Of a DNA stretch of 64,000 nucleotides, positions 1 through 64,000 are shown in pieces (the first letter of the stretch is position 1; every line of letters starts with the position of its first letter). Location of the stretch: positions 682,001 to 746,000 of the forward strand of contig JBBELK010000109.1 of the NCBI GenBank assembly GCA_037783545.1, in the 5' to 3' direction. The stretch comes from Henricia sp. BOLD:AAB3569 (Eukaryota > Echinodermata > Asteroidea > Spinulosida > Echinasteridae). The translations under genes were made by a program, and so were the position numbers. The notes beneath the pieces are model-generated. The model was not told where the DNA came from. It was given only the letters and a program-made list of their open reading frames with translations, and searched no databases.

Positions 1-210
1 ATAAAATGCGTTATAAACTCAGTACCATACGACTGGGTGGACGCAATTAAGCGTTGTGAGATTAAACTTTGAACGATGTGCTCGATGCCAAATATTGGAC
101 GGACAAAAAATCCGCTGTCCCTCAAATCGAATTTGATACCAAACGATCGAATAAAATGTGTTATAAACTCAGTACCATACGACTGGGTGGACGCAAATGT
201 CTATGCCGCC

Positions 211-617
211 TCAATTAGACGTTTCTGCGATGTACTCTTTCACAACTCCCCAGCCGAGATCAGAACGGTCAGCAAGTCGTATGAGCTTTTGACGTTCCTT
301 GATGGACTTCACGGCGGCGTTCCAGTCGGTCTTGGCCGAGTCGATGTCAAGGCTGTCAATGTTCTGAATGGCCGACTCGACAAGCGAAAGAAGCTTCTCG
401 CAGTGCTTGTGCTGCTGTTGATGCCGTCGCGTTTGAACGTCGGAACGTCTGATAAGCGTTGCTTCTTGCAAGCCGATTCGACCTTGAAGTCTAATGACTT
501 AGAAAGGGCCTGGGTAGCGTTCAGTATCTGATCACTGCTGGTACCGGACTCCAAACCGCCGACGCCCGGTTCGAGGGAAATGTTCGATGCGGTGCGTGAA
601 GACGTGTGTAGAATCAT
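211..617 (-). pseudogene. gag-like retroelement fragment, frameshifted and truncated
   Basis: On the minus strand a start codon at 617 opens a frame through about 475. The similarity then continues in another frame ending with a stop at 211. The second part has a charged helical stretch followed by the signature KERQKLIRLADRSDLGWGVV and KEYIAE. I recall this R-x-K-x-I-x-LADRS-x-x-GW-x-x-V-x-EY pattern from the N-terminal ORF of DIRS/YR-type and related retroelements in invertebrates and fish; the assignment is from memory. The acidic and zinc-knuckle regions that usually follow are missing, so this is a non-functional remnant. Confidence 0.4.
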
Positions 618-673
618 TGTACGGCAAAGTTGACACGGTTGACCGAGAGTGAGCCACTGAAGCAAACGTGGCG

Positions 674-681
674 TTTATATA
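674..681 (-). promoter_or_regulatory. TATA box in cassette part B
   Basis: Minus-strand TATATAAA in the context GGCTATATAAACGCC, with CTCACTCT-type initiator-like sequence about 30 nt downstream near 645. It lies just ahead of the gag-like frame. Identical copies are at 7536-7543, 8926-8933, 13573-13580 and 14963-14970. Pol II promoter function is inferred from spacing only. Confidence 0.4.
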
Positions 682-959
682 GCCAGTTGTTATGTAATTC
701 TATTGTGTTCAGTGTGTATACACTGGCACCTGTCGTTCTAAAACGAAAAGAAATTCCACTTCTCGCATGCTAAGCGAACGGTCAACCACTTGAACTAATC
801 CCCCGATGTTGTTGAGTGTAGGGCACACTTTAAAAATGTTGTACATACTGAACATTTTCAGATGAATTTGGAAGATCCAAATGTTGTACATACTGAACAT
901 TTTCAGATGAATTGTTCACGGCTCACCATGAGCCGTAAACTCAAAAGAACTCTTGAATT

Positions 960-1032
960 TGGAAGATCCGGGTATCGATCCCGGTACTTCTCGCATGCAA
1001 AGCGAGCGCTGTACCACTTGAGCTAATCCGCC
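960..1032 (-). tRNA. tRNA-Ala(TGC)-like, damaged acceptor and D stem
   Basis: The acceptor begins GGCGGAT, so position 3 is C and the G3-U70 pair is lost (C3 faces U70). The D stem has GCTC facing CAGC, so its last pair is also broken. The A box remains recognisable. This class recurs at 3111, 9212, 11363, 15249, 17400 and 19739; 1737 and its duplicates add a further D-stem change. It is probably a pseudogene, since the loss of G3-U70 should abolish alanylation. Confidence 0.75.
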
Positions 1033-1100
1033 GCTGTTGTTGAGTGTTGGGCACACTTTAAAAATGTTGTACATACTGAACATTTTCAGATGAATTGTTC

Positions 1101-1119
1101 ACGGCTCACCATGAGCCGT
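1101..1119. repeat. Spacer hairpin, present once per unit
   Basis: ACGGCTCA-CCA-TGAGCCGT is a perfect 8-bp inverted repeat with a 3-nt loop, extended by GTT/AAC outside one mismatch. It lies just beyond the T4 terminator of every unit. Variant copies (TGACCCG, CACGTCTCACCATCAG, CGACTCACC, TGTGCCG) break stem pairs without compensating changes, which argues against a strongly constrained RNA structure. Confidence 0.7.
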
Positions 1120-1125
1120 AAACTC

Positions 1126-1129
1126 AAAA
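1126..1129 (-). terminator. T4 Pol III terminator of the reference tRNA gene
   Basis: Minus-strand TTTT begins 14 nt beyond A73. The 13-nt trailer plus terminator also reads as a small hairpin, CAAGAG-TT-CTTTTG. Variants elsewhere break the T run: CTCAAAGAAC (2382 and its duplicates, three T), CTCATAAG (45150 class) and CTCAGAAG (44421 class), so those copies could read through. Confidence 0.7.
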
Positions 1130-1142
1130 GAACTCTTGAATT

Positions 1143-1215
1143 TGGAAGATCCGGGTATCGATCCCGGTACTTCTCGCATGCTAAGCGAGCGCTCTACCAC
1201 TTGAGCTAATCCCCC
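1143..1215 (-). tRNA. tRNA-Ala(AGC), reference copy
   Basis: Reading the minus strand, 73 nt divide exactly into a 7-bp acceptor stem (GGGGGAT / ATCTTCC), TA, a 4-bp D stem (GCTC / GAGC) around an 8-nt loop with G18-G19, a 5-bp anticodon stem (CTCGC / GCGAG) around TTAGCAT, a 5-nt variable loop, a 5-bp T stem (CCGGG / CCCGG) around ATCGATA, and discriminator A73. The anticodon AGC decodes alanine, usually after A34 is changed to inosine. G3-U70, the main recognition feature of alanyl-tRNA synthetase, is present, with a second wobble G4-U69 beside it. CCA is not encoded and there is no intron, as in eukaryotic nuclear tRNA genes. The A box TAGCTCAAGTGG and B box GATCGATAC fit the Pol III consensus. 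From memory, eukaryotic tRNA-Ala genes with the same ATCGATA loop are known. Confidence 0.93.
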
Positions 1216-1239
1216 GCTGTTGTTGACTGTTGGGCACAC

Positions 1240-1246
1240 TTTAAAA
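1240..1246 (-). promoter_or_regulatory. TATA-like upstream element of the reference tRNA gene
   Basis: On the minus strand TTTTAAA lies about 25-31 nt before the first base of the tRNA at 1215. It is followed by a CAACA-containing stretch close to the 5' end (CAACACTCAACAACAGC in the commonest spacer version). Such TATA-like and CAA motifs are reported to aid Pol III initiation at many tRNA genes. The block repeats in nearly every 183-bp unit; a common variant has CAAATTTTG replacing AAAATGTTG beside it, and some copies change GGGCACAC to GGGAACAC. Confidence 0.6.
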
Positions 1247-1508
1247 ATGTTGTACATACTGAACATTTTCAGATGAATTGTTCACGGCTCACCATGAGCC
1301 GTAAACTCAAAAGAACTCTTGAATTTGGAAGATCCGGGTATCGATCCCGGTACTTCTCGCATGCTAAGCGAGCGCTCTACCACTTGAGCTAATCCCCCGC
1401 TGTTGTTGAGTGTTGGGCACACTTTAAAAATGTTGTACATACTCAACATTTTCAGATGCATTGTTCACGGCTCACCATGAGCCGTAAACTCAAAAGAACT
1501 CTTGAATT

Positions 1509-1581
1509 TGGAAGATCCGGGTATCGATCCCGGTACTTCTCGCATGCTAAGCGAACGGTCAACCACTTGAACTAATCCCCC
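1509..1581 (-). pseudogene. tRNA-Ala(AGC) pseudogene, D arm decayed
   Basis: The D arm reads GTTC-AAGTGGTT-GACC, leaving position 11 facing C24 unpaired and changing the GGTAGAG motif of the A-box region. The anticodon stem is also weakened (TTCGC facing GCGAG). The same class occurs at 9761 and 15798 and next to each cassette. A related, slightly less decayed class with GCGAGCGGTCAACC is at 2883, 5398, 11135, 17172, 19511, 22762, 24088, 26144, 27836 and every 960-bp repeat after that, always directly followed by the 45-bp block. Confidence 0.7.
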
Positions 1582-2054
1582 GATGTTGTTGAGTGTAGGG
1601 CACACTTTAAAAATGTTGTACATACTGAACATTTTCAGATGAATTTGGAAGAACCAAATGTTGTACATACTGAACATTTTCAGATGAATTGTTCACGGCT
1701 CACCATGAGCCGTAAACTCAAAAGAACTCTTGAATTTGGAAGATCCGGGTATCGATCCCGGTACTTCTCGCATGCAAAGCGAGCGCTGTACCACTTGATC
1801 TAATCCGCCGCTGTTGTTGAGTGTTGGGCACACTTTAAAAATGTTGTACATACTGAACATTTTCAGATGAATTGTTCACGGCTCACCATGAGCCGTAAAC
1901 TCAAAAGAACTCTTGAATTTGGAAGATCCGGGTATCGATCCCGGTACTTCTCGCGTGCAAAGCGAGCGCTCTACCACTTGAGCTAATCCCCCGCTGTTGT
2001 TGAGTGTTGGGCACACTTTAAAAATGTTGTACATACTCAACATTTTTAGATGCA

Positions 2055-2092
2055 TTGTTCACGGCTCACCATGAGTGTCGGGCACACTTTAA
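2055..2092 (-). pseudogene. 71-bp short unit without a tRNA gene
   Basis: CACCATGAG is joined directly to TGTCGGGCAC, skipping 112 bp (trailer, the whole tRNA and 12 bp of leader); the edges share TGAG. The same junction recurs near 2550, 3445, 3925, 4410, 10325, 10805, 11700, 16360, 16840, 17735, 18220, 18700, 19180, 20075, 20555, 20855 and 21520. It always occurs with a TTTTTAGATGCATTG spacer on one side and the 45-bp block on the other, so all copies descend from one event. Confidence 0.8.
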
Positions 2093-2112
2093 AAATGTTG
2101 TACATACTGAAC

Positions 2113-2157
2113 ATTTTCAGATGAATTTGGAAGATCCAAATGTTGTACATACTGAAC
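2113..2157. repeat. 45-bp extra spacer block
   Basis: A partial spacer (ATGTTGTACATACTGAACAT region) is duplicated with the last bases of a tRNA gene, TTTGGAAGATCC, fused between the two copies. The fusion turns a 183-bp spacing into 228 bp. It occurs about 40 times in segments 1-3 (for example near 860, 1640, 3010, 22895, 29660, 36520) and not in segment 4, so it is a useful subfamily marker. Confidence 0.8.
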
Positions 2158-2218
2158 ATTTTCAGATGAATTGTTCACGGCTCACCATGAGCCGTAAACT
2201 CAAAAGAACTCTTGAATT

Positions 2219-2291
2219 TGGAAGATCCGGGTATCGATCCCGGTACTTCTCGCATGCAAAGCGAGCGCTCTACCACTTGAGCTAATCCCCC
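2219..2291 (-). tRNA. tRNA-Ala(TGC), reference copy
   Basis: Identical in fold to the AGC reference, but the anticodon loop is TTTGCAT, giving TGC. A single base change (A to T at position 34) converts one alanine isoacceptor into the other. All stems pair, G3-U70 and A73 are present, and the T4 terminator is intact. It is preceded in transcription order by an ordinary spacer and followed downstream by the 45-bp extra block at about 2115-2167. Confidence 0.92.
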
Positions 2292-2400
2292 GCTGTTGTT
2301 GAGTGTTGGGCACACTTTAAAAATGTTGTACATACTGAACATTTTCAGATGAATTGTGCACGGCTCACAATGAGCCGTAAACTCAAAGAACTCTTGAATT

Positions 2401-2473
2401 TGGAAGATCCGGGTATCGATCCCGGTACTTCTCGCATGCAAAGCGAGTGCTCTACCACTTGAGCTAATCCCCC
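2401..2473 (-). tRNA. tRNA-Ala(TGC)-like with T3 instead of T4 downstream
   Basis: The cloverleaf is intact except for G26 changed to A between D and anticodon stems. Downstream, CTCAAAG replaces CTCAAAAG, leaving only TTT. The spacer hairpin is altered too (GTGCACGGCTCACAATGAG). Duplicates are at 10653 and 16690. T3 is a weak Pol III stop in most animals, so transcripts may extend. Confidence 0.8.
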
Positions 2474-4907
2474 GCTGTTGTTGAGTGTTGGGCACACTTT
2501 AAAAATGTTGTACATACTCAACATTTTTAGATGCATTGTTCACGGCTCACCATGAGTGTTGGGCACACTTTAAAAATGTTGTACATACTGAACATTTTCA
2601 GATGAATTTGGAAGATCCAAATGTTGTACATACTGAACATTTTCAGATGAATTGTTCACGGCTCACCATGAGCCGTAAACTCAAAAGAACTCTTGAATTT
2701 AGAAGATCCGGGTATCGATCCCGGTACTTCTCGCATGCTAAGCGAGCGCTCTACCGCTTGAGCTAATCCCCCGCTGTTGTTGAGTGTTGGGCACACTTTA
2801 AAAATGTTGTACATACTCAACATTTTCAGATGCATTGTTCACGGCTCACCATGAGCCGTAAACTCAAAAGAACTCTTGAATTTGGAAGATCCGGGTATCG
2901 ATCCCGGTACTTCTCGCATGCTAAGCGAGCGGTCAACCACTTGAACTAATCCCCCGATGTTGTTGAGTGTAGGGCACACTTTAAAAATGTTGTACATACT
3001 GAACATTTTCAGATGAATTTGGAAGATCCAAATGTTGTACATACTGAACATTTTCAGATGAATTGTTCACGGCTCACCATGAGCCGTAAACTCAAAAGAA
3101 CTCTTGAATTTGGAAGATCCGGGTATCGATCCCGGTACTTCTCGCATGCAAAGCGAGCGCTGTACCACTTGAGCTAATCCGCCGCTGTTGTTGAGTGTTG
3201 GGCACACTTTAAAAATGTTGTACATACTGAACATTTTCAGATGAATTGTTCACGGCTCACCATGAGCCGTAAACTCAAAAGAACTCTTGAATTTGGAAGA
3301 TCCGGGTATCGATCCCAGTACTTCTCGCATGCAAAGCGAGCGCTCTACCACTTGAGCTAATCCCCCGCTGTTGTTGAGTGTTGGGCACACTTTAAAAATG
3401 TTGTACATACTCAACATTTTTAGATGCATTGTTCACGGCTCACCATGAGTGTCGGGCACACTTTAAAAATGTTGTACATACTGAACATTTTCAGATGAAT
3501 TTGGAAGATCCAAATGTTGTACATACTGAACATTTTCAGATGAATTGTTCACGGCTCACCATGAGCCGTAAACTCAAAAGAACTCTTGAATTTGGAAGAT
3601 CCGGGTATCGATCCCGGTACTTCTCGCATGCAAAGCGAGCGCTCTACCACTTGAGCTAATCCCCCGCTGTTGTTGAGTGTAGGGCACACTTTAAAAATGT
3701 TGTACATACTGAACATTTTCAGATGAATTGTTCACGGCTCACCATGAGCCGTAAACTCAAAAGAACTCTTGAATTTGGAAGATCCGGGTATCGATCCCGG
3801 TACTTCTCGCATGCAAAGCGAGCGCTCTACCACTTGAGCTAATCCCCCGCTGTTGTTGAGTGTTGGGCACACTTTAAAAATGTTGTACATACTCAACATT
3901 TTTAGATGCATTGTTCACGGCTCACCATGAGTGTTGGGCACACTTTAAAAATGTTGTACATACTGAACATTTTCAGATGATTTTGGAAGATCCAAATGTT
4001 GTACATACTGAACATTTTCAGATGAATTGTTCACGGCTCACCATGAGCCGTAAACTCAAAAGAACTCTTGAATTTGGAAGATCCGGGTATCGATCCCGGT
4101 ACTTCTCGCATGCAAAGCGAGCGCTCTACCACTTGAGCTAATCCCCCGCTGTTGTTGAGTGTAGGGCACACTTTAAAAATGTTGTACATACTGAACATTT
4201 TCAGATGAATTGTTCACGGCTCACCATGAGCCGTAAACTCAAAAGAACTCTTGAATTTGGAAGATCCGGGTATCGATCCCGGTACTTCTCGCATGCAAAG
4301 CGAGCGCTCTACCACTTGAGCTAATCCCCCGCTGTTGTTGAGTGTTGGGCACACTTTAAAAATGTTGTACATACTCAACATTTTTAGATGCATTGTTCAC
4401 GGCTCACCATGAGTGTTGGGCACACTTTAAAAATGTTGTACATACTGAACATTTTCAGATGAATTTGGAAGATCCAAATGTTGTACATACTGAACATTTT
4501 CAGATGAATTGTTCACGGCTCACCATGAGCCGTAAACTCAAAAGAACTCTTGAATTTGGAAGATCCGGGTATCGATCCCGGTACTTCTCGCATGCAAAGC
4601 GAGCGCTCTACCACTTGAGCTAATCCCCCGCTGTTGTTGAGTGTTGGGCACACTTTAAAAATGTTGTACATACTGAACATTTTCGGATGAATTGTTCACG
4701 GCTCACCATGAGCCGTAAACTCAAAAGAACTCTTGAATTTGGAAGATCCGGGTATCGATCCCGGTACTTCTCGCATGCTAAGCGAGCGCTCTACCACTTG
4801 AGCTAATCCCCCGCTGTTGTTGAGTGTAGGGCACACTTTAAAAATGTTGTACATACTCAACATTTTCAGATGCATTGTTCACGGCTCACCATGAGCCGTA
4901 AACTCAA

Positions 4908-4923
4908 AAGAACTAATCCCCGC
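4908..4923 (-). pseudogene. Remnant of a tRNA-Ala unit with the gene excised
   Basis: AAGAACT is joined directly to AATCCCCGCTG, so everything from just after the terminator to the first bases of the acceptor stem is missing (74 bp relative to a normal unit). GAACT and GAGCT at the two edges share short homology, suggesting a slippage or microhomology deletion. Confidence 0.75.
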
Positions 4924-5031
4924 TGTTGTTGAGTGTTGGGCACACTTTACAAATTTTGTACATACTGAACATTTTCAGATGAATTGTTCACGGCTCACCA
5001 TGAGCCGTAAACTCAAAAGAACTCTTGAATT

Positions 5032-5104
5032 TGGAAGATCCGGGTATCGATCCCGGTACTTCTCGCATGCTAAGCGAGCGCTCAACCACTTGAGCTAATC
5101 CCCC
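5032..5104 (-). tRNA. tRNA-Ala(AGC), follows a deleted unit
   Basis: A full-length copy with CTCAACC in the D arm (GGTTGAGC), which keeps D-stem pairing while changing the loop. It lies 292 bp from its neighbour at 4740 because the intervening unit has lost 74 bp, including almost the whole tRNA gene. Confidence 0.8.
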
Positions 5105-6904
5105 GCTGTTGTTGACTGTTGGGCACACTTTAAAAATGTTGTACATACTGAACATTTTCAGATGAATTGTTCACGGCTCACCATGAGCCGTAAACTCAAA
5201 AGAACTCTTGAATTTGGAAGATCCGGGTATCGATCCCGGTACTTCTCGCATGCTAAGCGAGCGCTCTACCACTTGAGCTAATCCCCCGCTGTTGTTGAGT
5301 GTTGGGCACACTTTAAAAATGTTGTACATACTCAACATTTTCAGATGCATTGTTCACGGCTCACCATGAGCCGTAAACTCAAAAGAACTCTTGAATTTGG
5401 AAGATCCGGGTATCGATCCCGGTACTTCTCGCATGCTAAGCGAGCGGTCAACCACTTGAACTAATCCCCCGATGTTGTTGAGTGTAGGGCACACTTTAAA
5501 AATGTTGTACATACTGAACATTTTCAGATGAATTTGGAAGATCCAAATGTTGTACATACTGAACATTTTCAGATGAATTGTTCACGGCTCACCATGAGCC
5601 GTAAACTCAAAAGAACTCTTGAATTTGGAAGATCCGGGTATCGATCCCGGTACTTCTCGCATGCAAAGCGAGCGCTCTACCACTTGAGCTAATCCCCGCT
5701 GTTGTTGAGTGTTGGGCACACTTTACAAATTTTGTACATACTGAACATTTTCAGATGAATTGTTCACGGCTCACCATGAGCCGTAAACTCAAAAGAACTC
5801 TTGAATTTGGAAGATCCGGGTATCGATCCCGGTACTTCTCGCATGCTAAGCGAGCGGTCTACCACTTGAGCTAATCCCCCGCTGTTGTTGACTGTTGGGC
5901 ACACTTTAAAAATGTTGTACATACTGAACATTTTCAGATGAATTGTTCACGGCTCACCATGAGCCGTAAACTCAAAAGAACTCTTGAATTTGGAAGATCC
6001 GGGTATCGATCCCGGTACTTCTCGCATGCAAAGCGAGCGCTCTACCACTTGAGCTAATCCCCCGCTGTTGTTGACTGTTGGGCACACTTTAAAAATGTTG
6101 TACATACTGAACATTTTCAGATGAATTGTTCACGGCTCACCATGAGCCGTAAACTCAAAAGAACTCTTGAATTTGGAAGATCCGGGTATCGATCCCGGTA
6201 CTTCTCGCATGCAAAGCGAGCGCTCTACCACTTGAGCTAATCCCCCGCTGTTGTTGAGTGTTGGGCACACTTTACAAATTTTGTACATACTGAACATTTT
6301 CAGATGAATTGTTCACGGCTCACCATGAGCCGTAAACTCAAAAGAACTCTTGAATTTGGAAGATCCGGGTATCGATCCCGGTACTTCTCGCATGCAAAGC
6401 GAGCGCTCTACCACTTGAGCTAATCCCCGCTGTTGTTGAGTGTTGGGCACACTTTACAAATTTTGTACATACTGAACATTTTCAGATGAATTGTTCACGG
6501 CTCACCATGAGCCGTAAACTCAAAAGAACTCTTGAATTTGGAAGATCCGGGTATCGATCCCGGTACTTCTCGCATGCTAAGCGAGCGCTCTACCACTTGA
6601 GCTAATCCCCCGCTGTTGTTGACTGTTGGGCACACTTTAAAAATGTTGTACATACTGAACATTTTCAGATGAATTGTTCACGGCTCACCATGAGCCGTAA
6701 ACTCAAAAGAACTCTTGAATTTGGAAGATCCGGGTATCGATCCCGGTACTTCTCGCATGCTAAGCGAGCGCTCTACCACTTGAGCTAATCCCCCGCTGTT
6801 GTTGAGTGTTGGGCACACTTTAAAAATGTTGTACATACTCAACATTTTCAGATGCATTGTTCACGGCTCACCATGAGCCGTAAACTCAAAAGAACTCTTG
6901 AATT

Positions 6905-6934
6905 TGGAAGATCCGGGTATCGATCCCGGTACTT
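6905..6934 (-). pseudogene. 3' part of a tRNA-Ala gene split by the first full cassette
   Basis: Thirty nucleotides from A73 to the variable loop, ending in ACTT at 6931-6934. Together with 9014-9056 they make exactly 73 nt, so one tRNA gene was interrupted in its variable loop. ACTT is repeated at 9010-9013, consistent with a 4-bp target duplication. The equivalent for the second full cassette is 12942-12971 with 15047-15093. Confidence 0.85.
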
Positions 6935-7619
6935 TCTTCCTCCATACTTCCGTCAGAAAATTCATTTCTTTTCTATTTATACCTCATGTGAGACAAGAAA
7001 AGGACAAAAAACAGGTCAAATGTTTCCAATGGTGAACAGTGGCTAGGTCGTTGTGTGAACCTTGCTGTTCGATTTATTTTAAACTCCGCTAATCAGCTTG
7101 ATTAGGATCAAATTATATGCACAAATGTAATGTCCTTCAAATGTGGTTGAAAACAATAATTATACACGTCTGGTGTAAGCCGTGTTAAAGGCCTAGCGAT
7201 TTAGAGGCTATCAAACTAGCATCTGAACCAAGTTGGATGTATGAATTGCGAGCTGTAAACAATAAAAAAGTTCACGGTATCTAGGTCTCGACAATAAAGT
7301 GTCTCGGAACTGAAACTGAATTCGGGTCGAGTGTCGGACCAGCAATGTGTGCTGGCGCTCGGTGGCCACGAAAAACCCCCAGCCATTGGAGGAAACGTGG
7401 GTGCATCCAGGGCACTCGACAGGGGTGCACTCCCCAGGTCCGAATTCTGATTGAAGTGGGAAAATGGGGTGGGCGGGATTGTACGGCAAAGTTGACACGG
7501 TTGACCGAGAGTGAGCCACTGAAGCAAACGTGGCGTTTATATAGCCAGTTGTTATGTAATTCTATTGTGTTCAGTGTGTATACACTGGCACCTGTCGTTC
7601 TAAAACGAAAAGAAATTCC
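6935..7619 (-). mobile_element. Cassette element 1 (A-X-B), 685 bp
   Basis: Starts TCTTCCTCCATACTTCC and ends GAAATTCC, flanked by ACTT at 6931-6934 and 7620-7623. Part A (6935-7068) is repeated at 7624-7756 and part B (7478-7619) at 8868-9009; the middle X (7069-7477) is unique to this element. There are no terminal inverted repeats and no TG...CA ends. Minus-strand orientation is suggested by a TATA box at 7536-7543 that reads toward X. X has an open minus-strand frame of about 100 codons starting in the shared leader, without a family I recognise. A duplicate is at 12972-13656. Confidence 0.65.
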
Positions 7620-7798
7620 ACTTTCTTCCTCCATACTTCCGTCAGAAAATTCATTTCTTTTCTATTTATACCTCATGTGAGACAAGAAAAGGACAAAAAC
7701 AGGTCAAATGTTTCCAATGGTGAACAGTGGCTAGGTCGTTGTGTGAACCTTGCTGTAGTCTATAGAAAGTCGCAAAAGAAAGGGCAAAGGGGAAACAA

Positions 7799-8475
7799 AA
7801 AACAACAAAGGTAAAAAGGTATTAAATAACAAATTACGATTGCCAGTTCCGGTGTGGAAAGATCAACAATTAAGCATTGTGAGATTAAACTTTGAACGAT
7901 GTGCTCGATGCTAAATATTGGACGGACAAAAAATCCGCTGTCCCTCAAATCGAATTCGATACCAAACGATCGAATAAAATGTGTTAAAAACTCAGTGCCA
8001 TACGACTGGGTATACGCAAATGTCTATGCCGCCTCAAATAGACGTTTATTGGCCTTCGGTGCGCGCGGAACGCGGAAAAAACAACAAAAGTAAAAATGTA
8101 TTAAATAACAAATTACGATTGCCAGTTCCGGTGTGGAAAGATCAACAATTAAGCGTTGTGAGATTAAACTTTGAACGATGTGCTCGATGCCAAATATTGG
8201 ACGGACAAAAAATCCGCTGTCCCTCAAATCGAATTCGATACCAAACGATCGAATAAAATGCGTTATAAACTCAGTACCATACGACTGGGTGGACGCAATT
8301 AAGCGTTGTGAGATTAAACTTTGAACGATGTGCTCGATGCCAAATATTGGACGGACAAAAAATCCGCTGTCCCTCAAATCGAATTTGATACCAAACGATC
8401 GAATAAAATGTGTTATAAACTCAGTACCATACGACTGGGTGGACGCAAATGTCTATGCCGCCTCAATTAGACGTT
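7799..8475. repeat. Imperfect tandem repeat in cassette part Y
   Basis: Copy 1 starts near 7799 (AACAACAAAGGTAAAAAGG), copy 2 near 8080 (period about 280 bp), and a truncated copy 3 begins at CAATTAAGCG near 8296 (period 150 bp for the shared part). Each contains GGACGGACAAAAAATCCGCTG and CATACGACTGGGT. The plus-strand frame of copy 2 has a short conserved peptide (LRLPVPVWKDQQLSVVRLNF) interrupted by stops between copies. Duplicates lie at 13836-14512 and partly at 1-223. Confidence 0.7.
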
Positions 8476-8869
8476 TCTGCGATGTACTCTTTCACAACTC
8501 CCCAGCCGAGATCAGAACGGTCAGCAAGTCGTATGAGCTTTTGACGTTCCTTGATGGACTTCACGGCGGCGTTCCAGTCGGTCTTGGCCGAGTCGATGTC
8601 AAGGCTGTCAATGTTCTGAATGGCCGACTCGACAAGCGAAAGAAGCTTCTCGCAGTGCTTGTGCTGCTGTTGATGCCGTCGCGTTTGAACGTCGGAACGT
8701 CTGATAAGCGTTGCTTCTTGCAAGCCGATTCGACCTTGAAGTCTAATGACTTAGAAAGGGCCTGGGTAGCGTTCAGTATCTGATCACTGCTGGTACCGGA
8801 CTCCAAACCGCCGACGCCCGGTTCGAGGGAAATGTTCGATGCGGTGCGTGAAGACGTGTGTAGAATCAT
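8463..8869 (-). pseudogene. gag-like retroelement fragment, second copy
   Basis: Same sequence and same frameshift as 211-617, at an offset of 8252 bp. The shared damage shows that decay preceded the duplication. Confidence 0.4.
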
Positions 8870-9009
8870 TGTACGGCAAAGTTGACACGGTTGACCGAGA
8901 GTGAGCCACTGAAGCAAACGTGGCGTTTATATAGCCAGTTGTTATGTAATTCTATTGTGTTCAGTGTGTATACACTGGCACCTGTCGTTCTAAAACGAAA
9001 AGAAATTCC

Positions 9010-9056
9010 ACTTCTCGCATGCTAAGCGAACGGTCAACCACTTGAACTAATCCCCC
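9010..9056 (-). pseudogene. 5' part of a tRNA-Ala gene split by the first full cassette
   Basis: Contains the second ACTT (9010-9013) and then the anticodon arm, D arm and 5' acceptor strand of a tRNA with the decayed GAACGGTCAACC D arm. The two halves may come from one damaged gene, because that D-arm class occurs intact elsewhere at 1509. The window also begins with this arrangement at 758-804 and repeats it at 15047-15093. Confidence 0.85.
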
Positions 9057-12000
9057 GATGTTGTTGAGTGTAGGGCACACTTTAAAAATGTTGTACATAC
9101 TGAACATTTTCAGATGAATTTGGAAGATCCAAATGTTGTACATACTGAACATTTTCAGATGAATTGTTCACGGCTCACCATGAGCCGTAAACTCAAAAGA
9201 ACTCTTGAATTTGGAAGATCCGGGTATCGATCCCGGTACTTCTCGCATGCAAAGCGAGCGCTGTACCACTTGAGCTAATCCGCCGCTGTTGTTGAGTGTT
9301 GGGCACACTTTAAAAATGTTGTACATACTGAACATTTTCAGATGAATTGTTCACGGCTCACCATGAGCCGTAAACTCAAAAGAACTCTTGAATTTGGAAG
9401 ATCCGGGTATCGATCCCGGTACTTCTCGCATGCTAAGCGAGCGCTCTACCACTTGAGCTAATCCCCCGCTGTTGTTGACTGTTGGGCACACTTTAAAAAT
9501 GTTGTACATACTGAACATTTTCAGATGAATTGTTCACGGCTCACCATGAGCCGTAAACTCAAAAGAACTCTTGAATTTGGAAGATCCGGGTATCGATCCC
9601 GGTACTTCTCGCATGCTAAGCGAGCGCTCTACCACTTGAGCTAATCCCCCGCTGTTGTTGAGTGTTGGGCACACTTTAAAAATGTTGTACATACTCAACA
9701 TTTTCAGATGCATTGTTCACGGCTCACCATGAGCCGTAAACTCAAAAGAACTCTTGAATTTGGAAGATCCGGGTATCGATCCCGGTACTTCTCGCATGCT
9801 AAGCGAACGGTCAACCACTTGAACTAATCCCCCGATGTTGTTGAGTGTAGGGCACACTTTAAAAATGTTGTACATACTGAACATTTTCAGATGAATTTGG
9901 AAGAACCAAATGTTGTACATACTGAACATTTTCAGATGAATTGTTCACGGCTCACCATGAGCCGTAAACTCAAAAGAACTCTTGAATTTGGAAGATCCGG
10001 GTATCGATCCCGGTACTTCTCGCATGCAAAGCGAGCGCTGTACCACTTGATCTAATCCGCCGCTGTTGTTGAGTGTTGGGCACACTTTAAAAATGTTGTA
10101 CATACTGAACATTTTCAGATGAATTGTTCACGGCTCACCATGAGCCGTAAACTCAAAAGAACTCTTGAATTTGGAAGATCCGGGTATCGATCCCGGTACT
10201 TCTCGCGTGCAAAGCGAGCGCTCTACCACTTGAGCTAATCCCCCGCTGTTGTTGAGTGTTGGGCACACTTTAAAAATGTTGTACATACTCAACATTTTTA
10301 GATGCATTGTTCACGGCTCACCATGAGTGTCGGGCACACTTTAAAAATGTTGTACATACTGAACATTTTCAGATGAATTTGGAAGATCCAAATGTTGTAC
10401 ATACTGAACATTTTCAGATGAATTGTTCACGGCTCACCATGAGCCGTAAACTCAAAAGAACTCTTGAATTTGGAAGATCCGGGTATCGATCCCGGTACTT
10501 CTCGCATGCAAAGCGAGCGCTCTACCACTTGAGCTAATCCCCCGCTGTTGTTGAGTGTTGGGCACACTTTAAAAATGTTGTACATACTGAACATTTTCAG
10601 ATGAATTGTGCACGGCTCACAATGAGCCGTAAACTCAAAGAACTCTTGAATTTGGAAGATCCGGGTATCGATCCCGGTACTTCTCGCATGCAAAGCGAGT
10701 GCTCTACCACTTGAGCTAATCCCCCGCTGTTGTTGAGTGTTGGGCACACTTTAAAAATGTTGTACATACTCAACATTTTTAGATGCATTGTTCACGGCTC
10801 ACCATGAGTGTTGGGCACACTTTAAAAATGTTGTACATACTGAACATTTTCAGATGAATTTGGAAGATCCAAATGTTGTACATACTGAACATTTTCAGAT
10901 GAATTGTTCACGGCTCACCATGAGCCGTAAACTCAAAAGAACTCTTGAATTTAGAAGATCCGGGTATCGATCCCGGTACTTCTCGCATGCTAAGCGAGCG
11001 CTCTACCACTTGAGCTAATCCCCCGCTGTTGTTGAGTGTTGGGCACACTTTAAAAATGTTGTACATACTCAACATTTTCAGATGCATTGTTCACGGCTCA
11101 CCATGAGCCGTAAACTCAAAAGAACTCTTGAATTTGGAAGATCCGGGTATCGATCCCGGTACTTCTCGCATGCTAAGCGAGCGGTCAACCACTTGAACTA
11201 ATCCCCCGATGTTGTTGAGTGTAGGGCACACTTTAAAAATGTTGTACATACTGAACATTTTCAGATGAATTTGGAAGATCCAAATGTTGTACATACTGAA
11301 CATTTTCAGATGAATTGTTCACGGCTCACCATGAGCCGTAAACTCAAAAGAACTCTTGAATTTGGAAGATCCGGGTATCGATCCCGGTACTTCTCGCATG
11401 CAAAGCGAGCGCTGTACCACTTGAGCTAATCCGCCGCTGTTGTTGAGTGTTGGGCACACTTTAAAAATGTTGTACATACTGAACATTTTCAGATGAATTG
11501 TTCACGGCTCACCATGAGCCGTAAACTCAAAAGAACTCTTGAATTTGGAAGATCCGGGTATCGATCCCAGTACTTCTCGCATGCAAAGCGAGCGCTCTAC
11601 CACTTGAGCTAATCCCCCGCTGTTGTTGAGTGTTGGGCACACTTTAAAAATGTTGTACATACTCAACATTTTTAGATGCATTGTTCACGGCTAACCATGA
11701 GTGTCGGGCACACTTTAAAAATGTTGTACATACTGAACATTTTCAGATGAATTTGGAAGATCCAAATGTTGTACATACTGAACATTTTCAGATGAATTGT
11801 TCACGGCTCACCATGAGCCGTAAACTCAAAAGAACTCTTGAATTTGGAAGATCCGGGTATCGATCCCGGTACTTCTCGCATGCAAAGCGAGCGCTCTACC
11901 ACTTGAGCTAATCCCCCGCTGTTGTTGAGTGTAGGGCACACTTTAAAAATGTTGTACATACTGAACATTTTCAGATGAATTGTTCACGGCTCACCATGAG

Positions 12001-12971
12001 CCGTAAACTCAAAAGAACTCTTGAATTTGGAAGATCCGGGTATCGATCCCGGTACTTCTCGCATGCAAAGCGAGCGCTCTACCACTTGAGCTAATCCCCC
12101 GCTGTTGTTGACTGTTGGGCACACTTTAAAAATGTTGTACATACTGAACATTTTCAGATGAATTGTTCACGGCTCACCATGAGCCGTAAACTCAAAAGAA
12201 CTCTTGAATTTGGAAGATCCGGGTATCGATCCCGGTACTTCTCGCATGCAAAGCGAGCGCTCTACCACTTGAGCTAATCCCCCGCTGTTGTTGAGTGTTG
12301 GGCACACTTTACAAATTTTGTACATACTGAACATTTTCAGATGAATTGTTCACGGCTCACCATGAGCCGTAAACTCAAAAGAACTCTTGAATTTGGAAGA
12401 TCCGGGTATCGATCCCGGTACTTCTCGCATGCAAAGCGAGCGCTCTACCACTTGAGCTAATCCCCGCTGTTGTTGAGTGTTGGGCACACTTTACAAATTT
12501 TGTACATACTGAACATTTTCAGATGAATTGTTCACGGCTCACCATGAGCCGTAAACTCAAAAGAACTCTTGAATTTGGAAGATCCGGGTATCGATCCCGG
12601 TACTTCTCGCATGCTAAGCGAGCGCTCTACCACTTGAGCTAATCCCCCGCTGTTGTTGACTGTTGGGCACACTTTAAAAATGTTGTACATACTGAACATT
12701 TTCAGATGAATTGTTCACGGCTCACCATGAGCCGTAAACTCAAAAGAACTCTTGAATTTGGAAGATCCGGGTATCGATCCCGGTACTTCTCGCATGCTAA
12801 GCGAGCGCTCTACCACTTGAGCTAATCCCCCGCTGTTGTTGAGTGTTGGGCACACTTTAAAAATGTTGTACATACTCAACATTTTCAGATGCATTGTTCA
12901 CGGCTCACCATGAGCCGTAAACTCAAAAGAACTCTTGAATTTGGAAGATCCGGGTATCGATCCCGGTACTT
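9010..12971 (-). repeat. tRNA-Ala tandem array, segment 2 (18 complete copies)
   Basis: Near-identical to segment 1 shifted by 8252 bp at its left end and by 6037 bp at its right end, so about 12 units are missing in the middle. Gene starts: 9212, 9395, 9578, 9761, 9989, 10172, 10471, 10653, 10952, 11135, 11363, 11546, 11845, 12028, 12211, 12394, 12576, 12759. Half genes at 9010-9056 and 12942-12971 belong to tRNA copies split by the flanking cassettes. The join that replaces the missing units lies near 12107, where the spacer switches from GTTGAG to GTTGAC just after a tRNA gene. Confidence 0.93.
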
Positions 12972-15046
12972 TCTTCCTCCATACTTCCGTCAGAAAATTC
13001 ATTTCTTTTCTATTTATACCTCATGTGAGACAAGAAAAGGACAAAAAACAGGTCAAATGTTTCCAATGGTGAACAGTGGCTAGGTCGTTGTGTGAACCTT
13101 GCTGTTCGATTTATTTTAAACTCCGCTAATCAGCTTGATTAGGATCAAATTATATGCACAAATGTAATGTCCTTCAAATGTGGTTGAAAACAATAATTAT
13201 ACACGTCTGGTGTAAGCCGTGTTAAAGGCCTAGCGATTTAGAGGCTATCAAACTAGCATCTGAACCAAGTTGGATGTATGAATTGCGAGCTGTAAACAAT
13301 AAAAAAGTTCACGGTATCTAGGTCTCGACAATAAAGTGTCTCGGAACTGAAACTGAATTCGGGTCGAGTGTCGGACCAGCAATGTGTGCTGGCGCTCGGT
13401 GGCCACGAAAAACCCCCAGCCATTGGAGGAAACGTGGGTGCATCCAGGGCACTCGACAGGGGTGCACTCCCCAGGTCCGAATTCTGATTGAAGTGGGAAA
13501 ATGGGGTGGGCGGGATTGTACGGCAAAGTTGACACGGTTGACCGAGAGTGAGCCACTGAAGCAAACGTGGCGTTTATATAGCCAGTTGTTATGTAATTCT
13601 ATTGTGTTCAGTGTGTATACACTGGCACCTGTCGTTCTAAAACGAAAAGAAATTCCACTTTCTTCCTCCATACTTCCGTCAGAAAATTCATTTCTTTTCT
13701 ATTTATACCTCATGTGAGACAAGAAAAGGACAAAAACAGGTCAAATGTTTCCAATGGTGAACAGTGGCTAGGTCGTTGTGTGAACCTTGCTGTAGTCTAT
13801 AGAAAGTCGCAAAAGAAAGGGCAAAGGGGAAACAAAAAACAACAAAGGTAAAAAGGTATTAAATAACAAATTACGATTGCCAGTTCCGGTGTGGAAAGAT
13901 CAACAATTAAGCATTGTGAGATTAAACTTTGAACGATGTGCTCGATGCTAAATATTGGACGGACAAAAAATCCGCTGTCCCTCAAATCGAATTCGATACC
14001 AAACGATCGAATAAAATGTGTTAAAAACTCAGTGCCATACGACTGGGTATACGCAAATGTCTATGCCGCCTCAAATAGACGTTTATTGGCCTTCGGTGCG
14101 CGCGGAACGCGGAAAAAACAACAAAAGTAAAAATGTATTAAATAACAAATTACGATTGCCAGTTCCGGTGTGGAAAGATCAACAATTAAGCGTTGTGAGA
14201 TTAAACTTTGAACGATGTGCTCGATGCCAAATATTGGACGGACAAAAAATCCGCTGTCCCTCAAATCGAATTCGATACCAAACGATCGAATAAAATGCGT
14301 TATAAACTCAGTACCATACGACTGGGTGGACGCAATTAAGCGTTGTGAGATTAAACTTTGAACGATGTGCTCGATGCCAAATATTGGACGGACAAAAAAT
14401 CCGCTGTCCCTCAAATCGAATTTGATACCAAACGATCGAATAAAATGTGTTATAAACTCAGTACCATACGACTGGGTGGACGCAAATGTCTATGCCGCCT
14501 CAATTAGACGTTTCTGCGATGTACTCTTTCACAACTCCCCAGCCGAGATCAGAACGGTCAGCAAGTCGTATGAGCTTTTGACGTTCCTTGATGGACTTCA
14601 CGGCGGCGTTCCAGTCGGTCTTGGCCGAGTCGATGTCAAGGCTGTCAATGTTCTGAATGGCCGACTCGACAAGCGAAAGAAGCTTCTCGCAGTGCTTGTG
14701 CTGCTGTTGATGCCGTCGCGTTTGAACGTCGGAACGTCTGATAAGCGTTGCTTCTTGCAAGCCGATTCGACCTTGAAGTCTAATGACTTAGAAAGGGCCT
14801 GGGTAGCGTTCAGTATCTGATCACTGCTGGTACCGGACTCCAAACCGCCGACGCCCGGTTCGAGGGAAATGTTCGATGCGGTGCGTGAAGACGTGTGTAG
14901 AATCATTGTACGGCAAAGTTGACACGGTTGACCGAGAGTGAGCCACTGAAGCAAACGTGGCGTTTATATAGCCAGTTGTTATGTAATTCTATTGTGTTCA
15001 GTGTGTATACACTGGCACCTGTCGTTCTAAAACGAAAAGAAATTCC
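12972..15046 (-). mobile_element. Second full cassette (elements 1 and 2)
   Basis: A copy of 6935-9009 at an offset of 6037 bp with no differences that I noticed. It is part of the large higher-order repeat, so it was amplified together with the tRNA units rather than inserted separately. Confidence 0.85.
14500..14906 (-). pseudogene. gag-like retroelement fragment, third copy
   Basis: Same sequence and damage as the other two copies, at an offset of 14289 bp from the first. Confidence 0.4.
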
Positions 15047-18000
15047 ACTTCTCGCATGCTAAGCGAACGGTCAACCACTTGAACTAATCCCCCGATGTTG
15101 TTGAGTGTAGGGCACACTTTAAAAATGTTGTACATACTGAACATTTTCAGATGAATTTGGAAGATCCAAATGTTGTACATACTGAACATTTTCAGATGAA
15201 TTGTTCACGGCTCACCATGAGCCGTAAACTCAAAAGAACTCTTGAATTTGGAAGATCCGGGTATCGATCCCGGTACTTCTCGCATGCAAAGCGAGCGCTG
15301 TACCACTTGAGCTAATCCGCCGCTGTTGTTGAGTGTTGGGCACACTTTAAAAATGTTGTACATACTGAACATTTTCAGATGAATTGTTCACGGCTCACCA
15401 TGAGCCGTAAACTCAAAAGAACTCTTGAATTTGGAAGATCCGGGTATCGATCCCGGTACTTCTCGCATGCTAAGCGAGCGCTCTACCACTTGAGCTAATC
15501 CCCCGCTGTTGTTGACTGTTGGGCACACTTTAAAAATGTTGTACATACTGAACATTTTCAGATGAATTGTTCACGGCTCACCATGAGCCGTAAACTCAAA
15601 AGAACTCTTGAATTTGGAAGATCCGGGTATCGATCCCGGTACTTCTCGCATGCTAAGCGAGCGCTCTACCACTTGAGCTAATCCCCCGCTGTTGTTGAGT
15701 GTTGGGCACACTTTAAAAATGTTGTACATACTCAACATTTTCAGATGCATTGTTCACGGCTCACCATGAGCCGTAAACTCAAAAGAACTCTTGAATTTGG
15801 AAGATCCGGGTATCGATCCCGGTACTTCTCGCATGCTAAGCGAACGGTCAACCACTTGAACTAATCCCCCGATGTTGTTGAGTGTAGGGCACACTTTAAA
15901 AATGTTGTACATACTGAACATTTTCAGATGAATTTGGAAGAACCAAATGTTGTACATACTGAACATTTTCAGATGAATTGTTCACGGCTCACCATGAGCC
16001 GTAAACTCAAAAGAACTCTTGAATTTGGAAGATCCGGGTATCGATCCCGGTACTTCTCGCATGCAAAGCGAGCGCTGTACCACTTGATCTAATCCGCCGC
16101 TGTTGTTGAGTGTTGGGCACACTTTAAAAATGTTGTACATACTGAACATTTTCAGATGAATTGTTCACGGCTCACCATGAGCCGTAAACTCAAAAGAACT
16201 CTTGAATTTGGAAGATCCGGGTATCGATCCCGGTACTTCTCGCGTGCAAAGCGAGCGCTCTACCACTTGAGCTAATCCCCCGCTGTTGTTGAGTGTTGGG
16301 CACACTTTAAAAATGTTGTACATACTCAACATTTTTAGATGCATTGTTCACGGCTCACCATGAGTGTCGGGCACACTTTAAAAATGTTGTACATACTGAA
16401 CATTTTCAGATGAATTTGGAAGATCCAAATGTTGTACATACTGAACATTTTCAGATGAATTGTTCACGGCTCACCATGAGCCGTAAACTCAAAAGAACTC
16501 TTGAATTTGGAAGATCCGGGTATCGATCCCGGTACTTCTCGCATGCAAAGCGAGCGCTCTACCACTTGAGCTAATCCCCCGCTGTTGTTGAGTGTTGGGC
16601 ACACTTTAAAAATGTTGTACATACTGAACATTTTCAGATGAATTGTGCACGGCTCACAATGAGCCGTAAACTCAAAGAACTCTTGAATTTGGAAGATCCG
16701 GGTATCGATCCCGGTACTTCTCGCATGCAAAGCGAGTGCTCTACCACTTGAGCTAATCCCCCGCTGTTGTTGAGTGTTGGGCACACTTTAAAAATGTTGT
16801 ACATACTCAACATTTTTAGATGCATTGTTCACGGCTCACCATGAGTGTTGGGCACACTTTAAAAATGTTGTACATACTGAACATTTTCAGATGAATTTGG
16901 AAGATCCAAATGTTGTACATACTGAACATTTTCAGATGAATTGTTCACGGCTCACCATGAGCCGTAAACTCAAAAGAACTCTTGAATTTAGAAGATCCGG
17001 GTATCGATCCCGGTACTTCTCGCATGCTAAGCGAGCGCTCTACCACTTGAGCTAATCCCCCGCTGTTGTTGAGTGTTGGGCACACTTTAAAAATGTTGTA
17101 CATACTCAACATTTTCAGATGCATTGTTCACGGCTCACCATGAGCCGTAAACTCAAAAGAACTCTTGAATTTGGAAGATCCGGGTATCGATCCCGGTACT
17201 TCTCGCATGCTAAGCGAGCGGTCAACCACTTGAACTAATCCCCCGATGTTGTTGAGTGTAGGGCACACTTTAAAAATGTTGTACATACTGAACATTTTCA
17301 GATGAATTTGGAAGATCCAAATGTTGTACATACTGAACATTTTCAGATGAATTGTTCACGGCTCACCATGAGCCGTAAACTCAAAAGAACTCTTGAATTT
17401 GGAAGATCCGGGTATCGATCCCGGTACTTCTCGCATGCAAAGCGAGCGCTGTACCACTTGAGCTAATCCGCCGCTGTTGTTGAGTGTTGGGCACACTTTA
17501 AAAATGTTGTACATACTGAACATTTTCAGATGAATTGTTCACGGCTCACCATGAGCCGTAAACTCAAAAGAACTCTTGAATTTGGAAGATCCGGGTATCG
17601 ATCCCAGTACTTCTCGCATGCAAAGCGAGCGCTCTACCACTTGAGCTAATCCCCCGCTGTTGTTGAGTGTTGGGCACACTTTAAAAATGTTGTACATACT
17701 CAACATTTTTAGATGCATTGTTCACGGCTAACCATGAGTGTCGGGCACACTTTAAAAATGTTGTACATACTGAACATTTTCAGATGAATTTGGAAGATCC
17801 AAATGTTGTACATACTGAACATTTTCAGATGAATTGTTCACGGCTCACCATGAGCCGTAAACTCAAAAGAACTCTTGAATTTGGAAGATCCGGGTATCGA
17901 TCCCGGTACTTCTCGCATGCAAAGCGAGCGCTCTACCACTTGAGCTAATCCCCCGCTGTTGTTGAGTGTAGGGCACACTTTAAAAATGTTGTACATACTG

Positions 18001-21000
18001 AACATTTTCAGATGAATTGTTCACGGCTCACCATGAGCCGTAAACTCAAAAGAACTCTTGAATTTGGAAGATCCGGGTATCGATCCCGGTACTTCTCGCA
18101 TGCAAAGCGAGCGCTCTACCACTTGAGCTAATCCCCCGCTGTTGTTGAGTGTTGGGCACACTTTAAAAATGTTGTACATACTCAACATTTTTAGATGCAT
18201 TGTTCACGGCTCACCATGAGTGTTGGGCACACTTTAAAAATGTTGTACATACTGAACATTTTCAGATGATTTTGGAAGATCCAAATGTTGTACATACTGA
18301 ACATTTTCAGATGAATTGTTCACGGCTCACCATGAGCCGTAAACTCAAAAGAACTCTTGAATTTGGAAGATCCGGGTATCGATCCCGGTACTTCTCGCAT
18401 GCAAAGCGAGCGCTCTACCACTTGAGCTAATCCCCCGCTGTTGTTGAGTGTAGGGCACACTTTAAAAATGTTGTACATACTGAACATTTTCAGATGAATT
18501 GTTCACGGCTCACCATGAGCCGTAAACTCAAAAGAACTCTTGAATTTGGAAGATCCGGGTATCGATCCCGGTACTTCTCGCATGCAAAGCGAGCGCTCTA
18601 CCACTTGAGCTAATCCCCCGCTGTTGTTGAGTGTTGGGCACACTTTAAAAATGTTGTACATACTCAACATTTTTAGATGCATTGTTCACGGCTCACCATG
18701 AGTGTTGGGCACACTTTAAAAATGTTGTACATACTGAACATTTTCAGATGAATTTGGAAGATCCAAATGTTGTACATACTGAACATTTTCAGATGAATTG
18801 TTCACGGCTCACCATGAGCCGTAAACTCAAAAGAACTCTTGAATTTGGAAGATCCGGGTATCGATCCCGGTACTTCTCGCATGCAAAGCGAGCGCTCTAC
18901 CACTTGAGCTAATCCCCCGCTGTTGTTGAGTGTTGGGCACACTTTAAAAATGTTGTACATACTGAACATTTTCGGATGAATTGTTCACGGCTCACCATGA
19001 GCCGTAAACTCAAAAGAACTCTTAAATTTGGAAGATCCGGGTATCGATCCCGGTACTTCTCGCATGCTAAGCGAGCGCTCTACCACTTGAGCTAATCCCC
19101 CGCTGTTGTTGAGTGTTGGGCACACTTTAAAAATGTTGTACATACTCAACATTTTTAGATGCATTGTTCACGGCTCACCATGAGTGTTGGGCACACTTTA
19201 AAAATGTTGTACATACTGAACATTTTCAGATGAATTTGGAAGATCCAAATGTTGTACATACTGAACATTTTCAGATGAATTGTTCACGGCTCACCATGAG
19301 CCGTAAACTCAAAAGAACTCTTGAATTTTGAAGATCCGGGTATCGATCCCGGTACTTCTCGCATGCAAAGCGAGCGCTCTACCACTTGAGCTAATCCCCC
19401 GCTGTTGTTGAGTGTTGGGCACACTTTAAAAATGTTGTACATACTGAACATTTTCAGATGAATTGTTCACGGCTCACCATGAGCCGTAAACTCAAAAGAA
19501 CTCTTGAATTTGGAAGATCCGGGTATCGATCCCGGTACTTCTCGCATGCTAAGCGAGCGGTCAACCACTTGAACTAATCCCCCGATGTTGTTGAGTGTAG
19601 GGCACACTTTAAAAATGTTGTACATACTGAACATTTTCAGATGAATTTGGAAGATCCAAATGTTGTACATACTGAACATTTTCAGATGAATTGTTCACGG
19701 CTCACCATGAGCCGTAAACTCAAAAGAACTCTTGAATTTGGAAGATCCGGGTATCGATCCCGGTACTTCTCGCATGCAAAGCGAGCGCTGTACCACTTGA
19801 GCTAATCCGCCGCTGTTGTTGAGTGTTGGGCACACTTTAAAAATGTTGTACATACTGAACATTTTCAGATGAATTGTTCACGGCTCACCATGAGCCGTAA
19901 ACTCAAAAGAACTCTTGAATTTGGAAGATCCGGGTATCGATCCCGGTACTTCTCGCATGCAAAGCGAGCGCTCTACCACTTGAGCTAATCCCCCGCTGTT
20001 GTTGAGTGTTGGGCACACTTTAAAAATGTTGTACATACTCAACATTTTTAGATGCATTGTTCACGGCTCACCATGAGTGTCGGGCACACTTTAAAAATGT
20101 TGTACATACTGAACATTTTCAGATGAATTTGGAAGATCCAAATGTTGTACATACTGAACATTTTCAGATGAATTGTTCACGGCTCACCATGAGCCGTAAA
20201 CTCAAAAGAACTCTTGAATTTGGAAGATCCGGGTATCGATCCCGGTACTTCTCGCATGCAAAGCGAGCGCTCTACCACTTGAGCTAATCCCCCGCTGTTG
20301 TTGAGTGTAGGGCACACTTTAAAAATGTTGTACATACTGAACATTTTCAGATGAATTGTTCACGGCTCACCATGAGCCGTAAACTCAAAAGAACTCTTGA
20401 ATTTGGAAGATCCGGGTATCGATCCCGGTACTTCTCGCATGCAAAGCGAGCGCTCTACCACTTGAGCTAATCCCCCGCTGTTGTTGAGTGTTGGGCACAC
20501 TTTAAAAATGTTGTACATACTCAACATTTTTAGATGCATTGTTCACGGCTCACCATGAGTGTTGGGCACACTTTAAAAATGTTGTACATACTGAACATTT
20601 TCAGAAGATTTTGGAAGATCCAAATGTTGTACATACTGAACATTTTCAGATGAATTGTTCACGGCTCACCATGAGCCGTAAACTCAAAAGAACTCTTGAA
20701 TTTGGAAGATCCGGGTATCGATCCCGGTACTTCTCGCATGCAAAGCGAGCGCTCTACCACTTGAGCTAATCCCCCGCTGTTGTTGAGTGTTGGGCACACT
20801 TTAAAAATGTTGTACATACTCAACATTTTTAGATGCATTGTTCACGGCTCACCATGAGTGTTGGGCACACTTTAAAAATGTTGTACATACTGAACATTTT
20901 CAGATGAATTTGGAAGATCCAAATGTTGTACATACTGAACATTTTCAGATGAATTGTTCACGGCTCACCATGAGCCGTAAACTCAAAAGAACTCTTGAAT

Positions 21001-24000
21001 TTGGAAGATCCGGGTATCGATCCCGGTACTTCTCGCATGCAAAGCGAGCGCTCTACCACTTGAGCTAATCCCCCGCTGTTGTTGAGTGTTGGGCACACTT
21101 TAAAAATGTTGTACATACTGAACATTTTCAGATGAATTGTTCACGGCTCACCATGTGCCGTAAACTCAAAAGAACTCTTAAATTTGGAAGATCCGGGTAT
21201 CGATCCCGGTACTTCTCGCATGCTAAGCGAGCGCTCTACCACTTGAGCTAATCCCCCGATGTTTTTGAGTGTAGGGCACACTTTAAAAATGTTGTACATA
21301 CTGAACATTTTCAGATGAATTGTTCACGGCTCACCATGAGCCGTAAACTCAAAAGAACTCTTGAATTTGGAAGATCCGGGTATCGATCCCGGTACTTCTC
21401 GCATGCAAAGCGAGCGCTCTACCACTTGAGCTAATCCCCCGCTGTTGTTGAGTGTTGGGCACACTTTAAAAATGTTGTACATACTCAACATTTTTAGATG
21501 CATTGTTCACGGCTCACCATGAGTGTTGGGCACACTTTAAAAATGTTGTACATACTGAACATTTTCAGATGAATTTGGAAGATCCAAATGTTGTACATAC
21601 TGAACATTTTCAGATGAATTGTTCACGGCTCACCATGAGCCGTAAACTCAAAAGAACTCTTGAATTTTGAAGATCCGGGTATCGATCCCGGTACTTCTCG
21701 CATGCAAAGCGAGCGCTCTACCACTTGAGCTAATCCCCCGCTGTTGTTGAGTGTTGGGCACACTTTAAAAATGTTGTACATACTGAACATTTTCAGATGA
21801 ATTGTTCACGGCTCACCATGAGCCGTAAACTCAAAAGAACTCTTGAATTTGGAAGATCCGGGTATCGATCCCGGTACTTCTCGCATGCAAAGCGAGCGCT
21901 CTACCACTTGAGCTAATCCCCCGCTGTTGTTGAGTGTTGGGCACACTTTACAAATTTTGTACATATTGAACATTTTCAGATGAATTGTTCACGGCTCACC
22001 ATGAGCCGTAAACTCAAAAGAACTCTTGAATTTGGAAGATCCGGGTATCGATCCCGGTACTTCTCGCATGCAAAGCGAGCGCTCTACCACTTGAGCTAAT
22101 CCCCGCTGTTGTTGAGTGTTGGGCACACTTTACAAATGTTGTACATACTGAACATTTTCAGATGAATTGTTCACGGCTCACCATGAGCCGTAAACTCAAA
22201 AGAACTCTTGAATTTGGAAGATCCGGGTATCGATCCCGGTACTTCTCGCATGCAAAGCGAGCGCTCTACCACTTGAGCTAATCCCCGCTGTTGTTGAGTG
22301 TTGGGCACACTTTAAAAATGTTGTACATACTGAACATTTTCAGATGAATTGTTCACGGCTCACCATGAGCCGTAAACTCAAAAGAACTCTTGAATTTGGA
22401 AGATCCGGGTATCGATCCCGGTACTTCTCGCATGCAAAGCGAGCGCTCTACCACTTGAGCTAATCCCCGCTGTTGTTGAGTGTTGGGCACACTTTAAAAA
22501 TGTTGTACATACTCAACATTTTCAGATGAATTGTTCACGGCTCACCATGAGCCGTAAACTCAAAAGAACTCTTGAATTTGGAAGATCCGGGTATCGATCC
22601 CGGTACTTCTCGCATGCTAAGCGAGCGCTCTACCACTTGAGCTAATCCCCCGCTGTTGTTGAGTGTTGGGCACACTTTAAAAATGTTGTACATACTCAAC
22701 ATTTTCAGATGCATTGTTCACGGCTCACCATGAGCCGTAAACTCAAAAGAACTCTTGAATTTGGAAGATCCGGGTATCGATCCCGGTACTTCTCGCATGC
22801 TAAGCGAGCGGTCAACCACTTGAGCTAATCCCCCGATGTTGTTGAGTGTAGGGCACACTTTAAAAATGTTGTACATACTGAACATTTTCAGATGAATTTG
22901 GAAGATCCAAATGTTGTACATACTGAACATTTTCAGATGAATTGTTCACGGCTCACCATGAGCCGTAAACTCAAAAGAACTCTTGAATTTGGAAGATCCG
23001 GGTATCGATCCAGGTACTTCTCGCATGCAAAGCGAGAGCTGTACCACTTGAGCTAATCCGCCGCTGTTGTTGAGTGTTGGGCACACTTTACAAATTTTGT
23101 ACATGTTGAACATTTTCAGATGAATTGTTCACGGCTCACCATGAGCCGTAAACCCAAAAGAACTCTTGAATTTGGAAGATCCGGGTATCGATCCCGGTAC
23201 TTCTCGCATGCTAAGCGAGCGCTCTACCACTTGAGCTAATCCCCCGCTGTTGTTGACTGTTGGGCACACTTTAAAAATGTTGTACATACTGAACATTTTC
23301 AGATGAATTGTTCACGGCTCACCATGAGCCGTAAACTCAAAAGAACTCTTGAATTTGGAAGATCCGGGTATCGATCACGGTACTTCTCGCATGCTAAGCG
23401 AGCGCTCTACCACTTGAGCTAATCCCCCGCTGTTGTTGAGTGTTGGGCACACTTTAAAAATGTTGTACATACTCAACATTTTCAGATGCATTGTTCACGG
23501 CTCACCATGAGCCGTAAACTCAAAAGAACTCTTGAATTTGGAAGATCCGGGTATCGATCCCGGTACTTCTCGCATGCTAAGCGAGCGCTTTACCACTTGA
23601 GCTAATCCCCCGCTGTTGTTGAGTGTTGGGCACACTTTAAAAATGTTGTACATACTCAACATTTTCAGATGCATTGTTCACGGCTCACCATGAGCCGTAA
23701 ACTCAAAAGAACTCTTGAATTTGGAAGATCCGGGTATCGATCCCGGTACTTCTCGCATGCTAAGCGAGCGCTCTACCACTTGAGCTAATCCCCCGCTGTT
23801 GTTGACTGTTGGGCACATTTTAAAAATGTTGTACATACTGAACATTTTCAGATGAATTGTTCACGGCTCACCATGTGCCGTAAACTCAAAAGAACTCTTA
23901 AATTTGGAAGATCCGGGTATCGATCCCGGTACTTCTCGCATGCTAAGCGAGCGCTCTACCACTTGAGCTAATCCCCCGCTGTTGTTGAGTGTTGGGCACA

Positions 24001-25413
24001 CTTTAAAAATGTTGTACATACTCAACATTTTCAGATGCATTGTTCACGGCTCACCATGAGCCGTAAACTCAAAAGAACTCTTGAATTTGGAAGATCCGGG
24101 TATCGATCCCGGTACTTCTCGCATGCTAAGCGAGCGGTCAACCACTTGAGCTAATCCCCCGATGTTGTTGAGTGTAGGGCACACTTTAAAAATGTTGTAC
24201 ATACTGAACATTTTCAGATGAATTTGGAAGATCCAAATGTTGTACATACTGAACATTTTCAGATGAATTGTTCACGGCTCACCATGAGCCGTAAACTCAA
24301 AAGAACTCTTGAATTTGGAAGATCCGGGTATCGATCCAGGTACTTCTCGCATGCAAAGCGAGAGCTGTACCACTTGAGCTAATCCGCCGCTGTTGTTGAG
24401 TGTTGGGCACACTTTACAAATTTTGTACATGTTGAACATTTTCAGATGAATTGTTCACGGCTCACCATGAGCCGTAAACCCAAAAGAACTCTTGAATTTG
24501 GAAGATCCGGGTATCGATCCCGGTACTTCTCGCATGCTAAGCGAGCGCTCTACCACTTGAGCTAATCCCCCGCTGTTGTTGACTGTTGGGCACACTTTAA
24601 AAATGTTGTACATACTGAACATTTTCAGATGAATTGTTCACGGCTCACCATGAGCCGTAAACTCAAAAGAACTCTTGAATTTGGAAGATCCGGGTATCGA
24701 TCACGGTACTTCTCGCATGCTAAGCGAGCGCTCTACCACTTGAGCTAATCCCCCGCTGTTGTTGAGTGTTGGGCACACTTTAAAAATGTTGTACATACTC
24801 AACATTTTCAGATGCATTGTTCACGGCTCACCATGAGCCGTAAACTCAAAAGAACTCTTGAATTTGGAAGATCCGGGTATCGATCCCGGTACTTCTCGCA
24901 TGCTAAGCGAGCGCTTTACCACTTGAGCTAATCCCCCGCTGTTGTTGAGTGTTGGGCACACTTTAAAAATGTTGTACATACTCAACATTTTCAGATGCAT
25001 TGTTCACGGCTCACCATGAGCCGTAAACTCAAAAGAACTCTTGAATTTGGAAGATCCGGGTATCGATCCCGGTACTTCTCGCATGCTAAGCGAGCGCTCT
25101 ACCACTTGAGCTAATCCCCCGCTGTTGTTGACTGTTGGGCACATTTTAAAAATGTTGTACATACTGAACATTTTCAGATGAATTGTTCACGGCTCACCAT
25201 GTGCCGTAAACTCAAAAGAACTCTTAAATTTGGAAGATCCGGGTATCGATCCCGGTACTTCTCGCATGCTAAGCGAGCGCTCTACCACTTGAGCTAATCC
25301 CCCGCTGTTGTTGAGTGTTGGGCACACTTTAAAAATGTTGTACATACTCAACATTTTCAGATGAATTGTTCACGGCTCACCATGAGCCGTAAACTCAAAA
25401 GAACTCTCGAATT

Positions 25414-25486
25414 TGGACGATCCGGGTATCGATCCCGGTACTTCTCGCATGCTAAGCGAGCGCTCTACCACTTGAGCTAATCCCCC
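25414..25486 (-). tRNA. tRNA-Ala(AGC)-like, G69 variant
   Basis: TTTGGACGATCC replaces TTTGGAAGATCC, so the acceptor has G at position 69 facing G4, a mismatch next to the intact G3-U70. The class recurs with a TGC anticodon at 25597, 26921, 28429, 30713, 32633, 34325, 35651 and 36611. The downstream trailer changes CTCTTG to CTCTCG. Function is doubtful. Confidence 0.75.
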
Positions 25487-27103
25487 GCTGTTGTTGAGTG
25501 TTGGGCACACTTTAAAAATGTTGTACATACTCAACATTTTCAGATGAATTGTTCACGGCTCACCATGAGCCGTAAACTCAAAAGAACTCTCGAATTTGGA
25601 CGATCCGGGTATCGATCCCGGTACTTCTCGCATGCAAAGCGAGCGCTCTACCACTTGAGCTAATCCCCCGCTGTTGTTGAGTGTTGGGCACACTTTAAAA
25701 ATGTTGTACATACTAATAATTTTCAGATGAATTGTTCACGGCTCACCATGAGCCGTAAACTCAAAAGAACTCTTGAATTTAGAAGATCCGGGTATCGATC
25801 CCGGTACTTCTCGCATGCAACGCGAGCGCTCTACCACTTGAGCTAATCCCCGCTGTTGTTGAGTGTTGGGCACACTTTACAAATTTTGTACATACTGAAC
25901 ATTTTCAGATGAATTGTTCACGGCTCACCATGAGCCGTAAACTCAAAAGAACTCTTGAATTTGGAAGATCCGGGTATCGATCCCGGTACTTCTCGCATGC
26001 AAAGCGAGCGCTCTACCACTTGAGCTAATCCCCGCTGTTGTTGAGTGTTGGGCACACTTTACAAATTTTGTACATACTGAACATTTTCAGATGAATTGTT
26101 CACGGCTCACCATGAGCCGTAAACTCAAAAGAACTCTTGAATTTGGAAGATCCGGGTATCGATCCCGGTACTTCTCGCATGCTAAGCGAGCGGTCAACCA
26201 CTTGAGCTAATCCCCCGATGTTGTTGAGTGTAGGGCACACTTTAAAAATGTTGTACATACTGAACATTTTCAGATGAATTTGGAAGATCCAAATGTTGTA
26301 CATACTGAACATTTTCAGATGAATTGTTCACGGCTCACCATGAGCCGTAAACTCAAAATAACTCTTGAATTTGGAAGATCCGGGTATCGATCCCGGTACT
26401 TCTCGCATGCAAAGCGAGAGCTGTACCACTTGAGCTAATCCGCCGCTGTTGTTGAGTGTTGGGCACACTTTACAAATTTTGTACATACTCAACATTTTCA
26501 GATGCATTGTTCACGGCTCACCATGAGCCGTAAACTCAAAAGAACTCTTGAATTTGGAAGATCCGGGTATCGATCCCGGTACTTCTCGCATGCTAAGCGA
26601 GCGCTCTACCACTTGAGCTAATCCCCCGCTGTTGTTGACTGTTGGGCACACTTTAAAAATGTTGTACATACTGAACATTTTCAGATGAATTGTTCACGGC
26701 TCACCATGTGCCGTAAACTCAAAAGAACTCTTAAATTTGGAAGATCCGGGTATCGATCCCGGTACTTCTCGCATGCTAAGTGAGCGCTCTACCACTTGAG
26801 CTAATCCCCCGCTGTTGTTGAGTGTTGGGCACACTTTAAAAATGTTGTACATACTCAACATTTTCAGATGAATTGTTCACGGCTCACCATGAGCCGTAAA
26901 CTCAAAAGAACTCTCGAATTTGGACGATCCGGGTATCGATCCCGGTACTTCTCGCATGCAAAGCGAGCGCTCTACCACTTGAGCTAATCCCCCGCTGTTG
27001 TTGAGTGTTGGGCACACTTTAAAAATGTTGTACATACTAATAATTTTCAGATGAATTGTTCACGGCTCACCATGAGCCGTAAACTCAAAAGAACTCTTGA
27101 ATT

Positions 27104-27176
27104 TAGAAGATCCGGGTATCGATCCCGGTACTTCTCGCATGCAACGCGAGCGCTCTACCACTTGAGCTAATCCCCC
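27104..27176 (-). tRNA. tRNA-Ala(TGC)-like, G32 and U72 variant
   Basis: The anticodon loop is GTTGCAT (position 32 changed) and the acceptor ends TCTTCTA, making the first pair G1-U72. Stems otherwise pair and the B box is intact. The class recurs at 25780 (one C shorter), 28612, 29753, 30896, 31673, 32816, 33365, 34508, 35834 and 36794, always followed by the copy carrying CCCAAAAG in its trailer. Confidence 0.8.
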
Positions 27177-30100
27177 GCTGTTGTTGAGTGTTGGGCACAC
27201 TTTACAAATTTTGTACATGTTGAACATTTTCAGATGAATTGTTCACGGCTCACCATGAGCCGTAAACCCAAAAGAACTCTTGAATTTGGAAGATCCGGGT
27301 ATCGATCCCGGTACTTCTCGCATGCTAAGCGAGCGCTCTACCACTTGAGCTAATCCCCCGCTGTTGTTGACTGTTGGGCACACTTTAAAAATGTTGTACA
27401 TACTGAACATTTTCAGATGAATTGTTCACGGCTCACCATGAGCCGTAAACTAAAAAGAACTCTTGAATTTGGAAGATCCGGGTATCGATCCCGGTACTTC
27501 TCGCATGCTAAGCGAGCGCTCTACCACTTGAGCTAATCCCCCGCTGTTGTTGAGTGTTGGGCACACTTTAAAAATGTTGTACATACTGAACATTTTCAGA
27601 TGCATTGTTCACGGCTCACCATGAGCCGTAAACTCAAAAGAACTCTTGAATTTGGAAGATCCGGGTATCGATCCCGGTACTTCTCGCATGCTAAGCGAGC
27701 GCTCTACCACTTGAGCTAATCCCCCGCTGTTGTTGAGTGTTGGGCACACTTTAAAAATGTTGTACATACTCAACATTTTCAGATGCATTGTTCACGGCTC
27801 ACCATGAGCCGTAAACTCAAAAGAACTCTTGAATTTGGAAGATCCGGGTATCGATCCCGGTACTTCTCGCATGCTAAGCGAGCGGTCAACCACTTGAGCT
27901 AATCCCCCGATGTTGTTGAGTGTAGGGCACACTTTAAAAATGTTGTACATACTGAACATTTTCAGATGAATTTGGAAGATCCAAATGTTGTACATACTGA
28001 ACATTTTCAGATGAATTGTTCACGGCTCACCATGAGCCGTAAACTCAAAAGAACTCTTGAATTTGGAAGATCCGGGTATCGATCCCGGTACTTCTCGCAT
28101 GCAAAGCGAGCGCTGTACCACTTGAGCTAATCCGCCGCTGTTGTTGAGTGTTGGGCACACTTTACAAATTTTGTACATACTCAACATTTTCAGATGCATT
28201 GTTCACGGCTCACCATGAGCCGTAAACTCAAAAGAACTCTTGAATTTGGAAGATCCGGGTATCGATCCCGGTACTTCTCGCATGCAAAGCGAGCGCTCTA
28301 CCACTTGAGGTAATCCCCGCTGTTGTTGAGTGTTGGGCACACTTTACAAATTTTGTACATACTGAACATTTTCAGATGAATTGTTCACGGCTCACCATGA
28401 GCCGTAAACTCAAAAGAACTCTCGAATTTGGACGATCCGGGTATCGATCCCGGTACTTCTCGCATGCAAAGCGAGCGCTCTACCACTTGAGCTAATCCCC
28501 CGCTGTTGTTGAGTGTTGGGCACACTTTAAAAATGTTGTACATACTAATAATTTTCAGATGAATTGTTCACGGCTCACCATGAGCCGTAAACTCAAAAGA
28601 ACTCTTGAATTTAGAAGATCCGGGTATCGATCCCGGTACTTCTCGCATGCAACGCGAGCGCTCTACCACTTGAGCTAATCCCCGCTGTTGTTGAGTGTTG
28701 GGCACACTTTACAAATTTTGTACATACTGAACATTTTCAGATGAATTGTTCACGGCTCACCATGAGCCGTAAACTCAAAAGAACTCTTGAATTTGGAAGA
28801 TCCGGGTATCGATCCCGGTACTTCTCGCATGCAAAGCGAGCGCTCTACCACTTGAGGTAATCCCCGCTGTTGTTGAGTGTTGGGCACACTTTACAAATTT
28901 TGTACATACTGAACATTTTCAGATGAATTGTTCACGGCTCACCATGAGCCGTAAACTCAAAAGAACTCTTGAATTTGGAAGATCCGGGTATCGATCCCGG
29001 TACTTCTCGCATGCTAAGCGAGCGCTCTACCACTTGAGCTAATCCCCCGCTGTTGTTGACTGTTGGGCACACTTGAAAAATGTTGTACATACTGAACATT
29101 TTCAGATGAATTGTTCACGGCTCACCATGAGCCGTAAACTCAAAAGAACTCTTGAATTTGGAAGATCCGGGTATCGATCCCGGTACTTCTCGCATGCTAA
29201 GCGAGCGCTCTACCACTTGAGCTAATACCCCGCTGTTGTTGAGTGTTGGGCACACTTTAAAAATGTTGTACATACTCAACATTTTCAGATGCATTGTTCA
29301 CGGCTCACCATGAGCCGTAAACTCAAAAGAACTCTTGAATTTGGAAGATCCGGGTATCGATCTCGGTACTTCTCGCATGCTAAGCGAGCGCTCTACCACT
29401 TGAGCTAATCCCCCGCTGTTGTTGAGTGTTGGGCACACTTTAAAAATGTTGTACATACTCAACATTTTCAGATGCATTGTTCACGGCTCACCATGAGCCG
29501 TAAACTCAAAAGAACTCTTGAATTTGGAAGATCCGGGTATCGATCCCGGTACTTCTCGCATGCTAAGCGAGCGGTCAACCACTTGAGCTAATCCCCCGAT
29601 GTTGTTGAGTGTAGGGCACACTTTAAAAATGTTGTACATACTGAACATTTTCAGATGAATTTGGAAGATCCAAATGTTGTACATACTGAACATTTTCAGA
29701 TGAATTGTTCACGGCTCACCATGAGCCGTAAACTCAAAAGAACTCTTGAATTTAGAAGATCCGGGTATCGATCCCGGTACTTCTCGCATGCAACGCGAGC
29801 GCTCTACCACTTGAGCTAATCCCCCGCTGTTGTTGAGTGTTGGGCACACTTTACAAATTTTGTACATGTTGAACATTTTCAGATGAATTGTTCACGGCTC
29901 ACCATGAGCCGTAAACCCAAAAGAACTCTTGAATTTGGAAGATCCGGGTATCGATCCCGGTACTTCTCGCATGCTAAGCGAGCGCTCTACCACTTGAGCT
30001 AATCCCCCGCTGTTGTTGACTGTTGGGCACACTTTAAAAATGTTGTACATACTCAACATTTTCAGATGAATTGTTCACGGCTCACCATGAGCCGTAAACT

Positions 30101-33100
30101 CAAAAGAACTCTTGAATTTGGAAGATCCGGGTATCGATCCCGGTACTTCTCGCATGCTAAGCGAGCGCTCTACCACTTGAGCTAATCCCCCGCTGTTGTT
30201 GAGTGTTGGGCACACTTTAAAAATGTTGTACATACTCAACATTTTCAGATGCATTGTTCACGGCTCACCATGAGCCGTAAACTCAAAAGAACTCTTGAAT
30301 TTGGAAGATCCGGGTATCGATCCCGGTACTTCTCGCATGCTAAGCGAGCGCTCTACCACTTGAGCTAATCCCCCGCTGTTGTTGAGTGTTGGGCACACTT
30401 TAAAAATGTTGTACATACTCAACATTTTCAGATGCATTGTTCACGGCTCACCATGAGCCGTAAACTCAAAAGAACTCTTGAATTTGGAAGATCCGGGTAT
30501 CGATCCCGGTACTTCTCGCATGCTAAGCGAGCGGTCAACCACTTGAGCTAATCCCCCGATGTTGTTGAGTGTAGGGCACACTTTAAAAATGTTGTACATA
30601 CTGAACATTTTAAGATGAATTTGGAAGATCCAAATGTTGTACATACTGAACATTTTCAGATGAATTGTTCACGGCTCACCATGAGCCGTAAACTCAAAAG
30701 AACTCTCGAATTTGGACGATCCGGGTATCGATCCCGGTACTTCTCGCATGCAAAGCGAGCGCTCTACCACTTGAGCTAATCCCCCGCTGTTGTTGAGTGT
30801 TGGGCACACTTTAAAAATGTTGTACATACTAATAATTTTCAGATGAATTGTTCACGGCTCACCATGAGCCGTAAACTCAAAAGAACTCTTGAATTTAGAA
30901 GATCCGGGTATCGATCCCGGTACTTCTCGCATGCAACGCGAGCGCTCTACCACTTGAGCTAATCCCCCGCTGTTGTTGAGTGTTGGGCACACTTTACAAA
31001 TTTTGTACATGTTGAACATTTTCAGATGAATTGTTCACGGCTCACCATGAGCCGTAAACCCAAAAGAACTCTTGAATTTGGAAGATCCGGGTATCGATCC
31101 CGGTACTTCTCGCATGCTAAGCGAGCGCTCTACCACTTGAGCTAATCCCCCGCTGTTGTTGAGTGTTGGGCACACTTTAAAAATGTTGTACATACTCAAC
31201 ATTTTCAGATGCATTGTTCACGGCTCACCATGAGCCGTAAACTCAAAAGAACTCTTGAATTTGGAAGATCCGGGTATCGATCTCGGTACTTCTCGCATGC
31301 TAAGCGAGCGCTCTACCACTTGAGCTAATCCCCCGCTGTTGTTGAGTGTTGGGCACACTTTAAAAATGTTGTACATACTCAACATTTTCAGATGCATTGT
31401 TCACGGCTCACCATGAGCCGTAAACTCAAAAGAACTCTTGAATTTGGAAGATCCGGGTATCGATCCCGGTACTTCTCGCATGCTAAGCGAGCGGTCAACC
31501 ACTTGAGCTAATCCCCCGATGTTGTTGAGTGTAGGGCACACTTTAAAAATGTTGTACATACTGAACATTTTCAGATGAATTTGGAAGATCCAAATGTTGT
31601 ACATACTGAACATTTTCAGATGAATTGTTCACGGCTCACCATGAGCCGTAAACTCAAAAGAACTCCTGAATTTAGAAGATCCGGGTATCGATCCCGGTAC
31701 TTCTCGCATGCAACGCGAGCGCTCTACCACTTGAGCTAATCCCCCGCTGTTGTTGAGTGTTGGGCACACTTTACAAATTTTGTACATGTTGAACATTTTC
31801 AGATGAATTGTTCACGGCTCACCATGAGCCGTAAACCCAAAAGAACTCTTGAATTTGGAAGATCCGGGTATCGATCCCGGTACTTCTCGCATGCTAAGCG
31901 AGCGCTCTACCACTTGAGCTAATCCCCCGCTGTTGTTGACTGTTGGGCACACTTTAAAAATGTTGTACATACTCAACATTTTCAGATGAATTGTTCACGG
32001 CTCACCATGAGCCGTAAACTCAAAAGAACTCTTGAATTTGGAAGATCCGGGTATCGATCCCGGTACTTCTCGCATGCTAAGCGAGCGCTCTACCACTTGA
32101 GCTAATCCCCCGCTGTTGTTGAGTGTTGGGCACACTTTAAAAATGTTGTACATACTCAACATTTTCAGATGCATTGTTCACGGCTCACCATGAGCCGTAA
32201 ACTCAAAAGAACTCTTGAATTTGGAAGATCCGGGTATCGATCCCGGTACTTCTCGCATGCTAAGCGAGCGCTCTACCACTTGAGCTAATCCCCCGCTGTT
32301 GTTGAGTGTTGGGCACACTTTAAAAATGTTGTACATACTCAACATTTTCAGATGCATTGTTCACGGCTCACCATGAGCCGTAAACTCAAAAGAACTCTTG
32401 AATTTGGAAGATCCGGGTATCGATCCCGGTACTTCTCGCATGCTAAGCGAGCGGTCAACCACTTGAGCTAATCCCCCGATGTTGTTGAGTGTAGGGCACA
32501 CTTTAAAAATGTTGTACATACTGAACATTTTCAGATGAATTTGGAAGATCCAAATGTTGTACATACTGAACATTTTCAGATGAATTGTTCACGGCTCACC
32601 ATGAGCCGTAAACTCAAAAGAACTCTCGAATTTGGACGATCCGGGTATCGATCCCGGTACTTCTCGCATGCAAAGCGAGCGCTCTACCACTTGAGCTAAT
32701 CCCCCGCTGTTGTTGAGTGTTGGGCACACTTTAAAAATGTTGTACATACTAATAATTTTCAGATGAATTGTTCACGGCTCACCATGAGCCGTAAACTCAA
32801 AAGAACTCTTGAATTTAGAAGATCCGGGTATCGATCCCGGTACTTCTCGCATGCAACGCGAGCGCTCTACCACTTGAGCTAATCCCCCGCTGTTGTTGAG
32901 TGTTGGGCACACTTTACAAATTTTGTACATGTTGAACATTTTCAGATGAATTGTTCACGGCTCACCATGAGCCGTAAACCCAAAAGAACTCTTGAATTTG
33001 GAAGATCCGGGTATCGATCCCGGTACTTCTCGCATGCTAAGCGAGCGCTCTACCACTTGAGCTAATCCCCCGCTGTTGTTGAGTGTTGGGCACACTTTAA

Positions 33101-36100
33101 AAATGTTGTACATACTCAACATTTTCAGATGAATTGTTCACGGCTCACCATGAGCCGTAAACTCAAAAGAACTCTCGAATTTGGACAATCCGGGTATCGA
33201 TCCCGGTACTTCTCGCATGCAAAGCGAGCGCTCTACCACTTGAGCTAATCCCCCGCTGTTGTTGAGTGTTGGGCACACTTTAAAAATGTTGTACATACTA
33301 ATAATTTTCAGATGAATTGTTCACGGCTCACCATGAGCCGTAAACTCAAAAGAACTCTTGAATTTAGAAGATCCGGGTATCGATCCCGGTACTTCTTGCA
33401 TGCAACGCGAGCGCTCTACCACTTGAGCTAATCCCCCGCTGTTGTTGAGTGTTGGGCACACTTTACAAATTTTGTACATGTTGAACATTTTCAGATGAAT
33501 TGTTCACGGCTCACCATGAGCCGTAAACCCAAAAGAACTCTTGAATTTGGAAGATCCGGGTATCGATCCCGGTACTTCGCGCATGCTAAGCGAGCGCTCT
33601 ACCACTTGAGCTAATCCCCCGCTGTTGTTGACTGTTGGGCACACTTTAAAAATGTTGTACATACTGAACATTTTCAGATGAATTGTTCACGGCTCACCAT
33701 GAGCCGTAAACTCAAAAGAACTCTTGAATTTGGAAGATCCGGGTATCGATCCCGGTACTTCTCGCATGCTAAGCGAGCGCTCTACCACTTGAGCTAATCC
33801 CCCGCTGTTGTTGAGTGTTGGGCACACTTTAAAAATGTTGTACATACTCAACATTTTCAGATGCATTGTTCACGGCTCACCATGAGCCGTAAACTCAAAA
33901 GAACTCTTGAATTTGGAAGATCCGGGTATCGATCCCGGTACTTCTCGCATGCTAAGCGAGCGCTCTACCACTTGAGCTAATCCCCCGCTGTTGTTGAGTG
34001 TTGGGCACACTTTAAAAATGTTGTACATACTCAACATTTTCAGATGCATTGTTCACGGCTCACCATGAGCCGTAAACTCAAAAGAACTCTTGAATTTGGA
34101 AGATCCGGGTATCGATCCCGGTACTTCTCGCATGCTAAGCGAGCGGTCAACCACTTGAGCTAATCCCCCGATGTTGTTGAGTGTAGGGCACACTTTAAAA
34201 ATGTTGTACATACTGAACATTTTCAGATGAATTTGGAAGATCCAAATGTTGTACATACTGAACATTTTCAGATGAATTGTTCACGGCTCACCATGAGCCG
34301 TAAACTCAAAAGAACTCTCGAATTTGGACGATCCGGGTATCGATCCCGGTACTTCTCGCATGCAAAGCGAGCGCTCTACCACTTGAGCTAATCCCCCGCT
34401 GTTGTTGAGTGTTGGGCACACTTTAAAAATGTTGTACATACTAATAATTTTCAGATGAATTGTTCACGGCTCACCATGAGCCGTAAACTCAAAAGAACTC
34501 TTGAATTTAGAAGATCCGGGTATCGATCCCGGTACTTCTCGCATGCAACGCGAGCGCTCTACCACTTGAGCTAATCCCCCGCTGTTGTTGAGTGTTGGGC
34601 ACACTTTACAAATTTTGTACATGTTGAACATTTTCAGATGAATTGTTCACGGCTCACCATGAGCCGTAAACCCAAAAGAACTCTTGAATTTGGAAGATCC
34701 GGGTATCGATCCCGGTACTTCTCGCATGCTAAGCGAGCGCTCTACCACTTGAGCTAATCCCCCGCTGTTGTTGAGTGTAGGGAACACTTTAAAAATGTTG
34801 TACATACTCAACATTTTCAGATGAATTGTTCACGGCTCACCATGAGCCGTAAACCCAAAAGAACTCTTGAATTTGGAAGATCCGGGTATCGATCCCGGTA
34901 CTTCTCGCATGCTAAGCGAGCGCTCTACCACTTGAGCTAATCCCCCGCTGTTGTTGACTGTTGGGCACACTTTAAAAATGTTGTACATACTCAACATTTT
35001 CAGATGCATTGTTCACGGCTCACCATGAGCCGTAAACTCAAAAGAACTCTTGAATTTGGAAGATCCGGGTATCGATCCCGGTACTTCTCGCATGCTAAGC
35101 GAGCGCTCTACCACTTGAGCTAATCCCCCGCTGTTGTTGAGTGTTGGGCACACTTTAAAAATGTTGTACATACTCAACATTTTCAGATGCATTGTTCACG
35201 GCTCACCATGAGCCGTAAACTCAAAAGAACTCTTGAATTTGGAAGATCCGGGTATCGATCCCGGTACTTCTCGCATGCTAAGCGAGCGCTCTACCACTTG
35301 AGCTAATCCCCCGCTGTTGTTGAGTGTTGGGCATACTTTAAAAATGTTGTACATACTCAACATTTTCAGATGCATTGTTCACGGCTCACCATGAGCCGTA
35401 AACTCAAAAGAACTCTTGAATTTGGAAGATCCGGGTATCGATCCCGGTACTTCTCGCATGCTAAGCGAGCGGTCAACCACTTGAGCTAATCCCCCGATGT
35501 TGTTGAGTGTAGGGCACACTTTAAAAATGTTGTACATACTGAACATTTTCAGATGAATTTGGAAGATCCAAATGTTGTACATACTGAACATTTTCAGATG
35601 AATTGTTCACGGCTCACCATGAGCCGTAAACTCAAAAGAACTCTCGAATTTGGACGATCCGGGTATCGATCCCGGTACTTCTCGCATGCAAAGCGAGCGC
35701 TCTACCACTTGAGCTAATCCCCCGCTGTTGTTGAGTGTTGGGCACACTTTAAAAATGTTGTACATACTAATAATTTTCAGATGAATTGTTCACGGCTCAC
35801 CATGAGCCGTAAACTCAAAAGAACTCTTGAATTTAGAAGATCCGGGTATCGATCCCGGTACTTCTCGCATGCAACGCGAGCGCTCTACCACTTGAGCTAA
35901 TCCCCCGCTGTTGTTGAGTGTTGGGCACACTTTACAAATTTTGTACATGTTGAACATTTTCAGATGAATTGTTCACGGCTCACCATGAGCCGTAAACCCA
36001 AAAGAACTCTTGAATTTGGAAGATCCGGGTATCGATCCCGGTACTTCTCGCATGCTAAGCGAGCGCTCTACCACTTGAGCTAATCCCCCGCTGTTGTTGA

Positions 36101-37525
36101 GTGTAGGGAACACTTTAAAAATGTTGTACATACTCAACATTTTCAGATGCATTGTTCACGGCTCACCATGAGCCGTAAACTCAAAAGAACTCTTGAATTT
36201 GGAAGATCCGGGTATCGATCCCGGTACTTCTCGCATGCTAAGCGAGCGCTCTACCACTTGAGCTAATCCCCCGCTGTTGTTGAGTGTTGGGCATACTTTA
36301 AAAATGTTGTACATACTCAACATTTTCAGATGCATTGTTCACGGCTCACCATGAGCCGTAAACTCAAAAGAACTCTTGAATTTGGAAGATCCGGGTATCG
36401 ATCCCGGTACTTCTCGCATGCTAAGCGAGCGGTCAACCACTTGAGCTAATCCCCCGATGTTGTTGAGTGTAGGGCACACTTTAAAAATGTTGTACATACT
36501 GAACATTTTCAGATGAATTTGGAAGATCCAAATGTTGTACATACTGAACATTTTCAGATGAATTGTTCACGGCTCACCATGAGCCGTAAACTCAAAAGAA
36601 CTCTCGAATTTGGACGATCCGGGTATCGATCCCGGTACTTCTCGCATGCAAAGCGAGCGCTCTACCACTTGAGCTAATCCCCCGCTGTTGTTGAGTGTTG
36701 GGCACACTTTAAAAATGTTGTACATACTAATAATTTTCAGATGAATTGTTCACGGCTCACCATGAGCCGTAAACTCAAAAGAACTCTTGAATTTAGAAGA
36801 TCCGGGTATCGATCCCGGTACTTCTCGCATGCAACGCGAGCGCTCTACCACTTGAGCTAATCCCCCGCTGTTGTTGAGTGTTGGGCACACTTTACAAATT
36901 TTGTACATGTTGAACATTTTCAGATGAATTGTTCACGGCTCACCATGAGCCGTAAACCCAAAAGAACTCTTGAATTTGGAAGATCCGGGTATCGATCCCG
37001 GTACTTCTCGCATGCTAAGCGAGCGCTCTACCACTTGAGCTAATCCCCCGCTGTTGTTGAGTGTAGGGAACACTTTAAAAATGTTGTACATACTCAACAT
37101 TTTCAGATGAATTGTTCACGGCTCACCATGAGCCGTAAACCCAAAAGAACTCTTGAATTTGGAAGATCCGGGTATCGATCCCGGTACTTCTCGCATGCTA
37201 AGCGAGCGCTCTACCACTTGAGCTAATCCCCCGCTGTTGTTGACTGTTGGGCACACTTTAAAAATGTTGTACATACTCAACATTTTCAGATGCATTGTTC
37301 ACGGCTCACCATGAGCCGTAAACTCAAAAGAACTCTTGAATTTGGAAGATCCGGGTATCGATCCCGTTACTTCTCGCATGCTAAGCGAGCGCTCTACCAC
37401 TTGAGCTAATCCCCCGCTGTTGTTGAGTGTTGGGCACACTTTAAAAATGTTGTACATACTGAACATTTTCAGATGCATTGTTCACGGCTCACCATGAGCC
37501 GTAAACTCAAAAGAACTCTTGAATT

Positions 37526-37598
37526 TGGAAGATCCGGGTATTGATCCCGGTACTTCTCGCATGCTAAGCGAGCGCTCTACCACTTGAGCTAATCCCCC
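37526..37598 (-). tRNA. tRNA-Ala(AGC), last copy before the inverted-repeat element
   Basis: Full-length copy with one T-arm change (GGGTATTGATCCC on the plus strand), which makes the B box GATCAATAC. That still fits the loose GWTCRANNC consensus. Its TATA-like block (37623-37628) survives, and the 6.0-kb element starts only 39 bp upstream of the tRNA start, so the insertion replaced the more distal spacer only. Confidence 0.85.
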
Positions 37599-37637
37599 GC
37601 TGTTGTTGAGTGTTGGGCACACTTTAAAAATGTTGTA

Positions 37638-37669
37638 CACAGAAAATAAATACTGAGTCAAGTGACTCA
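37638..37669 (+). repeat. Left terminal inverted repeat
   Basis: Starts CACAGAAAATAAATACTGAG and ends with two overlapping-style motifs, TGAGTCA and TGACTCA. It differs from the right copy at one position (AAGTGACTCA against AACTGACTCA). Confidence 0.9.
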
Positions 37670-37852
37670 CTTTTGGACAATTTCTGTGAGTCTTAATAAA
37701 TTTGACTCGGATTTGGAATATATACATGTTACAAGACTCGTTTAAAATTACAAAGTGAGTCAATATGAGAATGACTCACTATGAATGTTCGTAGTTGACT
37801 CAGATGTTCCTTCAAAATGAGTCTCGTTTGTCTTGTGACTCGGTGCTGAGTC
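37654..37852. promoter_or_regulatory. Left subterminal cluster of TGAGTCA/TGACTCA motifs
   Basis: At least ten exact or one-off copies of the 7-bp dyad occur in 200 bp (for example at 37654, 37663, 37756, 37773, 37796, 37846). Repeated short motifs inside the ends are typical of transposase-binding regions. The same 7-mer is also the binding site of AP-1/bZIP factors, so a captured regulatory role is possible. Confidence 0.55.
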
Positions 37853-37857
37853 AATTT

Positions 37858-37998
37858 CCCGCGCCCGTGCGGACGCATTTGGGAAACCCGTTTGTGCGCC
37901 GCTCGCAGAAACCGTCAGGCGGCCATTGTTTTCTTCGAGCAGCGAGCAGACTTTCTTCGACCAGTTGCAGACTTCGATGCCCTGTTTTCCGATTTCAG
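37858..37998 (+). other. CpG-rich patch with a possible first exon and 5' splice site
   Basis: Following the motif cluster, a GC-rich stretch (CCCGCGCCCGTGCGGACGC, then CGCCGCTCGC) contrasts with AT-rich flanks, and it ends TTTCAG|GTATAG, a plausible 5' splice site at 37998/37999. It contains GGCGGCCATTG, near a YY1-type core. It may be an element promoter and leader exon; there is no transcript evidence. Confidence 0.3.
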
Positions 37999-38338
37999 GT
38001 ATAGTTTCACGCTCAAATGTTACGTTTAGGCCTATATAACGAATCTGATATCTGCTTATGACTCAGTTTCTTTAGTTGGCGTCGGTCGGCAATTTAAGCA
38101 TAAAAAATGTCGTGTCTGGTGTACTTTACGTTACGCTATGCCGGCATTCGTATATACGTTGCTTTTACGTTACGAGGACACGCTTTGTAGTTTACCCATT
38201 TTTTGGGTGCCTACAATTGGCAAATATGTTTTCCTGTAATAAAATCAATTAATCAACATCAATTAATTTTTCGTTTCCTACCATGGACAATTTGTTCCAA
38301 TTTTGAAAATTAGAGTTTCTTAATTCTTTTGTGGTCTT

Positions 38339-38356
38339 GATCGCGCGCGCGCGATC
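38339..38356. repeat. 18-bp perfect palindrome with alternating CG
   Basis: GATCGCGCGCGCGCGATC is fully self-complementary and carries a run of alternating CG, a potential Z-DNA or cruciform site. The surrounding 37999-38800 shows no gene that I recognise: open frames are short and AT-rich. Confidence 0.7.
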
Positions 38357-38805
38357 CAATTGAAAACACGTCATAGCCACGGCTCAATTTTTTAATGAAA
38401 TGCATTTACTATTTATGAATTAACCCTAAAATAACCCCTTGGTCCTATGGAAAATTGTGTGCAAACTGGAGAATTTGGTACGGTAACCGTTAGGGTTAAT
38501 GAATTAGGGACGTCAGCGTTCCATACTAAGCCAAGCTTGGATAATCTCACCACCATTATTTTACTGATGCTCCCAAATTTACACCATGCAAGTCACAAGA
38601 ATAGGCCTATATTTGTAGGATATTCCATTTGTTTGGGCTGCTTGCTTTCAAATAAGAGTGTCCGTGCAAACCTGATACAATTCTCACACAGTCAATAAGC
38701 TGTGTGGGTCAAGTCACTGCAAGGTCAACAGACTTGCATCGTGACCCCTCGCTTGACCTCTCATAAATCTGCTTGGTGGTTTGAGGGCACTGAGCGTTAT
38801 GACTA

Positions 38806-39113
38806 CCCCATAGAAAATTCAGCCGGGATTCCCGGCGGGATCCCGGCGGGATTCTAACTGGGATCCCGGCGGGATCCCGGCGGGATCCCGCCGGGAAAAA
38901 CTTGCGGGAAAATTTGGCGGGATTTACCGGGATCCCGGTTAACCGGGATTCCAGCCGGGATCCCAACCGGGATCCCGGTAAATCCCGCCGGGATCCCGGC
39001 GGGATTGCACCGGGATCCCGGCGGGATTCCACCGGGATCCCGGCGGGATTCCACCAGGTTCCGAGTAAATCTGACCACGATCCCAGCAGGATTCTCCCGG
39101 GATATACCAGTAC
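38806..39113. repeat. GGGATCCC dyad-rich repeat, copy 1
   Basis: Begins CCCATAGAAAATTCAGCC and then alternates GGGATCCC/GGGATTCC with CGGCGGG or CCGCCGGG linkers for about 300 bp, ending near CTCCCGGGATATACC. Nearly every 15-20 bp is a local palindrome. Translated frames on both strands are repeats of GIPPGSRRDPA-type peptides, which follows from the DNA period and is not evidence of a protein. Confidence 0.8.
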
Positions 39114-40499
39114 GTGTAAATAACAAATTAACATGTACATGTCATCTGGGTGAAAAGAATGAGCTATAATTTTAAAAGACAGGCAATTCTTTTGATACAT
39201 ATTTGCCAATTTTAGATCAAATTAAACTTGCGTACAAAACATAAGAACTAGACTAGCTGACTTCCAAGTAATCCAAGTGTTTTCTCACGACGAGTCTTCA
39301 ATTTTCTTTTCCCTCCTCGAGGCTCAAAACTCTTGAGGCTGCATGGAGCAATTTCCTTGGCACACATAATTGTTTACATGTACTGAATTAACCAGAATAT
39401 GTTTTGCCTTAAAAGTTAAAATGACTCATAAAAGTCACATTTTTAGGAAGTTAGTTTATGTAAATGTTAATTTAGATGTAAATCAATTTTTAAGAAAATC
39501 TGAAACAATTTTTGAGCCTCTTTCATTCTACAATAAGTTCTACGGATGTTCTACAATACAAAGCCAATTTTTTGTCAACTTCTCCATTATATTTCCTTTC
39601 TAAGTTCTTATACTAGGCCAACTCCTAAATCTTTTTTGGTTCACATCAAATCTGCAAAAGTGATAATTAGGTAATTTTAAGAGTAAGTTTGATATAGATA
39701 GGCCTATACAATATTTTTGTGCCAGTCCATGCACATACACAAATGCACATACTTTTACTAGTGTACATTGTGTGTGCAAAGGATCGAAACAAGCCACTGA
39801 TTTTGCAAATTTGCTACACAAGAAACAAAGGATTTCCAGGATGCAGTTTGAGCAAACAGCCACAAAATTCACTCCATAATTTCAGTTTTGTGCAATTATC
39901 ACAAATATTACCTACACATGTAAATACAGTAAGAACATGCCTGTTAAGGATGATTTTCAGATGACAGACTTCAGCCATGCTTCAGCAAAATTTGAATGTC
40001 ACATTTCTAAACCAACATGGAGTACACTAGTCTGGTTCTGGCTGTAAGCATGTATTAAATAGGGCACCAGACATCAATAGACTGGTTCTCAGTCTAAACT
40101 ATACAATAGACTGGTTCTCAGTCTTTTCAAAACTATAACCAGGCCAGGATAACAGGTGTATGAATCACTATGAACATCTTCTAGGTAATATTGCAACTTT
40201 CCCTTAAAGATAGGTGTAAATTTAATCCCTGTGTTACCTAGTGGAGTGGAAAATCCCTCACACAAGATTCCATTGTGTATATAGGGCCCCTTAAACATAG
40301 GCTTAATTCTCCTCTCAGTCGTGAACAAGTTACATGTACATAGCCATGTTTCAGGGGCTATATTAAAAATACTGTACACAATGTAATTTTGTTTAAAAGG
40401 GATTACATGCACCTAAGTTGAAGGAAAAAGTTTCAATTCAATGCAATTTAAGGGGTTACTGTAGAGCATATCTTTTTCGCCACTGCAGTTGCTATGTAA
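39114..40499. other. AT-rich interior of the element, no recognisable gene
   Basis: Short open frames only. The one small structure noticed is a 21-bp direct repeat, CAATAGACTGGTTCTCAGTC, at 40075-40095 and 40104-40124. The palindromic words AGGCCTA and ACATGTAC recur, as they do elsewhere in the element. Confidence 0.6.
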
Positions 40500-40852
40500 G
40501 GAACCGGGATCCCGGTTGGCATCCCGGTATGGAACCGGGATCCCGGTTGGCATCCCGGTAAGGAACCGGGATCCCGGTTGGCATCCCGGTATGGAACCGG
40601 GATCCCGGTTGGCATCCCGGTATGGAACCGGGATCCCGGTTGGCATCCCGGTATGGAACCGGGATCCCGGTTGGCATCCCGGTATGGAACCGGGATCCCG
40701 GTTGGCATCCCGGTATGGAACCGGGATCCCGGTTGGCATCCCGGTATGGAACCGGGATCCCGGTTGGCATCCCGGTATGGAACCGGGATCCCGGTTGGCA
40801 TCCCGGTATGGAACCGGGATCCCGGTTGGCATCCCGGTAAGGAACCGGGATC
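40500..40852. repeat. 31-bp minisatellite, about 11.4 copies
   Basis: Units start at 40500, 40531, 40562, 40593, 40624, 40655, 40686, 40717, 40748, 40779, 40810 and 40841. Each reads GGAACCGGGATCCCGG then TTGGCATCCCGGTAT, with TAA for TAT in a few. Because 31 is not a multiple of three, all frames stay open in long stretches, producing spurious proteins on both strands. Confidence 0.95.
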
Positions 40853-40927
40853 CCGTCGGGATTTCTCAATCCCGGCGGGATCCCGCCGGGATCCCGCCGG
40901 GATCCCGGTCTTATTTTCTATAGGGTA
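40853..40927. repeat. GGGATCCC dyad-rich repeat, copy 2 (opposite orientation)
   Basis: After the minisatellite the DNA switches to CGGCGGGATCCCGCC dyads and ends TTATTTTCTATAGGG. Its reverse complement, CCCTATAGAAAATAAGACC, matches the start of copy 1 at 38806 (CCCATAGAAAATTCAGCC). The minisatellite therefore appears to have expanded inside one copy of the same repeat family. Confidence 0.7.
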
Positions 40928-41373
40928 CAGCATGTTGTAGCATTTGGTTGTAGGCCTATTTCGGCACCATGGAGAGTACAACTTTTACTGATTTTCAACA
41001 TCAGAAGTTTAGAGTATAGTACATGTAGGCCTACGTGCCAAGCTAAAGATATTCGGCCAGGACCGGGAAACAATATTAAGCAGTTATGTTTTCTTATACG
41101 TGATGCTGAGTTTGGTATACATCAGTGACAAAAGGTTGTGCTGTATATTCTGCAGATATTCACGGAGTTTGATCGACTGATGGACAGTAGAGCCATGGAG
41201 CGGTTGATGAGTGGCCGGGCCAAGCTTAATTGCAACAGAAAGACGTACCCCTGACCATTTCAACCGATCGAAACTCTGCGAGTAGAACTAACTGCTGAAA
41301 TGGTATCTACGGGGTAAGTGACTTCATTATACAATGTAGCCTATACATGCAGGAATTCTGTTATTGGTTTATA

Positions 41374-41427
41374 ATGGTATGATTTTTACATGTAAAATTT
41401 TAATTTCACATGTAAAAATCATACCAT
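41374..41427. repeat. Inverted repeat with 20-bp perfect arms
   Basis: Arms ATGGTATGATTTTTACATGT (41374-41393) and its complement (41408-41427) surround a 14-nt AT-rich loop. The right arm is partly repeated again directly after it (41428-41441). Confidence 0.85.
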
Positions 41428-41438
41428 GTAAAAATCAT

Positions 41439-41500
41439 ACCAATTTCAACAGTCGGCTTCAATTACTTAAAAGTACTTGAAGCCGACTGTTGAAATTGGT
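41439..41500. repeat. Long hairpin with 24-bp perfect arms
   Basis: The arm starting ACCAATTTCAACAGTCGGCT (41439-41462) has a perfect complement at 41477-41500. Pairing continues into the centre (TTACTT/AAGTAC with one mismatch), leaving an almost loopless stem near 30 bp. The size resembles a foldback element or a small-RNA precursor; neither is shown. Confidence 0.8.
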
Positions 41501-42693
41501 GTATGAATATGTTCCACCATGGAGCTACTATAATACATGTACTGCCTCTCTACATGTTCTCATACCACCATTACATCATGACAAAGTCATAGGCCTACAT
41601 TTTGTCTAATGTCATTTACATGTATTCGATTTTGTTTAATATAGGAGTGGTTTGACTGATACGGATCATTTGCCGTGCGTCATCTTCTGTTTGGGGAAAG
41701 GCTGGAGGTTATACTTCATCCCGAGAGCAAGGTAATAATGCAGTCATCATTTGTATCGTACCCCAATCACCACAAGCTCCACCAAAATATTATTGTGGAT
41801 TGTCGGGTTTTAAATGACAGTCTCTTTCAGTGTACATATGCAGACGCAAGGTTCATGTTTCATAACAAATAGCATCATGTTTTCCTTGTTTTCATTTAAA
41901 GGAACTGGCAACACCAAGTGGACACACTAAATCATGCATACACTGGAGACTACCCTTTTAGTGTATTGGACCATGGAGGACAGAAACAGACCAAGCTGAT
42001 TTGACTAAACTGCAGAAGGCCAGACCATATGCAGAACAAACGACTTCTCTTCAGCCATGTGCCTCTTGACATCTCCATTAGCGTATACTGCAAGAAATCA
42101 GTGAACACTCTGACTTTCATTCAAAAGGTACAGGATAAAACACCCACTCCACCAAAAGTCTGTGTAACTCTCTGATATGTGCAGACCTAATTTGATGAGA
42201 TTCTTAATGATCAAAACCATTTTAATGCTTTTTATGCATTTGTTGTACATAAGGATCGAGTATCAAGAAAACATGTTTGACGTTTGGATGTTTACAAAAA
42301 TTGAAACGTTGGACCCCAGATCACCTCTTACGCATCTAACTTTGTTTATACAGATATTCTCTCTGAACGAATTTGTAAAGCATTTACTTTATTTTAATGA
42401 AAAACATCAGACTTTGAACTTTAGACATCGACAACCCTGTGAAAAACGTCGTTATGCTGTACAGCTGTTTTTGCGCCTTGTCTATAGACTTGCCCAAGTC
42501 TGACTTTGCGTTTGGTGTGTGATCTGCGGCGGGCAACGCGCCCTCTGGACTAGTGGCATGTCAACTCTCTTTTCTTTTGTCTCTCGGAAGACTTTCCCGA
42601 GATAGAAGACACAAGGCCACCGGGATGGAGGGCAAGTTGTGTGCTGTGCGCCGCAGACTAGAAAGGGGACAGACTTGGACAAATCTATGCCTG

Positions 42694-42745
42694 GAATTAT
42701 TTCGGACCGAAATAATTCGAAATATTAACAGTAATTGTTAATAAA
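42694..42745. other. 25-nt near-loopless palindrome followed by AATAAA
   Basis: GAATTATTTCGG-A-CCGAAATAATTC is a perfect 12-bp inverted repeat with a single-base loop. It is followed by TTAACA/TGTTAA arms and AATAAA at 42740-42745, a possible plus-strand poly(A) signal. The following 42746-43310 shows nothing that I can identify. Confidence 0.5.
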
Positions 42746-43330
42746 ACAGTTGTAAACGTTGGTCCATTGTTTTCCCATTTGAAAGCAAATAACGTTTGTT
42801 TCTAGAAAAACATAAAAACAAACTTTCTATTTTCCAAGGTGCCACACCCAAAACGCACGGCCTGTATACCTTTAAGGCATTTGTCTTAAGGTGTTCTGAG
42901 CTTTTTGGTTCTTTTGGGTTTTTTTTTGCTGACATTTGTCTTGTTAAGAGTGTAAATATATCAGAGCAACAAAGGAAATGCTTAAACATTTGAGAGAGGA
43001 ACTTTTCAGCAGTCAATCGTGACAAAGCTATGTGAATATTTCGATGTCAACTCATAACATTCGTTTGTGAAGAAAATTTGCGTTTCCTCTGATGCTCGGT
43101 ATAATCATACTGACGTTGAGACGATATAGAACATAACTGCATAAATGGTTTGCATAATTAGACGTTTTCCCTTTGAACTGAGGTTTCATAAAATTGTATG
43201 GAAACGCCACGGAGCTCATGTAGTTGAATAAAAAGGCACAAATGGCGAAGTTCGCTATAACTCACTTCATGTCTGTCACTGTGTTTTATTACACGTCTTA
43301 ATTTCTATCTGAGTAATGTGACTCATTTAT

Positions 43331-43590
43331 GATGACTCAGTTAGAAAGTAAAATTGAGTCAATAGACCCACATATAATTCCGAGTCATTTGACTCTTTTT
43401 AAGTGAGTAAAGTGACTCACTTGAGTCCAAAAGTGTGTCACTACACGGACAAAATGATGACTCAGTTAGAAAGTAAAATTGAGTCAATAGACCCATATAT
43501 AATTCCTCGCCGAGTCATTTGACTCGTTTTAAGTGAGTAAATTGACTCACTTGAGTCCAACAGTGTGTCACTACACGGACAAACTGATGA
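43331..43590. repeat. Right subterminal tandem repeat, 2 copies (125-130 bp)
   Basis: Copies start GATGACTCAGTTAGAAAG at 43331 and 43456; a third start is truncated at 43586. The second copy carries an extra CTCGC. Each contains several TGACTCA/TGAGTCA motifs, so duplication has raised the motif density at this end to match the left end. Confidence 0.9.
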
Positions 43591-43600
43591 CTCACCCAAA

Positions 43601-43632
43601 TGAGTCAGTTGACTCAGTATTTATTTTCTGTG
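43601..43632 (-). repeat. Right terminal inverted repeat
   Basis: Reverse complement of the left end with one mismatch, ending CTGTG before TACAT of the resumed array spacer. Confidence 0.9.
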
Positions 43633-43705
43633 TACATACTCAACATTTTCAGATGCATTGTTCACGGCTCACCATGAGCCGTAAACTCAAAAGAACTCTT
43701 GAATT

Positions 43706-43778
43706 TGGAAGATCCGGGTATCGATCCCGGTACTTCTCGCATGCAAAGCGAGCGCTCTACCACTTGAGCTAATCCCCC
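43706..43778 (-). tRNA. tRNA-Ala(TGC), first copy after the inverted-repeat element
   Basis: All cloverleaf positions match the TGC reference. Its downstream trailer, T4 and spacer hairpin are present, and the element's right end lies directly beyond. Its upstream spacer has GTGTTTGGCAC and TTAACAATG, a variant family found repeatedly further right (48895, 50720, 51085, 54365, 56205, 58215, 60045, 61875, 63885). Confidence 0.9.
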
Positions 43779-43888
43779 GCTGTTGTTGAGTGTTTGGCAC
43801 ACTTTAACAATGTTGTACACACTGAACATTTTCAGATGAATTGTTCACGGCTCACCATGAGCCGTAAACTCAAAAGAACTCTTGAATT

Positions 43889-43961
43889 TGGAAGATCCGG
43901 GTATCGATCCCGGTACTTCTCGCATGCTAAGCGAGCGCTCTACCACTTGAGCTAATCCCCC
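43889..43961 (-). tRNA. tRNA-Ala(AGC)
   Basis: Perfect match to the AGC reference over all 73 positions. The upstream spacer carries GTAGGGAACATTTT, a form shared with 45707. Confidence 0.92.
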
Positions 43962-44620
43962 GCTGTTGTTGAGTGTAGGGAACATTTTAAAAATGTTGTA
44001 CATACTCAACATTTTCAGATGCATTGTTCACGGCTCACCATGACCCGTAAACTCAAAAGAACTCTTGAATTTGGAAGATCCGGGTATCGATCCCGGTACT
44101 TCTCGCATGCTAAGCGAGCGCTCTACCACTTGAGCTAATCCCCCGCTGTTGTTGAGTGTTGGGCACACTTTAAAAATGTTGTACATACTGAACATTTTCA
44201 GATGCATTGTTCACGGCTCACCATGAGCCGTAAACTCAAAAGAACTCTTGAAATTGGAAGATCCGGGTATTGATCCCGGTACTTCTCGCATGCTAAGCGA
44301 GCGCTCTACCACTTGAGCTAATCCCCCGCTGTTGTTGAGTGTTGGGCACACTTTAAAAATGTTGTACATACTCAACATTTTCAGATGCATTGTTCACGGC
44401 TCACCATGAGCCGTAAACTCAGAAGAACTCTTGAATTTGGAAGATCCCGGTATCGATCCCGGTATCTCTCGCATGCAAAGCGAGCGCTCTACCACTTGAG
44501 CTAATCCCCCGCTGTTGTTGAGTGTTGGGCACACTTTAAAAATGTTGTACATACTGAACATTTTCAGATGAATTGTTCACGGCTCACCATGAGCCGTAAA
44601 CTCAAAAGAACTCTTAAATT

Positions 44621-44681
44621 TGGAAGATCCGGGTACTTCTCGCATGCAAAGCGAGCGGTCTACCACTTGAGCTAATCCCAG
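44621..44681 (-). pseudogene. tRNA-Ala(TGC) pseudogene lacking the T arm
   Basis: Only 61 bp: 12 bp (ATCGATCCCGGT) are missing between GATCCGGGT and ACTTCTC, bounded by a GGGT/CGGT repeat. The B box is therefore gone. The acceptor 5' end is CTGGGAT, losing pairs 1 and 2, and the D stem has GACC. Copies at 46439-46499 and 51366-51426 are the same allele, so the damaged unit was itself duplicated. Confidence 0.85.
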
Positions 44682-47600
44682 GCTGTTGTTGAGTGTTGGG
44701 CACACTTTAAAAATGTTGTACATACTGAACATTTTCAGATGAATTGTTCACGGCTCACCATGAGCCGTAAACTCAAAAGAACTCTTGAATTTGGAAGATC
44801 CGGGTATCGATCCTGGTACTTCTCGCATGCTAAGCGAGCGATCTACCACTTGAGCTAATCCCCCGCTGTTGTTGAGTGTTGGGCATACTTTAAAAATGTT
44901 GTACATACTCAACATTTTCAGATGAATTGTTCACGGCTCACCATGAGCCGTAAACTCAAAAGAACTCTTGAATTTGAAAGATCCGGGTATCGATCCCGGT
45001 ACTTCCCGCATGCAAAGCGAGCGCTCTACCACTTGAGTTAATTACCCGCTGTTGTTGAGTGTTGGGCACACTTTAAAAATGTTGTACATACTCAACATTT
45101 TCAGATGAATTGTTCACGGCTCACCATGAGCCGTAAACTCATAAGAACTCTTGAATTTGGAAGATCCGGGTATCGATCCCGGTACTTCTCGCATGCAAAA
45201 CGAGCGCTCTACCACTTGAGCTAATCCCCCGCTGTTGTTGAGTGTTGGGCACACTTTAAAAATGTTGTACATACTCAACATTTTCAGATGAATTGTTCAC
45301 GGCTCACCATGAGCCGTAAACTCAAAAGAACTCTTGAATTTGGAAGATCCGGGTATCGATCCCGGTACTTCACGCATGCTAAGCGAGCGCTCTACCACTT
45401 GAGCTAATCCCCCGCTGTTGTTGAGTGTTGGGCACACTTTAAAAATGTTGTACATACTGAACATTTTCAGATGAATTGTTCACGGCTCACCATGAGCCGT
45501 AAACTCAAAAGAACTCTTGAATTTGGAAGATCCGGGTATCGATCCTGGTACTTCTCGCATGCTAAGCGAGCGATCTACCACTTGAGCTAATCCCCCGCTG
45601 TTGTTGAGTGTTGGGCATACTTTAAAAATGTTGTACATACTCAACATTTTCAGATGAATTGTTCACGGCTCACCATGAGCCGTAAACTCAAAAGAACTCT
45701 TGAATTTGGAAGATCCGGGTATCGATCCCGGTACTTCTCGCATGCTAAGCGAGCGCTCTACCACTTGAGCTAATCCCCCGCTGTTGTTGAGTGTAGGGAA
45801 CATTTTAAAAATGTTGTACATACTCAACATTTTCAGATGCATTGTTCACGGCTCACCATGACCCGTAAACTCAAAAGAACTCTTGAATTTGGAAGATCCG
45901 GGTATCGATCCCGGTACTTCTCGCATGCTAAGCGAGCGCTCTACCACTTGAGCTAATCCCCCGCTGTTGTTGAGTGTTGGGCACACTTTAAAAATGTTGT
46001 ACATACTGAACATTTTCAGATGCATTGTTCACGGCTCACCATGAGCCGTAAACTCAAAAGAACTCTTGAAATTGGAAGATCCGGGTATTGATCCCGGTAC
46101 TTCTCGCATGCTAAGCGAGCGCTCTACCACTTGAGCTAATCCCCCGCTGTTGTTGAGTGTTGGGCACACTTTAAAAATGTTGTACATACTCAACATTTTC
46201 AGATGCATTGTTCACGGCTCACCATGAGCCGTAAACTCAGAAGAACTCTTGAATTTGGAAGATCCCGGTATCGATCCCGGTATCTCTCGCATGCAAAGCG
46301 AGCGCTCTACCACTTGAGCTAATCCCCCGCTGTTGTTGAGTGTTGGGCACACTTTAAAAATGTTGTACATACTGAACATTTTCAGATGAATTGTTCACGG
46401 CTCACCATGAGCCGTAAACTCAAAAGAACTCTTAAATTTGGAAGATCCGGGTACTTCTCGCATGCAAAGCGAGCGGTCTACCACTTGAGCTAATCCCAGG
46501 CTGTTGTTGAGTGTTGGGCACACTTTAAAAATGTTGTACATACTGAACATTTTCAGATGAATTGTTCACGGCTCACCATGAGCCGTAAACTCAAAAGAAC
46601 TCTTGAATTTGGAAGATCCGGGTATCGATCCTGGTACTTCTCGCATGCTAAGCGAGCGATCTACCACTTGAGCTAATCCCCCGCTGTTGTTGAGTGTTGG
46701 GCATACTTTAAAAATGTTGTACATACTCAACATTTTCAGATGAATTGTTCACGGCTCACCATGAGCCGTAAACTCAAAAGAACTCTTGAATTTGAAAGAT
46801 CCGGGTATCGATCCCGGTACTTCCCGCATGCAAAGCGAGCGCTCTACCACTTGAGTTAATTACCCGCTGTTGTTGAGTGTTGGGCACACTTTAAAAATGT
46901 TGTACATACTCAACATTTTCAGATGAATTGTTCACGGCTCACCATGAGCCGTAAACTCATAAGAACTCTTGAATTTGGAAGATCCGGGTATCGATCCCGG
47001 TACTTCTCGCATGCAAAACGAGCGCTCTACCACTTGAGCTAATCCCCCGCTGTTGTTGAGTGTTGGGCACACTTTAAAAATGTTGTACATACTCAACATT
47101 TTCAGATGAATTGTTCACGGCTCACCATGAGCCGTAAACTCAAAAGAACTCTTGAATTTGGAAGATCCGGGTATCGATCCCGGTACTTCACGCATGCTAA
47201 GCGAGCGCTCTACCACTTGAGCTAATCCCCCGCTGTTGTTGAGTGTTGGGCACACTTTAAAAATGTTGTACATACTGAACATTTTCAGATGAATTGTTCA
47301 CGGCTCACCATGAGCCGTAAACTCAAAAGAACTCTTGAATTTGGAAGATCCGGGTATCGATCCTGGTACTTCTCGCATGCTAAGCGAGCGATCTACCACT
47401 TGAGCTAATCCCCCGCTGTTGTTGAGTGTTGGGCATACTTTAAAAATGTTGTACATACTCAACATTTTCAGATGAATTGTTCACGGCTCACCATGAGCCG
47501 TAAACTCAAAAGAACTCTTGAATTTGAAAGATCCGGGTATCGATCCCGGTACTTCCCGCATGCAAAGCGAGCGCTCTACCACTTGAGTTAATTACCCGCT

Positions 47601-49718
47601 GTTGTTGAGTGTTGGGCACACTTTAAAAATGTTGTACATACTCAACATTTTCAGATGAATTGTTCACGTCTCACCATCAGCCGTAAACTCAAAAGAACTC
47701 TTGAATTTGGAAGATCCGGGTATCGATCCCGGTACTTCTCGCATGCTAAGCGAGCGCTCTACCACTTGAGCTAATCCCCCGCTGTTGTTGAGTGTTGGGC
47801 ACACTTTAAAAATGTTGTACATACTGAACATTTTCAGATGAATTGTTCACGGCTCACCATGAGCCGTAAACTCATAAGAACTCTTGAATTTGGAAGATCC
47901 GGGTATCGATCCCGGTACTTCTCGCATGCAAAACGAGCGCTCTACCACTTGAGCTAATCCCCCGCTGTTGTTGAGTGTTGGGCACACTTTAAAAATGTTG
48001 TACATACTCAACATTTTCAGATGAATTGTTCACGGCTCACCATGAGCCGTCAACTCAAAAGCACTCTTGAATTTGAAAGATCCGGGTATCGATCCCGGTA
48101 CTTCTCGCATGCAAAGCGAGCGCTCTACCACTTGAGCTAATCCCCCGCTGTTGTTGAGTGTAGGGAACACTTTAAAAATGTTGTACATACTCAACATTTT
48201 CAGATGCATTGTTCACGGCTCACCATGACCCGTAAACTCAAAAGAACTCTTGAATTTGGAAGATCCGGGTATCGATCCCGGTACTTCTCGCATGCTAAGC
48301 GAGCGCCTCACCACTTGAGCTAATCCCCGCTGTTGTTGACTGTTGGGCACACTTTAAAAATGTTGTACACACTGAACATTTTCAGATGAATTGTTCACGG
48401 CTCACCATGAGCCGTAAACTCAAAAGAACTCTTGAATTTGGAAGATCCGGGTATCGATCCCGGTACTTCTCGCATGCTAAGCGAGCGCTCTACCACTTGA
48501 GCTAATCCCCCGCTGTTGTTGAGTGTAGGGAACACTTTAAAAATGTTGTACATACTCAACATTTTCAGATGCATTGTTCACGGCTCACCATGACCCGTAA
48601 ACTCAAAAGAACTCTTGAATTTGGAAGATCCGGGTATCGATCCCGGTACTTCTCGCATGCTAAGCGAGCGCTCTACCACTTGAGCTAATCCCCGCTGTTG
48701 TTGACTGTTGGGCACACTTTAAAAATGTTGTACATACTCAACATTTTCAGACGCATTGTTCACGGCTCACCATGAGCCGTAAACTCAAAAGAACTCTTGA
48801 ATTTGGAAGATCCGGGTATCGATCCCGGTACTTCTCGCATGCAAAGCGAGCGCTCTACCACTTGATTTAATCCCCCGCTGTTGTTGAGTGTTTGGCACAC
48901 TTTAACAATGTTGTACACACTGAACATTTTCAGATGAATTGTTCACGACTCACCATGAGCCGTAAACTCAAAAGAACTCTTGAATTTGGAAGATCCGGGT
49001 ATCGATCCCGGTACTTCTCGCATGCTAAGCGAGCGCTCTACCACTTGAGCTAATCCCCCGCTGTTGTTGACTGTTGGGCACACTTTAAAAATGTTGTACA
49101 TACTCAACATTTTCAGATGCATTGTTCACGGCTCACCATGAGCCGTAAACTCAAAAGAACTCTTGAATTTGGAAGATCCGGGTATTGATCCCGGTACTTC
49201 TCGCATGCTAAGCGAGCGCTCTATCACTTGAGCTAATCCCCCGCTGTTGTTGAGTGTTGGGCACACTTTAAAAATGTTGTACATACTCAACATTTTCAGA
49301 TGCATTGTTCACGTCTCACCATCAGCCGTAAACTCAAAAGAACTCTTGAATTTGGAAGATCCGGGTATCGATCCCGGTACTTCTCGCATGCTAAGCGAGC
49401 GCTCTACCACTTGAGCTAATCCCCCGCTGTTGTTGAGTGTTGGGCACACTTTAAAAATGTTGTACATACTGAACATTTTCAGATGAATTGTTCACGGCTC
49501 ACCATGAGCCGTAAACTCAAAATAACTCTTGAATTTGGAAGATCCGGGTATCGATCCCGGTACTTCTCGCATGCTAAGCGAGCGCTCTACCACTTGAGCT
49601 AATCCCCCGCTGTTGTTGAGCGTTGGGCACACTTTAAAAATGTTGTACATACTGAACATTTTCAGATGAATTGTTCACGGCTCACCATGAGCCGTAAACT
49701 CAAAAGAACTCTTGAATT

Positions 49719-49791
49719 TGGAAGATCCGGGTATCGATCCTGGTACTTCTCGCATGCTAAGCGGGCGATCTACCACTTGAGCTAATCCCCC
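49719..49791 (-). pseudogene. tRNA-Ala(AGC)-like with mismatches in three stems
   Basis: CCTGGTAC gives an A-C mismatch in the T stem, GCGGGCG gives a C-A mismatch in the anticodon stem and GATC breaks the D stem. This combination is very abundant in segment 4 (for example 50268, 55195, 55744, 57212, 57761, 59224, 60869, 61418, 62882, 63431), where it alternates with better copies. Confidence 0.75.
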
Positions 49792-49901
49792 GCTGTTGTT
49801 GAGTGTTGGGCACACTTTAAAAATGTTGTACATACTCAACATTTTCAGATGCATTGTTCACGGCTCACCATGAGCCGTAAACTCAAAAGAACTCTTAAAT
49901 T

Positions 49902-49974
49902 TGGAAGATCCGGGTATCGATCCCGGTACTTCTCGCATGCAAAGCGAGCGGTCTACCACTTGAGCTAATCCCAG
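49902..49974 (-). pseudogene. tRNA-Ala(TGC)-like with broken acceptor (CTGGGAT)
   Basis: Plus-strand AATCCCAGG replaces AATCCCCC, so bases 1 and 2 (C, T) cannot pair with C72 and C71. The D stem is GCTC facing GACC. Its trailer is TTAAATTTGG rather than TTGAATTTGG. The class repeats at 50451, 55378, 55927, 57395, 57944, 61052, 61601, 63065 and 63614. Confidence 0.75.
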
Positions 49975-52900
49975 GCTGTTGTTGAGTGTTGGGCACACTT
50001 TAAAAATGTTGTACATACTGAACATTTTCAGATGAATTGTTCACGGCTCACCATGAGCCGTAAACTCAAAATTACTCTTGAATTTGGAAGATCCGGGTAT
50101 CGATCCCGGTACTTCTCGCATGCTAAGCGAGCGCTCTACCACTTGAGCTAATCCCCCGCTGTTGTTGAGCGTTGGGCACACTTTAAAAATGTTGTACATA
50201 CTGAACATTTTCAGATGAATTGTTCACGGCTCACCATGAGCCGTAAACTCAAAAGAACTCTTGAATTTGGAAGATCCGGGTATCGATCCTGGTACTTCTC
50301 GCATGCTAAGCGGGCGATCTACCACTTGAGCTAATCCCCCGCTGTTGTTGAGTGTTGGGCACACTTTAAAAATGTTGTACATACTCAACATTTTCAGATG
50401 CATTGTTCACGGCTCACCATGAGCCGTAAACTCAAAAGAACTCTTAAATTTGGAAGATCCGGGTATCGATCCCGGTACTTCTCGCATGCAAAGCGAGCGG
50501 TCTACCACTTGAGCTAATCCCAGGCTGTTGTTGAGTGTTGGGCACACTTTAAAAATGTTGTACATACTGAACATTTTCAGATGAATTGTTCACGGCTCAC
50601 CATGAGCCGTAAACTCAAAAGAACTCTTGAATTTGGAAGATCCGGGTATCGATCCCGGTACTTCTCGCATGCTAAGCGAGCGCTCTACCACTTGATCTAA
50701 TCCCCCGCTGTTGTTGAGTGTTTGGCACACTTTAACAATGTTGTACACACTGAACATTTTCAGATGAATTGTTCACGACTCACCATGAGCCGTAAACTCA
50801 AAAGAACTCTTGAATTTGGAAGATCCGGGTATCGATCCCGGTACTTCTCGCATGCTAAGCGAGCGCTCTACCACTTGAGCTAATCCCCCGCTGTTGTTGA
50901 CTGTTGGGCACACTTTAAAAATGTTGTACATACTCAACATTTTCAGATGAATTGTTCACGGCTCACCATGAGCCGTAAACTCAAAAGAACTCTTGAATTT
51001 GGAAGATCCGGGTATCGATCCCGGTACTTCTCGCATGCTAAGCGAGCGCTCTACCACTTGATCTAATCCCCCGCTGTTGTTGAGTGTTTGGCACACTTTA
51101 ACAATGTTGTACACACTGAACATTTTCAGATGAATTGTTCACGACTCACCATGAGCCGTAAACTCAAAAGAACTCTTGAATTTGGAAGATCCGGGTATCG
51201 ATCCCGGTACTTCTCGCATGCTAAGCGAGCGCTCTACCACTTGAGCTAATCCCCCGCTGTTGTTGAGTGTTGGGCACACTTTAAAAATGTTGTACATACT
51301 GAACATTTTCAGATGAATTGTTCACGGCTCACCATGAGCCGTAAACTCAAAAGAACTCTTAAATTTGGAAGATCCGGGTACTTCTCGCATGCAAAGCGAG
51401 CGGTCTACCACTTGAGCTAATCCCAGGCTGTTGTTGAGTGTTGGGCACACTTTAAAAATGTTGTACATACTGAACATTTTCAGATGAATTGTTCACGGCT
51501 CACCATGAGCCGTAAACTCAAAAGAACTCTTGAATTTGGAAGATCCGGGTATCGATCCTGGTACTTCTCGCATGCTAAGCGAGCGATCTACCACTTGAGC
51601 TAATCCCCCGCTGTTGTTGAGTGTTGGGCATACTTTAAAAATGTTGTACATACTCAACATTTTCAGATGAATTGTTCACGGCTCACCATGAGCCGTAAAC
51701 TCAAAAGAACTCTTGAATTTGAAAGATCCGGGTATCGATCCCGGTACTTCCCGCATGCAAAGCGAGCGCTCTACCACTTGAGTTAATTACCCGCTGTTGT
51801 TGAGTGTTGGGCACACTTTAAAAATGTTGTACATACTCAACATTTTCAGATGAATTGTTCACGTCTCACCATCAGCCGTAAACTCAAAAGAACTCTTGAA
51901 TTTGGAAGATCCGGGTATCGATCCCGGTACTTCTCGCATGCTAAGCGAGCGCTCTACCACTTGAGCTAATCCCCCGCTGTTGTTGAGTGTTGGGCACACT
52001 TTAAAAATGTTGTACATACTGAACATTTTCAGATGAATTGTTCACGGCTCACCATGAGCCGTAAACTCATAAGAACTCTTGAATTTGGAAGATCCGGGTA
52101 TCGATCCCGGTACTTCTCGCATGCAAAACGAGCGCTCTACCACTTGAGCTAATCCCCCGCTGTTGTTGAGTGTTGGGCACACTTTAAAAATGTTGTACAT
52201 ACTCAACATTTTCAGATGAATTGTTCACGGCTCACCATGAGCCGTAAACTCAAAAGAACTCTTGAATTTGGAAGATCCGGGTATCGATCCCGGTACTTCA
52301 CGCATGCTAAGCGAGCGCTCTACCACTTGAGCTAATCCCCCGCTGTTGTTGACTGTTGGGCACACTTTAAAAATGTTGTACATACTCAACATTTTCAGAT
52401 GCATTGTTCACGGCTCACCATGAGCCGTAAACTCAAAAGAACTCTTGAATTTGGAAGATCCGGGTATCGATCCCGGTACTTCTCGCATGCTAAGCGAGCG
52501 CTCTACCACTTGAGCTAATCCCCCGCTGTTGTTGAGTGTTGGGCACACTTTAAAAATGTTGTACATACTGAACATTTTCAGATGAATTGTTCACGGCTCA
52601 CCATGAGCCGTAAACTCAAAAGAACTCTTGAATTTGGAAGATCCGGGTATCGATCCTGGTACTTCTCGCATGCTAAGCGAGCGATCTACCACTTGAGCTA
52701 ATCCCCCGCTGTTGTTGAGTGTTGGGCATACTTTAAAAATGTTGTACATACTCAACATTTTCAGATGAATTGTTCACGGCTCACCATGAGCCGTAAACTC
52801 AAAAGAACTCTTGAATTTGAAAGATCCGGGTATCGATCCCGGTACTTCCCGCATGCAAAGCGAGCGCTCTACCACTTGAGTTAATTACCCGCTGTTGTTG

Positions 52901-55900
52901 AGTGTTGGGCACACTTTAAAAATGTTGTACATACTCAACATTTTCAGATGAATTGTTCACGTCTCACCATCAGCCGTAAACTCAAAAGAACTCTTGAATT
53001 TGGAAGATCCGGGTATCGATCCCGGTACTTCTCGCATGCTAAGCGAGCGCTCTACCACTTGAGCTAATCCCCCGCTGTTGTTGAGTGTTGGGCACACTTT
53101 AAAAATGTTGTACATACTGAACATTTTCAGATGAATTGTTCACGGCTCACCATGAGCCGTAAACTCATAAGAACTCTTGAATTTGGAAGATCCGGGTATC
53201 GATCCCGGTACTTCTCGCATGCAAAACGAGCGCTCTACCACTTGAGCTAATCCCCCGCTGTTGTTGAGTGTTGGGCACACTTTAAAAATGTTGTACATAC
53301 TCAACATTTTCAGATGAATTGTTCACGGCTCACCATGAGCCGTCAACTCAAAAGCACTCTTGAATTTGAAAGATCCGGGTATCGATCCCGGTACTTCTCG
53401 CATGCAAAGCGAGCGCTCTACCACTTGAGTTAATTACCCGCTGTTGTTGAGTGTTGGGCACACTTTAAAAATGTTGTACATACTCAACATTTTCAGATGA
53501 ATTGTTCACGTCTCACCATCAGCCGTAAACTCAAAAGAACTCTTGAATTTGGAAGATCCGGGTATCGATCCCGGTACTTCTCGCATGCTAAGCGAGCGCT
53601 CCACCACTTGAGCTAATCCCCCGCTGTTGTTGAGTGTAGGGAACACTTTAAAAATGTTGTACATACTCAACATTTTCAGATGCATTGTTCACGGCTCACC
53701 ATGACCCGTAAACTCAAAAGAACTCTTGAATTTGGAAGATCCGGGTATCGATCCCGGTACTTCTCGCATGCTAAGCGAGCGCCTCACCACTTGAGCTAAT
53801 CCCCGCTGTTGTTGACTGTTGGGCACACTTTAAAAATGTTGTACACACTGAACATTTTCAGATGAATTGTTCACGGCTCACCATGAGCCGTAAACTCAAA
53901 AGAACTCTTGAATTTGGAAGATCCGGGTATCGATCCCGGTACTTCTCGCATGCTAAGCGAGCGCTCTACCACTTGAGCTAATCCCCCGCTGTTGTTGAGT
54001 GTAGGGAACACTTTAAAAATGTTGTACATACTCAACATTTTCAGATGCATTGTTCACGGCTCACCATGACCCGTAAACTCAAAAGAACTCTTGAATTTGG
54101 AAGATCCGGGTATCGATCCCGGTACTTCTCGCATGCTAAGCGAGCGCTCTACCACTTGAGCTAATCCCCGCTGTTGTTGACTGTTGGGCACACTTTAAAA
54201 ATGTTGTACATACTCAACATTTTCAGACGCATTGTTCACGGCTCACCATGAGCCGTAAACTCAAAAGAACTCTTGAATTTGGAAGATCCGGGTATCGATC
54301 CCGGTACTTCTCGCATGCAAAGCGAGCGCTCTACCACTTGATTTAATCCCCCGCTGTTGTTGAGTGTTTGGCACACTTTAACAATGTTGTACACACTGAA
54401 CATTTTCAGATGAATTGTTCACGACTCACCATGAGCCGTAAACTCAAAAGAACTCTTGAATTTGGAAGATCCGGGTATTGATCCCGGTACTTCTCGCATG
54501 CTAAGCGAGCGCTCTATCACTTGAGCTAATCCCCCGCTGTTGTTGAGTGTTGGGCACACTTTAAAAATGTTGTACATACTCAACATTTTCAGATGCATTG
54601 TTCACGGCTCACCATGAGCCGTAAACTCAAAAGAACTCTTAAATTTGGAAGATCCGGGTATCGATCCCGGTATCTCTCGCATGCAAAGCGAGCGCTCTAC
54701 CACTTGAGCTAATCCCACGCTGTTGTTGAGTGTTGGGCACACTTTAAAAATGTTGTACATACTGAACATTTTCAGATGAATTGTTCACGTCTCACCATCA
54801 GCCGTAAACTCAAAAGAACTCTTGAATTTGGAAGATCCGGGTATCGATCCCGGTACTTCTCGCATGCTAAGCGAGCGCTCTACCACTTGAGCTAATCCCC
54901 CGCTGTTGTTGAGTGTTGGGCACACTTTAAAAATGTTGTACATACTGAACATTTTCAGATGAATTGTTCACGGCTCACCATGAGCCGTAAACTCAAAATA
55001 ACTCTTGAATTTGGAAGATCCGGGTATCGATCCCGGTACTTCTCGCATGCTAAGCGAGCGCTCTACCACTTGAGCTAATCCCCCGCTGTTGTTGAGCGTT
55101 GGGCACACTTTAAAAATGTTGTACATACTGAACATTTTCAGATGAATTGTTCACGGCTCACCATGAGCCGTAAACTCAAAAGAACTCTTGAATTTGGAAG
55201 ATCCGGGTATCGATCCTGGTACTTCTCGCATGCTAAGCGGGCGATCTACCACTTGAGCTAATCCCCCGCTGTTGTTGAGTGTTGGGCACACTTTAAAAAT
55301 GTTGTACATACTCAACATTTTCAGATGCATTGTTCACGGCTCACCATGAGCCGTAAACTCAAAAGAACTCTTAAATTTGGAAGATCCGGGTATCGATCCC
55401 GGTACTTCTCGCATGCAATGCGAGCGGTCTACCACTTGAGCTAATCCCAGGCTGTTGTTGAGTGTTGGGCACACTTTAAAAATGTTGTACATACTGAACA
55501 TTTTCAGATGAATTGTTCACGGCTCACCATGAGCCGTAAACTCAAAATAACTCTTGAATTTGGAAGATCCGGGTATCGATCCCGGTACTTCTCGCATGCT
55601 AAGCGAGCGCTCTACCACTTGAGCTAATCCCCCGCTGTTGTTGAGCGTTGGGCACACTTTAAAAATGTTGTACATACTGAACATTTTCAGATGAATTGTT
55701 CACGGCTCACCATGAGCCGTAAACTCAAAAGAACTCTTGAATTTGGAAGATCCGGGTATCGATCCTGGTACTTCTCGCATGCTAAGCGGGCGATCTACCA
55801 CTTGAGCTAATCCCCCGCTGTTGTTGAGTGTTGGGCACACTTTAAAAATGTTGTACATACTCAACATTTTCAGATGCATTGTTCACGGCTCACCATGAGC

Positions 55901-55926
55901 CGTAAACTCAAAAGAACTCTTAAATT

Positions 55927-56003
55927 TGGAAGATCCGGGTATCGATCCCGGTACTTCTCGCATGCAAAGCGAGCGGTCTAGCTACCACTTGAGCTAATCC
56001 CAG
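55927..56003 (-). pseudogene. tRNA-Ala-like copy with a 4-bp insertion
   Basis: GGTCTAGCTACC replaces GGTCTACC, adding four bases within the D arm of a CTGGGAT-class copy. It is the only unit of 187 bp found, useful as a marker of this position. Confidence 0.75.
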
Positions 56004-59000
56004 GCTGTTGTTGAGTGTTGGGCACACTTTAAAAATGTTGTACATACTGAACATTTTCAGATGAATTGTTCACGGCTCACCATGAGCCGTAAACTCAAAA
56101 GAACTCTTGAATTTGGAAGATCCGGGTATCGATCCCGGTACTTCTCGCATGCTAAGCGAGCGCTCTACCACTTGATCTAATCCCCCGCTGTTGTTGAGTG
56201 TTTGGCACACTTTAACAATGTTGTACACACTGAACATTTTCAGATGAATTGTTCACGACTCACCATGAGCCGTAAACTCAAAAGAACTCTTGAATTTGGA
56301 AGATCCGGGTATCGATCCCGGTACTTCTCGCATGCTAAGCGAGCGCTCTACCACTTGAGCTAATCCCCCGCTGTTGTTGACTGTTGGGCACACTTTAAAA
56401 ATGTTGTACATACTCAACATTTTCAGATGCATTGTTCACGGCTCACCATGAGCCGTAAACTCAAAAGAACTCTTGAATTTGGAAGATCCGTGTATTGATC
56501 CCGGTACTTCTCGCATGCTAAGCGAGCGCTCTACCACTTGAGCTAATCCCCCGCTGTTGTTGAGTGTTGGGCACACTTTAAAAATGTTGTACATACTCAA
56601 CATTTTCAGATGCATTGTTCACGGCTCACCATGAGCCGTAAACTCAGAAGAACTGTTGAATTTGGAAGATCCGGGTATCGATCCCGGTATCTCTCGCATG
56701 CAAAGCGAGCGCTCTACCACTTGAGCTAATCCCACGCTGTTGTTGAGTGTTGGGCACACTTTAAAAATGTTGTACATACTGAACATTTTCAGATGAATTG
56801 TTCACGTCTCACCATCAGCCGTAAACTCAAAAGAACTCTTGAATTTGGAAGATCCGGGTATCGATCCCGGTACTTCTCGCATGCTAAGCGAGCGCTCTAC
56901 CACTTGAGCTAATCCCCCGCTGTTGTTGAGTGTTGGGCACACTTTAAAAATGTTGTACATACTGAACATTTTCAGATGAATTGTTCACGGCTCACCATGA
57001 GCCGTAAACTCAAAATAACTCTTGAATTTGGAAGATCCGGGTATCGATCCCGGTACTTCTCGCATGCTAAGCGAGCGCTCTACCACTTGAGCTAATCCCC
57101 CGCTGTTGTTGAGCGTTGGGCACACTTTAAAAATGTTGTACATACTGAACATTTTCAGATGAATTGTTCACGGCTCACCATGAGCCGTAAACTCAAAAGA
57201 ACTCTTGAATTTGGAAGATCCGGGTATCGATCCTGGTACTTCTCGCATGCTAAGCGGGCGATCTACCACTTGAGCTAATCCCCCGCTGTTGTTGAATGTT
57301 GGGCACACTTTAAAAATGTTGTACATACTCAACATTTTCAGATGCATTGTTCACGGCTCACCATGAGCCGTAAACTCAAAAGAACTCTTAAATTTGGAAG
57401 ATCCGGGTATCGATCCCGGTACTTCTCGCATGCAAAGCGAGCGGTCTACCACTTGAGCTAATCCCAGGCTGTTGTTGAGTGTTGGGCACACTTTAAAAAT
57501 GTTGTACATACTGAACATTTTCAGATGAATTGTTCACGGCTCACCATGAGCCGTAAACTCAAAATAACTCTTGAATTTGGAAGATCCGGGTATCGATCCC
57601 GGTACTTCTCGCATGCTAAGCGAGCGCTCTACCACTTGAGCTAATCCCCCGCTGTTGTTGAGCGTTGGGCACACTTTAAAAATGTTGTACATACTGAACA
57701 TTTTCAGATGAATTGTTCACGGCTCACCATGAGCCGTAAACTCAAAAGAACTCTTGAATTTGGAAGATCCGGGTATCGATCCTGGTACTTCTCGCATGCT
57801 AAGCGGGCGATCTACCACTTGAGCTAATCCCCCGCTGTTGTTGAGTGTTGGGCACACTTTAAAAATGTTGTACATACTCAACATTTTCAGATGCATTGTT
57901 CACGGCTCACCATGAGCCGTAAACTCAAAAGAACTCTTAAATTTGGAAGATCCGGGTATCGATCCCGGTACTTCTCGCATGCAAAGCGAGCGGTCTACCA
58001 CTTGAGCTAATCCCAGGCTGTTGTTGAGTGTTGGGCACACTTTAAAAATGTTGTACATACTGAACATTTTCAGATGAATTGTTCACGGCTCACCATGAGC
58101 CGTAAACTCAAAAGAACTCTTGAATTTGGAAGATCCGGGTATCGATCCCGGTACTTCTCGCATGCTAAGCGAGCGCTCTACCACTTGATCTAATCCCCCG
58201 CTGTTGTTGAGTGTTTGGCACACTTTAACAATGTTGTACACACTGAACATTTTCAGATGAATTGTTCACGACTCACCATGAGCCGTAAACTCAAAAGAAC
58301 TCTTGAATTTGGAAGATCCGGGTATCGATCCCGGTACTTCTCGCATGCTAAGCGAGCGCTCTACCACTTGAGCTAATCCCCCGCTGTTGTTGACTGTTGG
58401 GCACACTTTAAAAATGTTGTACATACTCAACATTTTCAGATGCATTGTTCACGGCTCACCATGAGCCGTAAACTCAAAAGAACTCTTGAATTTGGAAGAT
58501 CCGTGTATTGATCCCGGTACTTCTCGCATGCTAAGCGAGCGCTCTACCACTTGAGCTAATCCCCCGCTGTTGTTGAGTGTTGGGCACACTTTAAAAATGT
58601 TGTACATACTCAACATTTTCAGATGCATTGTTCACGGCTCACCATGAGCCGTAAACTCAGAAGAACTGTTGAATTTGGAAGATCCGGGTATCGATCCCGG
58701 TATCTCTCGCATGCAAAGCGAGCGCTCTACCACTTGAGCTAATCCCACGCTGTTGTTGAGTGTTGGGCACACTTTAAAAATGTTGTACATACTGAACATT
58801 TTCAGATGAATTGTTCACGTCTCACCATCAGCCGTAAACTCAAAAGAACTCTTGAATTTGGAAGATCCGGGTATCGATCCCGGTACTTATCGCATGCTAA
58901 GCGAGCGCTCTACCACTTGAGCTAATCCCCGCTGTTGTTGAGTGTTGGGCACACTTTAAAAATGTTGTACATACTGAACATTTTCAGATGAATTGTTCAC

Positions 59001-62000
59001 GGCTCACCATGAGCCGTAAACTCAAAATAACTCTTGAATTTGGAAGATCCGGGTATCGATCCCGGTACTTCTCGCATGCTAAGCGAGCGCTCTACCACTT
59101 GAGCTAATCCCCCGCTGTTGTTGAGCGTTGGGCACACTTTAAAAATGTTGTACATACTGAACATTTTCAGATGAATTGTTCACGGCTCACCATGAGCCGT
59201 AAACTCAAAAGAACTCTTGAATTTGGAAGATCCGGGTATCGATCCTGGTACTTCTCGCATGCTAAGCGGGCGATCTACCACTTGAGCTAATCCCCCGCTG
59301 TTGTTGAATGTTGGGCACACTTTAAAAATATTGTACATACTCAACATTTTCAGATGCATTGTTCACGGCTCACCATGAGCCGTAAACTCAAAAGAACTCT
59401 TGAATTTGGAAGATCCGGGTATCGATCCCGGTACTTCTCGCATGCTAAGCGAGCGCTCTACCACTTGAGCTAATCCCCGCTGTTGTTGACTGTTGGGCAC
59501 ACTTTAAAAATGTTGTACACACTGAACATTTTCAGATGAATTGTTCACGGCTCACCATGAGCCGTAAACTCAAAAGAACTCTTGAATTTGGAAGATCCGG
59601 GTATCGATCCCGGTACTTCTCGCATGCTAAGCGAGCGCTCTACCACTTGAGCTAATCCCCCGCTGTTGTTGAGTGTAGGGAACACTTTAAAAATGTTGTA
59701 CATACTCAACATTTTCAGATGCATTGTTCACGGCTCACCATGACCCGTAAACTCAAAAGAACTCTTGAATTTGGAAGATCTGGGTATCGATCCCGGTACT
59801 TCTCGCATGCTAAGCGAGCGCTCTACCACTTGAGCTAATCCCCGCTGTTGTTGACTGTTGGGCACACTTTAAAAATGTTGTACATACTCAACATTTTCAG
59901 ACGCATTGTTCACGGCTCACCATGAGCCGTAAACTCAAAAGAACTCTTGAATTTGGAAGATCCGGGTATCGATCCCGGTACTTCTCGCATGCAAAGCGAG
60001 CGCTCTACCACTTGATTTAATCCCCCGCTGTTGTTGAGTGTTTGGCACACTTTAACAATGTTGTACACACTGAACATTTTCAGATGAATTGTTCACGACT
60101 CACCATGAGCCGTAAACTCAAAAGAACTCTTGAATTTGGAAGATCCGGGTATTGATCCCGGTACTTCTCGCATGCTAAGCGAGCGCTCTGTCACTTGAGC
60201 TAATCCCCCGCTGTTGTTGAGTGTTGGGCACACTTTAAAAATGTTGTACATACTCAACATTTTCAGATGCATTGTTCACGGCTCACCATGAGCCGTAAAC
60301 TCAAAAGAACTCTTAAATTTGGAAGATCCGGGTATCGATCCCGGTATCTCTCGCATGCAAAGCGAGCGCTCTACCACTTGAGCTAATCCCACGCTGTTGT
60401 TGAGTGTTGGGCACACTTTAAAAATGTTGTACATACTGAACATTTTCAGATGAATTGTTCACGTCTCACCATCAGCCGTAAACTCAAAAGAACTCTTGAA
60501 TTTGGAAGATCCGGGTATCGATCCCGGTACTTCTCGCATGCTAAGCGAGCGCTCTACCACTTGAGCTAATCCCCCGCTGTTGTTGAGTGTTGGGCACACT
60601 TTAAAAATGTTGTACATACTGAACATTTTCAGATGAATTGTTCACGGCTCATCATGAGCCGTAAACTCAAAATAACTCTTGAATTTGGAAGATCCGGGTA
60701 TCGATCCCGGTACTTCTCGCATGCTAAGCGAGCGCTCTACCACTTGAGCTAATCCCCCGCTGTTGTTGAGCGTTGGGCACACTTTAAAAATGTTGTACAT
60801 ACTGAACATTTTCAGATGAATTGTTCACGGCTCACCATGAGCCGTAAACTCAAAAGAACTCTTGAATTTGGAAGATCCGGGTATCGATCCTGGTACTTCT
60901 CGCATGCTAAGCGGGCGATCTACCACTTGAGCTAATCCCCCGCTGTTGTTGAGTGTTGGGCACACTTTAAAAATGTTGTACATACTCAACATTTTCAGAT
61001 GCATTGTTCACGGCTCACCATGAGCCGTAAACTCAAAAGAACTCTTAAATTTGGAAGATCCGGGTATCGATCCCGGTACTTCTCGCATGCAATGCGAGCG
61101 GTCTACCACTTGAGCTAATCCCAGGCTGTTGTTGAGTGTTGGGCACACTTTAAAAATGTTGTACATACTGAACATTTTCAGATGAATTGTTCACGGCTCA
61201 CCATGAGCCGTAAACTCAAAATAACTCTTGAATTTGGAAGATCCGGGTATCGATCCCGGTACTTCTCGCATGCTAAGCGAGCGCTCTACCACTTGAGCTA
61301 ATCCCCCGCTGTTGTTGAGCGTTGGGCACACTTTAAAAATGTTGTACATACTGAACATTTTCAGATGAATTGTTCACGGCTCACCATGAGCCGTAAACTC
61401 AAAAGAACTCTTGAATTTGGAAGATCCGGGTATCGATCCTGGTACTTCTCGCATGCTAAGCGGGCGATCTACCACTTGAGCTAATCCCCCGCTGTTGTTG
61501 AGTGTTGGGCACACTTTAAAAATGTTGTACATACTCAACATTTTCAGATGCATTGTTCACGGCTCACCATGAGCCGTAAACTCAAAAGAACTCTTAAATT
61601 TGGAAGATCCGGGTATCGATCCCGGTACTTCTCGCATGCAAAGCGAGCGGTCTACCACTTGAGCTAATCCCAGGCTGTTGTTGAGTGTTGGGCACACTTT
61701 AAAAATGTTGTACATACTGAACATTTTCAGATGAATTGTTCACGGCTCACCATGAGCCGTAAACTCAAAAGAACTCTTGAATTTGGAAGATCCGGGTATC
61801 GATCCCGGTACTTCTCGCATGCTAAGCGAGCGCTCTACCACTTGATCTAATCCCCCGCTGTTGTTGAGTGTTTGGCACACTTTAACAATGTTGTACACAC
61901 TGAACATTTTCAGATGAATTGTTCACGACTCACCATGAGCCGTAAACTCAAAAGAACTCTTGAATTTGGAAGATCCGGGTATCGATCCCGGTACTTCTCG

Positions 62001-63979
62001 CATGCTAAGCGAGCGCTCTACCACTTGAGCTAATCCCCCGCTGTTGTTGACTGTTGGGCACACTTTAAAAATGTTGTACATACTCAACATTTTCAGATGC
62101 ATTGTTCACGGCTCACCATGAGCCGTAAACTCAAAAGAACTCTTGAATTTGGAAGATCCGTGTATTGATCCCGGTACTTCTCGCATGCTAAGCGAGCGCT
62201 CTACCACTTGAGCTAATCCCCCGCTGTTGTTGAGTGTTGGGCACACTTTAAAAATGTTGTACATACTCAACATTTTCAGATGCATTGTTCACGGCTCACC
62301 ATGAGCCGTAAACTCAGAAGAACTGTTGAATTTGGAAGATCCGGGTATCGATCCCGGTATCTCTCGCATGCAAAGCGAGCGCTCTACCACTTGAGCTAAT
62401 CCCACGCTGTTGTTGAGTGTTGGGCACACTTTAAAAATGTTGTACATACTGAACATTTTCAGATGAATTGTTCACGTCTCACCATCAGCCGTAAACTCAA
62501 AAGAACTCTTGAATTTGGAAGATCCGGGTATCGATCCCGGTACTTCTCGCATGCTAAGCGAGCGCTCTACCACTTGAGCTAATCCCCCGCTGTTGTTGAG
62601 TGTTGGGCACACTTTAAAAATGTTGTACATACTGAACATTTTCAGATGAATTGTTCACGGCTCACCATGAGCCGTAAACTCAAAATAACTCTTGAATTTG
62701 GAAGATCCGGGTATCGATCCCGGTACTTCTCGCATGCTAAGCGAGCGCTCTACCACTTGAGCTAATCCCCCGCTGTTGTTGAGCGTTGGGCACACTTTAA
62801 AAATGTTGTACATACTGAACATTTTCAGATGAATTGTTCACGGCTCACCATGAGCCGTAAACTCAAAAGAACTCTTGAATTTGGAAGATCCGGGTATCGA
62901 TCCTGGTACTTCTCGCATGCTAAGCGGGCGATCTACCACTTGAGCTAATCCCCCGCTGTTGTTGAATGTTGGGCACACTTTAAAAATGTTGTACATACTC
63001 AACATTTTCAGATGCATTGTTCACGGCTCACCATGAGCCGTAAACTCAAAAGAACTCTTAAATTTGGAAGATCCGGGTATCGATCCCGGTACTTCTCGCA
63101 TGCAAAGCGAGCGGTCTACCACTTGAGCTAATCCCAGGCTGTTGTTGAGTGTTGGGCACACTTTAAAAATGTTGTACATACTGAACATTTTCAGATGAAT
63201 TGTTCACGGCTCACCATGAGCCGTAAACTCAAAATAACTCTTGAATTTGGAAGATCCGGGTATCGATCCCGGTACTTCTCGCATGCTAAGCGAGCGCTCT
63301 ACCACTTGAGCTAATCCCCCGCTGTTGTTGAGCGTTGGGCACACTTTAAAAATGTTGTACATACTGAACATTTTCAGATGAATTGTTCACGGCTCACCAT
63401 GAGCCGTAAACTCAAAAGAACTCTTGAATTTGGAAGATCCGGGTATCGATCCTGGTACTTCTCGCATGCTAAGCGGGCGATCTACCACTTGAGCTAATCC
63501 CCCGCTGTTGTTGAGTGTTGGGCACACTTTAAAAATGTTGTACATACTCAACATTTTCAGATGCATTGTTCACGGCTCACCATGAGCCGTAAACTCAAAA
63601 GAACTCTTAAATTTGGAAGATCCGGGTATCGATCCCGGTACTTCTCGCATGCAAAGCGAGCGGTCTACCACTTGAGCTAATCCCAGGCTGTTGTTGAGTG
63701 TTGGGCACACTTTAAAAATGTTGTACATACTGAACATTTTCAGATGAATTGTTCACGGCTCACCATGAGCCGTAAACTCAAAAGAACTCTTGAATTTGGA
63801 AGATCCGGGTATCGATCCCGGTACTTCTCGCATGCTAAGCGAGCGCTCTACCACTTGATCTAATCCCCCGCTGTTGTTGAGTGTTTGGCACACTTTAACA
63901 ATGTTGTACACACTGAACATTTTCAGATGAATTGTTCACGACTCACCATGAGCCGTAAACTCAAAAGAACTCTTGAATT

Positions 63980-64000
63980 TGGAAGATCCGGGTATCGATC
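63980..64000 (-). tRNA. tRNA-Ala, cut by the window end
   Basis: Only the 3' 21 nt (A73, acceptor 3' strand and part of the T arm) are inside the window, all matching the reference. The array clearly continues beyond 64000. Confidence 0.85.

Follow-up and report, generated by a model that had tools for sequence, protein, structure and literature searches.

A very large, single-isotype tandem array of alanine tRNA genes in the nuclear genome of a starfish, Henricia sp.

The window, by which we mean the whole 64,000-nucleotide stretch of starfish DNA analysed here, holds four segments of a tandem tRNA-Ala gene array. All four lie on the minus strand, and cassettes and one transposon-like insertion separate them. 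The 183-bp repeating unit combines a single 73-bp gene of Pol III type with a 110-bp spacer. The first segment (758..6934) is built of 183-bp units together with 228-, 299- and 292-bp variants, and is bounded at both ends by tRNA fragments that the cassette has truncated. The second (9010..12971) is part of a repeated block that recurs at offsets of 8,252 and 6,037 bp with 99.7-100% identity over kilobases, the third spans 15047..37639, and the fourth (43634..64000), in which units are most alike when 31 or 11 units apart, a sign of higher-order repeats, extends past the window. Positions 1..757 are the end of a cassette copy lying left of the window start; a further copy (6935..9009) interrupts a tRNA-Ala gene and has ACTT at each of its junctions, and the second copy in the window occupies 12972..15046. 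In the 264 kb examined there are three such cassettes of 2,078 bp, 100% identical. We rejected the idea that they belong to tRNA arrays only, as 37 near-full-length copies of their first part lie elsewhere; the cassette represents a mobile element that is dispersed in many copies. Pfam gave no match above cut-off in three cassette frames, with weak matches in two (best E 0.0086). The DNA-transposon-like insertion (37640..43633) lies in a spacer, carries the TIR CAGAAAATAAATACTGAGTCAA... and is bounded on both sides by TGTACA; it occurs once in the 264 kb, and the five frames scanned gave no Pfam match above cut-off. Between 37,200 and 46,500, tRNA was the sole Rfam family to reach its gathering score.

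A similarity search (blastn) aligned 267 copies in the window over at least 60 of the 73 bp, and three further copies with a 12-nt T-arm deletion bring the total to 270, all on the minus strand; the count, unit length and strand given for the window by an earlier sequence-only reading are thereby confirmed. Six tRNA fragments accompany them, at the cassette junctions and the window end. Rfam returned 266 matches at or above the gathering score (best 57.3 bits, cut-off 29), so that nearly all of the 270 copies pass the covariance check which that reading had proposed; the 150 of the 266 matches that were listed are all RF00005 (tRNA). ARAGORN made 232 tRNA-Ala calls, all minus, all AGC or TGC. 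In 150 kb of flanking sequence Rfam found another 713 matches, again all RF00005 among the 150 of them listed. Spacing is exactly 183 bp in 203 of the window's 269 intervals, the rest being mostly 182, 228 or 299 bp, and in 826 of 1,054 intervals across 220 kb, the spacing of a head-to-tail tandem tDNA array. The single strand holds for the window and breaks down slightly outside it, where, of 1,078 tRNA matches across the 264 kb examined, 4 are on the opposite strand.

The window is a slice, about one fifth, of an array that runs on past both its ends, from about position 625,932 of contig C109 to between 929,400 and 931,001, a length of about 304 kb. In its first 220 kb we counted 1,055 tRNA-Ala copies; for the whole array, length and density give 1,456-1,520, or in round figures 1,450-1,520, an estimate insofar as the last 84 kb were sampled by probes only. 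Scaling from a 30-mer gave 1,570 copies, a figure that we rejected because it exceeds the room in the remaining 84 kb at 183 bp per unit. Genome-wide pattern counts were made in the window's own assembly (740.7 Mb), in which the mitochondrial code is of the echinoderm type and the mitochondrial gene order is that of asteroids; in it an exact spacer 30-mer has 1,267 matches and the reversed 30-mer none, which excludes chance as the source of the array. The nuclear genome here contains a genuine and huge tandem array in which genes of a single isotype, tRNA-Ala, are repeated.

The consensus gene is a sound tRNA-Ala, with the G3:U70 pair, a T4 terminator and, for the AGC and TGC versions alike, the cloverleaf as minimum-energy fold. 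G3:U70 is the identity pair for alanyl-tRNA synthetase, and it is present in 1,005 of the 1,023 full-length copies. Exact consensus copies score 54.0 bits (AGC) and 56.8 bits (TGC) in Rfam; a strict rule leaves 543 of the 1,023 structurally intact, and a TTTT terminator-like run occurs in 837 of 890 units in the 220 kb examined. A typical tRNA-Ala(AGC) gene lies at 1143..1215 (minus strand, 54.0 bits), its A-box region (1197-1208, minus) and B-box region (1154-1164, minus) placed by position in the tRNA, with a TTTT Pol III terminator-like run at 1126..1129 (minus), 14-17 nt past the tRNA; the tRNA-Ala(TGC) gene at 1920..1992 (minus) has the window's top covariance score, 57.3 bits. Compared by eye, the A-box region TAGCTCAAGTGG fits TRGYNNARNNGG, the general A-box consensus. 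The consensus B-box region GGATCGATACC differs at a single position from GGTTCRANNCC, the general B box, and A54 of this region is common to the array, three dispersed copies and the copies of another array, on contig C307. In the consensus unit the spacer contains an inverted repeat (1097..1123) with a 12-bp stem, one G-U pair and a 3-nt loop, and the spacer fold has a z-score of -3.6; we rejected it as a conserved RNA, given that the spacer variant C103G breaks the repeat in 70 of 890 units.

The sequence-only reading had also held that every anticodon is an alanine anticodon, and this stands for the window's 266 full-length (73-nt) copies, 155 AGC and 111 TGC. Over all 1,023 full-length copies the anticodons are TGC (513), AGC (504), GGC (3), CGC (2) and ATC (1), so that NGC is found in 1,022 and one copy, outside the window, departs from the rule. 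The AGC and TGC consensus sequences differ at wobble base 34 only, both anticodons occur on 10 of 135 tRNA backgrounds, and the two are not randomly mixed, neighbours sharing base 34 in 548 of 1,017 cases (expected 508 +/- 15.5). Base 34 is not an outlier for recurrent change, a view that we dropped on finding 14 tree changes there against 38 at spacer sites 123 and 138 together. Base 35 changed once among the 1,023 copies and base 36 never; a change at either would give an alanine-charged tRNA that misreads other codons. Since AGC and TGC copies are interspersed, differ only at base 34 and share backgrounds, exchange or conversion could alter the AGC:TGC ratio and leave everything else as it is. 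It is conceivable, although we think it doubtful, that the array serves as a self-adjusting reservoir of isoacceptors whose copies are perhaps expressed and from which toxic variants at bases 35 and 36 are purged. Against such a reservoir, sites 123 and 138 shuffle more than base 34, 10 of the 73 tRNA positions lack any change, and the fixity of bases 35-36 was picked post hoc.

The array is not the only one of its kind in this genome. Lys/Tyr tRNA arrays lie on C109 and C837, and tRNA-Ala-CGC arrays on C454 and C307; exact tRNA-Lys matches number 392 genome-wide, and among the first 100 listed, in contig order, 97 fall in the C109 and C837 arrays. Dispersed tRNA-Ala copies look few. An exact 27-mer from the 5' half of the gene has 1,107 reverse and 9 forward matches genome-wide, of which 696 reverse and 2 forward lie inside the 264-kb piece; dispersed copies should be equally frequent on the two strands, yet the forward matches beyond the piece number just 7. 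Of the 100 places listed, which follow contig order and stop within the array, 2 fall on contigs C1-C108. Some dispersed copies are followed by T-runs (L032, L033). All three dispersed tRNA-Ala(AGC) copies examined score 51.4-51.7 bits, below the array consensus copies, and these three and the C307 copies examined have T40/G45 where the array has C40/A45. A D-arm motif matches 21,409 times genome-wide (0 in the reversed control), a number that we rejected as a count of tRNA genes because two sampled clusters proved to be 78-bp minisatellites with no tRNA match. A DNA search with the full unit, which skipped common words and gave 61 matches in the 20 candidates scored, found no dispersed whole units outside C109 of the kind expected of a SINE or tRNA-derived retroposon; its matches on other contigs cover the tRNA part only or, on C307, a short piece of the spacer.

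Units lie on average 2.0% from the consensus and 3.4% from one another in random pairs, with 350 distinct units among 890. Block copies are 99-100% identical over up to 4 kb, and the higher-order repeat pattern varies by array region. Both features, the nearly identical blocks of kilobase size and the periods of higher order, suggest that the array grew and was homogenised through local amplification and exchange. No protection of individual copies by selection can be detected, and tRNA and spacer vary alike: minor states per site number 1.30 in the tRNA and 1.19 in the spacer (p 0.46), stem changes keep pairing in 11 of 75 cases against 20% expected (p 0.91), universal tRNA sites are not spared among copies (p 0.37), and 230 of 528 tree changes fall in the tRNA where 210.6 are expected (p 0.09). 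Leaving out sites 34, 123 and 138, the tRNA has 216 tree changes against 190.4 expected (p 0.017), a slight excess that is the opposite of constraint.

Comparison between arrays gives a different picture. Against the C307 array, the tRNA differs at 3 of 73 positions, and about 50 spacer bases can be aligned at all, the main stretch of 48 bases at 79-85% identity; the tRNA-spacer difference is of borderline significance when the C307 copy most similar to the array is used (Fisher p 0.050) and clearer with the least similar (p 0.006). The two Lys/Tyr arrays differ from each other at 1 of 155 tRNA positions and 21 of 429 spacer positions (p 0.013), whereas variable sites within them show no clear difference between tRNA and spacer (C109, 4/155 and 19/438; C837, 12/154 and 46/418). 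Thus, between separate arrays, tRNA bodies appear better kept than spacers, and units that are alike within the array have spacers that differ from those of other arrays, the pattern of concerted evolution.

Overall, we believe that concerted evolution of a hugely redundant tRNA-Ala gene array is the best explanation of the locus, and probably the correct one. Selection would see only the array's summed output, and many defective copies would be tolerated; over longer times homogenisation would keep the consensus functional. The array would then be where tRNA-Ala(AGC) and tRNA-Ala(TGC) are mainly encoded, with most copies probably surplus and perhaps active only when demand is very high, as in oogenesis or cleavage, uses for which other animal tDNA arrays offer an analogy. 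The main rival, to which we give a real though minor chance, is an inert satellite that arose from a tRNA-Ala gene, spread by recombination and was silenced, supply coming from dispersed genes. The equal variability of tRNA and spacer and the failure of stem changes to preserve pairing fit it, for a lack of copy-level constraint is its expectation too; dispersed copies with T-runs do exist, and the sampled minisatellites show that some tRNA-like DNA in this genome is non-genic. At the same time, an inert satellite sits poorly with array consensus copies that outscore the three dispersed ones, with strict intactness in more than half of the full-length copies, with the better preservation of tRNA bodies between arrays and with the scarcity of dispersed copies. 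A satellite grown from a tRNA gene was also among the three guesses of the sequence-only reading, and as an account of evolution it was the best of them, in that copies drift and homogenise; what it leaves out is that the consensus is still a sound tRNA gene.

The other explanations fare worse. More than 1,000 copies of one isotype at one locus might suggest selection for a single alanine-rich product in some tissue, as that reading had also proposed, but other tRNAs have been amplified too, in the Lys/Tyr and Ala-CGC arrays, and amplification is therefore not tied to any single product; we regard such a supply as improbable. Still less probable is a structural or chromatin role (a boundary, replication-fork barrier or Pol III hub) that keeps the array with tRNA output incidental, a boundary or Pol III domain having been the third guess of the sequence-only reading: dense internal promoter regions, near-constant orientation and the spacer fold would suit it, effects of tDNA clusters on replication forks have been discussed (PMC2888827) and a boundary role is described for a human tRNA repeat (PMC4041453), whereas the common C103G variant destroys the inverted repeat. 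That an assembler expanded a few true copies is the least credible of all. Blocks identical over 4 kb might raise the suspicion, but the number of distinct units, the single transposon insertion, the regional differences in higher-order pattern and a 2.88-Mb contig that extends well beyond both array edges speak against it.

Tandem tDNA of high copy number is known in animals from the 3.18-kb repeat of Xenopus, in which several different tRNA genes share a unit far longer than 183 bp. In animals, tDNA clusters of at least 50 members are reported to be exceptional, and Nematostella has more than 17,000 tRNA genes and pseudogenes (PMC2888827). The clusters of Nematostella, zebrafish and stickleback are likewise large and nuclear, but most neighbouring pairs in Nematostella and zebrafish are heterogeneous (PMC2888827), unlike the roughly 1,500 single-isotype copies at 183 bp in the starfish. 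The Entamoeba arrays share tandem units, a homogenisation ascribed to concerted evolution and several array types per genome, and some are single-gene by name (R-TCT, H-GTG); there, however, nearly all tRNA genes lie in arrays, E. histolytica having 25 array units, and the spacers of two species contain short tandem repeats (PMC2652664), whereas the starfish is an animal that also has dispersed copies. The Arabidopsis Ser-Tyr-Tyr (SYY) cluster resembles the array in its redundant tandem tDNAs of restricted amino-acid type and in tandem duplication, but is far smaller, the whole tRNA-Tyr family numbering 70 genes, and is expressed in root tips but shut down in most tissues (PMC12308677). The human 1q23.3 tRNA variable-number tandem repeat is likewise a tandem tRNA-gene unit of unstable copy number, and differs in its 7.3-kb unit, CTCF binding and 9-43 units per allele (PMC4041453). 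Another asteroid, Asterias amurensis, also has a very high tRNA number, 14,926 (PMC10625585) and 6,779 (PMC11090083) predicted in two assemblies, figures given there as counts alone. Among the titles and abstract openings that searches of the open PMC library listed, none described an echinoderm tRNA array. The kind of array is thus already known, and the sequence-only reading, which called it exceptional, was right about the size and the short period and went too far about the kind; the array is unusual in its size, in how short its period is and in carrying two anticodons in nearly equal numbers.

In practice, where such a genome yields a very high tRNA count, gene arrays like this one have to be told apart from D-arm-only minisatellites, which are not genes. 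With two isoacceptors in one homogenising array, the locus also provides a testable case. Above all, it is an unusually clean instance of the question of how selection maintains a gene family in which each copy is dispensable: some 1,500 copies look neutral singly, yet their consensus is sound.

A total array length of about 304 kb follows from a start near position 625,932 of contig JBBELK010000109.1 (C109) and from probe results that bracket the right edge: with 100-kb flanks read on each side of the window, which covers C109:682,001-746,000, the array extends past 845.8 kb, and short probes found it at nine of nine places between 856 and 929 kb, at none of the 16 sites probed between 931 kb and 1.35 Mb and in none of four probes at 302-552 kb. 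Within the window, the sequence-only reading had claimed 270 tRNA-Ala-like copies on one strand, interrupted by cassettes and one transposon-like element. Our similarity search returned exactly 270, all on the minus strand (267 with alignments of at least 60 of 73 bp, the other three lacking 12 nt of the T arm), 183 bp being the commonest spacing (203 of 269 intervals), and the array is indeed broken there, at two points by a full cassette and at one by a 6-kb element. The same reading had called for a covariance check, and Rfam places 266 matches at or above the gathering score among these 270 copies, those among the 150 matches listed all being tRNA; ARAGORN makes 232 calls. A further 713 Rfam matches lie above cut-off in 150 kb of flank, again all tRNA among the 150 listed. 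The first 220 kb of the array hold 1,055 copies, counted at an alignment of at least 54 bp, from which we estimate 1,456-1,464 copies for the whole array when scaled by density, or 1,511-1,520 if the last 84 kb consist of unbroken 183-bp units. Across the 740.7-Mb genome (2,104 contigs), a spacer 30-mer has 1,265 reverse and two forward matches; the window plus flanks (264 kb) account for 850 reverse and both forward, the other 415 reverse matches falling outside this piece. Units in both orientations occur in two short stretches, C109:822,056-822,521 and 833,014-833,479, which share one arrangement 10,958 bp apart.

Among 1,023 full-length copies, counts that exclude 30 copies of 72 nt and two longer ones, the anticodons are TGC (513), AGC (504), GGC (3), CGC (2) and ATC (1). 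G3:U70 is retained in 1,005 copies, 269 match the AGC consensus exactly and 224 the TGC consensus, and 543 are strictly intact, with every stem paired, every universal base present, an NGC anticodon and G3:U70. Both consensus sequences fold into a cloverleaf, and 837 of the 890 units have a T4 run that starts 14 nt 3' of the gene. Rfam gives the consensus copies 54.0 (AGC) and 56.8 bits (TGC), above the 51.4-51.7 bits of three tRNA-Ala(AGC) copies dispersed over C1185 and C305, so that the array, judged by these scores, is no degraded relative of better genes.

At the same time, none of four tests on array units found constraint on single copies. Minor states per site in 890 units are 1.30 in the tRNA versus 1.19 in the spacer (p 0.46); 11 of 75 stem substitutions preserve a pair, versus 20% expected (p 0.91); minor states number 22 at universal and identity positions, versus 23.6 expected (p 0.37); and a minimum spanning tree of 348 haplotypes assigns to the tRNA 230 of its 528 changes, versus 210.6 expected (p 0.09), with 22 pair-keeping stem changes versus 22.3 expected. 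Without sites 34, 123 and 138, the tree gives a slight tRNA excess, 216 versus 190.4 (p 0.017). These tests use units spaced 172-190 bp. Ten of the 73 tRNA positions are without any change, and anticodon changes among the 1,023 copies number one at base 35 and zero at base 36, a possible exception to the missing constraint that was picked post hoc.

Comparison between arrays suggests maintenance over a longer timescale. A tRNA-Ala(CGC) array on C307 differs from the C109 tRNA at three bases (34, 40 and 45), versus a spacer alignable over about 50 bp, with 79-85% identity in the main 48-bp stretch (Fisher p 0.050 to 0.006, depending on the C307 copy chosen). Two tRNA-Lys/Tyr arrays, of which 13 and 14 units were read, differ at one of 155 tRNA bases versus 21 of 429 spacer bases (p 0.013), with no clear tRNA versus spacer difference within each. 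Judged from this better preservation of tRNA than of spacer, the tRNA bodies seem to be maintained in the long run, but not at the level of the single copy.

On average, a unit departs from the consensus at 3.7 of 183 bases and from another unit at 6.2. Long blocks recur at near or full identity, with offsets of 8,252, 6,037 and 14,289 bp at C109 678-698 kb, 5,674 bp at 736-742 kb, 3,225 bp at 750-757 kb, 16,223 bp at 796 and 812 kb, and 10,958 bp at 820 and 831 kb; unit-to-unit similarity peaks at a distance of 7, 11, 31 or 33 units, by region, and a 2,078-bp cassette stretch is present in three copies at 100% identity. The repeated blocks, identical cassettes and higher-order periods are the signature of unequal exchange and of amplification by segments. 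The cassette (window 6935-9009, 12972-15046 and 1-757) is a copy of a dispersed mobile element, its first 685 bp having at least 37 near-full-length copies outside the array at about 99% identity (40 of 613 candidates scored). ACTT stands at both outer cassette junctions and also internally, where the start (134 bp) and end (146 bp) sequences abut head-to-tail with ACTT between them. The 6-kb element (window 37640-43633) has TGAGTCA-rich terminal inverted repeats, TGTACA flanking the insertion on both sides and an interior of palindromic minisatellites (CCGGGATCCCGG); Pfam gave no match in the five frames scanned.

Our look at the genome context covered tRNA-Ala(AGC/TGC), tRNA-Ala(CGC) and tRNA-Lys/Tyr. 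An exact tRNA-Lys(TTT) 35-mer has 392 matches genome-wide, the first 100 in contig order comprising 81 within C109 129-199 kb, 16 on C837 and three at other places, and tRNA-Ala(CGC) arrays have periods of 162 bp on C454 and 379 bp on C307. Thus tandem tRNA arrays in this genome are not peculiar to tRNA-Ala(AGC/TGC). Arrays of divergent tRNA-Lys(TTT) and tRNA-Tyr(GTA, with an intron-like insert) genes, with a 572-595-bp unit, were read at C109 129-145 kb (loci L001, L005-L008), where the strand of the tRNA-Lys matches switches within the array, and on C837 (L002-L004, L031). The C454 array (L030, C454:2677901-2680000) belongs to a different tRNA-Ala lineage, at 58.6-68.8 bits. Genome-wide we counted 21,409 occurrences of a D-arm motif, a figure we rejected as a gene count because the two clusters sampled, L055 (C3:346901-349100) and L056 (C1:306601-307900), are 78-bp tandem minisatellites with no tRNA match.

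The mitochondrial contig C955 (L034) has three COX1 copies spaced at a 16,221-bp period and is probably a circle that was unrolled. Its COX1 has AAA at all eight positions where solved mammalian COX1 has Asn, as in the echinoderm-type code, and the order ND1 (inferred from position, unannotated), minus-strand tRNA cluster, COX1 matches that of asteroid mitochondrial genomes; we regard the organism as probably a starfish.

Tandem tRNA gene arrays are an already known type. Entamoeba has them, with a homogeneity ascribed to concerted evolution (PMC2652664), and one survey puts the tRNA genes and pseudogenes of Nematostella at more than 17,000, 89% of them clustered, and gives 65% clustering for zebrafish, describing clusters of fifty or more members as exceptional (PMC2888827). 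An Arabidopsis tRNA cluster is reported to be mostly silent (PMC12308677). For one starfish, Asterias amurensis, 14,926 (PMC10625585) and 6,779 (PMC11090083) predicted tRNAs appear as counts without an array description in the available parts of those papers, and our literature search of titles and abstract openings found no account of an echinoderm array like that on C109. We file the C109 array as a new, very large example of the known type, one that, by analogy, may serve a stage-specific role in the oocyte or embryo.
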